Assembly (NCBI GenBank): GCA_951799425.1
Contig: OX637410.1
Span: 3,410,001-3,474,000, forward strand
Length of the DNA: 64,000 nt
From: Ilex aquifolium
Taxonomy: Eukaryota > Streptophyta > Magnoliopsida > Aquifoliales > Aquifoliaceae
Direction: 5' to 3'
Shown here: positions 1 to 64,000 of the stretch, one piece after another
Position numbering within the stretch: position 1 is the stretch's first letter
How the letters are laid out: every line of letters begins with the position of its first letter
Notes under the pieces: model-generated
Database searches by the model: none
What the model was told of the DNA's origin: nothing
What the model saw: only the letters and a program-made list of their open reading frames with translations
Translations under genes and position numbers: made by a program

Positions 1-536
1 ATGATTTGTCTTTTGAGTGCATTAGTGCGGTGCAGAGGAAAGAATTTTCTGAAAAATTCATTCTGTAGAGCCTGCCAATTAGGGATTGAAAGAGATTTTA
101 AAGAATGTAACCATTGTTTGGCTTTATCCCTCAAAGAGAAAGAAAACAATTTCATTTTTGTCAATTCAGAATTGTCTTGAAATGTTCCACACACTTCTTC
201 GAAGTCTTTGATATGCAGATACGGATTTTCTGTATCCAATCCCTGAAACACGGGCAATAAATGCACTGTCCCCGGCTTCACAGTGAAGTGGGGTGCATTC
301 TCCGGAAAAACAAAACAAGAGGGGACACTATTCCTTGTGGGATGTAAGTAATCCCGCAATGTTCGAATGTTGGGTACTTCCCCCTCTCTCACATGATCTT
401 CACCCTGCCTATCAATATTTGCCATATTGAAGTTACAAGAATCGGCTTCTGATTTGGGTGAAGGTGGTTCAAGTTGATTTACAGACCCAGAAGATTCAGC
501 AGGCAAATTTTGAAAGAGGCGATTGGTGTCAGTCAT
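1..536 (-). CDS. gag: Athila-type Gag, N-terminal part, open to the window edge
   Basis: Reading the minus strand from the ATG at 536-534, the frame stays open for 178 codons to the left edge, so the gene is cut by the window and not by a stop. It encodes the capsid-type Gag N-terminal half. Visible are the leader motif VPNIRTLRDYLHPTR (about residues 64-78), the motif NPYLHIKDFEE (about 121-131), and the Athila-family block KLFSFSLRDKAKQWLHSLK followed by FFRKFFPLHRTNALKRQI. The same blocks occur, broken, in the gag at 32227-33929. Gag should form the cytoplasmic particle that packages element RNA. The start is chosen because it lies about 100 bp after the primer site, as in the sister copy. 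This is the only undamaged coding region in the window, so the element is probably young. Confidence 0.85.
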   Translation of the reverse strand, partial: MTDTNRLFQNLPAESSGSVNQLEPPSPKSEADSCNFNMANIDRQGEDHVREGEVPNIRTLRDYLHPTRNSVPSCFVFPENAPHFTVKPGTVHLLPVFQGLDTENPYLHIKDFEEVCGTFQDNSELTKMKLFSFSLRDKAKQWLHSLKSLSIPNWQALQNEFFRKFFPLHRTNALKRQI

Positions 537-640
537 AAAACAAAATTATTCACAATAAGGCAAAAATATAAACAAAAAGAGAGGTTTTTTTTTTTTTTTT
601 TTTCACTTTTTTCTAAAAAAAAAAAACACCTTTTATGATT

Positions 641-657
641 CCCCGGCAACGGCGCCA
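641..657 (-). other. Primer binding site, tRNA-Asp type (left Athila)
   Basis: On the minus strand this reads TGGCGCCGTTGCCGGGG, complementary to the 3-prime end of plant tRNA-Asp(GTC) including CCA, the usual primer of Athila elements. It lies 6 bp from the LTR edge at 664. The leader up to the gag ATG (537-640) holds long A/T runs on the plus strand and no other signal. Confidence 0.9.
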
Positions 658-1577
658 AAAACTTGACTTGATCCGAAATGTGTACACCCAAGTGCAGGCG
701 GTCAAGTTGTAGTAATAATCTGGTTTGAGTCCAGAGTCGAATCCTCAGGGAACTATGGTTGGTGTTCTTTGAAGTAAATAGTGAGAAAGACTTGTAACTG
801 GAAATATTATGATTTTGAAGTTGTGGGAAGTTTTGGATAGAATGTAAAATTCTTTCCAATGGGTATTTTTTCTAGACAAAATATAAGATGATTAAATGTA
901 ACAAACACTCTTTGGTTCGGGAATCAGAATATGTAGTTGATTATCCGGTGCATTATGTTTCTGCTTTATAACTCAATTAACTCCCGTGTCAACGGCAAAT
1001 TAATCGGAAGATAGGAATGAAGTGCAATAATTGTGGACATTGAAAGTTTGTCATGAAGAGTTAGTTAGGGTACTTGCCTTGAATCAATGGATCTTTCCAT
1101 GTAGGAGTCATCCATTTATCATAGAAAGATCCGTTGATTATACAAAGTACCTTTACTTTGCTAGGTGCATTCAATCACCCAAAAATCAAGTGGAGTATAG
1201 AACATTTAAGCATAAATGTGATACACAAACATAATGTCCGGATTAATCTTTTACATATCTATCATCCCTTCCCAAAGAGTGAATGAGGACTACTCACCCT
1301 TCATAGCTATGGTAAAGCTAGAATGATGAATGGTACTCATCCCCAAAAGGTGTTACAAAGTAAAATGCTCAAGCACTAGAAGTGAAATGCTTTAAAGTAA
1401 AATAGCTAAACAAGGAGCCGATCTTCGACAAAGAATGAGTGAATCACGTTCCACCCTTCACGGCTTTGGTAAAGCTCTAGAAAAGTGGAAGAGTTTCACT
1501 CCTCTAAGGGGAAGAAGGAAGCTCCAACAATGGAAGTAAAAGAAAACAATACTTAAATTAAAAGAAAGCAATAAATA

Positions 1578-1820
1578 CTTGGTGTTTAATCCACAACCAA
1601 GAGATGATAATACATAAAAGAAAACAACAACTTCTTGGTGTTTAATCCACAACCAAGATATAATAAAAACATAAAAGAAAACAATAACTTCTTGGTGTTT
1701 AATTCACAACCAAGATCTAATAAAAAGAAAACAACAACTTCTTGGTGTTGAATTCACAACCAAGATCTAATAAAAAGAAAACAACAACTTCTTGGTGTTT
1801 AATTCACAACCAAGATCTAA
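1578..1820. repeat. 50-57 bp tandem repeat in the transcribed part of the left Athila LTR
   Basis: Five copies start at about 1578, 1634, 1691, 1741 and 1791. Each holds CTTGGT, 12 bases, then ACCAAG, a 6-bp inverted repeat, followed by an A-rich AAAAGAAAACAA stretch. The array lies downstream of the TATA box at 1986-1993 in the LTR sense, so it would be in the transcript. Confidence 0.8.
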
Positions 1821-1985
1821 TAAAAAGAAAACAATAACTCAAGAAAGTAAATAAAGCAATAATACTTGAAAGATGATTCAAGAAAAAGATTCAAGACCTT
1901 TGGAGTGTTTTCCACTAGGAAGAAATGTTCTTTACAAGAAAAATGAAACAAGAGAAGGATGCCCATTACAAGCCCCCAAGGGGGG

Positions 1986-2225
1986 TATTTATAGGCATCC
2001 AAATTACAAATATCCTAAAAGATATTTATCCTAAAATATATTTAATTACAAATATCCTAAAAGATATTTATCCTAAAAGATATTTAATTACAAATATCCT
2101 AAAAGATATTTATCCTAAAAGATATTTAATTACAAATATCCTAAAAGATATTTATCCTAAAAGATATTTAATTACAAATATCCTAAAAGATATTTATCCT
2201 AAAAGATATTTAATTACAAATATCA
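1986..2225 (-). promoter_or_regulatory. TATA box with upstream 42-bp dyad array (left Athila LTR)
   Basis: TATTTATA at 1986-1993 reads TATAAATA on the minus strand, the LTR sense. Ten bp upstream of it begin about five copies of a 42-bp unit (starts 2003, 2045, 2087, 2129, 2171). Each contains AAATATC, CTAAAA, GATATTT, a perfect 7-bp inverted repeat with a 6-nt spacer. This is the AT-rich counterpart of the CCGG/TCGA-centred arrays in the other LTRs. Confidence 0.75.
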
Positions 2226-2489
2226 AGAAGATCTTGATTTACACTTTGATCTCCCTTTGTTTTGAGCTTTAATAATTTACACCCTATGCTTTGATAAGTT
2301 GCTCTCCATGCTTTGATAATTGGCTCCCGTCGTTTTGACGCATAAAAACCTGAAAAGAACAACATTCAATGCATTATCCTTAATTCACACATTAACCCTA
2401 ATTAGATTTATTTTGACTAGTTTAATTTTATTTAATTACACAATTGACCTTTTAATTTAATTACATTTTGCATTAATTAGGGTTAATCA

Positions 2490-3063
2490 ACTACCGGTTG
2501 GCTACCGGTAGCTGATCTTTACTGGACCATTGGCTACCGGTAGCTGATTTTGGCTACCGGTAGTCACTACCCAGATTTTCTACTTCCACTTTCAATGCAT
2601 TTGTGACCCATTTAGAGGTCGAATTGGAAAATGTTCATGAGATACACTTTTGTAGCCCTAGATGTCTAATATCTACTGTAAAAATTTCAGGTCATTTGGA
2701 ATTAAGAATAAAAAGTTATGATCGAAATAGTAGACAGTGTCCAAAATCCTTTATACCCAAATTTTCTCTAAAATGTGTTTTAACTCCAAAATACTTCCTA
2801 ACTTCTAATACACCTCATATTACCTCTCCCAAGGTTTTTCGACCTTCCGGATTCAATGGAAGCATTATTTTGACCTAAAAACCTTTAGAAACTTGTCTAT
2901 TCACCCTTTCCAAGTTTAAACATCTTCGAAGCTTAACTTCCCAATCAATTCGCATCTCTAGTTTTTATTCCTATCGTCACTACTCATATCCATGTTTTTA
3001 CAACAATTATTTACTATATATATCTATATACATATCTATAAAAGAAAAATACGGGGTGTTACA
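2490..3063 (-). mobile_element. Family-A LTR, antisense fragment
   Basis: It aligns closely with the antisense family-A LTR at 11835-14016 (compare 2600-2720 with 13530-13650) and ends CGGGGTGTTACA at 3063, the inverted form of the family start TGTAACACCCC. The left part is displaced beyond the window by the Athila insertion at 2489/2490. It interrupts a family-B LTR, whose sequence resumes at 3064. Confidence 0.8.
2491..2572. promoter_or_regulatory. Dyad array, word CTACCGGTAG (family-A LTR)
   Basis: Perfect palindromes CTACCGGTAG lie at 2502-2511, 2534-2543 and 2554-2563, with a degenerate copy at 2491-2500. Spacers include ACTGGA, and the array ends CCCAGATTTT. The Athila LTR edge at 2489 directly abuts this array. 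Confidence 0.85.
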
Positions 3064-4530
3064 GATAACATGTTAGTTATTGTTGTCGATATATGCTTAG
3101 TGATATATGGACGGTATAATGATATTTGGTGATTTTATGCCTATGAGATATAATTGCCATGGTGTAGGTTGAATGTGGAAAATTGCTCATTTGGCATGCA
3201 TTGCATCTTGAGCATGATATTGCATCACATTCATGGGCATAAGTCATGAGTGGTGGTGTGTGTATGCATGATTGATCACCTCATTTGGTGGTTGATGTGT
3301 GGACTCGGGAAAGTTGGATTGAAGGTCCGGCTGAGTCGCATGGTTGCATGGGAAAAACTTGTGTCGGGTATAGCAAGAAGGGCTAGACACTCCCTCGGGT
3401 GCGAATCCCGGCTATTGGTTTATACACTTCCGTCGGTGCGAGTCCAAAAAAGTGTAACGGCGTACGGAGCCGGTGGTGCAATTCCAAAAATCCGTTGCCC
3501 AACAAAGACACATGGTTTTATTTTATAAAATACTCATTTAATGAGTGTCATCCAACAATGATTTGGTTTGTTAACAAATGAGTTTTATTTAAAACAATCG
3601 TTGGATGGATTTTCGTCAAAAGACGGTTTTATTTCACAAGTGAAATGCATTGTGTTATGGGAGTCGGTGAAGACTCGGGTTAAGGTTACATGAGTGAGTT
3701 CATCTCATTTCATAGCATGACATGAAGATTCCTCTCAAGGGATTGCAATTTCTTGATATGAAAAATAATGTTGTTTGAAATGTGTTGCATGTGACATTGC
3801 ATGGCATCTAGGTTGGGGAGTACCCTCTGTAGGGGATACTCTATTGAGCGTAGCTCACCCTATACGGAAAAATATTTCAGGTGGAAGATACACACCAGTG
3901 GACGACGCTCACTCGGGGCCCCAAGGATGAAGAGAGGCCACTTGTGGCTTTATTTTGGGTTTTTGTAAACTAAGTAAGAGAACTTAGTTTTGAACAAGTA
4001 AAATTATGTAATTAATTGTAATAGAAATTGTAGTAATCATGTTTTGATGTATAAATACATGTCGTATAAGTTTGGGTTGAATTTGGTAATGTTTGGAATG
4101 AATTGGAATTGGAAAACAGGAGAAACAGGCAAAAGTGGGCAGGGCGTATCGGTACAGTGTACCGGTACAGAGCTGTCCAGAAGGCAGAGCGTACCGGTAC
4201 GGCGTACTGGTACTGCCAGGACCAGTGAGCCCACCGTACCGGTACACTCTCCAAAACTCAGAATTTTTTTTTTATTTTTTTGGCGAGTCTTTGGGCTATA
4301 TTTTCCTTCCTTCCAATGTTATAAATGGACAATAATAGGATACCAATGGTGGTATATTGGACCTCGGATGGGTCAACCAATCGAAAGCAATTGGACTTGT
4401 ATTGTTTTTATAAATCCCGGTAAAGGGAATGTGGTGCCGTGGTGTCGGGTCAACCGGCATCCACGGGTATTCCGCGGGTTGATGGGTAATCATGGGTTGA
4501 TCAACGGACCCCCGGATTTTGGGGCATCAC
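3064..4530 (+). mobile_element. Family-B LTR, sense, 3-prime portion
   Basis: It matches the 3-prime part of the solo family-B LTR at 8471-10850, including GATACTCTATTGAGYGT and ATAAATGGACAATAATAG, and ends GGGGCATCACA at 4530. The 5-prime part lies left of the window behind the nested family-A LTR. Its right edge cuts the minus-strand chromovirus integrase. A target copy after the LTR would be TTTCC (4531-4535), which cannot be checked here. Confidence 0.75.
4147..4327 (+). promoter_or_regulatory. Dyad array, word GTACCGGTAC, with TATAAATG downstream (family-B LTR)
   Basis: Perfect GTACCGGTAC occurs at 4159-4168, 4191-4200 and 4236-4245, with decayed copies such as GTACTGGTAC between them. 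Spacers hold GTCCAGAAGG. TATAAATG at 4320-4327 lies 75 bp downstream, the same spacing as in the solo family-B LTR near 10600. Confidence 0.8.
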
Positions 4531-5771
4531 ATTTCCCTCCTCGAAGATCCCATCCGCATCAACAACTAACTCACCCAAATCTACTATATGTGTAGGATCT
4601 GGAGTGTACTTTCAGATCATAGAAACATGGAACACCGTGTGAACACCCGATAGATTTGACGGTGACGCCAACCGGTAAGTGACTGTGCCAACCCACTTGA
4701 GTACCTCGAAGGGCCTGATATACCTCGACAACAGCTTTCATCGCTTCCCAAACCTGACCACTCCCCTCTTAGGCATCACCTTCAAGAAGACGTGATCTCC
4801 AACCTTGAACTCTAGAGGTCACCACCGTCTGTCGGCGTAGCTCTTTTGCCGGCTCTGAGCTGTGAGAAGACGTTTCCATATCAAGTCCATATTTTTCGAG
4901 GTGTATCTAATCAAATTTGGACCTGTAGATGGTGTCTCTCCAACCTCTGTCCAACAAACAGGAGAACGACATGGTCTCCCATAAAGTGCCTCGTAAGGTG
5001 TCATCTGTATGCTCGCCTAATAATTATTGTAGGCGAACTCCACTAAGGGTAAATACGTCTCCCAACTACCCTTGAGCTCAAGGACACATGCCTATAGCAT
5101 GTCCTTTAAAGTATTGATGGTCCTCTCTGACTGACCATCCATTTGGGGATGAAAAGCAGTGATCATCAACTGTATCCCCTTAGCCCGCGGGAAACTCTCC
5201 CAAAAATGGGTCATGAACCTGAGATCCCGATCCGATACTATAGATACGAGTACCCTATACAACCAGATTATCTCCTGTATATATAAACTATAGAATTCCT
5301 CCAGTGTGAAGCTCATTCGCATGGCCAAAAAGTGTGCCGACTTCATAAGCCGATCCACAATCACCCATACCACATCGTGCCCATGCGAAGTCCATGACAA
5401 GTGGTCAAAAAATCTATAGTGACATGCTCTCACTTCCACTCAACCACCTCCAAAGGCTGGAGCAACCCTACTGGTCTCTGATGCTCTGCTTTGACCTACT
5501 GACACATGAGACATCTACTAACAAAGTCTCCGACGTGTTTCTTCGTCCCGCTCCAATAATATTGGTGGCGAAGATCGTGGTATATCTTCGTGCCACCTGG
5601 ATTCACTGCAAAACGGGAGCAATAAAACTCCTTGAGGATCTCCTCTCTCAGATCTACAAACTGAGGAACCACAACCCTTCTCCTAAACCAAAGACTACCA
5701 TCTGCGTGAATGGCCCAACCTTCGTCACCAGTACCTGACTGTACCCGGTCCCTGATGGACAATATCTTCAT
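4531..5771 (-). pseudogene. pol: Chromovirus-like integrase, broken, C-terminus cut off
   Basis: The minus strand encodes an integrase that would insert element cDNA. Visible are a decayed N-terminal zinc region (CSRFAVNPGGTKIYHDLR then CLMC, with both expected His changed), the core motifs VWVIVDRLMKSAHFL, SDRDLRFMTHFW (second catalytic Asp) and FHPQMDGQSERTINTLKDML (catalytic Glu), then MTPYEALYGRPCRSP. After GDHVFLKVMP the reading continues to GELVVDADGIFEEG, the stretch that normally precedes a chromodomain, and stops at 4531 where the family-B LTR begins. Several stops and frameshifts are present. The chromodomain itself is not in the window, so the lineage assignment (Tekay/Del-like) rests on the primer site and linker motifs. 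Confidence 0.8.
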
Positions 5772-6338
5772 GTCCTGTCACTGGAACTCGATCACTCTGC
5801 TCAGTAGGGAATGCGTAGCCACTAGACTCCCCAAAGTGCCTTGAGCCTGACCCTTGTAGTGTAGCCCGAACTGTCCCATAGTCTCGAGCATCCACCACTC
5901 CGGGGAAGCCACACTAGCCAAGACTCCTCGGGACTTCTGGCCGAGCGCATCAGCCACCACATATGCCTTACCGGGGTGGTAATGCAAAGTGAAGTCATAA
6001 TCCTCCAGGTACTCCATCCACCTGCATTGTCTCATGTTGAGGTCCCGCTGAGTGAAGATGTACATCAGACTTTTATAATCTGAAAGCACCTCAAACTATT
6101 CTCCATATAAATAGTGGCGCCATGCCTTCAAGGCAAAGACGATGGCCGCCAACTCTATATAATGCATGGAGTAGTTCTGTTCGTGGCTCTTCAACTATTG
6201 TGAACCATAAGCCACCACCCTCCCGGACTGCAACAATACACATCCAAGTCCATCCTCCGAGGCATCACAATATACCGTGTACCTTTGTCCCCTCTCCGGA
6301 ACTATCAGAATATGAGCTGAAGTAAGCCTCCTCTTCAA
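5772..6338 (-). pseudogene. pol: RNase H domain of the chromovirus-like pol
   Basis: The minus strand shows the RNase H C-terminal block [31 protein letters not shown] and [14 protein letters not shown], where family members have TDHKSL and ADALSRK. The domain removes RNA from the RNA-DNA hybrid during reverse transcription. Stops are present, for example in the first half near 6180-6330. It lies directly after the RT connection region and before the integrase, the normal Ty3/gypsy order. Confidence 0.75.
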
Positions 6339-7205
6339 CTACTGGAATGCCTTCTCAAACGAGTCATCCCACTGAAACTTGACCTCCTTCCTGATCAATC
6401 TTGTCATAGGTGCGGCTAGTCGGGAGAAGTCCTCAATGAATCTCCGATAATATCCCGCCAATCCTAAGAAATTACGTATCACAAAGACTAACTTCGGTCT
6501 CTCCCAACTCATGACTGCCTCAACCTTCTCCGGGTCCACTGATACACTCGAAGTGGACACCACGTGTCCTAGAAATTTCACATCCGTTAGCCAAAATTCA
6601 CACTTGCTGAACTTGGCGTACAACTGATGGTCTCTCAAGGTCTGGAGAGCAATCCTCAAATGACCCTCATGCTCCTCCTCAGACTTGGAGTAGATCAGGA
6701 TATCATCAATGAAGCCCATGACAAACTGATGAAGATAGGGTTGGAATACCTATGCATGAGATCCATGAATGCCGCCGGGGCATTTGTCAACCCAAACGGC
6801 ATCACAATGAACACGAAATACCCATACCGCATCCTGAATGCCATCTTAGGGATATCTGCCTCCCTAATCCTCAACTGATGGTATCATGTGCGTAGATCTA
6901 TCTTGGAGTAGACCCGTGCCCCTCTCAGTTGATCAAATAAATCATCAATCCTCAGCAGTGGGTACCTATTCTTGATGGTGACCCGATTCAACTACCGGTA
7001 GTCTATACAAAGTCTTAGGGTCTTATCCTTCTTCTTGGCAAACAATACCGGAGCACCCCAATGTGAGGTACTCGGTCTAAAGAAACCCTTGTCCAATAAT
7101 TCTTATAACTGGACTTTGAGTTCTTGCAACTTCGCATGTGCGATTCTATGCGGTGTCAAAGAAATGTGAGATGCACTGGGTTGTAACCTAATAGTGAAGT
7201 CTACA
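6339..7205 (-). pseudogene. pol: Reverse transcriptase of the chromovirus-like pol, broken
   Basis: On the minus strand the domain starts with ISLTPHRIAHAKLQELK, then [52 protein letters not shown], the catalytic FIDDILIYS (about 6690-6720) and the connection block [15 protein letters not shown] to [17 protein letters not shown]. At least four stops and a frameshift near 6720-6760 inactivate it. At 7205/7206 it is interrupted by a solo family-A LTR; the frame resumes at 11763 with PPHRDIDF. Confidence 0.85.
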
Positions 7206-8470
7206 TGTAACGACCCAAAATCCACCCTTGAAGACATTACTATCTACAAACCATCCAGCCATGAGAGCAACTAAAGATAATCATTAAGTAATAAACCATT
7301 CATCCAATTGACAAAGAATAAATACTAAAGTCAATAAAACATTGTACTTCTCCAACTTACTAGTCAAAACCAAAGAATATCTAGCAGCGGAATAATTAAA
7401 CTAGCTAAAACGTTGTTTCATAAAAATCTCTCCAACACTAAACCAAAAATAAAAAAACTCTATTCCTCTAAGACAGGGTCCACATCTTGATTCTCCAATA
7501 GTGCGTAATCAACCTGCTCATCCACATAGACATCATCTTCTATGTCAAAATCTGTAAGTGTGTTGTAGGGGGTGAGAAAAAGACCGTAGGAAATCCCTCT
7601 CAAATCCCAACAAGATTTTTAAAACAATAAAAAGAAGGCAAGTCTCTTTTAAAAAATAGCATATATAAATTTCTTACAGTAAAACCATGACAGTTGTAAT
7701 GATCTCAAGTGTACAAAATACAATAAATCAATGAAAGGAATAAACATGTCTGAATTAAAGCAATCAATTAATAACTCAGTAGCATCATTTCATATTCTCA
7801 TGTATGTGGGTTGCTTCTCAGGAATCTACACAACGATTCTACCTCGTTCACCCACCACAAACCAAGCAATCTCAATCATTCCCCGCAGGGATAAATCACA
7901 AACCACTTTAGGAAATGCGTATACCGTTTTTCACAGCATTGACGAATCCTTCCCAGGAAAGGTATACCATCCCTCAGCCTCGAACTTACGTGAACAATAG
8001 TGGTTGCTCTCACAAAAAATAATCCACTACGAGTGTTAGGTAACCATCTCACCCCCAATGGGATAGACTAATCTCTAACACTCTACGACAGTTATCGAAG
8101 ACAATTCAAGTCTGTCACACCCAAACCATACAAGAGATGAAACCACAATTTTTTCAACAACCACAATCTTAACTAATCACTATTTCTATTTAAAATTCAA
8201 GTATCACAATTACACACTTCTCAATATACTACCTTAATAAAGGAATTAAAATATGCAAGAGATGATATCAAGAAAATCTTCAAATTTCGATATCAATATT
8301 CTAGGGTTTCGCCAAAAATCATAATTTCCTGGAACAAGAACAAGTATTAGATGAAAACATGATTTAATCAAGAATAGGAATTTAGAAATCAAGAATCTAT
8401 GTATTTTTCATAACCAAACATGTAATTAGCAAAACTAGGATTTTAGAAATTCAAGAAAAAATATTCTTTG

Positions 8471-10850
8471 TGTAAAACCCGGGTAAAATTGAATTTTTAT
8501 GAAAGGGGGCAAAACGGTAAATTATCACTTCTGTACAGGTGGAAAACCTGAATTTTTCTAGAACTCGGATGACGAAACGGATCTCACCGTTGGATTCGTC
8601 TCGCGAAATCTAGTTATCCTGTCAAATTTCGTCGAATTTTGAGATAGTCGAATTTTTCGCGTTTTACGAAGCGGTCGGGTCTCGGGTGACCCAAAAAAAT
8701 GAAATTTTTAATAAAATTTTAAATTTTAGAAAATAATTTAAATCAAGTTAAAATAAAAATATTTTGAACTTGAATCGGGACGAAATTTAATTATTTCGGG
8801 GCGAAAACGGACCCAGAAAAAGAAGGTGGTGTGGCGTGTTGTGGACCAAGCAATTAAAGAGTATATATAGGGGGAGAAAATCTGATTTCTCCCCATTTAT
8901 TCAGCTGGTTCTAACGTGAGAAGAGAAGAGAGGGAAAGGAGAGAAAAAAGAGAGAAAATTCAACTTCTCTCTACGATCTACGCCTCCTCGTCGCTCGAAT
9001 CAACACGAGCCAAGAACAAAAGTTGTTCTCCTCGCCGAGGGCTACAAAACCATACCAAGGAGGTTGGGTTTGGGCGAGATTTCAAGGACGAGATTTTGGG
9101 CAAGTGAAGATTCTAGCTTGAATCGGATTTTTGAAGCTTCTCAACGTCGTTTTACGCTTCAAGAGGTAGGGTTTCATCCTAATTAGGTTTATTTTCAACC
9201 TAGAATGTTTATATGGAATGGGTGGGTAGGTTAGATAATTTAACACTTGCCTATGGTGATGAGATTGGTGAAATGGGTATGGAAAATAAGTAGAATAAAT
9301 TTTATCTTGAATTGGGTTGTGAGATTAACCTAATGTGATTCTTGAGTTATGTGAATTGTGGGCATGTTATGTGTTTACATTATGCCTTGAGAATTAAGTG
9401 TGTTATTGCTTGATTATGTGATGACATGCTTGGGTGTTGTTTCTAGATAAAATGTTGATATGTACACATTGATATAATGACATTGTGAAGAATTATGAGA
9501 ATTATATGCTTATGATATAATTTGCCATGAGATATGTGGAATGCGTTGAAATAGTTCATATGTCATTCATAACATATTGAACATTGGGTCATTGTTGCAA
9601 TGAGACATCATATTGCATATGCACGGGAACATCGCATTTTGTGGGTGTGTGTGCATGGTTGTTGTCAACACCACACTTGGTGGATGACGGGTGGGCTCGA
9701 GTAAGCTTGGTTGAAGACCTGGCCGAGTCTCACGGTTTGCATGGTTAGTAGGGTTGGGGTTAGCAAGAAGGGCTAGAAGATCCCTCGGGTGCAAGGCCCG
9801 GTGATTGGGATACGCACTCCCTTGGTTCGGTCCATGAAGTGTGTGGGTGTACGCGGAACCCTCAGTGGAAGTCCGTAAATTCCGTGTGGGTTGAGTGACC
9901 CTTGATGTAAGTCCATGAACATCCACCCCTACAAAGACCCTAGATTGGTAAATGTCATTTGATGTGTAACATAGATGACAAATTCATACACATTGGCACT
10001 TGCATGTGTTGAGGAGCTGGGAAGGGCTCGGGTTGATGTGTGTGAGTGAGTCTCATCTCATTTCATGGCATGACACAGTAGATTCCAACATGGAATGCAT
10101 ATTCTAAATTGGAATGTTAGGAGTTGTTGATTGTTGGCATGTGAACATTTCATATGTATCTAGGTTGGGGAGTAGCCTCTTTAGGAGATACTCTATTGAG
10201 TGTGGCTCACCCTATACGGGAAAAATATTTTAGGTGCGGGATATACGCCGGTGGATGGCTCCCAATTCGAGCCCCGTGGATGAAGAAAGCCGGAATGTGG
10301 CATTATTTTGAGTTTTTGTAAAATTATTATGAAAATTTAGTTTTGGCATGTAAATATATGGAATTGCTTGTAATAGGTATTGTACGTAGCATGTTTTATG
10401 TGAAAAGTTTCTTTAAACATGTATGGGATGGTTTGGAATGGAATTGATGGGATTGGAAATTGAAAACAGGTGAAACAGGCAAAACTGGGTAAGGCGTACC
10501 GGTAGAGCATACCGGTACAACGTGGTCCAGTAGGCACAACGTACCAGTACGCCATACCGGTACGCTTTCCAAAAATCTGAAATTTTAAAACTGTTTTGCC
10601 AAGCTTTTGGGCTATGTGTTTCCTCCCTTCAAATGTTATAAATGGACAATAATAGACTACCAATGGTGGTATGTTAGACCTCGGATGGGTCAACCGATTA
10701 AAAGTATATAGACTTTATTTTTCTTTTATAATCCCGGTCAAGGGTATGCTATTGACGTGATGTCGGGTCGTGTGACAATCACGGGTACTTTCACGGGTTG
10801 ATGGGTTATCAACAGTTAATAAAGGATCCCCCGGTTTTAGGGGCGTCACA
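8471..10850 (+). mobile_element. Solo LTR, family B, sense, nested in the family-A solo LTR
   Basis: It begins TGTAAAACCCGGG and ends GGGGCGTCACA, 2380 bp. Perfect 5-bp target duplications CTTTG flank it (8466-8470 and 10851-10855). A TATATATA-containing sequence lies near 8862 and a second TATA (TATAAATG, 10637-10644) near the 3-prime end, preceded by a dyad array. No coding sequence is attached. Confidence 0.92.
10497..10644 (+). promoter_or_regulatory. Dyad array, word TACCGGTA, with TATAAATG downstream (family-B solo LTR)
   Basis: TACCGGTA occurs at 10497-10504, 10510-10517 and 10555-10562, with a CpG-decayed GTACCAGTAC at 10541-10550. The spacer holds GGTCCAGTAGG. TATAAATG at 10637-10644 lies 75 bp downstream, as in the copy near 4320. 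Confidence 0.8.
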
Positions 10851-11160
10851 CTTTGAACCCAAACATGTATTTTGTTCAAAACTATGTTTCAATGATAAAG
10901 AAACCAAGAACTCATAAATATTTATCATATAACTATCAAGAAGATTGAAAACATATATAGATAATACTCTAAGTCTCAATGAAAGAACTCAAGAAGAATT
11001 TCCTATCTTTAATCCGATGATTGAAGATAACACTAGTGTGTTTGAATCAATTCCGAAGCGAGAATCCTCCCCGTGTCTCTTCTCATTCTTCCTCTCAAGC
11101 TTTCTAGGGTTTTCTTGGACGAACAATTGCTAAACATAGGCCTAAGGGTTGTTACTTAGG

Positions 11161-11290
11161 TATTTATAATTCTAAAAATGGATAAAAATATCAACACAAA
11201 TCGTTCAACTTCAGCCCGGTGCATCCGGACGCGTGTTTCTCCCGTCCGGACGCGTCTGACAGCATACCGCCTACTTCCAGCTTGATTTTG
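11161..11290 (-). promoter_or_regulatory. Dyad array, word GTCCGGAC, with TATA box (family-A solo LTR)
   Basis: Two words, ATCCGGACGCG (about 11223-11233) and CGTCCGGACGCG (11243-11254), lie at the place where other family-A LTRs carry CGTACCGGTACG. TATTTATA at 11161-11168 is TATAAATA on the LTR-sense strand, about 55-75 bp away. The distal side carries ACTTCCAGCTTGATTTT, as in the copy near 13516. Confidence 0.75.
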
Positions 11291-11762
11291 ACCACTTTAC
11301 AAGCCGATTCATGAAATGTTTGTGAAATACACTTTTGTATCCCTTGAAGTACAGTTTCTACTGTCCAAAAATCAGTTAAATATGAATTCATATTAAAAAG
11401 TTATGACTAAAATACTAAGGTAGTGCCAAATTCATTTCTACCCAAATCCTCTCCAAAATAGGTCTTAACTCCGGAATACTTCTAATATATATCTCATATA
11501 ACCTCTTCCAGTGTTTTTCAACCTTCCGGATTCATTGGAAACCTTATTTTAACCTAAAAAAATTTACAAAATTACTTAGCCACCCTTCTCAAACTTAAAC
11601 ACCTTCGAAACTAAGTTTGACTCGAAAGTCAATTCGCCCAAAACTCAAATTTCATGATCAATCTTTCAACAACAATTCGAGGTTTCTACAATATTTTTAT
11701 TCATCATAGAAAAAATATTAAGATGATATTATTCTTATTTAATTCTAGTACGGGGTCTTACA

Positions 11763-11834
11763 CTATATCCCGATGTGGAGGTAATCCCGGTAACTCGTCC
11801 AAAAAAATATCCGCATACTTACAAACTACATGAG
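11763..11834 (-). pseudogene. pol: Chromovirus-like pol, protease-RT linker fragment between two solo LTRs
   Basis: These 72 bp translate on the minus strand to VCKYADIFLDELPGLPPHRDI, the conserved linker before RT in Ty3/gypsy pol (family form DVFPEELPGLPP). The frame is intact. It is bounded left by the solo LTR ending at 11762 and right by the one starting at 11835. Confidence 0.85.
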
Positions 11835-12429
11835 TGTAACGCCCCAAAACACACCCTGGACGACATTACATTCTAAGACCATTCACAACATGAGAGCACT
11901 AATATAATTTCATCAATAAGAAAATTCTCCATTCATTGTCCATAAAATTTACAATATCATCCCAAATGAATAAGCCAAGCTATGGCATTTACATCTCAAA
12001 ATGAATTTAAGTAGCACAGCGGAATAAACAAAAGAAGCTAGACTACACAATGTTCCAAAAGAATGTCCTAGTCTAGTACAAAAGGAAAGGAGGTCGCTCT
12101 ATGCGTCCACCTCGGGATCCACACTCCCGTCAAGTGGAGTCTCCCAAGTAGCGGGCTCCTCGACCCTTACGTCCTCCTCAAGCGGGTAATCTGAAAAATG
12201 TTAGCGGTAGGGGGTGAGCACAAAGCTCTGTAGAACAATTCTCTCAAACCCATACAAGGTTTAGAAAAGCATTTAAAACGGTCGGTCTCATTTTTAACAT
12301 AACATAGATACATAATTTGAACGAAAGCAGTGACATTTAAAAAGGATCTCAAGTTTATGTATAAACATTACTTAAGGAATAAACAAGCACCACATAAAGA
12401 TAATCATTAATGGCCATAAACAATCCCAA

Positions 12430-12800
12430 ACAATTCTTTAGGTAGGTGGCATACTTTAAGGTAACCTCCACCCCCCTTTAGATCATCTCTAATTCTCAAG
12501 CATCCTTAAAAGGAACCTCTTGAGAACCCGTTCTTTCGGTAGGTGGCATACTTTAGGGCAACCTCCACCCCCATTCTTCCGGTAGGTGGCATACTTAAGA
12601 GCAACCTCCACCCCCATTCTTCCGGTAGGTGGCATACTTAAGAGCAACCTCCACCCCCATTCATTGATTCTCAAGCATCCTTGCAAGGAACCTCTTGAGA
12701 ATGGGTGAGCATTCTTACAAGAAACCTCCCACCAATCACTACATTGTTTCCCAAGCATCCTTACAAGGAACCTCTTGGGAAGGGGTGAGCATCCTTACAA
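12430..12800. repeat. Minisatellite inside the family-A solo LTR
   Basis: Around 12437, 12537, 12580 and 12623 a unit built on GGTAGGTGGCATACTT followed by AACCTCCACCCCC repeats, mostly at about 43 bp. It is followed by copies of CATCCTTACAAGGAACCTC. The sense copy at 26937-27330 has amplified only the second unit, so the array expands independently in different copies. Confidence 0.8.
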
Positions 12801-13438
12801 GGAACCTCTCACTCATGTGCATCACAAACAACCCAACCAAACATACAATTCCAATATTTATCTCAAATTACAATCATTTATCCAAAACCCCCAAATTAAG
12901 CATGTGACATTTTATAATGGCTAACCAAGAAAATACATGAGATCACAATAACATTATTTTGCTACCCAACACAAACAACTACGATTTTTCAAAGTTCATA
13001 ATAGAGAAAGCATTTAAGAAGAAATACATCACTCTCCACAACCTAGGGTTTTAAAACATAAAAAGAGATTTCATGGGTATTCAACCCTAACATTGTTCAA
13101 AACATGTAATCTTTACCAAAAAGCCTAAGAGAGGATGATTCCATAGCATATAAATATCATTGATAGCCAAAACATACATATATAAATACCCTAGCCTCAA
13201 TGTAAGAGAGTGAGAGAAAACCCCTACCTTGATGTTCTTGAAGATCTAGGGTTTGATCTTGAATCACTCTTAAATCCTTTGTTTTCCCCTTTTGATCTTG
13301 TGTTTTCTCCTTCTTTATTCCTTTCTTAGGGCTCTAAGATGTTTGGGGTGAGAGTGGGATGGAAGAATGGGTCAAATGAGGCTTAAAATGGTGTTTTAAA
13401 ACACCAAAATCCCGACTTTTTCGGTGCCAAGCTTCGGG

Positions 13439-13520
13439 CGTACCGGTACGCGTACCGGTACGGTTTGGCTACTGGAGTTCGGCGTACCGGTACGGTTGGA
13501 CTGCCAGATTTTTGTTCCAA
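13439..13520 (-). promoter_or_regulatory. Dyad array, word CGTACCGGTACG (family-A solo LTR)
   Basis: Three perfect 12-bp palindromes CGTACCGGTACG lie at 13439-13450, 13451-13462 and 13483-13494; the first two are directly adjacent. Spacers contain ACTGGAG, and the array ends GCCAGATTTTT. In the LTR sense the downstream side has TTTAAAAC near 13400, where the copy near 28385 has TATAAAA. Confidence 0.85.
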
Positions 13521-14021
13521 CTTCCAGCGCGATTTTGACCCATTTAGAGGTCGAATTGGAAAATTTTCATGAGATACACTTTTGTAGCCCTAGATTTTTA
13601 ATATCTACTGTAAAAATTTCAGATCAATTGGATAGAAGGGTAAAAAGTTATGACCAAAATACTAGAAGGTGTCCCAACTCCTTTTTACCCAAATTTTCTC
13701 TAAGTGTGTTTTCACTCCGGAATACTTCCTAGCTTCCAATACACCTCATATTACCTCTCCCAAGGTTGTTCGACCTTCCGGATTCAATGGACACCTTATT
13801 TTGTCCTAAAAATATTTAGAAATTCATCTAGTCACCCTTTCCAAGTTTAATCGTCTTGGAAACTCCAACTTCCCAATCCATATTTATCTCTAGCGTTCTC
13901 CTACTATTACAATCTATATAATTTATTCTTACATCCTTACACATCTCCACATTTTTTACAACCATTATTTAATATACATCTATATACATATATAAACGAA
14001 AATGCGGGGTGTTACAATGAG

Positions 14022-14520
14022 GCAGACCCAACTCCTATCTCACCTCGTCCTCAAGTGTAAGGCTACTAGCCAACCCATCAACTGCCTGTGTCAACGAGTT
14101 TCATACAAGGCTTAGGGTAAAGCATCGTGGTTTTCCCCCTGAAACTTAAAACAAACACCCTCTAGTGTATAAGCAACAACCCTCTTACGATCATAATCGA
14201 TGAAGACTTGATGTGTCGTCAATTAGTCTATCCCAAGGATGAATTCAAACTCCAACATGTCCATGAACCTAAGGTCCATGGTGAGTAGAATCCCCGAGAT
14301 CTCTAACTTACACTCTCGACATATCTGATCAATGCATACCCTAGCCCCTAGGGGAGAAATCACCTACAATAGATCTTCCAAGGTCTCAATCTCTAAGCCC
14401 AAATCCTTTATACATGATGCATCTATAAATGAATGCGATGCACCAGATTCAAACAATACCCTTGCCTATAAGCGATAAAGTAGAAATGTACCATGAATAG
14501 TTGACTGATCCACCAGCTCA
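14022..14520 (-). pseudogene. pol: Aspartic protease region of the chromovirus-like pol
   Basis: The minus strand near 14450-14400 encodes ARVLFESGASHSFIDAS, the retropepsin motif in which the active-site DSGA reads ESGA. It would have processed Gag-Pol. The region between here and the solo LTR at 14016 is the protease C-terminal part and carries stops. The Asp-to-Glu change and the stops mark it as inactive. Confidence 0.7.
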
Positions 14521-14699
14521 GTTTGAGGTGTGATGGCATAGACTCGCCTCTAGGTCCCCGAAGCTTGGCCTATAAGACCTATCCTTAACCTCGGCCCATG
14601 CCCTGGCCCACCTGGCTTGATTACGGAGTCCCCACTCGTGAAGTAGTAGGGGCATGTGCAGCACCCTGAAACTGGAACTGACTTCCCTGGCTTATGGTG

Positions 14700-15702
14700 G
14701 GATAGGGAGTAATGATGAAATTCTATAGATGTCCCACCGAGGATTGGGAGTGAGATACCCCGTAGCTCTGGGATCCTTGCCTATGAGGACAATCCCACTT
14801 CATGTGACCCAGTTGGTGGCATATAAAACAAGTCATTTGGCTAGCCTAATATGAAGCCCTAAAGTTTCTCCTGCCTTGGGAAGATTTACCTTAGCCTTGA
14901 TAGCCTCGGCTTTGCCCTTGATACCCTTGAAGAGTAGAAGTCTTTTGCTTCTTCCCTGAACTAAAAGAAGATGATTGGCCTTCCTTCTTCTTGTCCTTAG
15001 AACTTGCCTCCCGGATGCCCCTTGCGTCTTCCACTTCCCTCTCAATGGCCACGGTCATTTCAACTATCGAGTCCAAGTCTTGTAGGCGGTGGCCCATAAT
15101 CTTACCCCTGATGGACAATTTCAAACCATCCTCGAACCTCCTCACTTTGGCCAAGTCTGTGGCCACATAATAATCTGCGAAATGGGCTAACTCTATAAAA
15201 TTAGCCACGTATTCCATCACCGTCATGTTTCCTTGTTTCTAGTCCAAGAATTCCCAAGCTTTCGCTTGCTGAATAGCTAACGGGAAGTACTTGCCCTTGA
15301 AGAGCTCACAAAACTCTCCCCAAGTCATTACCTCAACATTCTTCGAGCCCTTGGCCCAATTCCACCATAGGTGGACCTCTCATTCAAGCTGAAAAGCCGC
15401 TAATCTTATCTTAGTGGCATCAGATGTGATCTCCATAGCCTCCAAGATCTTTTCCATTTGTTGGAACCAATGTTCGGTCACCACCGGATCCGCCCCTCCC
15501 ATAAAGGTTGGTTGCTTGTGTGCCTTGAACCGTTAGAGGTTGTTTGAGCCTCCTTGGCCCACGTTGGCACTGGCTTGCATAATGGTGGCAGCCAACGTGC
15601 CTATAACCTCCATGAGGCTTGTTGATCAAAGACCGGTGGCGGCTGATTGTTGTTCCGCCCACCCCCTCGACCTTTCTGGTGTCCTTTTCCTCTATTTTTC
15701 AT
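14700..15702 (-). pseudogene. gag: Chromovirus-like Gag with intact zinc knuckle, broken by stops and frameshifts
   Basis: From an ATG at 15702-15700 the minus strand encodes a Gly/Arg/Asn-rich start, then (after a frameshift) ADPVVTEHWFQQMEKILEAM, LWWNWAKGSKN, FKGKYFPLAIQQAKAWEFLD, MTVMEYVANFIELAHFA and LSIRGKIMGHRLQDLDSIVEM. It ends with a nucleocapsid CFICHQLGHMKWDC, a complete CX2CX4HX4C knuckle (about 14789-14830). Stops after the first 30 codons, after AAFQLE and after WEFLD inactivate it. Gag would form the particle and bind RNA. Block order matches plant chromovirus Gag. Confidence 0.8.
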
Positions 15703-16012
15703 CTACACACACATACGATAGCAATAGAACACTAACTTAGTATCCAAAGTTAGGGATCAAAGTCAAAACATTGAGAATTTTCTCTCCTTGCCTCACTAGT
15801 AGAATGTGTATCATCCACTAGTAGACATCTTAACCCTAAACCTTCCTATTCTTTCTTTTCCGACCCCCAATGTTATGTCTTCTAACCTTAGTGTCTCAAT
15901 TCCATACATATTCAATCATGCATCTGATTCACATAGCACATAACATGTAATGCATAATGGATGCAATGGCCTAGACCCATGCCCTGCAAGCCCTAGGTAA
16001 ATCGAGAACCTA
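15703..16012 (-). other. Leader of the chromovirus-like element
   Basis: This noncoding stretch lies between the primer site and the gag start. I see no ORF or repeat in it. Confidence 0.6.
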
Positions 16013-16025
16013 GGCTCTGATACCA
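16013..16025 (-). other. Primer binding site, initiator tRNA-Met type
   Basis: On the minus strand it reads TGGTATCAGAGCC, the canonical plant initiator tRNA-Met primer site of chromoviruses and Ty1/copia elements. It is 3 bp from the LTR edge at 16029, which links the family-B LTR to this minus-strand element. Confidence 0.9.
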
Positions 16026-16028
16026 AGC

Positions 16029-16362
16029 TGTGATGCCCAAAAACCCGGGGGTCCTATCTCAACTCGTTAATCACCCATCAACCTGCGGAAACACCCATGT
16101 ATGCCGTATAACCCGACACCACATCATCACATTCCCTTTATCGGGATTGTAACCAAAACATAGTTTGGGCAGAGCCTCCCTTGTACCAGAGCACTCCCAA
16201 ATGCATAACCTATGCTTATACTAACCATTTGACCATTCCATGGTCCATCTCAATTAATTAGGAATCGATGTTTCATCAATTACCTCATATAAATAAAAGG
16301 GCTCAAGATCTTAAGGATTGACATAATTATATTTAAATTTTGAAAATTTTGGAAGAGGTACC
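16029..16362 (-). mobile_element. 5-prime LTR (family B) of the chromovirus-like element, inner part
   Basis: It begins TGTGATGCCC next to the primer site, the inverse of the family-B end GGGGCATCACA. It is interrupted at 16362 by the Athila element at 16363-35913 and resumes at 35914. GTACC (16358-16362) is the left copy of the Athila target duplication. Confidence 0.85.
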
Positions 16363-17967
16363 TGACTTTATCCGAAATTTTTACACCCAAGTGTAGGCGG
16401 TCAAGTTGTAGTTATAATCCAGTTAAGTCCGGAGTCGAATCCACAAGGAACTAATATTTGTGTTTTGGAGTAAATAGTGATAGAGACCAAAGTGACTGGA
16501 ACCCTTGAGATTTGAAGTTTTGATGTTTATGGAATTTCCTGGACAGAATATAAAATTCTTTCCAAAGGGTTTTACTAGACAAATTATAATATTCTCTCAA
16601 ATGTAAAAGTTATCCTTTAGCTCGAGGATCTGAACATGTAGTCAATCATCTGATTGTTATATTTGTGCTTGAGAACTTAATTAACCCCTGTGTCAATAGC
16701 AAGTTAATTGGAGGATAAAGATGGACTGTGAGAATTAAGAGCATGGTTCCGATGTCTTTGTAGAGGTTTACAAGAATTGTCTGTGCCGGGACTCAACCCG
16801 TCTACAAACAAGCAAGTAATTCTACAAGTCATCCAACAACTGTGTTAGTATTCCATTCTTAGTTGAAGCACAATAATGGAGAAGATTGAAATGTAGTCAT
16901 GAAGATCTAGCTGGAGTACTTGCAAAGAACCAATGAATCCTCCTATGCCAAAAGTCATCTTGTCTTAGAAAGGACTCATGGTTGTACAAAGTACCTTGAC
17001 TTTGCTAGATGCATTCAATCATTTAATAAGCAATCAAAAGATAAAGCATTAAACATAAACGAAATGCACAAATATAACTTCCAAATGATTTATACATGTC
17101 CATCACCTCTTACTAAAGAGTGAATGATAAACTACTCACCCTTAATGGCTTTGAGAAAGCTAGAAAAGTGAGTGATTCTCATCCCTCCAAGTAGAGAGGT
17201 TACAAGGTAAAATAAACTACACAGTGAGCCTATCTTCGACGAAGAATAAGTGAATTCCCCATGATCCGGATGAAAAATCAACCACTCTGCATACTGTCCG
17301 GGGAATACGTTCGAACGTGGGATGGCGTTCGAACATTGACTCCTGTCTTTGTGATGGGCGTTCGAACGCTAACTGAAGTTTGAATGTAATACTCAAGTGA
17401 CTTTTTTCTTGCACAGTGAAGAGCTGTAACTTGCCACGTGTCATCACCCTAGCATTCTTCTGGGGGTCCTTAAATAATTCAAGATAGCGTTCGAACGTGG
17501 ATTGTTGTTCGAACATTGTACTCAAGTAGATCTTTGTTCTTCTTCTCAGGGAATAACTGCAACACGCCATATGCCATCACCCTAGCACTGTTCTAGGGGC
17601 CCTCAAATAATTCAAGATAGCATTCGAACGTGGATTGGCGTTCGAACGTTGTACTCAAGTAGCTCTTTGTTCTTCTTCTCAGGGAATAGCTGCAACACAT
17701 CATATGCCATCACCCTAGCACTATTCTAGGGGCCCTCAAGTATTTCAAGATGGCGTTTGAACGTGGATTGACGTTCGAACATGGATGCCTTGCTTTAAAC
17801 TTCTCTAATTTTATTCCAGAACACGTGGCCGTTGCATGAAAGGTTGATGTTGATTGACTTTAGGCCCTTGTACAATCTTTTTCCTTGAAATGTCATCATT
17901 GAAACTTTATCAAAGCATAATTAGTCTTGTACAAGCATAGTAACTTGCTAATTTTAACTATTCATCA
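16363..17967 (-). mobile_element. 3-prime LTR of the minus-strand Athila element
   Basis: It aligns along its length with the 5-prime LTR at 34039-35913. It is 1605 bp against 1875 bp because about 270 bp is missing at the point corresponding to 34925-35202. The deletion joins two AAGTGAAT repeats. It contains the CGTTCGAACG dyad array. Confidence 0.9.
17308..17781 (-). promoter_or_regulatory. Dyad array, word CGTTCGAACG (Athila 3-prime LTR)
   Basis: CGTTCGAACG or close variants recur in pairs, for example at 17308-17317, 17335-17343, near 17350, 17487, 17629 and 17640, ending near 17772-17781. The pairs (word, about 10-12 bp, word) sit in a longer unit of about 150-180 bp containing TCACCCTAGCA and CAAGTAGCTCTTTGTTCTTC. 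Decayed copies show TTTGAA or TTCAAA at the core, as expected for loss of the central CpG. Confidence 0.85.
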
Positions 17968-17983
17968 CAACCCCAACCTAAAT
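17968..17983 (-). other. Polypurine-like tract next to the 3-prime LTR
   Basis: In the element sense this reads TTTAGGTTGGGGTTG immediately before the LTR start TGATGAATAG, the position of the plus-strand primer. It follows CTAGGGACTAG, a short inverted repeat. A near-identical TTTAGGTTGGGGGTG occurs after pol at 23967-23983. Confidence 0.7.
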
Positions 17984-19767
17984 ATTGCTAGTCCCTAGTA
18001 ATACAACAACAATTGAATGAAAAATTATTTACAATGCCATTTTCGTAGTTCATCCGATTGCATTTAGCATATGCAACAAGCCGGTAAACTCCTAGGTTTC
18101 CCCTAGCGGACGAATGTTGTTTCGTGAGGCTTTTCAGTGAAGCTACCCACAAATTTCAGTCGAACAGATGTGTGTATATGAGATTTCTTGTCAGAGTGAG
18201 TTAGTAACATGGTCGTTGAGACACCCAACGCTCAATTTCGACTTGTCTCCCAAACACTTCTTTTTCATAAGCACGTACTCTATGAAAAAATAAACATTTG
18301 TTACATTGGTATTTGAAATTCCCTATGTCGTACGAATAATCATTCTAGCAACAGGAATTGTTAAATAACAAACACTCCTTTTTACAACCTTCTATGGATA
18401 GCTTTGATTTCACAAACCTCTCTTAGAATGCTCTCAGCAAAAATTTCCTCCGATTATAATGACTTTTTTCTCGAAGGGCATGTGATCAGAAGAAGGTTAA
18501 TTGTAAAATCACATGCACAATTATTACAGGAGTGAAATCTAAGGAAACAGACTAATCATGTTTGGCATAATCTCATGAAAGAATATTGATACAAATAAAG
18601 TAATACTATTAACATACCCCAAACTTTTGGTTGACTATCTACACATGCATCAGACTTGAGATCAATCAGGGCTTTTTCCAGGTTTTAATGTAGCCAAGGG
18701 TAAGTGGTTAATGAAATGACGGATAAGAAGAGTTCAAAATGGGTTATCCAATTTGGTTATAGTTATGCACATTCCCTCATTCTTGTCTTCATCTTTGTCT
18801 TTGGAAAAATCACTCGTGCTCCTCTCTTTGTTCTCTTTTCATTTCATTCCCTTTTTCTTTCAAATCACAATTCTTTGGCTACACTAACTTCTTTTGTATT
18901 CTCTTTCTTTGCTCATTTCATTTTTCTCTTTTGGTTGCCTTCTTTTTTTCTTTTCATACCCAGGAATCTCGCGTTTTAGAAAACGTGCAGTATAATTAGA
19001 TAACCTAGGTAGGGATTCAAAATTCTTTTGGCTTGGTCAAAGTCATGGTTGTACTGAAAAGAATTATCATTTTGAGGCTCAATCATGGCTGACAAGGGAT
19101 TATGTATCAAAAGAAATAGATAAAGCTCAAAAGTTTCAACAGATGGCCTAAAATCATTTCTCAAGCATGTGCACATGTATTTGTCGTATGAACAGATTCT
19201 TTGTGGGATACATTAATAGACTGCTCTATTTGCATCAATCAATTACAATTTTAATGAGACTATTCAAAGATAGAAAGTAAAAAACCTTACTTGAGTAAAT
19301 GTTGATTTTCTCTCAAAAGAATCGCAAGGCTCGAAAACTTACCATGGTATTCTTCGTTATCTCCACTGGTTATGTTAGGTTTTCAAAGAGTGTCAGTTAT
19401 ATATCAATTCTATTTTCAAGTCTGGTCATTCTGTACCTTAAGAATAACAAATACCAATGTACATTTGACATTTAAGCATAGAGAAAATACCATTTTTCAA
19501 GGAAATGTGGTTTTAAGTCTGGATTGTTAGGTGAGGTGTCAAGCCAATCATGTGCTTAGTCACTTTAACAAACAGTCTCAATACTTACATATGTTCCATC
19601 AATCATTAACAAAAAACAATGTAATGCTAAATCTAACACATGCATTTAAAAAGAAAATAAATATAATAAAACTAAATCATTCATTTCACAAAATATCATC
19701 GTTCAGCACAAAAAGATTTAGATCATCCAAAAACAACACCCAATCATCAATCCCAAGTACATAAATC
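17984..19767 (-). other. Noncoding stretch between third ORF and 3-prime LTR (Athila)
   Basis: This is the 3-prime untranslated part of the minus-strand Athila element. It is AT-rich, and I see no ORF with recognisable protein, no dyad array and no insertion in it. Confidence 0.6.
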
Positions 19768-20271
19768 ACTCTCACTCTCTCGCCTCTCCAGAGCCTGAAG
19801 GTCTGCTAGCTCCACCTCTCAAAAGACGGAGAATCTCCTCTTGCTATCATAGAATCTCATCTTGCTTAGCCTCGATGCCAAGTATGATGTCCCGTAGTGT
19901 TCGTCGGGTGTTGGTCTCTGCCTGAGTCTCTACATGGGCCTGCTCGACCTCTCTCTCCTCATCAGCGTCTAAGGCATCTTGAACTTCATCGGTGCCTTGG
20001 GCTGGTGGCACATCCTATCTCGCCATTGGCCCTCCGCTATGGCCCTGGCTCCTTCTGAACGACGCTTTGTTCAAAGCTCCCATTGGCTTGAGCACTCCTA
20101 TCTCCGGCCTAACCTTCACTCCCCAATCTAAGCATATCTTCGTCACAAGCGTGCCGAAGGGGAGTGAATTCCTCTCATCACATCCCTTCATCATTGCTTG
20201 ACCAAAAACCTTGTTGTTTCCCAACCTCTTAAATCTATCCCTCAAAATGTGTAGTGTATGGATAAGGGGAG
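19768..20271 (-). pseudogene. Third (envelope-position) ORF of the Athila element, C-terminal part
   Basis: On the minus strand, beyond the family-D LTR, the frame continues LRDRFKRLGNNKVFGQAMMKG, then SLPFGTLVTKICLDWGVKV, a block shared with the third ORF of unit 3 (LPFGNLVTRMC, near 62980). It then gives GHSGGPMAR, a stop, VPPAQGTDEVQD, an acidic Glu-rich tail, EAKQDEIL, two stops and QEEILRLLRGGASRPSGSGEARE. The tail looks like a short coiled coil. With 21876-22594 it forms one gene of about 400 residues split by the LTR. Function is not established; see the N-terminal part. Confidence 0.7.
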
Positions 20272-21875
20272 TGTCACTCTCCCTTGGGATAGTGTCAAAA
20301 GAAAGGGCAAGAGGAAAGGAAAATGAGATGGTGGAAATGTGAAATATGGATGCACAAAAATTGTGTGTGTGTGTACAAAAGTGCTCCCCAAGCGCAAGGA
20401 GACTTTCGCGGGTCGTGTTTTACTTGGTGGTATTCCAAGGTCGTTTCCACGGGGAAGGAAGTAAACAAAGGGGAAGGTGATTTTGAGTAAAAGAAAGTGT
20501 AAAATCTTTGTGGTTGAAAATTTGTTTGGTGAGTGTGTGTTGATGAAAATGAAGTGAGAAACAAATGTTGGCAAACCCAAGAGATTACTCCACTAGGAAT
20601 GCCATCTCGAGTCGAATCCCTCCTCAAATATAGCATGAATGAACGATTGATTCGTGGGAAGCTAGGGATAAGAGGGGTGAATATCTAAGCATAAACCGTG
20701 ACTAGGCCTACGGAATATCAAAGACTCACCAATTTATCCACCCTCAACCCAGTCAAACCGAACCATTGATCTCTGAAAAAGGGAGGAGAATGAGTTGAAA
20801 TGGCATACCCAAGTGGAGGTTCCCTTGGTTTTGCCAACTAGAAGATTTAGCTACTCATGATTGAAAATGAAATCAATAAGGTAATGAGAATGCCTTTCAA
20901 AGAGATGAAGTTCTTGAGTACATAAATGCAATAAAACATAAGCTAGAAGAGAATGCAGTTAAAACCCATTTTACAGCTAAGAAAATGAAGAACTTTGTTG
21001 CATTAATGGTAGAAGCTTAAAGAAGCATTAAACTAGCAATGCACTTGAAGGAGAACAACATTAATGATATTAAATGAAGCTTCAAAAGTTCTTACAGCAA
21101 ATTACAAGACAATGTAATGAAGAAAATGGAAAAATCTCAAGTTTATCTCTCTAGAACACTATTCATCTTCTTCCCTAGACTTTCTCTCTCTATATCTCTC
21201 TATTTTCGGTTTTTGGCTGAATGCCTCTGCTGGAGATCCTCTTCCCTCCAAAAACGTCCTTGGAGAGGTACCCTAGTCTTCAGAATTGACCTCCATCTGT
21301 AGGGGTGCAGGCAGGATGGCTGGGCAGAGGGGTTGCAGAGCTTGTATGCACACCCAGCTCCTCTTCTCTTCTCTCTCCTCATTAATCACCTAGACTCTAA
21401 AACTTGCAATCAAGGGTGTGATAGAGATGAATAGTGTTGTGGGCATGTCAGGGGAGCATGTGGGATCTGTTGGTAGGACCCTCGAAGCAGCAGACATGAG
21501 TTGCAGAGCAGTTGGGCATATCAGGCAACGCGTACCGGTACGGCGAACTCCAGTGGCTTCTGCGTACCGGTATGCGTACCGGTACGATTAACTCCAGTAA
21601 CCTAGCGTACCGGTACACGTACCGATACGATTTGGCTGACTTCTTGATTTTATGATTTCCTCCTCTCCTGAGCTATCCCCAAGCTACTTTTTTGTCCCCA
21701 TTTGCCTCAATTGATTTGGGAAGGCCTTAAGAAGCCTCTTTTAACACCTGTTAATTGCAAACACCAAATATTATTGTTAAGAACACAATTAACCTAACTC
21801 CCATCATTTAATCTCCAACAACAATTAAAATAACATGATTTAGCACATAAAATATACAAAGTTTTGTGCTAATCA
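20272..21875 (-). mobile_element. Family-D LTR, antisense, inserted in the third ORF
   Basis: The right edge is clear: the minus strand starts TGATTAGCACAA, as do the plus-strand family-D LTRs at 36610 and (TGATTCACACAA) 52370. It matches them through the block near 20395-20450 (CGTGTTTTACTTGGTGGTATTCC against 38120-38170). The left edge is placed at TGTCACTCTCCC (20272); similarity may extend to about 20248. No internal region and no matching target duplication were found, so it is a solo or truncated LTR. It splits the ORF and supplies its new stop codon. Confidence 0.75.
21531..21630 (-). promoter_or_regulatory. Dyad array, word CGTACCGGTACG (family-D LTR)
   Basis: CGTACCGGTACG lies at 21531-21542 and 21575-21586, with further copies at about 21566-21573 and 21606-21630, some decayed. 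Spacers carry AACTCCAGT twice. The two plus-strand family-D LTRs carry CTTCCGGAAG or CTACCGGTAG at the same place. Confidence 0.85.
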
Positions 21876-22594
21876 ATCATCTCAGTCATTATCAAGGATG
21901 GGAGGTCGATGCTTTGGTTCTTGCCTGTAGTGTATAGTAATTGGGCCATCTCCGGGAGAATCTCGTTCTTGCGTCCAATGGGGGCAAGGTTCGGCATGAC
22001 AATCAAATTTAGCATTTTATATTTATCCGTCAATTCCCCTTGCCTAAAGAATCGCCTTCCTCCCCATGCAAATGTTGACAATCCCGTCAACTCTACTCCA
22101 ACCACATCCATCTCCATATTCCTCCTCGGGGGGTAGCTGGACCTTGGTACTCGTGGTACGACCCTCATCTCCACAATATAGTTCTCGTCGACATTGATGT
22201 GAGCCCCCCTCACATATGTCTTGATCGCCCCGTTCACAATCTCGGCATTGGAGTAAAACTCCCTCACCAACTCCTTAAGCGTATCACCACCATTTCTCAA
22301 ATACATATTCCAACCTCTCACCTCCATATTTGCATAAATTCCCAACTCCGCAAAATCCAACAACTTAATGGTACGTTCACAAACAATGGCTTGGTTTTGA
22401 AAGAAATTTTCATACCTATTGGCCTTTAGAGCACTAGGGAAGCGAGTTCTATCGTACCTTTGGACCAATGGTGGCCTTCCCTCCCTTTGCTCCATCACCT
22501 CTTCCACAATGTTGGGTTCTTGGTTGGCCGCCTTTCGCCTAGCGGGCATTTTCATTCTAGGAGGCCTTTTTCGGATTTTGGGGTTTGGGGGCAA
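21876..22594 (-). pseudogene. Third (envelope-position) ORF of the Athila element, N-terminal part; plant transposon protein-like
   Basis: The minus strand has an open frame of about 240 codons from the ATG at 22594. It begins with a basic stretch (MPPNPKIRKRPPRMKMPARRK). It then shows YDRTRFPSALKANRYENFF, VRGWNMYLRNGG, LVREFYSNAEIVNGAIKTYVRG, NVDENYIVEMRVVPR and PNLAPIGRKNEILPEMAQLLY. The arrangement ERGW...LVREFYxN...xxVRG resembles the domain often annotated in plants as putative plant transposon protein (Pfam PF20167 as I recall). It lies downstream of pol, where Athila elements carry their env-like ORF, but I see no signal peptide or membrane span. The basic N-terminus would suit a nuclear or nucleic-acid-binding protein (inference). 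The LTR at 21875 truncates it. Confidence 0.75.
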
Positions 22595-22774
22595 GAAAGA
22601 CTTGGGATTTCTTTAAAATGTGAGAAATAAGGGGGAAAAGGGTTTTGGATGGTGGATCTTGGGTAAAAATTGAGAAAAGATTGGGTTTGGAGGCTTGGGT
22701 AGTGAAGGGTAACCCTAGGGTTTGAAGAACTTGAAGGGTTTTGGGTGGTTTTGAAGTGGGGAAGACGAACCAGG

Positions 22775-23089
22775 TATTTATACCCAAGCAGCCAACGTTG
22801 GAACGTTACTGACGTTCGAACGAGGATGGAAATAATTTAAAAAGAAGGTTCGAAAGTTAAACTGTCGTTCGAACGACAGTTGCTCCCAGTACTTTTGATG
22901 TCCTGTAGAGATCAAAGTACTGTAAACTCATCTCGTTCGAACGTGAGGATGGCGTTCGAACGTGGGGTACTAGTTCAAACGTTCATCAGGTGTTCGAACG
23001 TGGGGTGCTCTCAGTACTTTTAATGTTCTGTAGAGGCCAAAGTACTGTGAGCTCCTGGCGTTCGAACGTGAACTGGCGTTCGAACGCCA
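22775..23089 (-). promoter_or_regulatory. Internal promoter of the Athila third ORF: CGTTCGAACG array plus TATAAATA
   Basis: TATTTATA at 22775-22782 reads TATAAATA on the minus strand, about 180 bp before the ATG. Directly upstream are dyad words at 22813-22822, 22864-22877, 22934-22943, 22953-22962, 22991-22999, 23059-23068 and 23074-23089. Two extend much further: 22861-22880 is a perfect 20-bp palindrome and 23074-23089 a perfect 16-bp one. The core word is the one used in the LTRs of this element. Confidence 0.8.
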
Positions 23090-24332
23090 AATCAAAATCA
23101 GAATTTATACACATTTATATACACATATTAAAAGAAGACTATATGCGCAATTTGAACTTTGGAAAATCATGGCGTCTTAGGATAAGTCCCTACCCACACT
23201 ATAACTTCGTTGGTATTTTAGGACATACCTTACTCAGCCCACATCTTTATTTCAACAAAAAGAGTTTGTACATTTAAAAAAAAGATATTTACACTTTTTA
23301 CAAAAAAATTCAGACCATTAACCTTCATAAAAAACACAGTTTTCCATAACTTTTTCAAAAAACATTCTAATCCGAGTCTTGCCCTAGCTCCATATCATTC
23401 GAGCAATCATTGAATTTTCTAATTTCTTGTCGCACAAAACGTGTAAGTACAGGACCGGAATAGCATGATGTCTTAGGATAATCCTTACTCTGGCCATTTA
23501 CTATCCAGTCTAATCAATCGAGTGTGCGACCAAAAATTGGTTCAGAAAACTGATTATATTCTTTCATGTGAAAGATCCTGCCACATTGTTTACATGCCCA
23601 AGTCTTTTGGCACGAAGACGTTTAGCAAAAGTGCTTCGGCCACATAACGGTTTCTCTTGCTCTTCTTGGATTTCAGTTTTTCTCATTAATCTTGCTTTTC
23701 TCATTATCACAGAATGCACATCATATGGAAAAGTGCGTAAAATTCCTAAACTGAACCAAAAAATCTTACTATTCATGCTTGTTAAGCTTGAGACACCCTA
23801 TCTGGTTCTTTAACGTCTGCCAGTTTCAAAGACGATTGAAGCTGCCTTAAAGACATGATCATAATTTTTTTATATACTATAAAGACTATATAAATACGAA
23901 ATACAAGAAAAAATACACAATATGATCAAGAAAATTTTTTTAAAGCACAAAATATGAACTGTAGTTCTCACCCCCAACCTAAACTTAACATTGTCCTTAA
24001 TGTTTCGAATTTACCAGTTTATGTAAAGTGTAGTTAGGGTTGAAAGTAGAGATCTGTTCATCTTCCGATGCCTACAAACAAAATACACAATTTAATCATC
24101 TTTACAAAAATCAGGGTTTCGTTTAGGATGGAAACCCTTGTGTGTAAGTGCACACAGAAGAACGACACCCATGAGCAAATACATAATTAAAATGAAAAGT
24201 ATGAAACAAAGGATTGTGTCTATGGAGTGTGTGGCCATCGAGTTGCAGAAGGTGGATTGTTTGAAGAGAAAAGGGAAGAAGAAGAAGAAGAACAACGGCG
24301 GATGGGGAAAAAGGGATTAGGGTTTGGAGGTC
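23090..24332 (-). other. Noncoding stretch between pol and third ORF (Athila)
   Basis: No credible ORF. Two similar segments with GTCTTAGGATAAGTCC-type sequence occur near 23175 and 23470. A hairpin plus G-rich module lies at 23967-24004. Confidence 0.6.
23967..24004 (-). other. Hairpin plus G-rich tract after pol (Athila minus)
   Basis: In the element sense it reads AACATT, AAGGAC, AATGTT (23987-24004), a 6-bp stem with a 6-nt loop, followed by TTTAGGTTGGGGGTGAG (about 23967-23983). The three plus-strand units have the same loop with a different, still paired stem. The G-rich part nearly repeats the tract beside the 3-prime LTR at 17968. Confidence 0.75.
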
Positions 24333-24513
24333 TTATAAAGGCATCCGTTTGGGTCGACAGATACGAATCTCGGCGGAATATTCTGAATCCATTAAAAAAA
24401 TGATTTCCATATCTTTAACAAAGTCTTCGAAAAATGGTTTCAAACATTGACCATTGACAGTAAAAATATTACCATTTGATGGATTCTCCACTTCCACTGC
24501 TCCATGTCCAAAC
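24333..24513 (-). pseudogene. pol: C-terminal end of the Athila integrase, beyond the solo LTR
   Basis: The minus strand continues the integrase after the inserted solo LTR: FGHGAVEVENPSNGNIFTVNG, then KPFFEDFVKDMEI, to a TAA at 24335-24333. It matches the unit 3 end ([13 protein letters not shown]). Removing the LTR and one CAAAC copy joins IVKQV to FGHGAVEV in one frame, so insertion and not recombination split it. Confidence 0.8.
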
Positions 24514-26118
24514 TGTAACGCCCAAAAAAAAAAAAAAACCGGTGGTCCTTATTTTAACAAAATAACGACAGAGTCTTCTTTGTACGGTGAGCTCTACTCC
24601 AACCACAATCTGTGCAATTATACTACATTGACCACACCGGGTCCATTTATCCATACTCATATAACCACATGCAATTCTTCTTTTACATTAAAACAGTCCA
24701 TATCCACTTTGGACGACATTACTATCTAAAACCATTCAGGATCATGAGAGCGACTAAATAACTTAGTAATCAAAAGAATTTAATACACCATTTACCATAA
24801 ATACAATGTCATCCAAAAGAATGTGCCCAACTATGGCACTTCCATCCCCAAAAGAATCAGACTCATTCTGTGCAGCGGAATAACAAAAATAATGGGTTTT
24901 ACAACGTCTCAATCTAGAACAAAAGAAGGAAATGCTCTAAGCATCCACCTCGGGATCCACACTCCCGTCGATCGGAGTTTCCCAATGTACTGGCTCCTCG
25001 ACTCCCAGCTCCTCCTCAAGTGTATAATCTGAAATGTGGGGAGGTAGGGGAGGGGGGTGAGCATGAAGCTCTGTAGGAAAATCCTTCCAAACCCGAACAA
25101 GGTTTATCAAAGCATATTAAATGGACGGTCTCATTTTACAATTAATATATCTAATTTTTGAAGTAAAACAGGGACATTTTAAAGCAGATCTCAAGTTTAA
25201 GTAGCAACATTAAATTAAATGAGTAGTAAAAATCCAGCTACAATAAATAACCATTTCCAAAATATAAACCATTTTCCCACAAGACCTTGTAGAATCCCAT
25301 ACTTCCACAAGTCCTTGTAGGAAACCATTTCCACAACAATAACAGTAATCCATAACTCGAATATTCCACAACAATATGTATATGTATCTCAAACATGATG
25401 TGAGGCAAACCCCATGAATCAACACATTGAGTAATATCTAGCCCACACACACACACACACACAAATCTTCTCAAAGATATCCATCCTTTAGGAAGGGCGT
25501 ATGCCATACCGATGACAGTGACGTATCCAACCCAGGCATTAGTATACTAACCCTCTGACACGGCACCCATGAGCGAATAGTGGTTTAGTCTTACCAAAAC
25601 ACTAACCCCACCACGAATGGTAGGAAAAATGCAAACCCACGCGGAGCAAGCAACACGTCTACCCACTCCACGATATCTCATCAAAGGCCACCCATGGTCA
25701 TCCCACACTCATAAGAGATATAATACCAAACTCAATTTCTCAATTTACAAGCATATCTCAAAAATCCCCAAATTTATCATGTGTCAATTCCAATAACCAA
25801 TTAAGAAAAATACAAGAGATCACAACAACATCATTTTATTACTCAACACAAAATATGTAACACCCCGCATTTTCGTTTATATATGTATATAGATATCTAC
25901 TAAATAATAGTTGTAAAAATGTTGATATAGTATAACTCGAGGAAATAATATTTGAAATTTAGTTTTAGTATGTGAAAATATGAAATTTTATGTCCTAGAA
26001 CTTGTACTAAATGGGTTTGAGGTAGAAATATATGTTGGAGAGGTTTGGGATGGATTTGGAAGAGATTGGAATGGATTGGAAATGGAAAACAAAAGAAATA
26101 GGCAAAACTGGGTAAATG

Positions 26119-26364
26119 GTACCGGTACTGGGTACCGGTACTGAATGGTACCGGTACTGAGTACCGGTACCCCAATTCCAGAAGGTTCCTTGTACCGGTA
26201 CTGGGTACCGGTGCTGAATGGTACCGGTACTCAGTACCGGTACCCCGATTCCAGAAGGTTTCTTGTACCGGTACTGAATGGTACCGGTACTGAGTACCGG
26301 TACTACCGAAACCAGACTGTCTATTTTAAGTCGCGAACAACCGGTTTTTCCCCCACTATAAATA
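26119..26364 (+). promoter_or_regulatory. Dyad array, word GTACCGGTAC, with TATAAATA (family-A solo LTR)
   Basis: About ten GTACCGGTAC words, nearly all perfect, lie at 26119-26304, for example 26119-26128, 26132-26141, 26147-26156 and 26161-26170. They form two to three higher-order repeats separated by CCAATTCCAGAAGGTT or CCGATTCCAGAAGGTT. TATAAATA at 26357-26364 is 53 bp downstream. The low decay suggests the youngest array in the window. Confidence 0.9.
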
Positions 26365-26936
26365 CTTCTTGCCATCCCCTTAGCCTTCATTACACACCTT
26401 AAAACCCTAGAAAACATTAGAGAGAAAGAGGGGAAGAGAAAAACACAAGATCCAAGGTGAAAAACAAGGAATTTAAGGGTGATTCAAGATCCAAGCCCTA
26501 GATTTCCAAGAACATCAAGGTAGGGGTTTTCTCTCACTCACTTACATTGAGACTAGGGTATTTATATATGTATGTTTTGGCTATCAATGGTATATATATA
26601 TGTTATGAAATCATCTTCTCTTAGGCTTTTGACAAAGATTACATGTTTTGAACAAAGTTAGGGTTTAATACCCATGAAATCTCTTCTCTAGTTTTAAAAC
26701 CCTCATTTTTGGAGAGTGATGCATTTCTTTCTTAAATGCTTTCTTTATTATATATTTTGGAACCCTTAGTGCTTTGTGTTGGGTAGAACAATGATGTTAT
26801 TGTGATCTCATGTATTTTCCTTGTTTGTTGTGAAAATATTACATGATCTATTTTGGGGGATTTTGGATAGATGATTATAGATTGAAATCAATATTGGAAA
26901 TTGTATGCTTGGTTGGGTTAATTGTGATGCACATGA

Positions 26937-27330
26937 GTGAGAGGTTCCTTGTAAGGATGCTCACCCCTTCCCAAGAGGTTCCTTGTAAGGATGCTTGGGA
27001 AGCCATGTAATGAATTGTGAGAGGTTCCTTGTAAGGATGCTCACCCCTTCCCAAGAGGTTCCTTGTAAGGATGCTTGAGAAGCCATGTAATGAATTGTGA
27101 GAGGTTCCTTGTAAGGATGCTCACCCCTTCCCAAAAGGTTCCTTGTAAGGATGCTTGGGAAGCCAGGTAATGAATTGTGAGAGGTTCCTTGTAAGGATGC
27201 TCACCCCTTCCCAAGAGGTTCCTTGTAAGGATGTTTGGGAAGCCATGTAATGATTTGTGAGAGGTTCCTTGTAAGGATGCTCACCCATTCTCAAGAGGTT
27301 CCTTGTAAGGATGCTTGAGAAACAAAGATG
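26937..27330. repeat. 80-bp minisatellite in the family-A solo LTR
   Basis: About five copies of an 80-bp unit start near 26940, 27019, 27099, 27179 and 27259. Each holds two GAGGTTCCTTGTAAGGATGC boxes, with TCCTT-GT-AAGGA an inverted repeat. The left antisense copy (12680-12800) has only about two to three such boxes. Confidence 0.9.
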
Positions 27331-28382
27331 ATCTCAAGGGAGGTGGAGGTTACCCTAAAGTATGCCACCTACCGAAAGAAGTGTTGGAAATTGTTTATGG
27401 CAATTAATGGTGATTATTTGCATATGGTACTTGTTTATTCATTTAAGTAATGTGTTACATAAACTTGAGATCCTTTTTTAAATGTCACTGCTTTATTTCA
27501 AATTACGTATCTATGTTATGTTAAAAATGAGACCGACCATTTTAAATGCTTTTCTAAACCTTGTATGGGTTTGAGAGAATTTTTCTACAGAGCTTCGTGC
27601 TCACCCCCTACCGCTAACATTTTTCAGATTTCCCGTTTGAGGAGGACTTAAGGGTCGAGGAGCCCGCTACTTGGGAGACTCCACTTGACGGGACGGTGGA
27701 CCCCGAGGTGGACACATAGAGTGACCTCTTTCCTTTTTGTACTAGACTAGGATATTCATTTTTAACCTTGTAAAGTCTAGTTTTCTTTTGTAATTCCGTT
27801 GTGCTACATTATTAGATTTTTGGGATGTAAAGGCCAAAATGGGTCTATTCTTTTGGGATAATGCTATAAATTTTATGGATGACTTTATGAAGTCTTATTT
27901 ATTGATGGATTATTTTAGTGTTCTCATGATATGAATGTTTTAGAATGTAATGCCGTCCAGGGTGTGTTTTGGGGTGTTACAAAATACTATAGTTTCGAAA
28001 TCAATAATAAAGAAGAATTTAAGAAAAAAATCCATCACTCTCCAAAAACTAGGGTTTTAAAGAAAGAAAAGAGATTTCATGGGTATTCAACCCTAACTTT
28101 GTTCAAAACATGTAATCTTTGCAAAAAGACTAAGAGAGGATGATTTCATATCATAAATATAACATTTAGAGGCAAACCATATATATATATATATCAATAC
28201 CCTAACATCAATGAACAAGAATGGAAGAAAACCCCTACTTGAATCAAGATTTCCAATTGAAGACCCAAGCTCTAGAGACCTCCTTCCTCCATTTTCTTTC
28301 TCCTTTTATCTTCCCTTAGGGTTCTAAGAGATTTGGGGTGAGAGTGGAGTGAAAGAATAGAAGAAAATAGGATGAAAATGTG

Positions 28383-28500
28383 TTTTATACTTAGCCAAAT
28401 CCCGACTTTTATTGTTTAAAATTTCTGATTTTTACCGACAGTACTGGTACGGTTTGCTCTCGGGTCATCGGGGTACTGGTACGCCGTACCGGTACGGTTT
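28383..28500 (-). promoter_or_regulatory. Dyad array with TATAAAA (antisense family-A solo LTR)
   Basis: CGTACCGGTACG at 28485-28496 is perfect; GTACTGGTAC at 28441-28450 and near 28473 are CpG-decayed. TTTTATA at 28383-28389 is TATAAAA in the LTR sense, 52 bp away. Confidence 0.75.
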
Positions 28501-28642
28501 GTCCGGATTTGCCCTTTTCACCTGTTTTTCATTTTCAATCCATTACAAACCTTTCCAAAACCAACCCAAACTTATATAACATACATTTGTATATCAAACA
28601 TAGTTGGTACAAGTTCTATTACATGTGGGGGTTTACACAAAC

Positions 28643-29690
28643 ACTTGTTTGACAATGTAAGGCCTAGCCCACCTTGACCTCAACTTACCAGAAAACATGC
28701 GGAGTCTTGAATTGAATAAGAGGACTTTCTGTGAAGGGGTAAAGGATTTTCTCACTATATATTTGTCATGAAAAGCTTTCATCCTATCCTTTGTAATTTT
28801 AGCATTGTCATATGCCTCATTCCTCAACTCTTCCAACTCATTGATCTGAAGTTTTTTTGAAATTTCAGCCTTGTCTAGGTCAAAGTTCATGGTTTTAATG
28901 GCACAGTATGCTCTGTGTTCCAATTCCACAGGTAGGTGACAAGGCTTGCCATAAAATAATCGATAAGGAGACAACCCAAAATTGTTTTAAAAGCAGTGCG
29001 ATATGCCCAGAATGCATCAGTTAGTCTTAACTGCCAATCTTTTTGGTCCATGTTTACCATTTTCTCTAAAATCAGTTTGATATTTTGATTAGCTAATTCA
29101 GTCTGTCCACTAGTCTGTGGATGATAAGGGGTTGCAATTTTATGAGAAATCAAGTACTTTTTCATCACATTCCAAAAAATACGATTGCAAAAATGAGCAC
29201 CCCCATCACTTATAATGGATTTAGGAATTCCAAACTTGGACAAAATATTTTCTTTTAAAAATTTGATCATTGTTTGGTGACCATTATTTCGGCATGGAAT
29301 TGCTTCAACTTATTTGGACACATAATCAACAACCACTAAAATATATAGATAGCCAAAGGAAGGGGGAAATGGTCCCATAAAATCGATACCCCAACAATCA
29401 AAAATTTTAATTAACAGAATGGGGTTCAAGGGCATCATGTTTCTTTTAGAAATGCTTTCCAACCTTTGACATCTATAACATGATAGACAGAAGGCGTGGA
29501 CATCTTTAAAAAGTGTGGGCCAATAAAATTCACACTGCAAGATATTCGTAGCAGTTTTTTTAGATGAAAAATGACCACCACATACTTCAAAATGACAAAA
29601 AGATATTACTTGTCTGGTCTCTTGATTGGGGATACAATGCCTTATAATCTGATCCTTATAGAACTTAAACACGTATGGATCCTCCAAAAA
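28643..29690 (-). pseudogene. pol: Athila integrase, broken
   Basis: The minus strand encodes the zinc region ([18 protein letters not shown], then CLSCYRCQR), the catalytic-core blocks [30 protein letters not shown] (Asp), IISDGGAHFCNR (Asp) and YHPQTSGQTELANQNIK (Glu), then [20 protein letters not shown] and [20 protein letters not shown]. The catalytic triad is present. A stop after VDYVSK (about 29310) and a frameshift near 28980 break it. The C-terminal end is displaced to 24333-24513 by the solo LTR. It would insert element cDNA in the nucleus. Confidence 0.88.
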
Positions 29691-29785
29691 AAAAATTACG
29701 AATCTCCCTCAAATTTATTCTTATCCATCAATGTATATGTAGGAGGAAACTCACCAGTAGCAAGGAAGTTAGCAATATCAGCGTA

Positions 29786-30310
29786 TCATGGTGTTTCCAA
29801 GATTGTGAACAGTTGTTCATTAGGGAATTTTTCATTGATTGACAATCCATCCTCATGAAATTCATATGTCAGTCTAGATGGATGATCTGCCACCACATTC
29901 TCAACACCTTTCTTGTCCTTAATGATCAGATCAAACTCTTGTAATAGGAGTATCCATCTTAAGAGTCGTGGCTTGGCATCTTTATTTTTAAGCAAGAATT
30001 TTAATGCTGCATGATCAGTGAACACAATGACAGATGAACCAACAAGGTAAGAACAAAATTTCGCAAGAGCAAAAACTATAGCAACCAATTCTTTTTCAGT
30101 TGTGGAATAATTCATTTGAGCGTCATTCAAATTTTTGTTTGCATAGTAAATCACATAGGATTTTTGTATCTTTTCTTTGTCCAAACATAGCTCCCACAAT
30201 ATAATCACTTGCATCACACATCAATTCAAATGGTAGAGTTCATTAAGGAGGTTGCATTGTTGGGGTAGAAATTAACATACCTTTAAGCTAATCAAAAGCT
30301 TTCTGGCATG
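29786..30310 (-). pseudogene. pol: RNase H domain of the Athila pol
   Basis: Minus-strand blocks are [34 protein letters not shown] (catalytic Glu), [14 protein letters not shown] (Asp), [18 protein letters not shown] and [11 protein letters not shown] (Asp). The first Asp block is blurred by a frameshift near 30200-30240. A stretch of 143 codons (30217-29786) is open and runs toward the integrase. Confidence 0.85.
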
Positions 30311-30317
30311 CTTCACT

Positions 30318-31489
30318 CTATACAAAAGTTACATCCTGACTTAGGAGATGACACATGGATTTAGATATGGTACTAAAGTCTTTTATGAATCTCCTATAGA
30401 ACCCTGCATGTCCTAGAAATGATTGGACATCTTTAACAGTCTTGGGTGCTGGCAAATTTTCAATCAGATCTATCTTTGCCTTGTCAACTTTTATGCCTTC
30501 AGACGACACAATGTGACCTAAGACAATGCCTTGTGTTGCCATGAAATGACATTTCTCATAATTAGGCACCAGATTGGTTTTCTTACATCTTATCAACACT
30601 TTCTCCAGGTTTGTTAGACACAAATCAAATGAATCACCATATACAGAGAAATCATCCATAAACACTTCCAAAAATCTCTCAACCATATCACTAAACAAAC
30701 TCAACATGCACCTTTGAAATGTTACATGAGCGTTACAAAGTCCAAAACGACATCCTTTTGAATGCAAAGGTGCCAAAGGGGCATGTGAATGTTGTTTTCC
30801 CTTGGTCATCTAGTGTTATTTCAATTTGATTATACCTAGAATACTCATCTAGGAAATAGAAGAATGCATGATCTGCAATTCTTTCTAAGACTTGATCAAG
30901 AAAGGGAAGAGGAAAATGGTCTTTCCTAGTTACCAAATTGAGTTTCCGATAGTCTATGCACATTCGCCATCCTTTGACAACTTGAGTTGGTACCAATTCA
31001 TTGGCATCATTTTTAACCACTGTGACCGTAGAATTTTTGGGCACAACTTGGGTTGGGCTAACCCATTTACTATCAGAGATGGGAAAGATTATTCCTGCAT
31101 CCAATAGTTTGAGTACCTCAGTCCTTACAACCTCCTTCAAGTGGGGGTTCAATCGTTGTTGTATTTGACGAGAAGGTTTTGAATCCTCCTCAACGTATAT
31201 AACATGATTGTAGATTAACGGACTTATAACTTTCAAATCAGCGATGGTCCACCCAATGGTGCTTTTATGGCGTCTAAGGACTTTAATCAGCTTAGACTCT
31301 TGTAAATCTGCAAGCTTAGATGAAATGACCACTGGGTATGACTCGTCCTCCCCTAAGAATGCATATTTTAAGTCAGATGGGAGAGGTTTCAATTCAGGCT
31401 TTGGTGGCTTGACTCTAGATGAAAGTGGTTTTGTACAAATTGGTGAGAGTTCTTCAAATTTGGGTGCCCATGCCCCAACAGCATGAGGG
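30318..31489 (-). pseudogene. pol: Reverse transcriptase of the Athila pol, frameshifted
   Basis: The minus strand shows PLPSDLKYAFLGEDESYPVVIS, VLRRHKSTIGWTIADLK, GWRMCIDYRKLN, FPLPFLDQVLERIADH and FGTFAFKRM. After a frameshift near 30750 it resumes with FGLCNAHVTFQRCML, the catalytic VFMDDFSVYGDSF, HFMATQGIVLGHIVS and FLGHAGFYRRFIKDFS. The FMDD form of the YxDD motif is shared with the plus-strand units. One frameshift in the palm inactivates it. It copies element RNA into DNA in the particle. Confidence 0.88.
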
Positions 31490-32112
31490 GGTCAACTCTG
31501 TAAAATTTGATCATCATCTGTTAATTCAGATGTGATAGGTTTCAACAGACAAGATTTAGCAGAGTTTTCACAAAATGTATCATTCAAATGTTCATGTACC
31601 AAAGACTCAATGGAATTTACTTCTCTCACTTCCTTTTCCTCTCTTGGATGCTTGACAATATTGAAAATGTTAAGCTCAAGAGTCATATTTCCAAAAGTCA
31701 ATTTCATGATCCCATTCTTGTAATTAATTAATGCATTTGAAGTTGCTAGGAAAGGTCGACTAAGAATGACGGGAATTTGATTCCCTGGATGTATTGCTGG
31801 CTGAGTATCTAAGACAATGAAGTCAACAGGAAAGACGAAGTTGTCCACTTGAACAAGGACATCCTCTACAATGCCCCTCGGAACTTTGACAGACCTATCT
31901 GCCAACTGGAGTGTGATACAAGTGGGTTTGAGTTCACCCAGACCCAATTGTTGGTAGGTAGAGAAAGGGTGCAAATTGACACTGGCTCCAAGATCCAGTA
32001 ATGCTTGTTCTATCCTGAAATTTTTGATGACACATGACACAGTTGGACACCCTAGATCCTTGTATTTTGGAGGGGTTTTGTGTTGGAGTATGGCACTGGT
32101 TTGTTCTATCAA
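31490..32112 (-). pseudogene. pol: Protease region of the Athila pol
   Basis: A 206-codon open frame on the minus strand encodes GCPTVSCVIKNFRIEQALLD LGAS (active-site DLGAS), LADRSVKVPRGIVEDVLVQV, FVFPVDFIVLDTQPA, PVILSRPFLATSNALINYKNG and KLTFGNMTLELNIFN. DLGAS in place of DSGA is usual for Athila proteases. A TGA after DDQILQS (31492-31490) separates it from RT, and a frameshift joins it to gag near 32110. Confidence 0.85.
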
Positions 32113-32226
32113 GAAGGCTCTTTTCTAAACATTTTGGCTTCTTTGGATTGTGCATAAGTCTTTTAGAAACTTGGCATTAGAAAGAACCTGTTTGATTGCA
32201 TCCAGAAGTGAAAAATTGATTTTTAC

Positions 32227-33929
32227 TTACTTAAAAAGCTCATAAATTTCTATATGGTTATTGAACTTCTGTGCTTTCTTGAGTCTTTGAGGGAAAGGAG
32301 CAGGAATAGGACACGAAAGATCTTTTTCCTTTGATGGTTCTGGTTCTTTTTCAATCATAGGTTCAGGCTCAACTGGTTCATTGACTGGGATTGACTCAGG
32401 TTTTGGCTTTGGAATTAACATGTCTCTAATGGTTTTGTCAATTACCTTGTCACTTCTCAGTGTGGTGACAACTTGAGCTTGTTCTTGTGGGGTTTTCATG
32501 GTTAAAGGATTGCCCACATGATATTGATCTTGTGGTTGTTTTGGTTGGGTAGGAAACTTGCCCTTCTCATGTGTGGTCATTGACTGGGTCAGCTTTTGAA
32601 TATGGCTTTTGAGATCCTCGAAGGACTGAGTGGTCTGGGTTTTGAAGTCTTTGAAATCCTGAATGGAATGATTGTTGTAGTTCATTTGACTTTGCATGAA
32701 CTGATTCAATGTGTCCTCAAGACTTCTCTTGTGTGGTGGTTGGTATGGTTGATATGCAGGAGGTCCTTGAGGTGGTGGTTGTGAACCTTGTTGTGGATTC
32801 ATGGGAGTTGGTTGTGTGTTCCTCCAACTGAAGTTCGGGTGATTCCGCCACCCTGGATTATATGTTTCAGAATATGGGTTGGAATAAGACTTGTTAAAAT
32901 TGGAAATTATATTTGTTTGTACTAACAAGACTTTTTTGAATGCCGGAATGGTAGGACACTCCCCAGTAGGGGGTCCTATCAGCGCACAAATTCCACACAC
33001 TTGTTCTGTGTGAGGGGCAACATCAACTTGATTTACCTTTTTCATCTCTAGATCTTCAAGATTTCGAGACAAGGTAGTCATTTTTGCTCTCAGGTCATCA
33101 TCTTCTTTCAAGACATACTTACCCCCTTGGGAAATACATGGTTTGGCTTCAACAGTGGTAAGAGAGGTTGAGTCCCACATCTGAGAACTATCAGATATGG
33201 TGTTAAAAATATTGAATGCCTCCTCTGGACTTTTTTCCATGAACTCTCATTGAGCCATCATTTCAACAAACTAGCGTAGTCTAGTGGGCAAAGAATCATA
33301 GAAAAATCCTACCAGAGTCCAATTCTCAAAATCATGTTGTGTGCAGAATTGGAGAAGATCCTTGAATCTCTCCAAATATTGGTAAAATGTTTCTCCCTCT
33401 TTAACCGAAAAATTCATGATTTGCCTTTTGAATGCATTAGTACGGTGTAAAGGAAAAAACTTTCTAAAAAACTCATTCTGTAATGTCTGCCAGTTTGGTA
33501 TTGAATGGGTTTTCAAAGAATTTGGCCACTGTTTAGCTTTGTCCTTTAAAGAGAAAGGAAAAAGTTTCAACTTGGCCAGTTCAGAATTATCTTGGAATGT
33601 TCCACATACCTCCTCAAAATCTTTAATATGTAGATATGGATTTTCTGATTCAAGTCCATGAAATTGAGGTAGTAATTGTATGTCCCCGCCTTTACATTAA
33701 AGAGGTGAGCATTTGTAGGAAACACAAAACAAGAGGGGACAATGTTTCTTGTGGGATGCAAATAATCCCGTAGAGTTCGAATGTTAGGAACTTCCCCTTC
33801 TCTCCTATCATTGGCCATGCTATTATTAAAAGAGTTTGCTACTGATCGAGGTGAAGATGCTCCAGATTGATTTACAGACTCAACAGATTCTTCTGGCAAA
33901 TTTGGAAAGCCAGGATCGTCCTTAGACAT
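32227..33929 (-). pseudogene. gag: Athila Gag, frameshifted, zinc-knuckle His replaced
   Basis: From the ATG at 33929 the minus strand encodes MSKDDPGFPNLPEES and VPNIRTLRDYLHPTRN. After a frameshift near 33700 come NPYLHIKDFEEVCGTF, KLFPFSLKDKAKQWPNSLK, FFRKFFPLHRTNAFKRQIMNFS and WTLVGFFYDSLPTRLR, two stops, then EEAFNIFNTISDSSQMWD. The nucleocapsid CGICALIGPPTGEC has Pro where CX2CX4HX4C needs His. A Pro/Gln-rich tail with PTYQPPHK-like PYQPPHKRSLEDTLNQF follows. The same blocks occur in the left element and in all plus-strand units. Confidence 0.88.
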
Positions 33930-34015
33930 AAAATAAGAATTATATACAGTAAATAAAAAATATATACAACAAATGAATGTCTTTTCACCTTTTACTTTAA
34001 AACACCTTTTTAGTT

Positions 34016-34032
34016 CCTCAGCAACGGTGCCA
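34016..34032 (-). other. Primer binding site, tRNA-Asp type, decayed (Athila minus)
   Basis: It aligns with the perfect site at 641-657 with three substitutions, two of them C/T type. It lies 6 bp from the LTR edge at 34039. Confidence 0.85.
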
Positions 34033-34038
34033 AAAACT

Positions 34039-35913
34039 TGACTTGATCCGAAATGTGTACACCCAAGTGCAGGCGGTCAAGTTGTAGTTATAATCCAGTT
34101 AAGTCCGGAGTCGAATCCACAGGGAACTAATGTTGGTGTTTCGAAGTAAATAGTGACAGAGACCAAAGTGACTGGAGCCCTTGAGATTTGAAGTTATGAT
34201 ATTTATGGAATTTCCTGGACAGGATATAAGATTCTTTCCAAAGGATTTTTATAGAAAAAATATAATATTCTCTCAAATGTAAAAGTCGTCCTTTAGCTCG
34301 ATGATCTGAACATGTAGTCAATCATCCGGTTGTTATATTTGTGCTTGAGAACTCAATTAATCCCTGTGTCAACAACAAGTTAATTGGAAGATAAAGATGG
34401 ACTGTGAGAATTAAGAGCATGGTTCCGATGTCTTTGTAGAGGTTTACAAGAATTGTCTGTGCCGAGACTCAACCCGTCTACAAACAAGCAAGTAATTCTA
34501 CAATTCATCCAACAACTGTGTTAGTATTCCATTCTTAGTTGAAGCACAATAATGGTGAAGATTGATATGTAGTTATGAAGATCTAGTTGGAGTACTTGCA
34601 AAGAACCAATGAATTCTCCTATGCCAAGAGTCATCTTGTCTTAGAAAGGACTCATGGTTGTACAAAGTACCTTAGCTTTGCTAGATGCATTCAATCATTC
34701 AATAAGCACTCAAAAGATAAAACATTAAGCATAAACAAAATGCACAAATATAACTTTCAAATGATTTATACATGTCAATCACCTCTTACTAAAGAGTGAA
34801 TGAGAAACTACTCACCCTTCATGACTTTGAGAAAGTTAGAAAAGTGAGTGATTCTCATCCCTCCAAATAGAGGGGTTACAAGGTAAAATAAACTACACAA
34901 TGAGCCTATATTCGACGAAGAATAAGTGAATCACTTTCCACCCTTCCAGACTACAAGAGAGCTAGAAAGGTGGAAGAGTTTCACTTCTCTAAGAGAAGAA
35001 GGAAGCTTTTACAATGGAAGCTAATGAAACTAATAATGAAAGTAGAAGAAAGCTAGTTACTTTTGGAGGGTTTCTTCCTCTTCCAAAAGATCTTTATCTC
35101 TGTATATCTATCTCTATGTATATCTCTCTCTATATCTCTCCAAAGAGGAGGGGGTAAAGAAGAGTAAAAGAATAGTTCTTCGTGCTCAAAGTCCAAGTGA
35201 ATGCCCCAAGATCCGGATGGAAAATCAACCACTCTGCATACTGTCTGGGGAATATGTTCGAACGTGGGATGGCGTTCAAACGTTGACTCTTGTCTTTTAT
35301 GATGGGCGTTTGAACACTAACTGGAGTTTGAACGTAATACTCAAGTGGCTTTTGTCTTGCACAGTGAAGAGCTGTAACTTGCCACGTGTCATCACCCTAG
35401 CACTCTTCTAGGGGTCCTCAAATAATTAAAGATAGCGTTCGAACGTGGATTGACATTCAAACGTTGTACTCAAGTAGCTCTATGTTCTTCTTCTCAAGGA
35501 ATAGCTGCAACACACCATATCCCATCACCTTAGCACTCTTGTGGGGGCCCTCAAATAATTCAAGATAGCGTTCGAACGTGGATTAGCGTTTGAACGTTGT
35601 ACTCTAGTAGCTCTTTGTTCTTCTTCTCAGGGAATAGCTGCACGCCATATGCCATCACCCTAGCACTGTTCTGGGGGTCCTTAATTATTTTAAGATGGTG
35701 TTCGAATGTGGATTGACGTTCGAACGTGAATGCCTTGCTTCAAACTTCTCCAATTTTCTTCCATAACATGTGGGTGTTGCATGAAAGTTTGATGTTTATT
35801 GACTTTAGGCCCTTGTACAATTTTTTTCCCTGAAAATGTCATCATTGAAACTCTATCAAAGCATAATTAGTCTTATACAAGCATAGTAACTTGCTAATTT
35901 TAACTATTCATCA
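34039..35913 (-). mobile_element. 5-prime LTR of the minus-strand Athila element
   Basis: 1875 bp, TGATGAATAG to AAGTCA in element sense. The right flank GTACC (35914-35918) matches the left flank of the 3-prime LTR. It keeps about 270 bp (34925-35202) that the 3-prime LTR lacks. A TATCTCTC/TATATCTC-rich low-complexity stretch lies at 35090-35150. I see no clear TATA box. Confidence 0.92.
35256..35727 (-). promoter_or_regulatory. Dyad array, word CGTTCGAACG (Athila 5-prime LTR)
   Basis: It is the counterpart of 17308-17781. Words include GTTCGAAC at 35256-35263, CGTTCGAACG near 35435 and 35570, and 35717-35726, plus decayed GTTCAAAC and GTTTGAAC. The spacer AACTGGAGTTTGAACG near 35320 carries the companion CTGGAG. 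Confidence 0.85.
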
Positions 35914-36609
35914 GTACCGGTACCTCAAACACATGGTACCGATACCTAACCCTTTTGTCTTCCAGATTTTCCCATTCGCCAGGTACCGATACTTAACCAC
36001 TTAGGTACCAGTAGCTAAGCCTACTATTTTCTAGATACCGGTACCTACATGTCGTAGTACCAGTACCTGAGCCCACTGTCCATCAAGGTACCGGTATCTT
36101 CGGCTTGGTACCAGTACTTGAGCCCACTGAAATCTAGGTACTGGTATTCGGTCGAGGTATCAATATCTAGGCTATCCGACAACGTGGTACCAGTACTTAA
36201 TGTATGCTCAAAATACAGTCCATAACAGTTTATTAAATGTTCTCTTCCCACAATTTACAATTCAAAACAAATTACGCCATTGTTTTCCAAAAATGTAATT
36301 TAAAGCCACAACTCGACTTTCTTCATCAACAAGGGCCCAAGTGAGAGCCGTCCACTGGCACTTGTCCTGCACCTGAAATGTTACCCCATAAAAGGTGAGT
36401 CACACTCAATAGGGTATCTCCTAAATAGGTTACCTCTCAACCCAGATGCATATGAAATGTTCACATGCAATTCAAGAAATAGTAATTCTTAGTTAAGTCC
36501 GAGTTGTACCACAAAGATCGAAGAAAATTGGTTTAAAGGTTGAAATTGCTTTATAAAACAAGTGTAGAAATTTTAAAATGGAATTATCAATTGGAAAATG
36601 AATCCTTAG
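35914..36609 (-). mobile_element. 5-prime LTR (family B) of the chromovirus-like element, outer part, with GGTACC-type dyad array
   Basis: It continues the family-B LTR interrupted at 16362. In antisense it matches the family-B block with GATACTCTATTGAGTGT (here GATACCCTATTGAGTGT, near 36400). From 35914 to about 36195 it carries a dyad array (GTACCGGTACC, then decayed GGTACCGATACC, GGTACCAGTAC and similar) with spacers CTTCCAGATTTT and GAGCCCACTG. Similarity to other family-B LTRs fades after about 36480; the rest up to the family-D LTR at 36610 may be diverged LTR. Confidence 0.75.
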
Positions 36610-38313
36610 TGATTAGCACAACATATTGCATATATTGTATGTTGTTATACCCTTTTATACTTGCTTTTGTTGAGAATTTGGAAAGAAATGCATTTAATCT
36701 AACTTTTAATGAAGTTTTGTGTGAATGTAGGTGAAGAATTGTAAATGGGTTGAGTTAAGCTCCCATCGTTGTGTTTAAAGTCAATGAAGATGAGGGGATA
36801 GCTTAAAGGAAGGATTGGAAGGTGAAGAAACTAAGAAAAAGGCAATTTGGATGAAAACCTTCCGGAAGATTTGCACTTGGTCTGCCTATGTACTGCCTAA
36901 ACCTTTTGGAATGTTTTGTCTACTGGAATAAACCTTCCGGAAGCTTTGCAGACTTTTCGGAAGGTTTGGGTCACTGGACTGCTGTTTTCACTGTTCTTGC
37001 ATAAACCTTTCGGAAGGTTTGCATCAACCTTTCGGAAGGTTTTGTCCAGAAAAGCTAGATAGCTTGTAACTCAAGCTCTGCCATTTGGGGGTCCCACCTA
37101 TGATTCTCCCACTTTTCCCCTGACATCCCTTACACATCTACATGCCTCCCCACACCTAAGGTTGTACTTTGGAAGCCCAAGTATTTATGAGGAAGAGAGT
37201 GAAGAAGGAAGCCTGGGAAATTGTAGGCTAGGCTTATCCTAACCTGCCCAAGCCATCAACTCGGCCTGCTATGGATGGGAAGCCTGTCACACATGCTAGA
37301 GGACCTCCATGGACGAAAATGAAAAGACACACTTCACATTATTGAGCATTGTAGAGAGAGAGCTCAAGGATGAAGACATAGTTTGGAGAGAGAAGTTAGA
37401 TTTTTCATTTCCTTTACCCATTTCACTTGTAATCTTCTGCAAGACTCTTGTAAGCTTTATTTATTGCACTTAATGTCATTTATTTCAAGTGCATTGCAAG
37501 TTTATTCAAGTATCTTTCAATCTACCATTGTTACATTGAAGTTTTACATTTCAAGCTTTTTAGTTGGGTATTAAATACACTTATTTTTTTAGTTTCACTT
37601 CTCTTCACTTTAATACAAGTTTAACTTCCATCTCAATACCATGTCTCTTTACACATTGTATGTTCTTGCATTAAATATGAGTGGCTAAGCTTTAAGTTGG
37701 TTAATCCAAGGGAGAATTCCTCTTGGGTATGCTAAATCAACTCGTTTTCATTCTTCCTCATAATGTAAGATGGTTTGGTTTGACTAGGTTGAGTGTGGAC
37801 ATGGTTGTGAGTTCTTGGTACACCGTAGACTTTTCACGGGGTATGCTTGAATCCTCACCTCCATTTTAGTCCCTCGCTTCCTACGAATCAATCGAACATC
37901 TAGGCATCATTGGAAGAATGTCTTGAGTTGATTTGACATTCCCATTGGAATGTCCTCTTTGGATTAGCCAACACTTGTTTTCATTGAATTTTCCATCAAG
38001 AACACAACTCACCAAAACACATATCAAAAGATTTTTACACTTTTCCTTTTTCACCAAAATCACCTTCAACATAATTCACCTTCCTTCCCTGAGGAGATGA
38101 CCTTGGAATATCAATTCCAAGTAAAACACGACACTCAAAAGTCTCTCTACGCTTGGAGAGCACTTTTGTACACACACAAACACATTTCATTCACACACCC
38201 GTTTTCCCATTTCTTGCATGATATCCAAGGGAGAGTGAAACTAACCTAATCGTATAAGCCACATACACACTACCGGAATCATGATAAAAAATTAGGGTTG
38301 ACGGAATAAATCA
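36610..38313 (+). mobile_element. Family-D LTR, 5-prime LTR of plus-strand Athila unit 1
   Basis: It begins TGATTAGCACAA and ends AATAAATCA, 9 bp before the primer site. It matches 52370-54028 along its length and the antisense copy at 20272-21875. It holds a CTTCCGGAAG array (36857-37045). TATTTATG near 37181 is a weak TATA candidate. The right end is inferred from the primer site; the sequence from about 38241 is absent in the antisense copy. Confidence 0.8.
36857..37045 (+). promoter_or_regulatory. Dyad array, word CTTCCGGAAG (family-D LTR, unit 1)
   Basis: CTTCCGGAAG is perfect at 36859-36868 and 36934-36943. Near 37004-37021 and 37027-37044, AAACCTTTCGGAAGGTTT is a one-step decay of an 18-bp palindrome. 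Spacers hold CTACTGGA and CACTGGAC. Confidence 0.85.
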
Positions 38314-38322
38314 AGCATTTTT

Positions 38323-38341
38323 TGCGTCGTTGCAGGGAAAG
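38323..38341 (+). other. Decayed primer binding site of unit 1
   Basis: TGCGTCGTTGCAGGGAAAG aligns with the intact TGGCGCCGTTGCCGGGGAA of unit 2 with four differences, so tRNA-Asp priming would be weakened. Confidence 0.8.
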
Positions 38342-38465
38342 GCAAAGCGTTGAATTGGGAAGGTGATTTTCGGACAACGGAGGTAAGTCTCTTGATTTTC
38401 ATCACGGGCTGAGGTACGTTGCTCCTTGTATATACTTTTGTTTATTTGTCTTTTGTAGATATTTT

Positions 38466-40130
38466 TTTGTATATGGGGACGGGACGACCAAAATAGATTG
38501 GTTAGGCGACTCTTAGGCCCCAACATGAATACTGACCAAGACCCACTCGAGGATGCCGGTGACAACTTTGAGGATGTTGTTGCTAATGTCCCAAGGGGAG
38601 GAGGAGTGCAAGACCCTAGAATTCCAAACCCTTGAATGCACTTCCCTCCTCGGAATGAAGGGAACAATATCCCCATTGATCCCCCGGCGAGGTCAATGCG
38701 GGATTATCTCCAACCAACACGTAGCACCTCCCCCTCATGCATTCTCTAACCGGTCCAAGCTCTTGCCTTCCTAGTCAAGCCAGGAATGTTGTAACTACTT
38801 CCTCAATTCCACGGAATTGAAAGAGAAAATTCTTATTTGCACATTAAGGAGTTTGAGGAAATAGTTGCAACCTTCCTCACTAATCATGCTATGGAAGACA
38901 TAGCTATCTTGAAATTGTTTCCCTTTTCCTTTAAGGAAAAAGCCAAAACGTGGTTAATTTCCTTGAAGCCTCGATCCATAATCTCTTGGGCACAAATGCT
39001 TTTCAAGTTTTTGAACAAATTCTTTCCGGTGCCTAAAACCACCGCTCTTAAAAAGCAAATCTAAAACTTTTCAGAAAATCCCAATGAACAATTTTATCAA
39101 TGTTGGGATCACTACAAGGAATTGCTGCAATCCATTCCACATCATGGTTTTGAATCATGACAATTGGTGAGTTTCTTCTACGAAGGGATTGCACCGGGCC
39201 ATCGACAATTCATTGACATGATGTGCAATGGGGAGTTCTTAAACAAGGATCCCGATGAGGCCCTAGACTACTTTAGTACATTCACACAAAATGTGCAATC
39301 TTGGGATATCATGGATCCCACCGATGTACCGAGGTCTTCTCTGGGTAGTAATCAACCAAGCAAGGGAGGGATGTATGATTTAAGGGACCGGGAGGATTTG
39401 CTTTCCAAAATCACCAAGTTGTCTAGGAAAGTGGAGAGTCTTGAGGTCAATAGGAGACATGAGGTGTCCAACATTTCCAAGACCGAAGAGTTTTGCTCTA
39501 TTTGTGAGAGTGTTGAGCATTCCATATCGGAGTGCCCTAACATTCCGGCACTTAAGGAAGTCTACCATGAGCAAGTCAATGCCTTCAATCAAATTAGGCA
39601 ATCATTCTCCCCGCATTCTAACACTTATAATCCGGGTTGGAGTAATCACCCGAACTTTAGTTGGAAGAATGAGAATCCCACTCCTCACGGGTCTAATGCA
39701 TATTCACCTACCATGTTTCTTAAACAAAGTCAATACCAAGGACAAGGTCAGTCGTCTAGCTCTCAATACCCACGGTCCAATTCACAAGGGTATTCACAAT
39801 ACCCGCCTCCACAATGTTTTTCCCAAAGTCCACCTCCACAAAGTTATGGTCAACAAGGACCATCCAATCCTCCTACCTACCAACCACCTCATAAGAGGAA
39901 TTTGGAGGATGTGGTTCATCAATTCATCCAAAGTCGAACAACCTGCAACAATGGCATTCAGATTCAAATCACAAAACTGACCAATGTCATAGGGACATCA
40001 CAACAAGAGAAAGGGAAATTCCTCGCTCAACCCCAGGAGAACCCTAGAGGCCAACATGTGATTGAGTCATTCAAACCCATAAAGGAGAGTTGTGAGCAAC
40101 CCAAGGCAGTCACCACCCTTTGAAGTGGAA
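38466..40130 (+). pseudogene. gag: Unit 1 Athila Gag, broken, zinc knuckle intact
   Basis: The start ATGTGG of units 2 and 3 reads ATATGG here (about 38470), so the start codon is lost. Recognisable blocks are DDQNRLVRR, then HIKEFEEIVATFLTNHAMED, KLFPFSFKEKAKTWLISLKPRSI, FLNKFFPVPKTTALKKQI and FFYEGIAPGHRQFIDMMCNGEFLNKDPDEALDYF. CSICESVEHSISEC is a complete CX2CX4HX4C knuckle. A Pro/Gln-rich tail ends PTYQPPHKRNLEDVVHQF. Stops include TAA at 39062-39064 and TGA at 39158-39160; frameshifts lie near 38640 and 38770. The 319-codon stretch 39164-40123 is open. Confidence 0.88.
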
Positions 40131-40177
40131 AAAAATTTGATAAGACTATTGTCCCAAAAGTCTCACCCAAGACCATA

Positions 40178-41130
40178 TTGACCAAAGAGAAAGAGACTAA
40201 GGATGACTCCGAGGGGAATGAGGTGAGTGAGAAAGAAAAAGTAGTTGATGTAAGTGTGCATACATGTCCCATTCTGGCCCCTTTTCCCAATCGTTTGAAG
40301 CCACTCATGAAGGTGGCTAACTATTCTGATATTATTGAGATGTTCAAGCAGGTTAAAATCAACATCCCACTCCTCGATCCCATAAAGCAAATCCCTTCAT
40401 GTGCCAAGATTTTGAACAATTTATGTACCATGAAGAGGAAGCTAAATGTGCACAAGAAAACATTCCTCACCAAGCAAGTGAGCTCAATCTTGAGGACCAA
40501 CACCCCACCAAAATTCAAGGATCCCGGATGCCCTACCATCGCCATCACAATAGGGAATTATCGGGTGGAGCAAGCTCTTCTTGATTTGGGGGCAAGTGTC
40601 AACCTTCTACCTTACTCGGTGTATCAACAACTCTAACTTGAAGAGTTGAAGCCAACTCCAATCACTCTTCAATTGGTGGACCGAAGCATTTGAACACCAA
40701 GGGGAGTAGTTAAGGATGTGTTTAGTTCAAGTGGATAATTTTTATTTTCTTGTCGATTTTCTTGTACTTGAAACTCATCCGGTTGTTAACCCTAGCTCAC
40801 AGATTCCTGTCATACTAGGTAGGTCGTTCCTTTCTACTTCTAATGCTATTATTAATTGCAGGCATGGACTAATGAAGCTTACTTTCAAAAATATGACTAT
40901 GGACCTCAACGTATTCAATTTGTGTAAACAACCGGGGGATGATGAGGAAGTACATGAAGTCAATAGGATTGACACATTGGTGGAAGATCACTTGGAGCTT
41001 TTAAGCACATTAGAGCTTAGAGAGGAAGAGGTTGACGATCAAGGGGAGCCGGAGATTTTGAAAGGGGTGGAAAAATGGACCCCTACATTTGAGAAGCTTC
41101 CACATCAAGACAAGAAGATCTTTCCATCGA
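40178..41130 (+). pseudogene. pol: Unit 1 protease region
   Basis: It encodes PNRLKPLMKVANYSDIIEMFKQ, KFKDPGCPTIAITIGNYRVEQ, the active-site DLGASVNLLPYSVYQQL, a stop (TAA, about 40636), TPRGVV, a frameshift near 40715, LVQVDNFYFLVDFLVLETHP, PVILGRSFLSTSNAII and KLTFKNMTMDLNVF. The linker to RT is acidic (EVHEVNRIDTLVEDHLELL). Homologous to 47471-48100 and 56147-56800. Confidence 0.85.
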
Positions 41131-42304
41131 ATGTGCAAAAATCCATCTTGGAGTTGATGCCTTTACCATCCAATCTCAAATATTCTTTCCCGGGGGAGCA
41201 TGAAACCTTCCCTGTGGTAATAAGCTCAACTTTGGAGGCAAGCCAAGAGGAAGAATTGTTATGTGTGTTGAAGAGGCACAAGGGAGCAATTGGTTGGACA
41301 ATTACCGACATCAAGGGGATAAGCCCCCTTATTTGTACACACCGCATCTACCTTGAAGAAGACTCCAAGCCGTCCCGACAACCACAAAGAAGGTTGAATC
41401 CAATTATGAAGGATGAAGTTAGGGACGAGGTACTCAAGCTACTTGATGTGGACATCATCTTTCTGATTGCTGACAGTAAATGGGTGAGTCCCACTCAAGT
41501 AGTGCCAAAGAAATTGGGAGTCACAGTGGTTGCAAATAAGAACAATGAGTTGATTCTGACAAAAGTAGTTGCTTGGTGGAGAGTGTGTATTGACTATCGG
41601 AAGCTCAACTCTTCACAAGAAATGATCACTTCCCTTTGCCATTCCTCGACCAAGTATTGGAGAGAGTAGTCGGACACTTGTTCTATTGTTTCTTGGATGG
41701 ATACTCCAGCTACAATCAAATTGAGATCACATTGGAGGATCAAGAAAAAACCACATTCACTTGCCCCTACGGTACCTTTGCCTACCGATGCATGCCTTTT
41801 GGGTTGTGTAATACCTCAGGGACTTTTCAAAGATGTGTGATGGGAATCTTTAGTGATACGGTGGAGAAGATCATGGAAGTTTTTATGGATGACTTCTCAG
41901 TGTTCGGGGATTCATTTGGAGGATGTTTGGAGAACTTAGAGAGAGTACTTGAGAGATGTGAGGAGAAGAATTTGGTCCTCAACTGGGAGAAGTGCCACTT
42001 CATGGTGACACAAGGGATAGTGCTCGGGCACATTGTTTCGGCGAAGGGGATCGAAGTTGACAAATTAAAGGTGGATGCAATTTTCAACCTCCCCACGCCA
42101 AAGATCGTCAAGGATATCAGGTCGTTTCTTGGCCATGCTGGTTTTTATCGTCGCTTTATAAAGGACTTTAGTGCATTGGCTCATCCCTTGACAAACTTGT
42201 TTTCCAAAGATGTCCCATTTGTGTGGTTGGATAATTGTGAGGCATCGTTTAAAAAACTCAAAAGCATGCTCACTACACCTCTGATTATGCGACCACCCAA
42301 GTGA
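41131..42304 (+). pseudogene. pol: Unit 1 reverse transcriptase, frameshifted
   Basis: It shows LKYSFPGEHETFPVVISSTLE, VLKRHKGAIGWTITDIK, RVCIDYRKLNS, then a one-base loss near 41620 shifts the frame. The second frame (41636-42304) gives FLDQVLERVVGHLFYCFLDGYSSYNQIEI, PFGLCNTSGTFQRCV, catalytic VFMDDFSVFGDSF, LVLNWEKCHFMVTQGIVLGHIVS and FLGHAGFYRRFIKDFSALA. It ends at TGA 42302-42304, a stop shared with unit 2 but not unit 3. Unit 1 keeps the Trp codon that is a stop in units 2 and 3. Confidence 0.88.
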
Positions 42305-42730
42305 GACTTACCTTTTGAGCCTATGTGCGACGCGAATGATTACGCGGTCGGCGCTATGCTCGGTCAAAGGGAAGAAAAAAGACCTTATGTAATATACTAT
42401 GCTAGTAAAACTCTCAATGAAACACAAATGAATTACACCACCATTGAAAAAGAGTTGCTAGCCGTAGTATTTACATTGGATAAATTTCGGTCTTACATCA
42501 TTGGTTCACCTATTTTAGTCTACACTGATCACTCTACTTTGAAGTATCTTTTGTCTAAGTAGGACGCAAAATTGAGACTCATTAGGTGGATACTCCTCCT
42601 ACAAGAATTCAACTTGACAATCAAAGACAAAAAGGGAGTTGAGAACGTGGTGGCAGACCATTTATCCCGACTTGTGGTTCAAGATGCCGATGAGCATATT
42701 CCTATCCCTGAATCTTTTCCGGACAAGCAT
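42305..42730 (+). pseudogene. pol: Unit 1 RNase H
   Basis: It encodes MCDANDYAVGAMLGQ (Asp), [37 protein letters not shown] (Glu), LVYTDHSTLKYLL (Asp) and, after TAG at 42560-42562, [18 protein letters not shown] and [11 protein letters not shown] (Asp). All four catalytic positions are present; the TAG, shared with unit 3, interrupts it. Confidence 0.85.
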
Positions 42731-44037
42731 TTATTTTATATTCATTCTGTTTGTCCTTGGTATGTTGACATATACAATTATCTTGCTACAGGAAAAATAC
42801 CACCACACTGGAGCCCGGAGGATAAATAGAGATTTATGGTGGATGTGAAGTACTTTTACTTCGACAACCCGTACTTGTTCAAGTATTGCCCAGATCAACT
42901 CATGAGGAGATGCGTACCTGAGAATGAACAAAGGGACATCCTTGCATTTTTCCATTTAGAGGCTTGCGGTGGCCACTTCTCTTAAAATAAGACCTCGGCG
43001 AAGGTTTTACAGTCAGGTTTTTATTGGCCCTCATTAATTAAAGACTGTATTTCTTTCTGTAAAGAATGCGATAGGTGCCAACGTTTAGGTAGTGTGACCC
43101 AAAGGAACATGATGCCCCTCTCCCCTGTACTTGTTATTGAGATATTTGACTGTTGGGGCATCGACTTCATGGGTCATTTCCCTATGTCGTTCGGCTACTT
43201 GTACATTCTACTGGCAGTGGACTATGTGTCCAAATGGGTGGAGGCTATCCTAACCAAGACCAATGACCACCAGGTCGTGGTTAAGTTTTTGAAAGAAAAT
43301 ATATTTTCGAAGTTTTGGATGCCTCGTGCCATGATATGCGATGGTGGTTCTCATTTCTGTAATAGGCCATTTGCATCCTTAATGCATATGTATGGTGTCA
43401 CACACAAGATGTCCACCGCGTATCACCCACAAACCAATGGCCAAGCCGAGTTGGCCAATGGGGAAATAAAGAACATCCTAGAGAAAAGGGTGAACTCCAA
43501 TAGGAAGGATTGGTTATTTAGGTTGACTGATGCCCTTTGGGCTTACTGCACTGCTTACAAGACCATTCTAGGCATGTCACCCTATAGGCTCGTCTATGGC
43601 AAGGCTTGCCATTTGTCGGTTGAAATAGAACACAAGGACTATTGGGCCATCAAGACCTTGAACTTCAATTTGAGAATGGCCGGAGAGAATAGGAAGTTAG
43701 AAATGAATGAATTAGAGGAGATTCGTAGAGATGCGTATGAGAGCTCAAAAATTTCAAAAGAGAGGGCTAAAATCTTACATGACAAATCCATTACAAGGAA
43801 ATCATTTGAGACCTGACAAAAAGTGCTCTTGTACAACTTTCGTCTATCTATCTTTCAAGGGAAACTCCGATCCCGTTGGGATGACCCCTATCTTGTCAAG
43901 GTGGCCTACCCCAATGAAGCTGTGGAAATCACCAACCCCGAAGATGGCAAGACATTCAACGTCAATGGTTTTGAAAGTCAAAGGGGTGGAGGAAGAATTG
44001 GTGGATCCGGTCTACCCAAACTTGTTTGAGGATTAAC
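42731..44037 (+). pseudogene. pol: Unit 1 integrase, broken, catalytic triad kept
   Basis: After a stop at 42827-42829 it encodes [24 protein letters not shown], a stop, then [13 protein letters not shown], the block [21 protein letters not shown] (Asp), [15 protein letters not shown] (Asp at 43340-43342), [18 protein letters not shown] (Glu) and [21 protein letters not shown] 240-codon frame (43094-43816) is open and ends in a TGA, followed by [20 protein letters not shown] in the same frame and a deletion before the end near 44030. The His of FCHLEAC is kept but the preceding Cys reads Phe. Unit 1 alone keeps the second Asp. Confidence 0.87.
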
Positions 44038-45270
44038 TGTTCTTATGGTCTTTAGTGTACAGTCGTTTTTACTTACTTTAACTGTTTATGCTTACTTACT
44101 TTATCTTTGCATATAGTCTTGTCTTTCTTAGCTGTAGATATTGGTATTTTTGTCAAAGCTCTAGTGCGAGGTGTTCTCTAACCCTACTTATCTTTTTACA
44201 GTCCTTCATTGCATATCATATCTTTTTGTTGCATTGAGGACAATGCATGAATCAAGTTGGGGGGTGAGGTGCACCATTTGTATGATACACCAATGTTTGT
44301 GAAATTTTTTTGTTGATAATGCCAATTTTTGTGGTGAAATTCACCTTTCACATATCTTACAGATTTTTGTTTACAATAGTTGTAAATTATGTGAAAAATT
44401 TGAAAATTTATGTGAAAACATCTGAATGTTGATTTGTATTCCCCTATTTAGAGTGTTATGGGTTTATTGATATGATTGATCTTTGCTTTGAATTTTGAAT
44501 ACATGAGCATATTATAGAAGTTTATACTATGCTTGAGTATCACATATGCGTTTGCTTTTGAACTCACCTATATGTACACATTGAATGTGTAATTTTGTCA
44601 ATTTACGGATCGAGTTCACATTTTAGTGCTTGATATGAATAGTGGAGATGAGTAAGAACCCATGTGAGCTTTAATGCCAATCCTTGTTGGAGGGAACTTA
44701 CATTTACTCAAGGAACAAATTTTCAAATTCCAAATGTGTTCAATAATCTCATTATGCTTGTTTTGGTTAGGTGCATTTGGGTAGTTGATTGACTTTGTCT
44801 TGATATATACAATTCTCCCCTATGGGTATCTAGAAATGATCTTAGGCCGTCGTTGATCTATTTTGAGCCTTAGCCTTGTTCTTGTGAAATTATCCACAGT
44901 GCCATGTTTGAGCCTTGTTGAAAATTCTTTTCCATGCCATACAATTAACCAAGCCGGTGAAAAATGATAAAAATTTACCACACCTTGGTTGTTCCGAGAG
45001 CTGACCATGATTGAACATGGAAGAGAAGGAATGATGATGTGTAAACCCAGCAAAAGGGATGATGAATGTGGAATTCATATGTTGAATGAAAAAGAAAGAT
45101 GAATCAAAGAAAAGGGAGAGAAAAAGGGTGACAGAGAAAAAAAATTGATCAAAGAAAGAAGGAAAATGCTAAGGAAAAGAAGAAAAAGAAATAAAGAGTG
45201 AAGTGATGGTGTAGACTGAAAATCTCATAAAAAGTGAGATCTTTTTGAAATAAATGTCATGCACTCGGAA
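44038..45270 (+). other. Post-pol noncoding stretch of unit 1, with hairpin and G-rich tract
   Basis: It is homologous to 51105-52369 and 59676-60930. It holds the hairpin TGCATTGAGGACAATGCA (44230-44247), then AAGTTGGGGGGTGAGG (44254-44269). An AG-rich stretch (45090-45200) follows. No ORF. It is cut at 45270, where it joins the last 73 bp of a family-D LTR. Confidence 0.8.
44230..44269 (+). other. Hairpin plus G-rich tract after pol (unit 1)
   Basis: TGCATTG, AGGA, CAATGCA forms a perfect 7-bp stem (44230-44247), followed after 6 bp by AAGTTGGGGGGTGAGG. It has the same order as 23967-24004 on the minus strand. Confidence 0.75.
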
Positions 45271-45370
45271 CTCACCTAACCGTATAAGCCACATACACAT
45301 TATCGGAATCATGGTCGAAAATTAGGAGCAATGGAATAAATCAAGTATTTTTGGCGCCGTTGCCGGGGAA
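45271..45370 (+). mobile_element. Residual 73-bp LTR end and intact tRNA-Asp primer site of unit 2
   Basis: 45271-45343 (CTCACCTAACCGTATAAGCC to AATAAATCA) matches only the last part of the family-D LTR. It directly follows the post-pol DNA of unit 1. The primer site TGGCGCCGTTGCCGGGGAA at 45352-45370 is intact. Unit 2 therefore has an intact primer site but almost no 5-prime LTR. Confidence 0.85.
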
Positions 45371-45511
45371 GGCAAAGTGTTGAATTAAGAAGGTGATTTT
45401 GGACAACGGAGGTAAGTCCCGTGAATTCTCATCACGGGCTGAGGTACGTTGTTCCTTGTATATACTTTTGTTTACTTTTTTTTTTTTTTGCATTTGTAGA
45501 TATTATTTTGT

Positions 45512-47150
45512 ATGTGGGGACGGGACGACCAAAATAGATTGGTTAGGCGACCTTTAGGCCCCAACATGAATATTGACCAAGACCCACCCGAGGATGTCGG
45601 TGGCTTTGAGGATGTTAGTGCTAATGTCCAAAGGGGAGGAGGAGTGCAAGACCCTAGAATTCCAAACCCTAGAATGCATTTCCCTCCTAGGAATGAAGGG
45701 AACAATATCCCCATTGATCCTCCGGCGAGGTCAATGCGGATTATCTCCAACCGACTCGTAGTACCACTCCCTCTTACATACTTCTCCCGGTCCAAGCTCA
45801 TGCCTTCCTTGTCAAGCCGGGAATGTTACAACTATTTCCTCAATTCCATGGAATTGAAAGAGAAAATCCTTATTTGCACATTAAGGAGTTTGAGGAAATA
45901 GTTGCAACCTTACTCTCTAATCATGCCATGGAAGACATAGCTCGCCCAAAATTGTTTCCCTTTTCCCTTAAGGACAAAGCCAAAACGTGGTTGAATTACT
46001 TGAAGCCTCGATCCATAATCTCTTGGGCACAAATGCTTTCTGATTTTTTGAACAAATTCTTTCCGGTGCCTAAAACCACCGCTCTTAAAAACCAAATCCA
46101 AAACTTTTCGGAAAAGCCCAATGAGCAATTTTATCAATGTTGGGATCGCTACAAGGAATTGCTACAATCCATTCTACATTATGGTTTTGAATCATGGTAA
46201 TTGGTGAGTTTCTTCTACGAAGGGATTGCACCGGGCCATCGACAATTCACAGACATGATGTGCAATGGGGAGTTCTTAAACAAGGATCCCGATGAAGCCC
46301 TAGATTACTTTAGTACATTGGCACAAAATACACAATCTTGGGATATTGCAGATCCCACAGATGTATCGAGGTCGTCTCCGGGTAGTAATCAACCAAGCGG
46401 GGGAGGGATGTATGATTTAAGGGACCGGGAAGACTTGCTTTCCAAAATCACCAAATTTTCTGGGAAAGTGGAGAGTCTTGAGGTCAATTGGAGAAATGAG
46501 GTTCCTACATTTCCAAGACCGATGAGTTTTGCTCTATCTATGAGAGTGTTGAGCATTTCATATCAGAGTGCCCTAACATTCCGACACTTAAGGAAGTCTA
46601 TCATGAGCAAGTCAATGCCTTCAATCAAAGTATGCAATCATTCTCCCCACAGTAGAACACATACAATCCGGGTTGGAGTAATCACCTAAACTTCAGTCGG
46701 AAGAATGAGAATCCCACTCCTCACAGGTCTAATGCATATTCATATTCCATGCCTCCTAAGCAAAATCAATACCAAGGTCATGGTCAATCATCTATCTCTC
46801 AATACCCCCGGTCCAATTCGCAAGGGTATTCACAAAACCCGCCTCCGCAAAGTTTTTTCCAAAGTCCACCTCCACAAAGTTATGGTCAACAAGGACCATC
46901 CAATCCTCCCACCTACCAACCACCTCATAAGAGGAACTTAGAGGATGTGGTGCACTAATTCATACAAATTCAAATCACCATCAACAACCAAATCACCGCC
47001 GCCTTCAATGATATTCGGACCCAATGCCATAGGGACGTCACAACAAGAGAAGGGAAAATTCCCCGCTCAACCCCAAGAGAACCCTAGAGGCCAACATGTG
47101 ATTGAGTCATTCGAACCCACAAAGGAGAGTTATGAGTAACTCAAGGCAGT
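45512..47150 (+). pseudogene. gag: Unit 2 Athila Gag, broken, knuckle Cys lost
   Basis: It starts with MWGRDDQNRLVRRPLGPNMN (ATG at about 45512). A frameshift near 45735 leads to HIKEFEEIVATLLSNHAMED, KLFPFSLKDKAKTWLNYLKPRSI and FLNKFFPVPKTTALKNQI. TAA at 46198-46200 (shared with unit 3) precedes FFYEGIAPGHRQFTDMMC. A frameshift near 46505 precedes the knuckle FCSIYESVEHFISEC, where the second Cys is Tyr. The Pro/Gln-rich tail PTYQPPHKRNLEDVVH ends in TAA at about 46957. The start is chosen by homology with unit 3. Confidence 0.87.
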
Positions 47151-47230
47151 CACCACCCTAAGGAGTGGCAAGCAAATTGACAAGACCATTGTGCCAAAAG
47201 TCTCACCCAAGACCACAATGACCAAAGAAA

Positions 47231-48139
47231 ATGAGACTAAGGGTGATTTCGAGGGGGGGTGAGGTGAGTGAGAAAGAAAATTTTGTTGATGAAAATGTGC
47301 ATGCAAGTCCCATTCCAGCCCCTTTTCCCAATCGTTTGAAGCCACCCATGAAGGTGGCTAACTATTCTGATATTATTAAGATGTTCAAGCAGGTTAAAAT
47401 CAACATCCCACTCCTCGATGCCATAAAGAAAATCCCTTTCTGTGCCAACATTTTGAAGGATTTATGAACCGTGAAGAGGAAGCTAAATGTGCACAAGAAG
47501 GCATTCCTCACCGAGCAAGTGAGCTCAATCTTGAGGACCAACACCCCACCAAAGTTTAAGGACCCCGGATGCCCTACCATTGCCATCATAATAGGGAGTT
47601 TCCGGGTGGAGCAAACGCTTCTTGATTTGGGGGCGAGTGTCAACCTTCTACCCTTTTCGGTGTACCAACAACTCCAACTTGAAGAGTTGAAGCCAACTCC
47701 AATCACTATTCAATTGGCGGATCATAGCATTAGAACACCAAGGGGATTAGTTGAGGATGTCTTAGTCCAAGTTGATAATTTCTATTTTCCTGTTGATTTT
47801 GCTGTACTTGATACTCATCCGGTTGTTAATACAAGTTCACAAATTCCCGTCATACTAGGTAGACCTTTTCTTGCTACATCTAATGTTGTGATTAATTACA
47901 GGAACGGTCTAATGAAGCTTACATTCGGGAATATGACAATGGATCTCAACGTGTTCTATTTGTGCAAGCAACTGGGGGATGATGAGGAAGTGCATGAAGT
48001 TAATAGGATTGACACTTTGGTGGAGGAGCACTTGGAGCTATTGAGCACCTTGGAGTTTGAGGAGGAAAAGATTGTTGATCAAGAGGAGCCGAAAAGTTTA
48101 CAAGGGGTAGAAAAATGGACCCCTACATTTGAAAAGCTT
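47231..48139 (+). pseudogene. pol: Unit 2 protease region
   Basis: After a frameshifted N-terminal part (47231-47467, PNRLKPPMKVANYSDIIKMFKQ) a long frame from 47471 encodes KFKDPGCPTIAIIIGSFRVEQ, active-site DLGASVNLLPFSVYQQL, LVQVDNFYFPVDFAVLDTHP, PVILGRPFLATSNVVI and KLTFGNMTMDLNVF, then the acidic linker. It is the best preserved protease of the three units: 301 codons (47471-48376) are open into RT. Confidence 0.86.
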
Positions 48140-49344
48140 CCACATCAAGAAAAGAAGATCTTTCCATCGACTGTGCAAAATCCCATCTTAGAGTTGAAGC
48201 CATTACCATCCAACCTCAAATGTGCATTCTTGGGGGAGCATGAGACCTTCCAGGTGATGATAATCTCAAATTTAGAGGCAAAGCAAGAAGAAGATCTTTT
48301 GAAAGTGTTGAGGAGGCACAAGGGAGCAATTGGTTGGACAATTGCCGACATCAAGGGGATAAGCCCCCTCATTTAGACACACCGCATTTACCTTGAAGAA
48401 GACTCCAAGCCGTCCCGACAACCACAAAAAGGTTGAATCCGATTATGAAGGATGTGGTGAGGGATGAGGTACTTAAGCTACTTGACGTGGGCATCATATT
48501 TTCGATTGCCGAAAGTAAGTGGGTTAGTCCCACGCAAGTAATACCCAATAAATAGGGGGTCACTGTAGTTGCAAATGAGGATAATGAGTTGATTCCGACA
48601 AGAGTAGTCACCGGATGGAGAGTGTGTATCAACTATCGGAAGTTCAACTCTTGTACAAGAAAGGATCACTTCCCTTTGCCATTCTTCGACCAAGTGTTGG
48701 AAAGAGTAGCCGGACACTTGTTCTATTGCTTCTTGGATGGATATGCCATCTACAATCAAATTGAGATCGCATTGGAGGATCAAGAGAAGACCACTTTCAC
48801 TTTCCCCTTTGGTGCCTTTGCCTACCGACGCATGCCATTTGGGTTGTGTAATGCCCCAGGGACTTTTCAAAGATGTGTGATGGGAATCTTTAGTGATATG
48901 GTGGTAAAGATCGTGGAAGTTTTTATGGATGACTTCTTAGTGTTCGGAGATTCCTCCAGTGGTTGTTTGGAAAACATAGAGAGAGTACTTGAGAGATGCG
49001 AGGAGAAGAACTTGGTCCTCAACTAGGAGAAGTTCCACTTTATGGTGACACAAGGGATAGTGCTCGGGCACATCGTTTCGACGAAGGGGATCAAAGTCGA
49101 AAAATCCAAGGTTGATGCAATTTTCAACCTTCCCACACCAAAGGTCATCAAAGACATCAGGTCATTTCTAGGCCATGCTTGTTTTTATCGTCGTTTTTTA
49201 AAGGACTTTAGTGCATTGGCTCGACCCTTGGCCAATTTGATTTCCAAGGATATCCCATTTGTGTGGTCGGATAATTGTGAGACAACATTTAAAAAACTCA
49301 AAAGCATGCTCACTTCACCTCCGATTATGCGACCACCTAAGTGA
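48140..49344 (+). pseudogene. pol: Unit 2 reverse transcriptase, broken
   Basis: It runs from WTPTFEKLPHQEKKIF and VLRRHKGAIGWTIADIK to TAG at 48374-48376. A one-base loss follows near 48428 (CCACAAAAAGG) and more stops near 48440 and 48553. It resumes GWRVCINYRKFNS, FFDQVLERVAGHLFYCFLDGYA, PFGLCNAPGTFQRCV and catalytic VFMDDFLVFGDSS. TAG at 49024-49026 replaces Trp in LNWEKCHF, shared with unit 3. HFMVTQGIVLGHIVS and FLGHACFYRRFLKDFSALA follow to TGA at 49342-49344, shared with unit 1. Confidence 0.87.
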
Positions 49345-49752
49345 GACTTACCTTTTGAGCTTATGTGCGATGCAAGTGATTACGCGGTTGGCGCTGTGCT
49401 CAGTCAAAGGGAAGACAAGAGACCTTATGTAATATACTATGCTAGTGAAACTCTTAATGAAGCACAAATGAATTATACCACCACTGAAAAAGAGTTGCTA
49501 GCCGTAGTATTTGCTTTGGATAAATTTCGGTCTTACATCATTGGTTCACCTATTGTAGTCTACAATGATCACTCTGTTTTGAAGTATCTTTTGTCTAAGA
49601 AGGACGCAAAATCGAGACTCATTAGGTGGATACTCCTCCTACAAGAATTCAACTTGACAATCAAAGACAAAAAGGGAGTTGAGAACGTGGTGGCAGACCA
49701 TTTATCCCGACTTGTGGTTCAAGATGTTGATGAGCATATTCCTATCCCCTAA
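49345..49752 (+). pseudogene. pol: Unit 2 RNase H, largely open
   Basis: A 129-codon frame (49363-49752) encodes [85 protein letters not shown] and [11 protein letters not shown]. All four catalytic acidic residues are present. The codon that is TAG in units 1 and 3 is AAG here. Confidence 0.87.
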
Positions 49753-51104
49753 CTCTTTTCCGGATGAGCATTTATTTTTTATTCATTCTGTTTGTCCTTG
49801 GTATGCTGACATATGCAATTATCTTGTTACATGACAAATACCACCGCATTGGAGCCCGAAGGATAGATGGAGGTTTATGACGGATGTGAAGTACTTTTAC
49901 TTTGACAACTCGTACTTGTCCAAGTATTGCCCTGATCAACTCATGAGGAGATGCATACCTGAGAATGAACAACAGGATGTCCTTGCATTTTGCCATTTAG
50001 AGGCTTGCGGTGGCCACTTCTCTTCAAAGAAGACCTCGGTAAAGGTTTTACAATCAGTTTTTTATTGGCCCTCATTAATTAAAGACTATGTTTCTTTTTG
50101 TAAAGAATGTGATAGGTGCCAACGTTTGGGTAATGTAACCCGAATGAACGTGATGCCCTTCTGCCCTGTGTTTGTTATTGAGATATTTGACTGTTGGGGC
50201 ATCGACTTCATGGGCCCCTTCCCTGTGTCGTTTGGCTACCTCTATATTCTGTTGGCAGTGGACTATGTGTCCAAATGGATGGAGGATATCCCAACCAAGA
50301 CCAATGACCACCGGGTCGTGGTCAAGTTCTTAAAAGAGAACATCTTTTCGAGGTTCGGGATGCCTCGTGCAATGATAAGCAACGGTGGTTCACATTTCTG
50401 TAATAGGCCATTTGCATCCTTAATGCATAAGTATGGCGTCACACACAAGGTGTCCATCGCTTATCACCCACAAACCAATGGCCAAGCCGAGTTGGCCAAT
50501 AGAGAAATCAAGAACATCCTAGAGAAAACGGTGAACCCGAATAGGAAAGATTGGTCATTTAGATTGACCGATGCCCTATGGGCATACCGCACTGTTGACA
50601 AGACCATTCTATGCATGTCACCCTATAGGCTCATATATGGCAAGGCTTGCCATTTGCTGGTTGAAATGGAGCACAAAGCATATTGGGCCATCAAGTCCTT
50701 GAACTTCAACTTCCGAATGGCCGGAGAGAATAGGAAGTTGGAAATGAATGAATTAGAGGAGATTCGTAGAGATGCATATGAGAGCTCAAAATTTTCAAAA
50801 GAGAGGGCTAAAATCTTTCATGAAAAATCCATTGCAAGGAAATCATTTGAGCCTGGATAAAAAATGTTCTTGTACAACTCTCGTCTCTCTATCTTTCAAG
50901 GGAAACTCCAATCCCGTTGGGATGACCCCTATCTTGTCAAGGTGGCCTACCCCAATGGAGCTATGGAAATCACCAACCTCAGGGATGGCAAGACATTCAA
51001 GGTTAATGGCCAAAGACTTAAACCAATTTTCAAGGGTTTTGAAAGTCAAGGGGTGGAGGAAGAATTGGTGTATCCGGTCTACCCGGACTTGCGGGAGGAT
51101 TAAC
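49753..51104 (+). pseudogene. pol: Unit 2 integrase, long open frame with catalytic Asp-to-Asn change
   Basis: A 327-codon frame (49877-50860) encodes [28 protein letters not shown] and [13 protein letters not shown] (full HHCC zinc region), [22 protein letters not shown] (first Asp), [15 protein letters not shown] (second catalytic Asp replaced by Asn, codon AAC at 50381-50383), [18 protein letters not shown] (Glu) and [20 protein letters not shown]. After a TAA at 50858-50860 the same frame continues [19 protein letters not shown] and [13 protein letters not shown] to TAA at 51102-51104. It is the longest integrase frame in the window, but a D-to-N change in the DDE triad should abolish activity. 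Confidence 0.88.
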
Positions 51105-52369
51105 TGTTCATATGGTTTTTAGTGTACAGTCGCTTTCTTTTATCATTTACTTTTCAAGTTATTTTGTTACTTATTTTATCTTTGCATATAGTGTTTTCTT
51201 TCTTAGTGTAGATTTGGTGTTTTTGTCAAAGCTCAAGTGCGAGGTGTTTTCTTACCCTTCTCATATTTTTACAGTCCTTCATTGCATATCATTTCTCTTT
51301 TGTTGCATTGAGGACAATGCATGAATCAAGTTGGGGGGTGAGGTGCACCATTTGTATGATGCACCAATGTTTGTGGAAATTTTTTGTTGATAATACCAAA
51401 TTTTTGTGGTGAAATTCACGGTTCACATGATCTACAGATTTTTGTTTAAGAATAGTTGAAGTATGTGAAAATTTTGAAATTTTTTTGTGAAAAATATCTG
51501 AATGTTAACCTATATTCCCCTATTTAGAGTGTTATGGGTTTATGGATAGTTTAGATCTTTCCTTTGAAGTGCGAATACATGAGCACATTATAGAATTTTA
51601 TCCTATTGCTAAGAGTATCACATACTTGTTTGTTTTGAACTCAACCATAAGTGCACCATGAACTTGTAATTTTGGCAATTTACGGATTGAGTTCACATTT
51701 TAGTGTTTGACATGAATAGTGGAGATGAGTAAGAACCCATGTGAACTTTAATGCCAATCCTTGTTGGAGGGAACTTACATTTACTCAAGGAATAATTTTT
51801 CAAATTTCAAATTTGTTCAATAATCTCATTATACTTGTTTTGGTTAGGTGCATTTGGGTAGTTGATTGAACTTGTCTTGGTATGTACAATGCTCCCCAAT
51901 ACCTATCTAGAAATGATCTTAGGTCATCCTAGATCTATTTTGAGCCTTAGCCTTGTTCTTGAGAAATTATCCCTAGTGCCATGTTTGAGCCTTGTTGAAA
52001 ATTCGTTTCCATGTCACACATTTAACCAAGCCGGTGAAAAATGATAAAAAGTTACCACACCTTGGTTGTTCCGAGAGCTGACCATGATTGAACATAAAAG
52101 AGAAGGAATGGTGATGTGAAAACCCAACAAAAGGGATGATGAATGTGGAATTCATATGTTGAATGAAAAAGAATGATGAATCCAAGAAAAGGGAGGGAAA
52201 AAGGGTGAAAGAGAAAAAAATTGATCAAAGAAAGAAGGAAGATGTTAAGAAAAAAAAGAAAAAGAAATAAAGAGTGAAGTGATGGTGTAGACTGGAAATC
52301 TCATAAAAAGAGAGATCTTTTTGAAATAAATGTCATGCACTCGGAACAACCCTCTTTGTTATCCTATAT
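51105..52369 (+). other. Post-pol noncoding stretch of unit 2, with hairpin and G-rich tract
   Basis: It carries the hairpin TGCATTGAGGACAATGCA (51304-51321) and AAGTTGGGGGGTGAGG (51328-51343). It parallels unit 1, then ends at TTATCCTATA, where the family-D LTR starts directly. The third-ORF region present after unit 3 is missing, and no purine tract precedes the LTR. Confidence 0.8.
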
Positions 52370-54028
52370 TGATTCACACAAAATATTGCACTTCATTTAC
52401 ACATTTGCACCCCTTTTAGACTTGTTTTTGTGGTAAATATGGGAGGAATTGCATTATTTCTACAATTGATGATGTTTCGGTATGTTTGCAGGCAAATAGT
52501 TGGAAATGGTGTGAGTTAAGCCCCCATCGTAGAGCTTAAAGTCAATGGAGATGAAGGGGAGGCTTAACGGGTAGCTTGGAAGGTGAAAAGATCAAGAAAG
52601 GAGTAAACTAAGTAAAAACCTATCGGTAGGTTTGCTCATAAAACTACCTGTAGGTTTTGCACACTAGATTTCAACCTACCGCAAACCTTCCGGAAGATTT
52701 TGGCTACTAGAGTAAAACCTACCGGTAGGTTTGGCCATCGACCTACCAGTAGGTTTTGCTGAAAAATGCCTGAAGCCTACAAATCAAGTTCTATCACTTG
52801 GGGGTCCCACCTATGATTCTTCCACTTGTCCCCTGACATCCCTTATACACATACATGCCTCCCCACACCTAGGGTTGGACTTTGGAGGCCATTGCATTTA
52901 TGAGGATGAGAGAGAAGGGAGAGTCTGGGAAGTTGCAGGCTAGGCTTGTCCTAGCTTGCCCAAGCCATCAACGTAGCCTCCTATGGATGGGAGGCCTGTC
53001 ACACATGCTAGAGGACCTCCATGGACGAAAATGCAAACTACACTTTAGATTATGGAGGATTGTAGAGCATTTTAGAGAGAGAAGCTCAAGGAAAAAGACA
53101 GTTTTAGAGAGAGAAGTTAGATTTTTGCAATTCTTCTACCCATTTCACTTGTAGTCTTCTGTAAGACTCTTGTAAGCTTCATTTATTGCACTTAATGTCA
53201 TTTATTTCAAGTGTATTGCAAGTTTAGTCAAGTATCTTTCAATCTACCCTTGTTACATTCAAGTTTTACATTTCAAGCTCTTTAGTTGGGTATTCAATGC
53301 ACTTATTTTTGTAGTTTCACTTCTTTTCACTTTAATACAAGTTTAACTTCATTTCTTCACAATGTCTCTTTACTTTATGTATGTTCTTGCATTAAATATG
53401 AGTAGCTAAGTTTTAAGTTGGCTAATCCAAGGGAGAATTCTTCTTGGGTATGTTAAATCAACTCTTTTTTATTCCTCCTCGTAGTGTAAGACGGTTTGTT
53501 TGACTAGGTTGAGTGTAGACGTGGTTGTGAGTTCTTGACACACTGTAGACTTGTCACGGGGTATGCTTAAATCCTCACCTTCGTTTTAGTCTCTCACTTC
53601 CTGCTAATCAATCGAACGTTTAGGCACCATTGGAAGAATATATTCAGTTGATTTGGCATTCCCATTGGAATGACCTCTTTATATTAGCCAACACTTGTTT
53701 GCATTTCTTTTCATCAGGAACACAACTCACCAAAACACATATTCAACAGATTTTTACACTTTTCTATTTTCACAAAAATCAACTTCAACACAATTCACCT
53801 TCCTTCCCTGAGGAGACGACCATGGAATACCAATTCCAAGTAAAACACGACACTCGAAAGTCTCTCTACGCTTGGGGAGCACTTTTGTACACACACACAT
53901 TTCATTCACACACTTGTTTTCCCATTTCTTCCATGATATCCGAGAGAGAGTGACACTCACCTAACCTTATAAGCCACATACACATTACCGGAGTCATGGT
54001 CGGAGATTAGGAACAAAGAAATAAGTCA
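52370..54028 (+). mobile_element. Family-D LTR, 5-prime LTR of plus-strand unit 3
   Basis: It begins TGATTCACACAA and ends AATAAGTCA, 8 bp before the primer site at 54037. It matches 36610-38313 closely except in the dyad array. TTTATGAGG near 52897 is a weak TATA candidate at the place of TATTTATG near 37181. The flanks TATAT and AGCAT do not form a target duplication, as expected for an LTR between two internal regions. Confidence 0.82.
52616..52760 (+). promoter_or_regulatory. Dyad array, mixed words CTACCGGTAG and CTTCCGGAAG (family-D LTR, unit 3)
   Basis: AAACCTACCGGTAGGTTT at 52715-52732 is a perfect 18-bp palindrome. CTTCCGGAAG at 52687-52696 is the word of unit 1. Others are decayed by one base, such as CTATCGGTAG, CTACCTGTAG and CTACCAGTAG. 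Both words share the outer frame AAACCT...AGGTTT. Confidence 0.85.
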
Positions 54029-54036
54029 AGCATTTT

Positions 54037-54055
54037 TGACGCAGTTGCCGGGAAG
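54037..54055 (+). other. Decayed primer binding site of unit 3
   Basis: TGACGCAGTTGCCGGGAAG differs from the intact unit 2 site by two substitutions and one lost G. Confidence 0.8.
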
Positions 54056-54188
54056 GCAAAACGTTCAATTAAGAAGGTGATTTAGGACAATGGAGGTAAG
54101 TCCTGTGAATTCTCATCATGGGCTGAGGTACGTTGTCCCTTGTATATACTTTTGTTTACTTGTTTTTCATTTGTAGATATTGTTTTGC

Positions 54189-55890
54189 ATGTGGAGAAGG
54201 GACGACCAAAATAGATTGGTTAGGCGACCCTTAGGCCCCAACATGAATATTGACCAAGACCCACCCAAGGATGCCAGTGACAATTTTGAGGATTTAGGTG
54301 CAATGCTAATGTCCCACGGGGAGGAGGAGTGCAAGACCCTAGAATGCCAAACCCTAGAATGCACTTTCCTCCTAGGAATGAAGGGAACAATATCCTTATT
54401 GATCCTCCAGCGAGGTCAATGTTGGATTATCTCCAACCCACTCGTAGCACCACTCCCCCATGCATTCTCTTACTGGTCCAAGCTTATGCTTCCTAGTCAA
54501 GCTGGGAATGTTACAACTACTTCCTCAATTCTATGGAATTGAAAGAGAAAATCCTTATTTACACATTAAGGAATTCGAGGAAATAGTTGCAACCTTCCTC
54601 ACTAATCAAGCTATGGAAGACATAGCTCACCTAAAATTGTTTCCCTTTTCCCTTAAGGACTAAGCCAAAACGTGGTTGAATTCCTTGAAATCTCGATCCA
54701 TAATCTCTTGCGCACAAATGCTTTCCGAGTTTTTGAACAAATTCTTTCTGGTGCCTAAAACCACCGCTCTTAAAAAGCAAATTCAAAACTTTTCAGAAAA
54801 GCCCAATGAGCAATTTTATCAATGTTGGGATCGCTATAAGGAATTGCTACAATCCATTCCACATCATGGTTTTAAATCATGGTAATTGGTGAGTTTCTTC
54901 TACGAAGGGATTGCACCAGACTATCGACAATTCATAGACATGATGTGCAATGGGGATTTCTTAAACAAGGACCCCGATGAGGCCCTAGACTACTTTAGCA
55001 CATTGGCACAAAATGCACAATCTTGGGATATCACGGATCCCACCGATGTACCGAGGTCTTCTTCAGGTAGTAATCAACCAAGTGGGGGAGGGATGTATGA
55101 TTTAAGGGACCGGGAAGACTTGCTTTCCAAAATCACCAAATTGTTTAGGAAAGTGGAGAGTCGTGAGGTCAATAGGAGACATGAGGTGTCCAACATTTCC
55201 AAGATCGAGAAGTTTTGCTCAATTTGTGAGAGTGTGGAGCATTCCATATCGGAGTGCCCTAACATTCCGGCAATTAAGGAAGTCTACCATGAGCAAGTCA
55301 ATGCCTTCAATCAAAGTAGGCAATCATTCTCCCCACTCTTGAACACATATAATCCTGGTTGGAGTAATCACCTGAACTTCAGTTGGAAGAATCCCACTCC
55401 TCATGGTTCTAATGTATATTCACCTTCTATGCCTCCTAAGCAAAATCAATACCAAGGTCAAGTTCAATCGTCTAGCTCTCAAAACCCCCAGTCCAATCTG
55501 CAAGGGTATTCACAAAACCTGCCTCCACAAAGATATGGTCAACAAGGAACTTAGAGGATATGGTGCACCAATTCATACAAAGCCAAACCACCATCAACAA
55601 CCAAACCACCGCCGCTTTCAATGATATTCAGACCCAAATCACAAAGTTGACCAATGCCATAGGGACATCACAACAAGAAAAGGGAAAATTTCTCGCTCAA
55701 CCCCAAGAGAACCCTAGAGGCCAATATGTAATTGAGTCATCCGAACCCACAAAGGAGATTTGTGAGCAACTCAAAGCGGTCACCACCCTAAGGAGTGACA
55801 AACAAATCGACAAGACCATTGTGCCAAAATTCTCACCCAAGATGACATTGACCAAAGAGAATGAGACTAAGGGTGACTCTGGGGGGGTGA
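54189..55890 (+). pseudogene. gag: Unit 3 Athila Gag, broken, zinc knuckle intact
   Basis: It starts MWRRDDQNRLVRRPLGPNMN at 54189. Frameshifts near 54300 and 54490 lead to HIKEFEEIVATFLTNQAMED and KLFPFSLKD, a TAA (54661-54663), then FLNKFFLVPKTTALKKQI and TAA at 54883-54885 (shared with unit 2). An open 222-codon frame (54886-55554) holds FFYEGIAPDYRQFIDMMC, the complete knuckle CSICESVEHSISEC and a Gln/Pro-rich tail. A deletion removes most of the PTYQPPHKR block near 55548. Confidence 0.87.
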
Positions 55891-56806
55891 GGTAAGTGAG
55901 AAAGAAAAAAATGTTGATGTGAATGTGCAAGCATGTCCCATTGTGGCCCATTTTTCAAATCATTTGAAGCCACCCATGAAGGTGGCTAATTATTCTGAGA
56001 TTATTGAGATGTTCAAGCATTTTAATATCAACATCCCGCTCCTCGATGCCATAAATCAAATCCTTTGATGTGCCAAGATTTTGAAGGATTTGTGCATCGT
56101 GAAAAGAAAGTTGAATGTGCACAAGAGGGCATTCCTCACCAAGTAAGTGAGCTCTATCTTGAGGACAAACACACCACCAAAGTTCAAAGACCCCGGATGC
56201 CCTACAATTGCCATCACAATAGGGAATTGTCGGGTGGAACAAGCACTACTTGATTTTGGGGCAAGTGTCAACCTCTTACCCTTTTCGGTGTACCAACAAC
56301 TCCAACTTGAAGAGTTGAAGCCAACTCCAATCACTCTTCAATTGGCGGATCGTAGCGTTAGAACACCAAGGGGAGTAGTTGAGGATGTCTTAGTCCAAGT
56401 TGATAATTTCTATTTCCCTGTTCATTTTGTTGTGCTTAATACTCAGTCGGCTGTTAATACTAGTTCAAAAATTCCCGTCATACTAGGTAGACATTTTCTT
56501 GCTACATCTAATGCTGTGATTAATTGCAGGAACGGTCTAATGAAGCTTTCATTCGGGAATATGACAATGGACCTTAATGTATTCAATTTGTGTAAACAAC
56601 CATGGGACAATGAGGAAATGCATGAAGTCAATAGGATTGACACATTGGTGGAGGATCACTTGGAGCTCTTGAGCACATTGGAGTTTAGGGAGGAAGAGGT
56701 TGATGATCAAGGGAAGCCGGAAAGTTTAAAAGGGGTGGAAAAATGGACCCCTACATTTGAGAAGCTTCAACATCAAGACAAGAAGATCTTTCCATTGAAT
56801 GTGTAA
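55891..56806 (+). pseudogene. pol: Unit 3 protease region
   Basis: After frameshifts near 55890 and a stop at 56066, the frame 56147-56806 encodes KFKDPGCPTIAITIGNCRVEQ, active-site DFGASVNLLPFSVYQQL (Leu of DLGAS changed to Phe), TPRGVVEDVLVQVDNFYFPVHF, PVILGRHFLATSNAVI and KLSFGNMTMDLNVF. It ends at TAA 56804-56806. Confidence 0.85.
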
Positions 56807-57920
56807 AATCCCATCTTGGAGTTAAAGCCTTTACCATCCAACCTCAAATATTCATTCTTGGGGGACCTTGAGACCTTCCCGGTGGTAATAAGCTCAACTT
56901 TGGAGGCAAGCCAAGAGGAAGAATTGTTATGTGTACTGAGGAGGAACAAAGGAGCCATCGGGTGGACCATAGCCGCCATTAAGAGGATTAGTCCCCTTAT
57001 TTTCACTCATAGGATTTACTTGGAGGAAGATGCAAAACCATCCCGACAACCACAACGGAGACTTAACCCCATTATGAAAGACGTGGTGAGGGATGAGGTA
57101 CTTAAGCTACTTGACGTGGGCATCATATTTCTGATTGCCGATAATAAGTGGGTTAGTCCCATGCAAGTAGTACCCAAGAAATTGGGAGTTGCAGTTGTGG
57201 CAAATGAGGAGAACGAGTTAATTCCAACGAGGGTGGTCACCGGATGGAGAGTGTGTATTGATTACCGAAAGCTCAACTCTTGCACGAGAAAAGACCACTT
57301 CCTGTTGCCATTCCTGGACCAAGTGTTGGAAAGAGTAGCCGGACACTTGTTCTATTACTTCTTGGATGGATACTCCGGCTATAATCAAATTGAGATCGTA
57401 TTGGAGGATCAAGAGAAGACCACCTTCACTTGCCCCCTTCAGTACCTTTGCCTACCGACGCATGCATTTTGGGTTGTGTAATGCCCCAGGGAATTTTCAA
57501 AGATGTGTGATGGGAATCTTCAGTGATATAGTGGAGAAGATTGTGGAAGTTTTTATAGATGACTTCTCAGTGTTCGGAGATTCCTCTAGTGGTTGTTTGG
57601 AAAACTTAGAGAGAGTACTTGAGAGATGCGAGGAGAAGAACTTGGTCGCCAACTAGGAGAAGTGCCACTTTATGGTGACACAAGGGATAGTGCTCGGGAA
57701 AATCATTTCGGCAAAGGGGATCGAAGTGATCAAAGATATCAGGTCGTTTCTAGGCCATGCTGATTTTTATCGTCGATTTATAAAGAACTTTAGCCCATTG
57801 GCTTGACCCTTGACCAATTTTCTTTTCAAGGATGTCCCATTTGTGTGGTCGGATAATTTTGAAACATCATTTTAAAAACTCAAAAGTATGCTCACTTCAC
57901 CTCCGATTATGCGACCACCC
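56807..57920 (+). pseudogene. pol: Unit 3 reverse transcriptase with 48-bp in-frame deletion
   Basis: Frame 56816-57481 gives LKPLPSNLKYSFLGDLETFPVVIS, GWRVCIDYRKLNS, FLDQVLERVAGHLFYYFLDGYSGYNQIEI. A frameshift near 57437 leads to FGLCNAPGNFQRCV, catalytic VFIDDFSVFGDSS (Met of FMDD changed to Ile) and TAG at 57654-57656 in LNWEKCHF. Then GIVLGKIISAKGIEV joins directly to IKDIRSFLGH: about 16 residues present in units 1 and 2 (the KVDAIFNLPTPK segment) are missing. The downstream PPKWDL keeps the Trp that is a stop in units 1 and 2. Confidence 0.87.
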
Positions 57921-58330
57921 AAGTGGGACTTACCTTTTAAGCTTATGTGCGACGCGAGTGATTACGCGATCAACACTGTGCTCTTTCAAAGGGAAGACAA
58001 GAGACCTTATGTAATATACTATTCTTGTAAAACTCTTAATGAAGTACAAATGAATTATACTACCACTAAAAAAGAGTTGCTAGCTGTAGTATTTGCATTG
58101 GATAAATTTTTGTCTTACATAATTGGTTCATCTATTGTAGTCTACACTGATCACTCTGCTTTGAAGTATCTTTTGTCTAATTAGGACGCAAAACCGAGAC
58201 TCATTAGGTGGATCCTCTTACTCCAAGAGTTCAACTTGACAAACAAAGACAAAAAGGGAGTGGAGAACGTGGTGGCGGACCATTTATCCCGACTTGTGGT
58301 TCAAGATGCTGATGAGCATATTCCTATCCC
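57921..58330 (+). pseudogene. pol: Unit 3 RNase H
   Basis: It encodes [15 protein letters not shown] (Asp), [55 protein letters not shown] at 58182-58184 (shared with unit 1), [12 protein letters not shown] and [11 protein letters not shown]. The Glu region reads TTKKELL for TTEKELL. Confidence 0.85.
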
Positions 58331-59675
58331 TGACTTTTTTCCTGATGAGAATTTACTTTCTATTCATTATGTTTGTCCTTGGTATGTTGACATATGCAAT
58401 TATCTTGCTATAGGACAAATACCACCGCATTGGAGCACGGAGGATAGACAGAGGTTTATGGCGGATGTGAAGTACTTCTACTTCGACAACCTGTACTTGT
58501 TCAAGTATTGCCCAAATCAAGTGATGAGGAGATGCGTACCAGAAAATGAACAAAAGGGAAGTCCTTGCATTTTGCCATTCAGAGGCGTGCGGTGGCCATT
58601 TCTCTTCAAAAAATACCTTTTACAATCAGGTTTTTATTTGCCCTCATTAATCAAAGACTGTGTTTCTTTCTATAAAGAATGTGATAATTGCCAACGTTTG
58701 GGTAGTGTGACCCGAAGGAACATGATACGCCTCTCACCTGTGCTTGTTGTAGAGATATTTGACTGTCGGGGCATCGAGTTCATGGGTTCCTTCCTCGTGT
58801 CTTTTGGCTACTTATACATATTGCTAGTAGTGGACTATGTGTCAAAGTGGGTAGAGGCTATCCCAACCAAGACCAATGACCATCGGGTCGTTGTCAAGTT
58901 CTTGGAAGAAAACATCTTTTCGAGGTTTGGGATGCCTCGTGCAATGATAAACAATGGTGGTTCTCATTTCTGTAATAGGTCATTTGCATCTTTGATGCAT
59001 AAGTATGGCATCACACACAAAATGTCCACCTCTTATCACCCACAAACCAAAAGCCAAGCTGAGTTGGCTAATAGGGAGATAAAAAATATCCTAGAGAAAA
59101 CGGTGAACCCGAATAGGAAGGATTGAGCATTTAGACTGACCGATGCCCTATGGGCATACCGCACTACCTACAAAACCATTCTAGGTATGTCTCCCTATAG
59201 GCTAGTCTATGGCAAGACTTGCCATTTGCCGGTTGAAATGGAGCACAAGGCTTATTGGGCCATCAAGACCTTGAACTTCAACTTGAGAATGGCCGGAGAA
59301 AATAGGAAATTGGAGATGAATGAGTTGGAGGAGATCCATAGAGATGCGTATGAGAGCTCCGAAATTTCAAAAAAGAGGGTTAAGATTTTTCACGACAAAT
59401 CCATTGTAAGGAAGATATTTGAGCCTGGACAGAAAGTGCTCTTGTACAACTCTCGACTCTCCGTCTTTCAAGGAAAATTCCGATCCCGTTGGGATGACCC
59501 CTATCTTGTCAAGGTGGCCCACCCCAATGGTGTCGTGAAAGTCACAAACTCTGAGGATGGTAAAACATTCAAGGTCAATGGCCAAAGACTTAAGCCATTC
59601 TTCGAGGGTTTTGAAGGTCAAGGGGTGGAGGACGAATTGGTGGATCCGGTCTACCCGGACTTGTTGGAGGATTAA
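58331..59675 (+). pseudogene. pol: Unit 3 integrase, broken, catalytic Asp-to-Asn change
   Basis: The frame reads CVPENEQK, then a short frameshifted stretch (58555-58620) that destroys the HHCC zinc region, [23 protein letters not shown] (first Asp changed to Glu), [15 protein letters not shown] (second Asp changed to Asn, codon AAT at 58952-58954), [17 protein letters not shown] (Glu kept), a TGA at 59124-59126, [40 protein letters not shown] and [13 protein letters not shown], to TAA at 59673-59675. The last 162 codons (59187-59675) are open. The triad is damaged twice. Confidence 0.87.
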
Positions 59676-61774
59676 CTGTTCTTATGGTCTTTAGTATACA
59701 GTTATTTTTACTTACTTTAACTGTTTATGCTTACTTATTTTATCTTTGCGTATAGTGTTGTCTTTCTTAGCTGCAGATATTGGTCTTTTTTGTCAAAGCT
59801 CAAGTGCGAGGTATTCTCTAACCCTACTCATCTTTTTATAGTCATTCATCGCATATCATATCTTTTTTGTTGCATTGAGTACAATGCATGAATCAAGTTG
59901 AGGGGTGAGGTGCACCATTTGCATGATACACCAATTTTTGTGGAAATATTTTGTTGATAATACCAATTTTTGTGGTGAAATTCACCTTTCACATATCCTA
60001 CAGATTTTTGTTTACAATAGTTGCAAATTATGCAGAAAATTTGAAACTTTTTGTGAAAAATATCTGAATGTTGATCTGTATTTCCCTATTTAGAGTGTTA
60101 TGGGTTTGTTGATATGTTGATCTTTGCGTTGAACCTTGAACACATGAGCACATTATAGAAGTTCATCCAATGCTTGAGTAGCACATATGTGTTTGCTTTT
60201 GAACTCAACCTTAAGTGCACCTTGAATGTGTAATTTTGACAATTTATGGATTGAGTTCACATTTTAGTTCTTGACATGAATAGTGGAGATGAGTAAGAAC
60301 CCATGAGAGCTTTAGTGCTAACCCTTGTTGGACGAAACTTACATTTACTCAAGGAACAATTTTTCAAATTCTAAATTTGTTCAATAATCTCAGTATGCTT
60401 CTTTTGGTTAGATGCATTTGGGTAGTTGATTGACTTTGTCTTGAAATGCAATATGCTCTCCCATGCCTATCTAGAAATGATATTAGGCCATCCTTGATTT
60501 TCTTTGAGCTTTAGCCTTTTTCTTGTGAAAATTTTATCCCTAGTGCCGTGATTGAGCCTTAATTGTAAATTCGTTTCCATGCCACACATTTGACCAAGCC
60601 AATGCAAAATGATAAAAATCTACCTCACCTTGGTTGTTCCTAGAGCTGAATATGAGTAATCATAAAAGAGAAAGAATTATGGTGCGAAAACTTAACCAAA
60701 TGGATTAATGAAGTTGAATTCATAGAGTTGAACGGAAAAGAATGAAAAATCCAAGAAAATGAGAAAAAGGGGGTGAAAAGAAGAAAAGAATGACAAAAGA
60801 GAAGGAAAATGTTAGGGAAAAGAAAGAAAAGAAACAAAGAGTGTGGTGACGGTGTTAGACTGAAAATCCCATGAAAAGGGAGATATTTTTGAAATAAAAG
60901 TCATTCACTCGGAACAACCCTCTTTGCTATCCTCTATCCTTCATTTCGCTTACCTCAATATCACCCCAAGGCCTCATTACAACCCGTGAAAATCCTAAAT
61001 GATCTAGAGAATCATGGGGGATGCATACCTTTAAAGAAAAAGAGAAGTTGATTTTGCTATCTAATGCCCTAGCATTCCTTTCATGAGATTATGCCAATGT
61101 TGTTTCATTTTCATGCATGTCCTTCAATTTTGGATTATATGTGAGCGTACTTAATTTTGTGAACAAGATTCTATCTCACATATACACATGAAGAGCATGC
61201 CAGGATAACCATAGTGTGATTCATTCTTGAGAGACACCCTTTGTGAGTTTTGTATCGAAGCTTAATTTGGATAGCGAAAGTGAATGTGAGTTCCGTAATG
61301 ATTAAATTACATGTCCATTTCACACACACACGAGTTTGAAAATGAATGTGTAGGTGCATACTCTAGACTAGCATTTAAAGTCATGGTGTTGCTCATATGT
61401 GCTTGGTTCGGGTATTTGAACGATGTGTTATGCAGCCCTATGCTTACGGGATGGGAGAATAATGCTCAAACTTTTGATATTTGTAGGAATTAGGAATGCC
61501 CTTTTCGGTTGAATATGTATTTTACATTGTGGGTATTCATTTTTGTAGTTAAATGTAGAAATCCATGCCTTGTGTGTTGAAAGCATCGAAATTTTAAATC
61601 ATATTGCAATTTCGGTAATGACTTGGGGCATGATCGTTCAATTGTGGTTCACAAGTGTAGCTCATGTTTTTGGAAGAGTAGATGTCATGAATATGGAGTT
61701 AGAATGTGTAGGGATTGAAATAAAGTGGAGTGGAAGTGAAATTGGGAAGCACAAGGGTTTTGTGTAAAAAGGTA
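59676..61774 (+). other. Post-pol noncoding stretch of unit 3, with hairpin
   Basis: The first 1250 bp matches units 1 and 2, with hairpin TGCATTGAGTACAATGCA (59871-59888) and AAGTTGAGGGGTGAGG (59895-59910). After about 60930 it enters sequence absent from the other two units. I see no credible ORF. Confidence 0.75.
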
Positions 61775-61875
61775 AAACCTACCTGTAGTTTTGGTTCAAA
61801 ACCTTCCGGTAGGTTTCATTCTAGTGCACAAAACCTACCGATAGGTTTTCATCGACCTACCAGTAGGTTTTGCCA
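61775..61875 (+). promoter_or_regulatory. Dyad array, word CTACCGGTAG, upstream of the unit 3 third ORF
   Basis: AAACCTACCTGTAG, AAACCTTCCGGTAGGTTT, AAACCTACCGATAGGTTT and ACCTACCAGTAGGTTT are all within one or two bases of the 18-bp palindrome found in the LTR of this unit. The third word is a hybrid of the two LTR words. The ORF starts about 385 bp downstream. I see no clear TATA box. Confidence 0.8.
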
Positions 61876-62259
61876 GAATGCCAAAAATAAGGGTTTTAAC
61901 TCAGATTTTTCGGGGGACTGTTCACTGTCTTCCATACTTACGAACTCCCAAGCTCTCTCCTCTCCCTCTAGCCTCTCCCAAACTTCAAGACACCTAACCC
62001 AAAGCATAAAATACTCCATTTCTCTTGCCTAGGGTTTGATTTTGAGAAGATTTTTCTGAATTAAGTGGACATTTGCACTAATCCTAGGTTTCCAAGTTCT
62101 TCCTCCATTTTCCAAATTACTTTTAGGGTTTCTCCAATATTCGAGAGTTCTCTTGACATGGCTCGCATAGGAATGACTTCCCTTGATACCTTTGAGCCCG
62201 TTGAATGGATTTTGATGTGGGCTTTGACCGTTTTTGGTATAGGGGCACTGTTGATCACC

Positions 62260-63507
62260 ATGGCTCGCACTAAGCGCATAGGACTGGGTTCCCCACAACC
62301 CGCGGGTGCTACTGCCCGCAAAATAAGTGGGGAGGGGTCGAGCAGTGAGAGGGGGAGAGAAGGAAGAAGGCTCGTAATGATGCTCGCTACCAAAGCATCG
62401 AAGAGAAGAATGTGACATGTGAGCGATATGTGGATAGGATCTCCCTTGGCCCGAACAACGAAGTAGTGAGGATCATTGAGGGCCATGGGATAAGGATATG
62501 GTTCGAGCCAGTGAGCGGGTTCAACTTGGCTTTGTGTAGAGAGTTTTACCAAAAATTAAAGGTGGTGGACGAGGATGCGTGTATTTTGAGAACGAATGTG
62601 AGGGCGAAAACCTTCGATGTGACCCCAGACTTGATTGCTACACTGATGAAGTATGAGAGGCCTCCCCCCAGTGTCCCAGTGTATCCACACAACATCCCTG
62701 GGGTCAAGACCATCCCGGAGTATGCGAGGTTGATGTATGAGGACCCGACCCAATTCAAAGGGACAATCTAAGTCGGGGGCCTTAAGCACTCCTATGAGAT
62801 GATGAACAAAGTGTTACATTATAACTTGCTCCCGAGGGGAGCCGAGAAGAGCCTTAACATGGAAAAGCTCGCCCTCTTACAGGCTGTTATGACCAGGAAG
62901 GCTATGGATGTAGCCTTGTTGATATGGGAGTTTATGAAAGAGTTCGCTCAGGCTAGGAAGCCGAAAGTGAATCTCCCATTTGGTAATCTTGTCACCCGGA
63001 TGTGCGACCACTGCAAAGTCAAGGGATATGTCTCTGACGTGATGACTCCCCCGGAGACCGGAGCCATTGGGAAGGCGAGCAATAGTAAGAGGACGGCGAT
63101 GAGCCGGGGTGAGAGAGCCAGAACCCCAAGCCCTGAGTCATTAGCTGCAGGACCATCTACTACGGGGTTGTCTTCTTCTAGTCCATCTACTTCCACCCCT
63201 ATGTGCACAATGTCTCAGCGCCTGGACGTTTTGGAGGAGACGATTCAAGGGATATCGATGATGATGATCAGGTTCTTCCAGCATACATTCCCAGGGGAGC
63301 CAATTCCCGGTGGACCTCCACCTCCGGCCACTGTACCTTCCACCTCCGCCCCCTCAGCTTCCACTGTTGTTGAGGTGGGGGATTCTGATGACGATGAGGA
63401 GGGGGGAGTGAGTATGAGAGTGGGGATGACAATGGTGGAGATGATGATGTCGGAGATGACGATGATAGTGATGATGATGATGAGGGGGACGAGGGTGATG
63501 AGTAGGA
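62260..63507 (+). pseudogene. Third (envelope-position) ORF of unit 3; plant transposon protein-like
   Basis: The start is taken at ATG 62260 (MARTKRIGLGSPQ, basic); an upstream ATG at 62158 begins with the same ATGGCTCGCA. After a frameshift near 62360 the frame gives ARNDARYQSIEEKNVTCERYVDRISLG, CREFYQKLKVVDEDACILRTNVR, FDVTPDLIATLMKYERPP and IPEYARLMYEDP. TAA at 62769-62771 interrupts it before VGGLKHSYEMMNKVLHYNLLPRG and LPFGNLVTRMCDHCKV. A Ser/Thr/Pro-rich stretch follows, then (after a frameshift near 63410) an Asp/Glu-rich tail ending at TAG about 63507. It is a diverged relative of 19768-22594, with the same position after pol. No transmembrane or signal segment is evident. A basic head and acidic tail would fit a nuclear protein (inference). 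Confidence 0.75.
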
Positions 63508-64000
63508 TGTATGGGTTGTGTTGTTTCTTTTGGTTTCAGATTGTACACAGTAGGGTTAGTTTTGTCGGCCCAGTAGAAGTGTCTTTAGGATTTTGGGCCA
63601 TTTTTTTTAACTCTAATCTCTTGTACTTAAATTTTGTAAGCAATTAATGAAAAATGCCACAGTAGTTTGTTCTATCTTGCCCAAGTTCATTTCTTTAATT
63701 GCATTATGATTTTTTGCATTTTGAATGATTGGTGATATACTTGTTTAAATGGATTGTTGTAGTTTCATACTTTGTGGTTTGAAAATAAAAGTCTGCTAAG
63801 GACTAGCAAAACTCAAGTTAGGGATGATTAACCCTAATTAGTATGCGAATTAAAATAGTTAAATAAATTAACTTTGTAAGTTAAAACAATTAAAAGCTGT
63901 AAATTAGGGTTTGTGCGTAAACTAGGGTTTATGTGTGTACTGTTTAAAATTTTAGGATTTTTTGTGCGGAACTGCCGAAAATCAGGAGGAGATTGGAGCA
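63508..64000 (+). other. 3-prime noncoding stretch of unit 3, to window edge
   Basis: AT-rich, no ORF. The 3-prime LTR and its purine tract are not reached within the window. Confidence 0.5.

What the first reader, a model, noticed from the sequence alone, without database searches (positions are those of the whole stretch)
2490..61875. Arrays of dyad-symmetric words upstream of TATA boxes in every LTR family
At least fifteen places carry 3-12 copies of a short perfect palindrome separated by 10-40 bp spacers: 2491-2572, 4147-4250, 10497-10562, 11223-11254, 13439-13494, 17308-17781, 21531-21630, 22813-23089, 26119-26304, 28441-28496, 35256-35727, 35914-36195, 36857-37045, 52616-52760, 61775-61875. 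Where a TATA box is visible (4320, 10637, 11161, 22775, 26357, 28383) it lies 30-75 bp on the promoter side. Families A, B, D and the Athila LTRs are otherwise unrelated, so shared descent does not explain the shared architecture. All words but one centre on CCGG or TCGA. I know of no described plant LTR feature of this kind.
Basis: partly seen in the sequence, partly recalled or inferred. Interest (0 to 1): 0.9.

Follow-up and report, generated by a model that had tools for sequence, protein, structure and literature searches.

The report
Palindrome arrays at plant retrotransposon promoters
Several jumping genes in this stretch of plant DNA carry clusters of short mirror-symmetric DNA words, often just in front of a predicted on-switch, much like a feature already known from another group of plant jumping genes; these are probably landing sites for a paired regulator protein, and the new points are which elements have them and that a second cluster sits before an extra gene inside the element.

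Summary
The arrays are real. The window holds 10 clusters of at least three identical 8-bp palindromes within 300 bp; 200 shuffles held none. A symmetry-blind repeat scan recovers 7 of the 15 listed arrays among its 12 regions. A TATAWAW box lies 31-75 bp downstream in 6 of 15, against 4.4% of random points.

There is prior art: Sirevirus (Ty1/copia) LTRs carry palindromic boxes just upstream of the TATA box and again upstream of the ENV gene (PMC2829016). Families A and D are related. Two of the 15 arrays are not in LTRs but precede PF20167 ORFs, one of them at the 3' end of an Athila-type (Ty3/gypsy) element.

What seems new: the layout in Ty3/gypsy elements; the same word in one element's LTR and before its 3' ORF; symmetric turnover of words between LTRs 85% identical outside the arrays. 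Best explanation: binding sites for homodimeric regulators at the LTR promoter and an internal promoter. The bolder reading, that the PF20167 protein is that regulator, is untested. Verdict: new variant of a known kind.

The parts
2491..2572 (-). Array D4: CTACCGGTAG words (two as GCTACCGGTAGC) in a truncated D-type LTR (LTR start TGTAACACCCCG at 3063, minus)
   Evidence: seems cut by the 5' end of an Athila-type LTR at about 2488 (boundary inferred)
2002..2224 (-).
1986..1993 (-). TATAAATA of the E1 LTR, 15 bp after the last dyad; primer site TGGCGCCGTTGCCGGGG follows at 657(-)
4147..4250 (+). Array A1: TACCGGTA words; TATA at 4320; LTR end GGGGCATCACA at 4531
10497..10562 (+). Array A2: TACCGGTA words; TATA at 10637; LTR end at 10850
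11223..11254 (-). Array D5: two words, GCGTCCGGACG and GCGTCCGGATG; TATA at 11168(-); LTR start TGTAAGACCCCG at 11762(-)
13439..13494 (-). Array D3: three CGTACCGGTACG words in LTR 14016-11835(-)
17308..17781 (-). Array B3: GTTCGAAC words, partly on a 133-bp tandem unit, in an Athila-type LTR (17967-16360)
21531..21630 (-). Array C4: CGTACCGGTACG words in a solo C-type LTR (21875-20195, minus, TSD ATGAT on both sides) inserted into a PF20167 ORF
22813..23089 (-). Array env1: GTTCGAAC words upstream of a TATA box and a PF20167 ORF (not in an LTR)
22775..22782 (-). TATA box (TATAAATA) between array env1 and the PF20167 ORF
21872..22555 (-). PF20167 (Transposase_32) ORF, first part (profile 2-150, above the Pfam cut-off); interrupted by solo LTR C4, coding resumes at about 20194(-)
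   Evidence: the second part has no Pfam hit of its own, but matches relatives P0006 and P0007 at 75-77%
26119..26304 (+). Array D1: 10 GTACCGGTAC words and one variant; TATA at 26357; LTR 25856-27981
28441..28496 (-). Array D2: one perfect and two decayed words; TATA at 28389(-)
35256..35727 (-). Array B2: GTTCGAAC words, partly on a 133-bp unit, in Athila-type LTR 35913-34036(-), degenerate primer site at 34032(-)
35914..36195 (-). Array A3: mostly decayed GGTACCGGTACC words in an A-type LTR cut by LTR B2
36857..37045 (+). Array C1: AAACCTTYCGGAAGGTTT words in Athila-type LTR (about 36603-38316)
52616..52760 (+). Array C2: AAACCTACCGGTAGGTTT words, and one CCTTCCGGAAG word, in Athila-type LTR (about 52366-54040)
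61775..61875 (+). Array env3: decayed AAACCTACCGGTAGGTTT words in the 3' internal region of the element that begins with LTR C2; homologous to part of array C2
62349..63644 (+). PF20167 ORF downstream of array env3, in two pieces split by an in-frame stop (profile 3-58 and 97-175; both below the Pfam cut-off, 20.6 and 44.1 against 45 bits)

Best explanation
The arrays are cis-regulatory DNA: clusters of dyad-symmetric binding sites for sequence-specific, probably homodimeric DNA-binding proteins, placed upstream of the core promoter in the U3 part of Ty3/gypsy LTRs. In Athila-type elements a second array of the same kind drives an internal promoter for the 3' PF20167 ORF. Several sites side by side allow cooperative binding and keep the promoter open or strongly active. 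The words turn over in concert within an array (unit duplication plus replacement), but symmetry is kept, as expected if the binding protein, or which paralogue is used, changes while the dimeric mode of recognition stays. Shown: arrays, symmetry, clustering, position relative to TATA motifs in 6 of 15 (7 of 16 with E1), CpG retained in the words, symmetric replacement in one LTR pair. Inferred: protein binding, dimer, activation, the internal promoter. The most likely binder is a host transcription factor family; which one is not determined.
For: Clusters absent from 200 shuffles; a symmetry-blind scan recovers 7 of 15. Six of 15 have TATAWAW 31-75 bp downstream, against 4.4% of random points; the added E1 array ends 15 bp before TATAAATA. 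CpG o/e 1.05 in arrays (159 CpG in 2622 bp), 0.48 elsewhere, and higher than the 500-bp flanks in 15 of 15. The excess lies in the words: array DNA outside them has o/e 0.27 (18 CpG in 1433 bp), so CpG is kept in the words where neighbours have lost it (partly circular, as most words are defined by a CG centre). Complementarity of paired positions is 90-98% out to +-5 over 60 sites, against 44-58% at positions 2-5 when right halves are exchanged between arrays (sites were picked for symmetry, so only the match across differing words counts). LTRs C1 and C2 (84.6% identical outside arrays, 68.5% in them): 4 of 5 ungapped aligned words show T to A at -3 together with A to T at +3; the fifth is unchanged at both; a sixth is gapped. 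Spacings of 60 bp or less, near-equal values merged per array (26 values), cluster near a helical period (R 0.54; 14 of 2000 random sets as high). LTR and internal arrays share the layout, and in one element the word (C2 and env3). Sirevirus boxes have the same layout.
Against: No binding or expression data. Nine of 15 arrays have no TATAWAW 20-140 bp downstream, the B and C LTR arrays among them. Three of the six that do also have one upstream. The words differ so much (TACCGGTA, TTCCGGAA, GTCCGGAC, GTTCGAAC, AAATATC-N6-GATATTT) that one factor is unlikely to bind them all. Exchange of right halves within arrays gives about the same complementarity as observed, so there is no covariation inside arrays. 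Related LTRs are not independent, which weakens the TATA, spacing and covariation numbers. Array identity is below flank identity in 5 of 6 LTR pairs, clearly in 3, and above it in A1-A2; that fits turnover but also relaxed constraint.
Confidence: 0.6

Rival explanations
1. RNA-level role: the arrays fold into hairpins in LTR transcripts. They serve the element (for example 3' RNA structure), or they are the places where the host makes small RNAs and starts silencing.
For: Twelve of the 15 arrays were folded, four of them in part; 10 of 12 fold far better than dinucleotide shuffles (z -3.5 to -10.4; the other two -1.4 and -1.9). In maize, Sirevirus palindrome clusters are small-RNA hotspots (passages of PMC10760457 and PMC5311732 citing Bousios 2016).
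Against: Any set of self-complementary words folds well, so the fold does not discriminate. Most words have no loop, which suits a DNA dimer better than a hairpin. If they lie upstream of the start site they are absent from the 5' end of the transcript (inference). Spacing near helical period.
Confidence: 0.14
2. Element-encoded regulator: the PF20167 protein, made from the internal promoter, binds the words in its own promoter and in the LTR, in the manner of VANC proteins or retroviral transactivators, and the words co-evolve with it.
For: Arrays precede both PF20167 ORFs found. Same word in LTR C2 and array env3 of one element, another word before the other ORF. The window ORF and relatives carry, read by eye, a basic patch and an acidic tail, and a helix (29 residues, block pLDDT 74-81) with a heptad pattern (78-100% of core positions hydrophobic in 4 sequences, best register of 7, no control run). 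A sunflower Athila 3' ORF with PF20167 has a predicted nuclear signal (PMC11728184, passages). VANC targets are short motifs in tandem repeats that change together (PMC5735166, passages).
Against: No DNA-binding domain shown; both models are poor overall (mean pLDDT 36 and 54). No PF20167 hit among the A/D-region pieces scanned, though A/D interiors in the window are fragmentary. Only one element shows both arrays. [quoted passage not shown]
Confidence: 0.14
3. Neutral repeats: short palindromes were multiplied by slippage or template switching in fast-evolving, unconstrained U3 DNA.
For: Several arrays sit on longer tandem units (133, 73, 43, 42 bp). Array identity is below flank identity in 5 of 6 LTR pairs. 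Other tandem repeats exist in the same LTRs.
Against: Slippage does not explain why the repeated word is palindromic in several lineages, why changes are symmetric, why CpG is kept in the words but lost around them, or the position next to TATA motifs in 6 of 15.
Confidence: 0.1

Closest known systems
Sirevirus repeated motifs (RM boxes; Bousios et al. 2010, PMC2829016; abstract, passages, sections 9 and 19 seen)
   Same: Palindromic words, 3-14 copies per 3' LTR, mostly in the upstream half of the LTR, CGG-CCG core in all but one, CpG islands, TATA box on average 37 bp after the island, words differing between related elements, extra copies upstream of the 3' ENV gene.
   Different: Those are Ty1/copia; the passages seen compare Sireviruses with other Ty1/copia elements and call the motif Sirevirus-specific. 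Here the elements are Ty3/gypsy. Core words are mostly zero-spacer TACCGGTA or GTTCGAAC, one array is AT-rich; the 3' ORF is PF20167.
Maize Sirevirus LTR palindromes as small-RNA hotspots (Bousios et al. 2016, seen only as cited in passages of PMC10760457 and PMC5311732)
   Same: Palindrome clusters in LTR cis-regions, described as rapidly evolving.
   Different: Small-RNA data not available here.
VANDAL / VANC anti-silencing system (PMC5735166, passages)
   Same: Short motifs multiplied in tandem repeats of non-coding element DNA, changing together between related copies.
   Different: DNA transposons; VANC21 motif not palindromic; the protein is known, here it is not.
Grande gene23 (Gomez-Orte 2013, seen only as cited in passages of PMC7264820 and PMC11963269)
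   Same: A plant retrotransposon 3' accessory gene transcribed from its own promoter; nuclear protein.
   Different: Antisense in Grande; here sense, with palindrome array; promoter here only predicted.
Tnt1 / Tto1 U3 repeat boxes (recalled; symmetry of Tnt1 box I is mentioned in PMC2829016 section 19)
   Same: Repeated transcription-factor sites in U3 of plant LTRs.
   Different: Few copies, Ty1/copia, activity tested (recalled).

Membership tests
Sirevirus RM boxes | Palindromic word in multiple copies in the LTR | tested here: met
   of the 10 strict clusters, 9 lie in LTRs or LTR parts and one (env1) is internal
Sirevirus RM boxes | CGG-CCG core | tested here: inconclusive
   CCGG core in A, C and D words, but TTCGAA in B and env1 and AAATATC-N6-GATATTT in E1; one of 13 Sirevirus motifs also lacks the core
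Sirevirus RM boxes | CpG island shortly upstream of TATA | tested here: inconclusive
   CpG o/e 1.05 in arrays, all of the excess in the words; TATAWAW within 100 bp in 6 of 15; E1 has a TATA box but no CpG; no island caller was run
Sirevirus RM boxes | Extra copies upstream of the 3' ENV gene | tested here: inconclusive
   22813-23089 and 61775-61875 precede PF20167 ORFs; PF20167 is not shown to be an envelope, and only the second is shown to follow a pol region
Sirevirus RM boxes | Element is a Ty1/copia Sirevirus | tested here: not met
   PR then RT then INT with PF00078 and rve in the C elements (copy at 54-61 kb: RT hit below cut-off; copy at 38-45 kb: RT and INT strong). That PF00078 and this order mark Ty3/gypsy is recalled. 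Not tested for A/D elements, whose only domain evidence is a sub-cut-off gag hit
Athila-type Ty3/gypsy elements (B, C, E1) | Gypsy domain order | tested here: met
   for C elements; element E2 (with LTR B2) matches their pol region at 64-70% in blastn pieces; not tested for E1 or B3
Athila-type Ty3/gypsy elements (B, C, E1) | 3' additional ORF with PF20167 | tested here: met
   one C element; same domain in a sunflower Athila 3' ORF; not visible for B or E1 elements
Athila-type Ty3/gypsy elements (B, C, E1) | Placement by RT phylogeny | not tested
   lineage label rests on primer site (recalled as Asp-type), domain order and PF20167
VANC-like anti-silencing system | Element-encoded protein binds the motif and removes methylation | not testable with these tools
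   needs binding and methylation data

The most novel reading that the evidence does not exclude
Athila-type retrotransposons encode their own dimeric nuclear regulator (the PF20167 protein: basic patch, leucine-zipper-like helix, acidic tail), expressed from an internal promoter; it binds palindromic words that the element keeps in matched arrays before that promoter and in its LTRs, and word and protein co-evolve, giving each lineage a private on-switch or anti-silencing code.
Probability: 0.13. Interest if true: 0.87.

Novelty: new variant of a known kind. Interest (0 to 1): 0.5.

Why it matters
Palindrome arrays at promoters were reported as a Sirevirus peculiarity within Ty1/copia. Finding the same layout in Ty3/gypsy elements, with a matching array before a 3' accessory gene, suggests that unrelated plant retroelements converged on one regulatory design. 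The symmetric turnover of words makes a question testable: do these words follow a host factor, an element-encoded factor, or the silencing machinery?

Tried and rejected
Two structure predictions of PF20167 pieces (and 64/73) had mean pLDDT 36 and 54, so no fold search was made. Protein searches for PF20167 relatives gave 19 distinct proteins of 80-278 residues with no source name (in one search only 7997 candidates were scored), so the host plant was not identified. One element ORF (40710-41666) had no match among solved structures. Scans of viral contigs for integrase and PF20167 relatives confirmed none (3 and 133 pattern matches). A search of papers for the words themselves counted 452 papers; none of the 25 listed titles concerns plant LTRs and none was opened. 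A single shared binding factor was considered and set aside because the words differ too much. R2R3-MYB AC elements (ACCTACC, recalled) fit the C2 and env3 words but not C1. SBP (GTAC) sites, recalled, fit GTACCGGTAC but not CTACCGGTAG. Arrays as pure ascertainment was weakened by the symmetry-blind scan, which still missed 8 of 15. Helical spacing was first computed on redundant spacings; only the merged test is used, and related LTRs still share spacings. The CpG excess, first taken as a property of whole arrays, proved to lie in the words alone.

A claim that this architecture is not in print for Ty3/gypsy elements rests on searches 5 (20 of 126 listed), 6, 24, 25, 44 and 72 of one open-access library only, most hits seen as listings; subscription papers and preprints were not searched.


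Full report
WHAT IS THERE. All 15 listed places show repeated dyad-symmetric words, perfect or decayed. Ten of the 15 pass a strict test (at least three identical perfect 8-bp palindromes in 300 bp) that none of 200 shuffles passed. The dominant words are TACCGGTA (32 copies in the window) and GTTCGAAC (18); the commonest other palindromic 8-mers reach 10. A scan blind to symmetry found 12 regions with an 8-mer repeated at least four times in 300 bp; seven are these arrays, eight of the 15 were not recovered. The other five regions are four tandem repeats with long units and one short word. It holds no CpG.

WHERE THEY ARE. Elements were mapped by self-comparison, LTR termini, primer sites and domains. 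The C elements (36.6-64 kb, three head-to-tail, incomplete copies) have protease, reverse transcriptase and integrase in gypsy order; the protease and RT hits are below the Pfam cut-off in some copies. B LTRs (35913-34036 and 17967-16360, minus) and E1 belong to relatives: E1 shares U5 and the start of the internal region with E2 (70-74%), and E2 matches the C pol region at 64-70%. The A/D LTRs have ends TGTAACACCCC...GGGG(T/C)GTTACA or ...GGGGCRTCACA. A primer site recalled as Met-type and a weak gag hit (E 2.9e-4, below the cut-off) follow one A-type LTR end at 16029, so the gypsy label of A/D is tentative. The A/D LTRs are related mosaics, not separate families: A1, A2, D1 and D2 share one upstream flank (68-76%), D3, D4 and D5 another (73-80%), D1 and D3 most of the LTR. 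This leaves two groups of LTRs, A/D and Athila-type, whose LTR matches at the settings lie only in the words.

Two arrays are not in LTRs. Array 22813-23089 (minus) is followed by TATAAATA at 22782 and a PF20167 ORF. A solo C-type LTR (C4, 21875-20195, minus) with the target duplication ATGAT on both sides is inserted in that ORF; beyond it the coding sequence goes on, 75-77% identical to relatives P0006 and P0007 over 57-60 residues, although that piece has no Pfam hit of its own. The rest of that element is not visible. Array 61775-61875 (plus) follows the pol region of the last C element and precedes a PF20167 ORF split by a stop. It is homologous to part of the array of that element's LTR (81% over 79 columns) and has the same word.

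IS IT PROMOTER-LINKED. TATAWAW occurs 31-75 bp downstream in 6 of 15 arrays; a random stranded point has one at 20-100 bp in 4.4% of trials. With E1 as a sixteenth array, 7 of 16. The other nine have none at 20-140 bp. Upstream on the same strand, three of the six also have one, and D2 has one on the opposite strand, so the signal is not perfectly one-sided. CpG o/e is 1.05 over 2622 bp of array and 0.48 elsewhere, and each of the 15 arrays exceeds its 500-bp flanks. Outside the words, array DNA has o/e 0.27 (18 CpG in 1433 bp; words masked at up to two mismatches). So these are not islands in the ordinary sense: CpG survives in the words and is lost between them. As most words have a CG centre, this is partly circular.

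HOW THE WORDS EVOLVE. Six LTR pairs were aligned: identity in arrays against outside is 0.685/0.846 (C1-C2), 0.902/0.935 (B2-B3), 0.419/0.773 (D1-D3), 0.808/0.677 (A1-A2), 0.527/0.745 (D3-D4) and 0.591/0.599 (C2-C4): lower in five, clearly in three, higher in one. In C1 against C2, four of five ungapped aligned words carry the paired change at -3 and +3, one none, and a sixth is gapped. D3 and D4 words differ in a paired way at +-5 in three of three D4 words and at +-6 in two of three. Over 60 sites, exchange of right halves between arrays destroys complementarity at positions 2-5 (44-58% against 90-98%); exchange within arrays does not. Of 11 departures from symmetry in the inner 8 bp, 10 are of a type that C-to-T decay on one strand would give (sites were chosen for symmetry).

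WHAT IT MOST LIKELY DOES. The best reading is a set of dimer sites for DNA-binding regulators at the LTR promoter and at an internal promoter. No-loop symmetry, CpG retained in words, symmetric replacement and roughly helical spacing (14 of 2000 random sets as periodic) point to DNA rather than RNA recognition, but none is proof. The arrays fold strongly as RNA (10 of 12 tested), as any such words would, and the small-RNA reading from maize Sireviruses stays open. The self-encoded reading rests on position, word matching in one element, and features of the PF20167 protein: a basic patch and an acidic tail (read by eye), a helix with hydrophobic residues in a 3-4 heptad pattern (78-100% of core positions in the window ORF and three relatives, best register, no control), plus the predicted nuclear signal of the sunflower Athila relative (passages of PMC11728184).

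WHAT IS KNOWN. Bousios et al. 2010 (PMC2829016; abstract, passages, sections 9 and 19 seen) describe the same layout in Ty1/copia Sireviruses, including copies upstream of the ENV gene, and could not name a common binding factor. They called it Sirevirus-specific and absent from classic elements. [quoted passage not shown] Passages of PMC7264820 and PMC11963269 cite an accessory gene of Grande transcribed from its own promoter. Passages of PMC5735166 describe VANC motifs; passages of PMC12844716 discuss whether Athila-encoded extra ORFs might shape methylation. The one passage seen of PMC11302176 had nothing on the subject. I therefore rate this as a new variant of a known kind: same design, different superfamily, with an internal copy before a PF20167 gene.

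LIMITS. One window, partly truncated elements, related copies, no host name, no genome-wide test, no functional data.

Noticed in passing
2480-2500 and 35900-35920: Two Athila-type LTR 5' ends (E1 and B2) seem to abut a palindromic word inside another element's array (D4 and A3), as if integration had hit the arrays. The E1 boundary is inferred. A paper seen only in a search listing (PMC6911290) says in its title that LTR elements often target palindromes.
   Followed up: partly
26937-27321 and 12678-12803: In the D1 and D3 LTRs, downstream of the TATA position, tandem repeats carry TCCTT-NN-AAGGA dyads (10 copies in D1, 3 in D3), so dyad repeats are not confined to the upstream side.
   Followed up: partly
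36602-60937: Three head-to-tail copies of an Athila-type internal region (about 7 kb each, 84-88% identical), suggesting unequal recombination.
   Followed up: no
1556-1839: 100-bp tandem repeat with CTTGGT...ACCAAG dyads in the E1 LTR downstream of the TATA box.
   Followed up: no
22853-23050: Between the GTTCGAAC words of array env1 lie two larger imperfect inverted repeats with AGTACTTT-like arms.
   Followed up: no
25856-28640: D-type LTRs D1 (plus) and D2 (minus) lie tail to tail in inverted orientation.
   Followed up: no
6342-6749 (minus): Isolated reverse transcriptase fragment (PF00078, E 1.2e-11) of an element not assigned to any family here.
   Followed up: no
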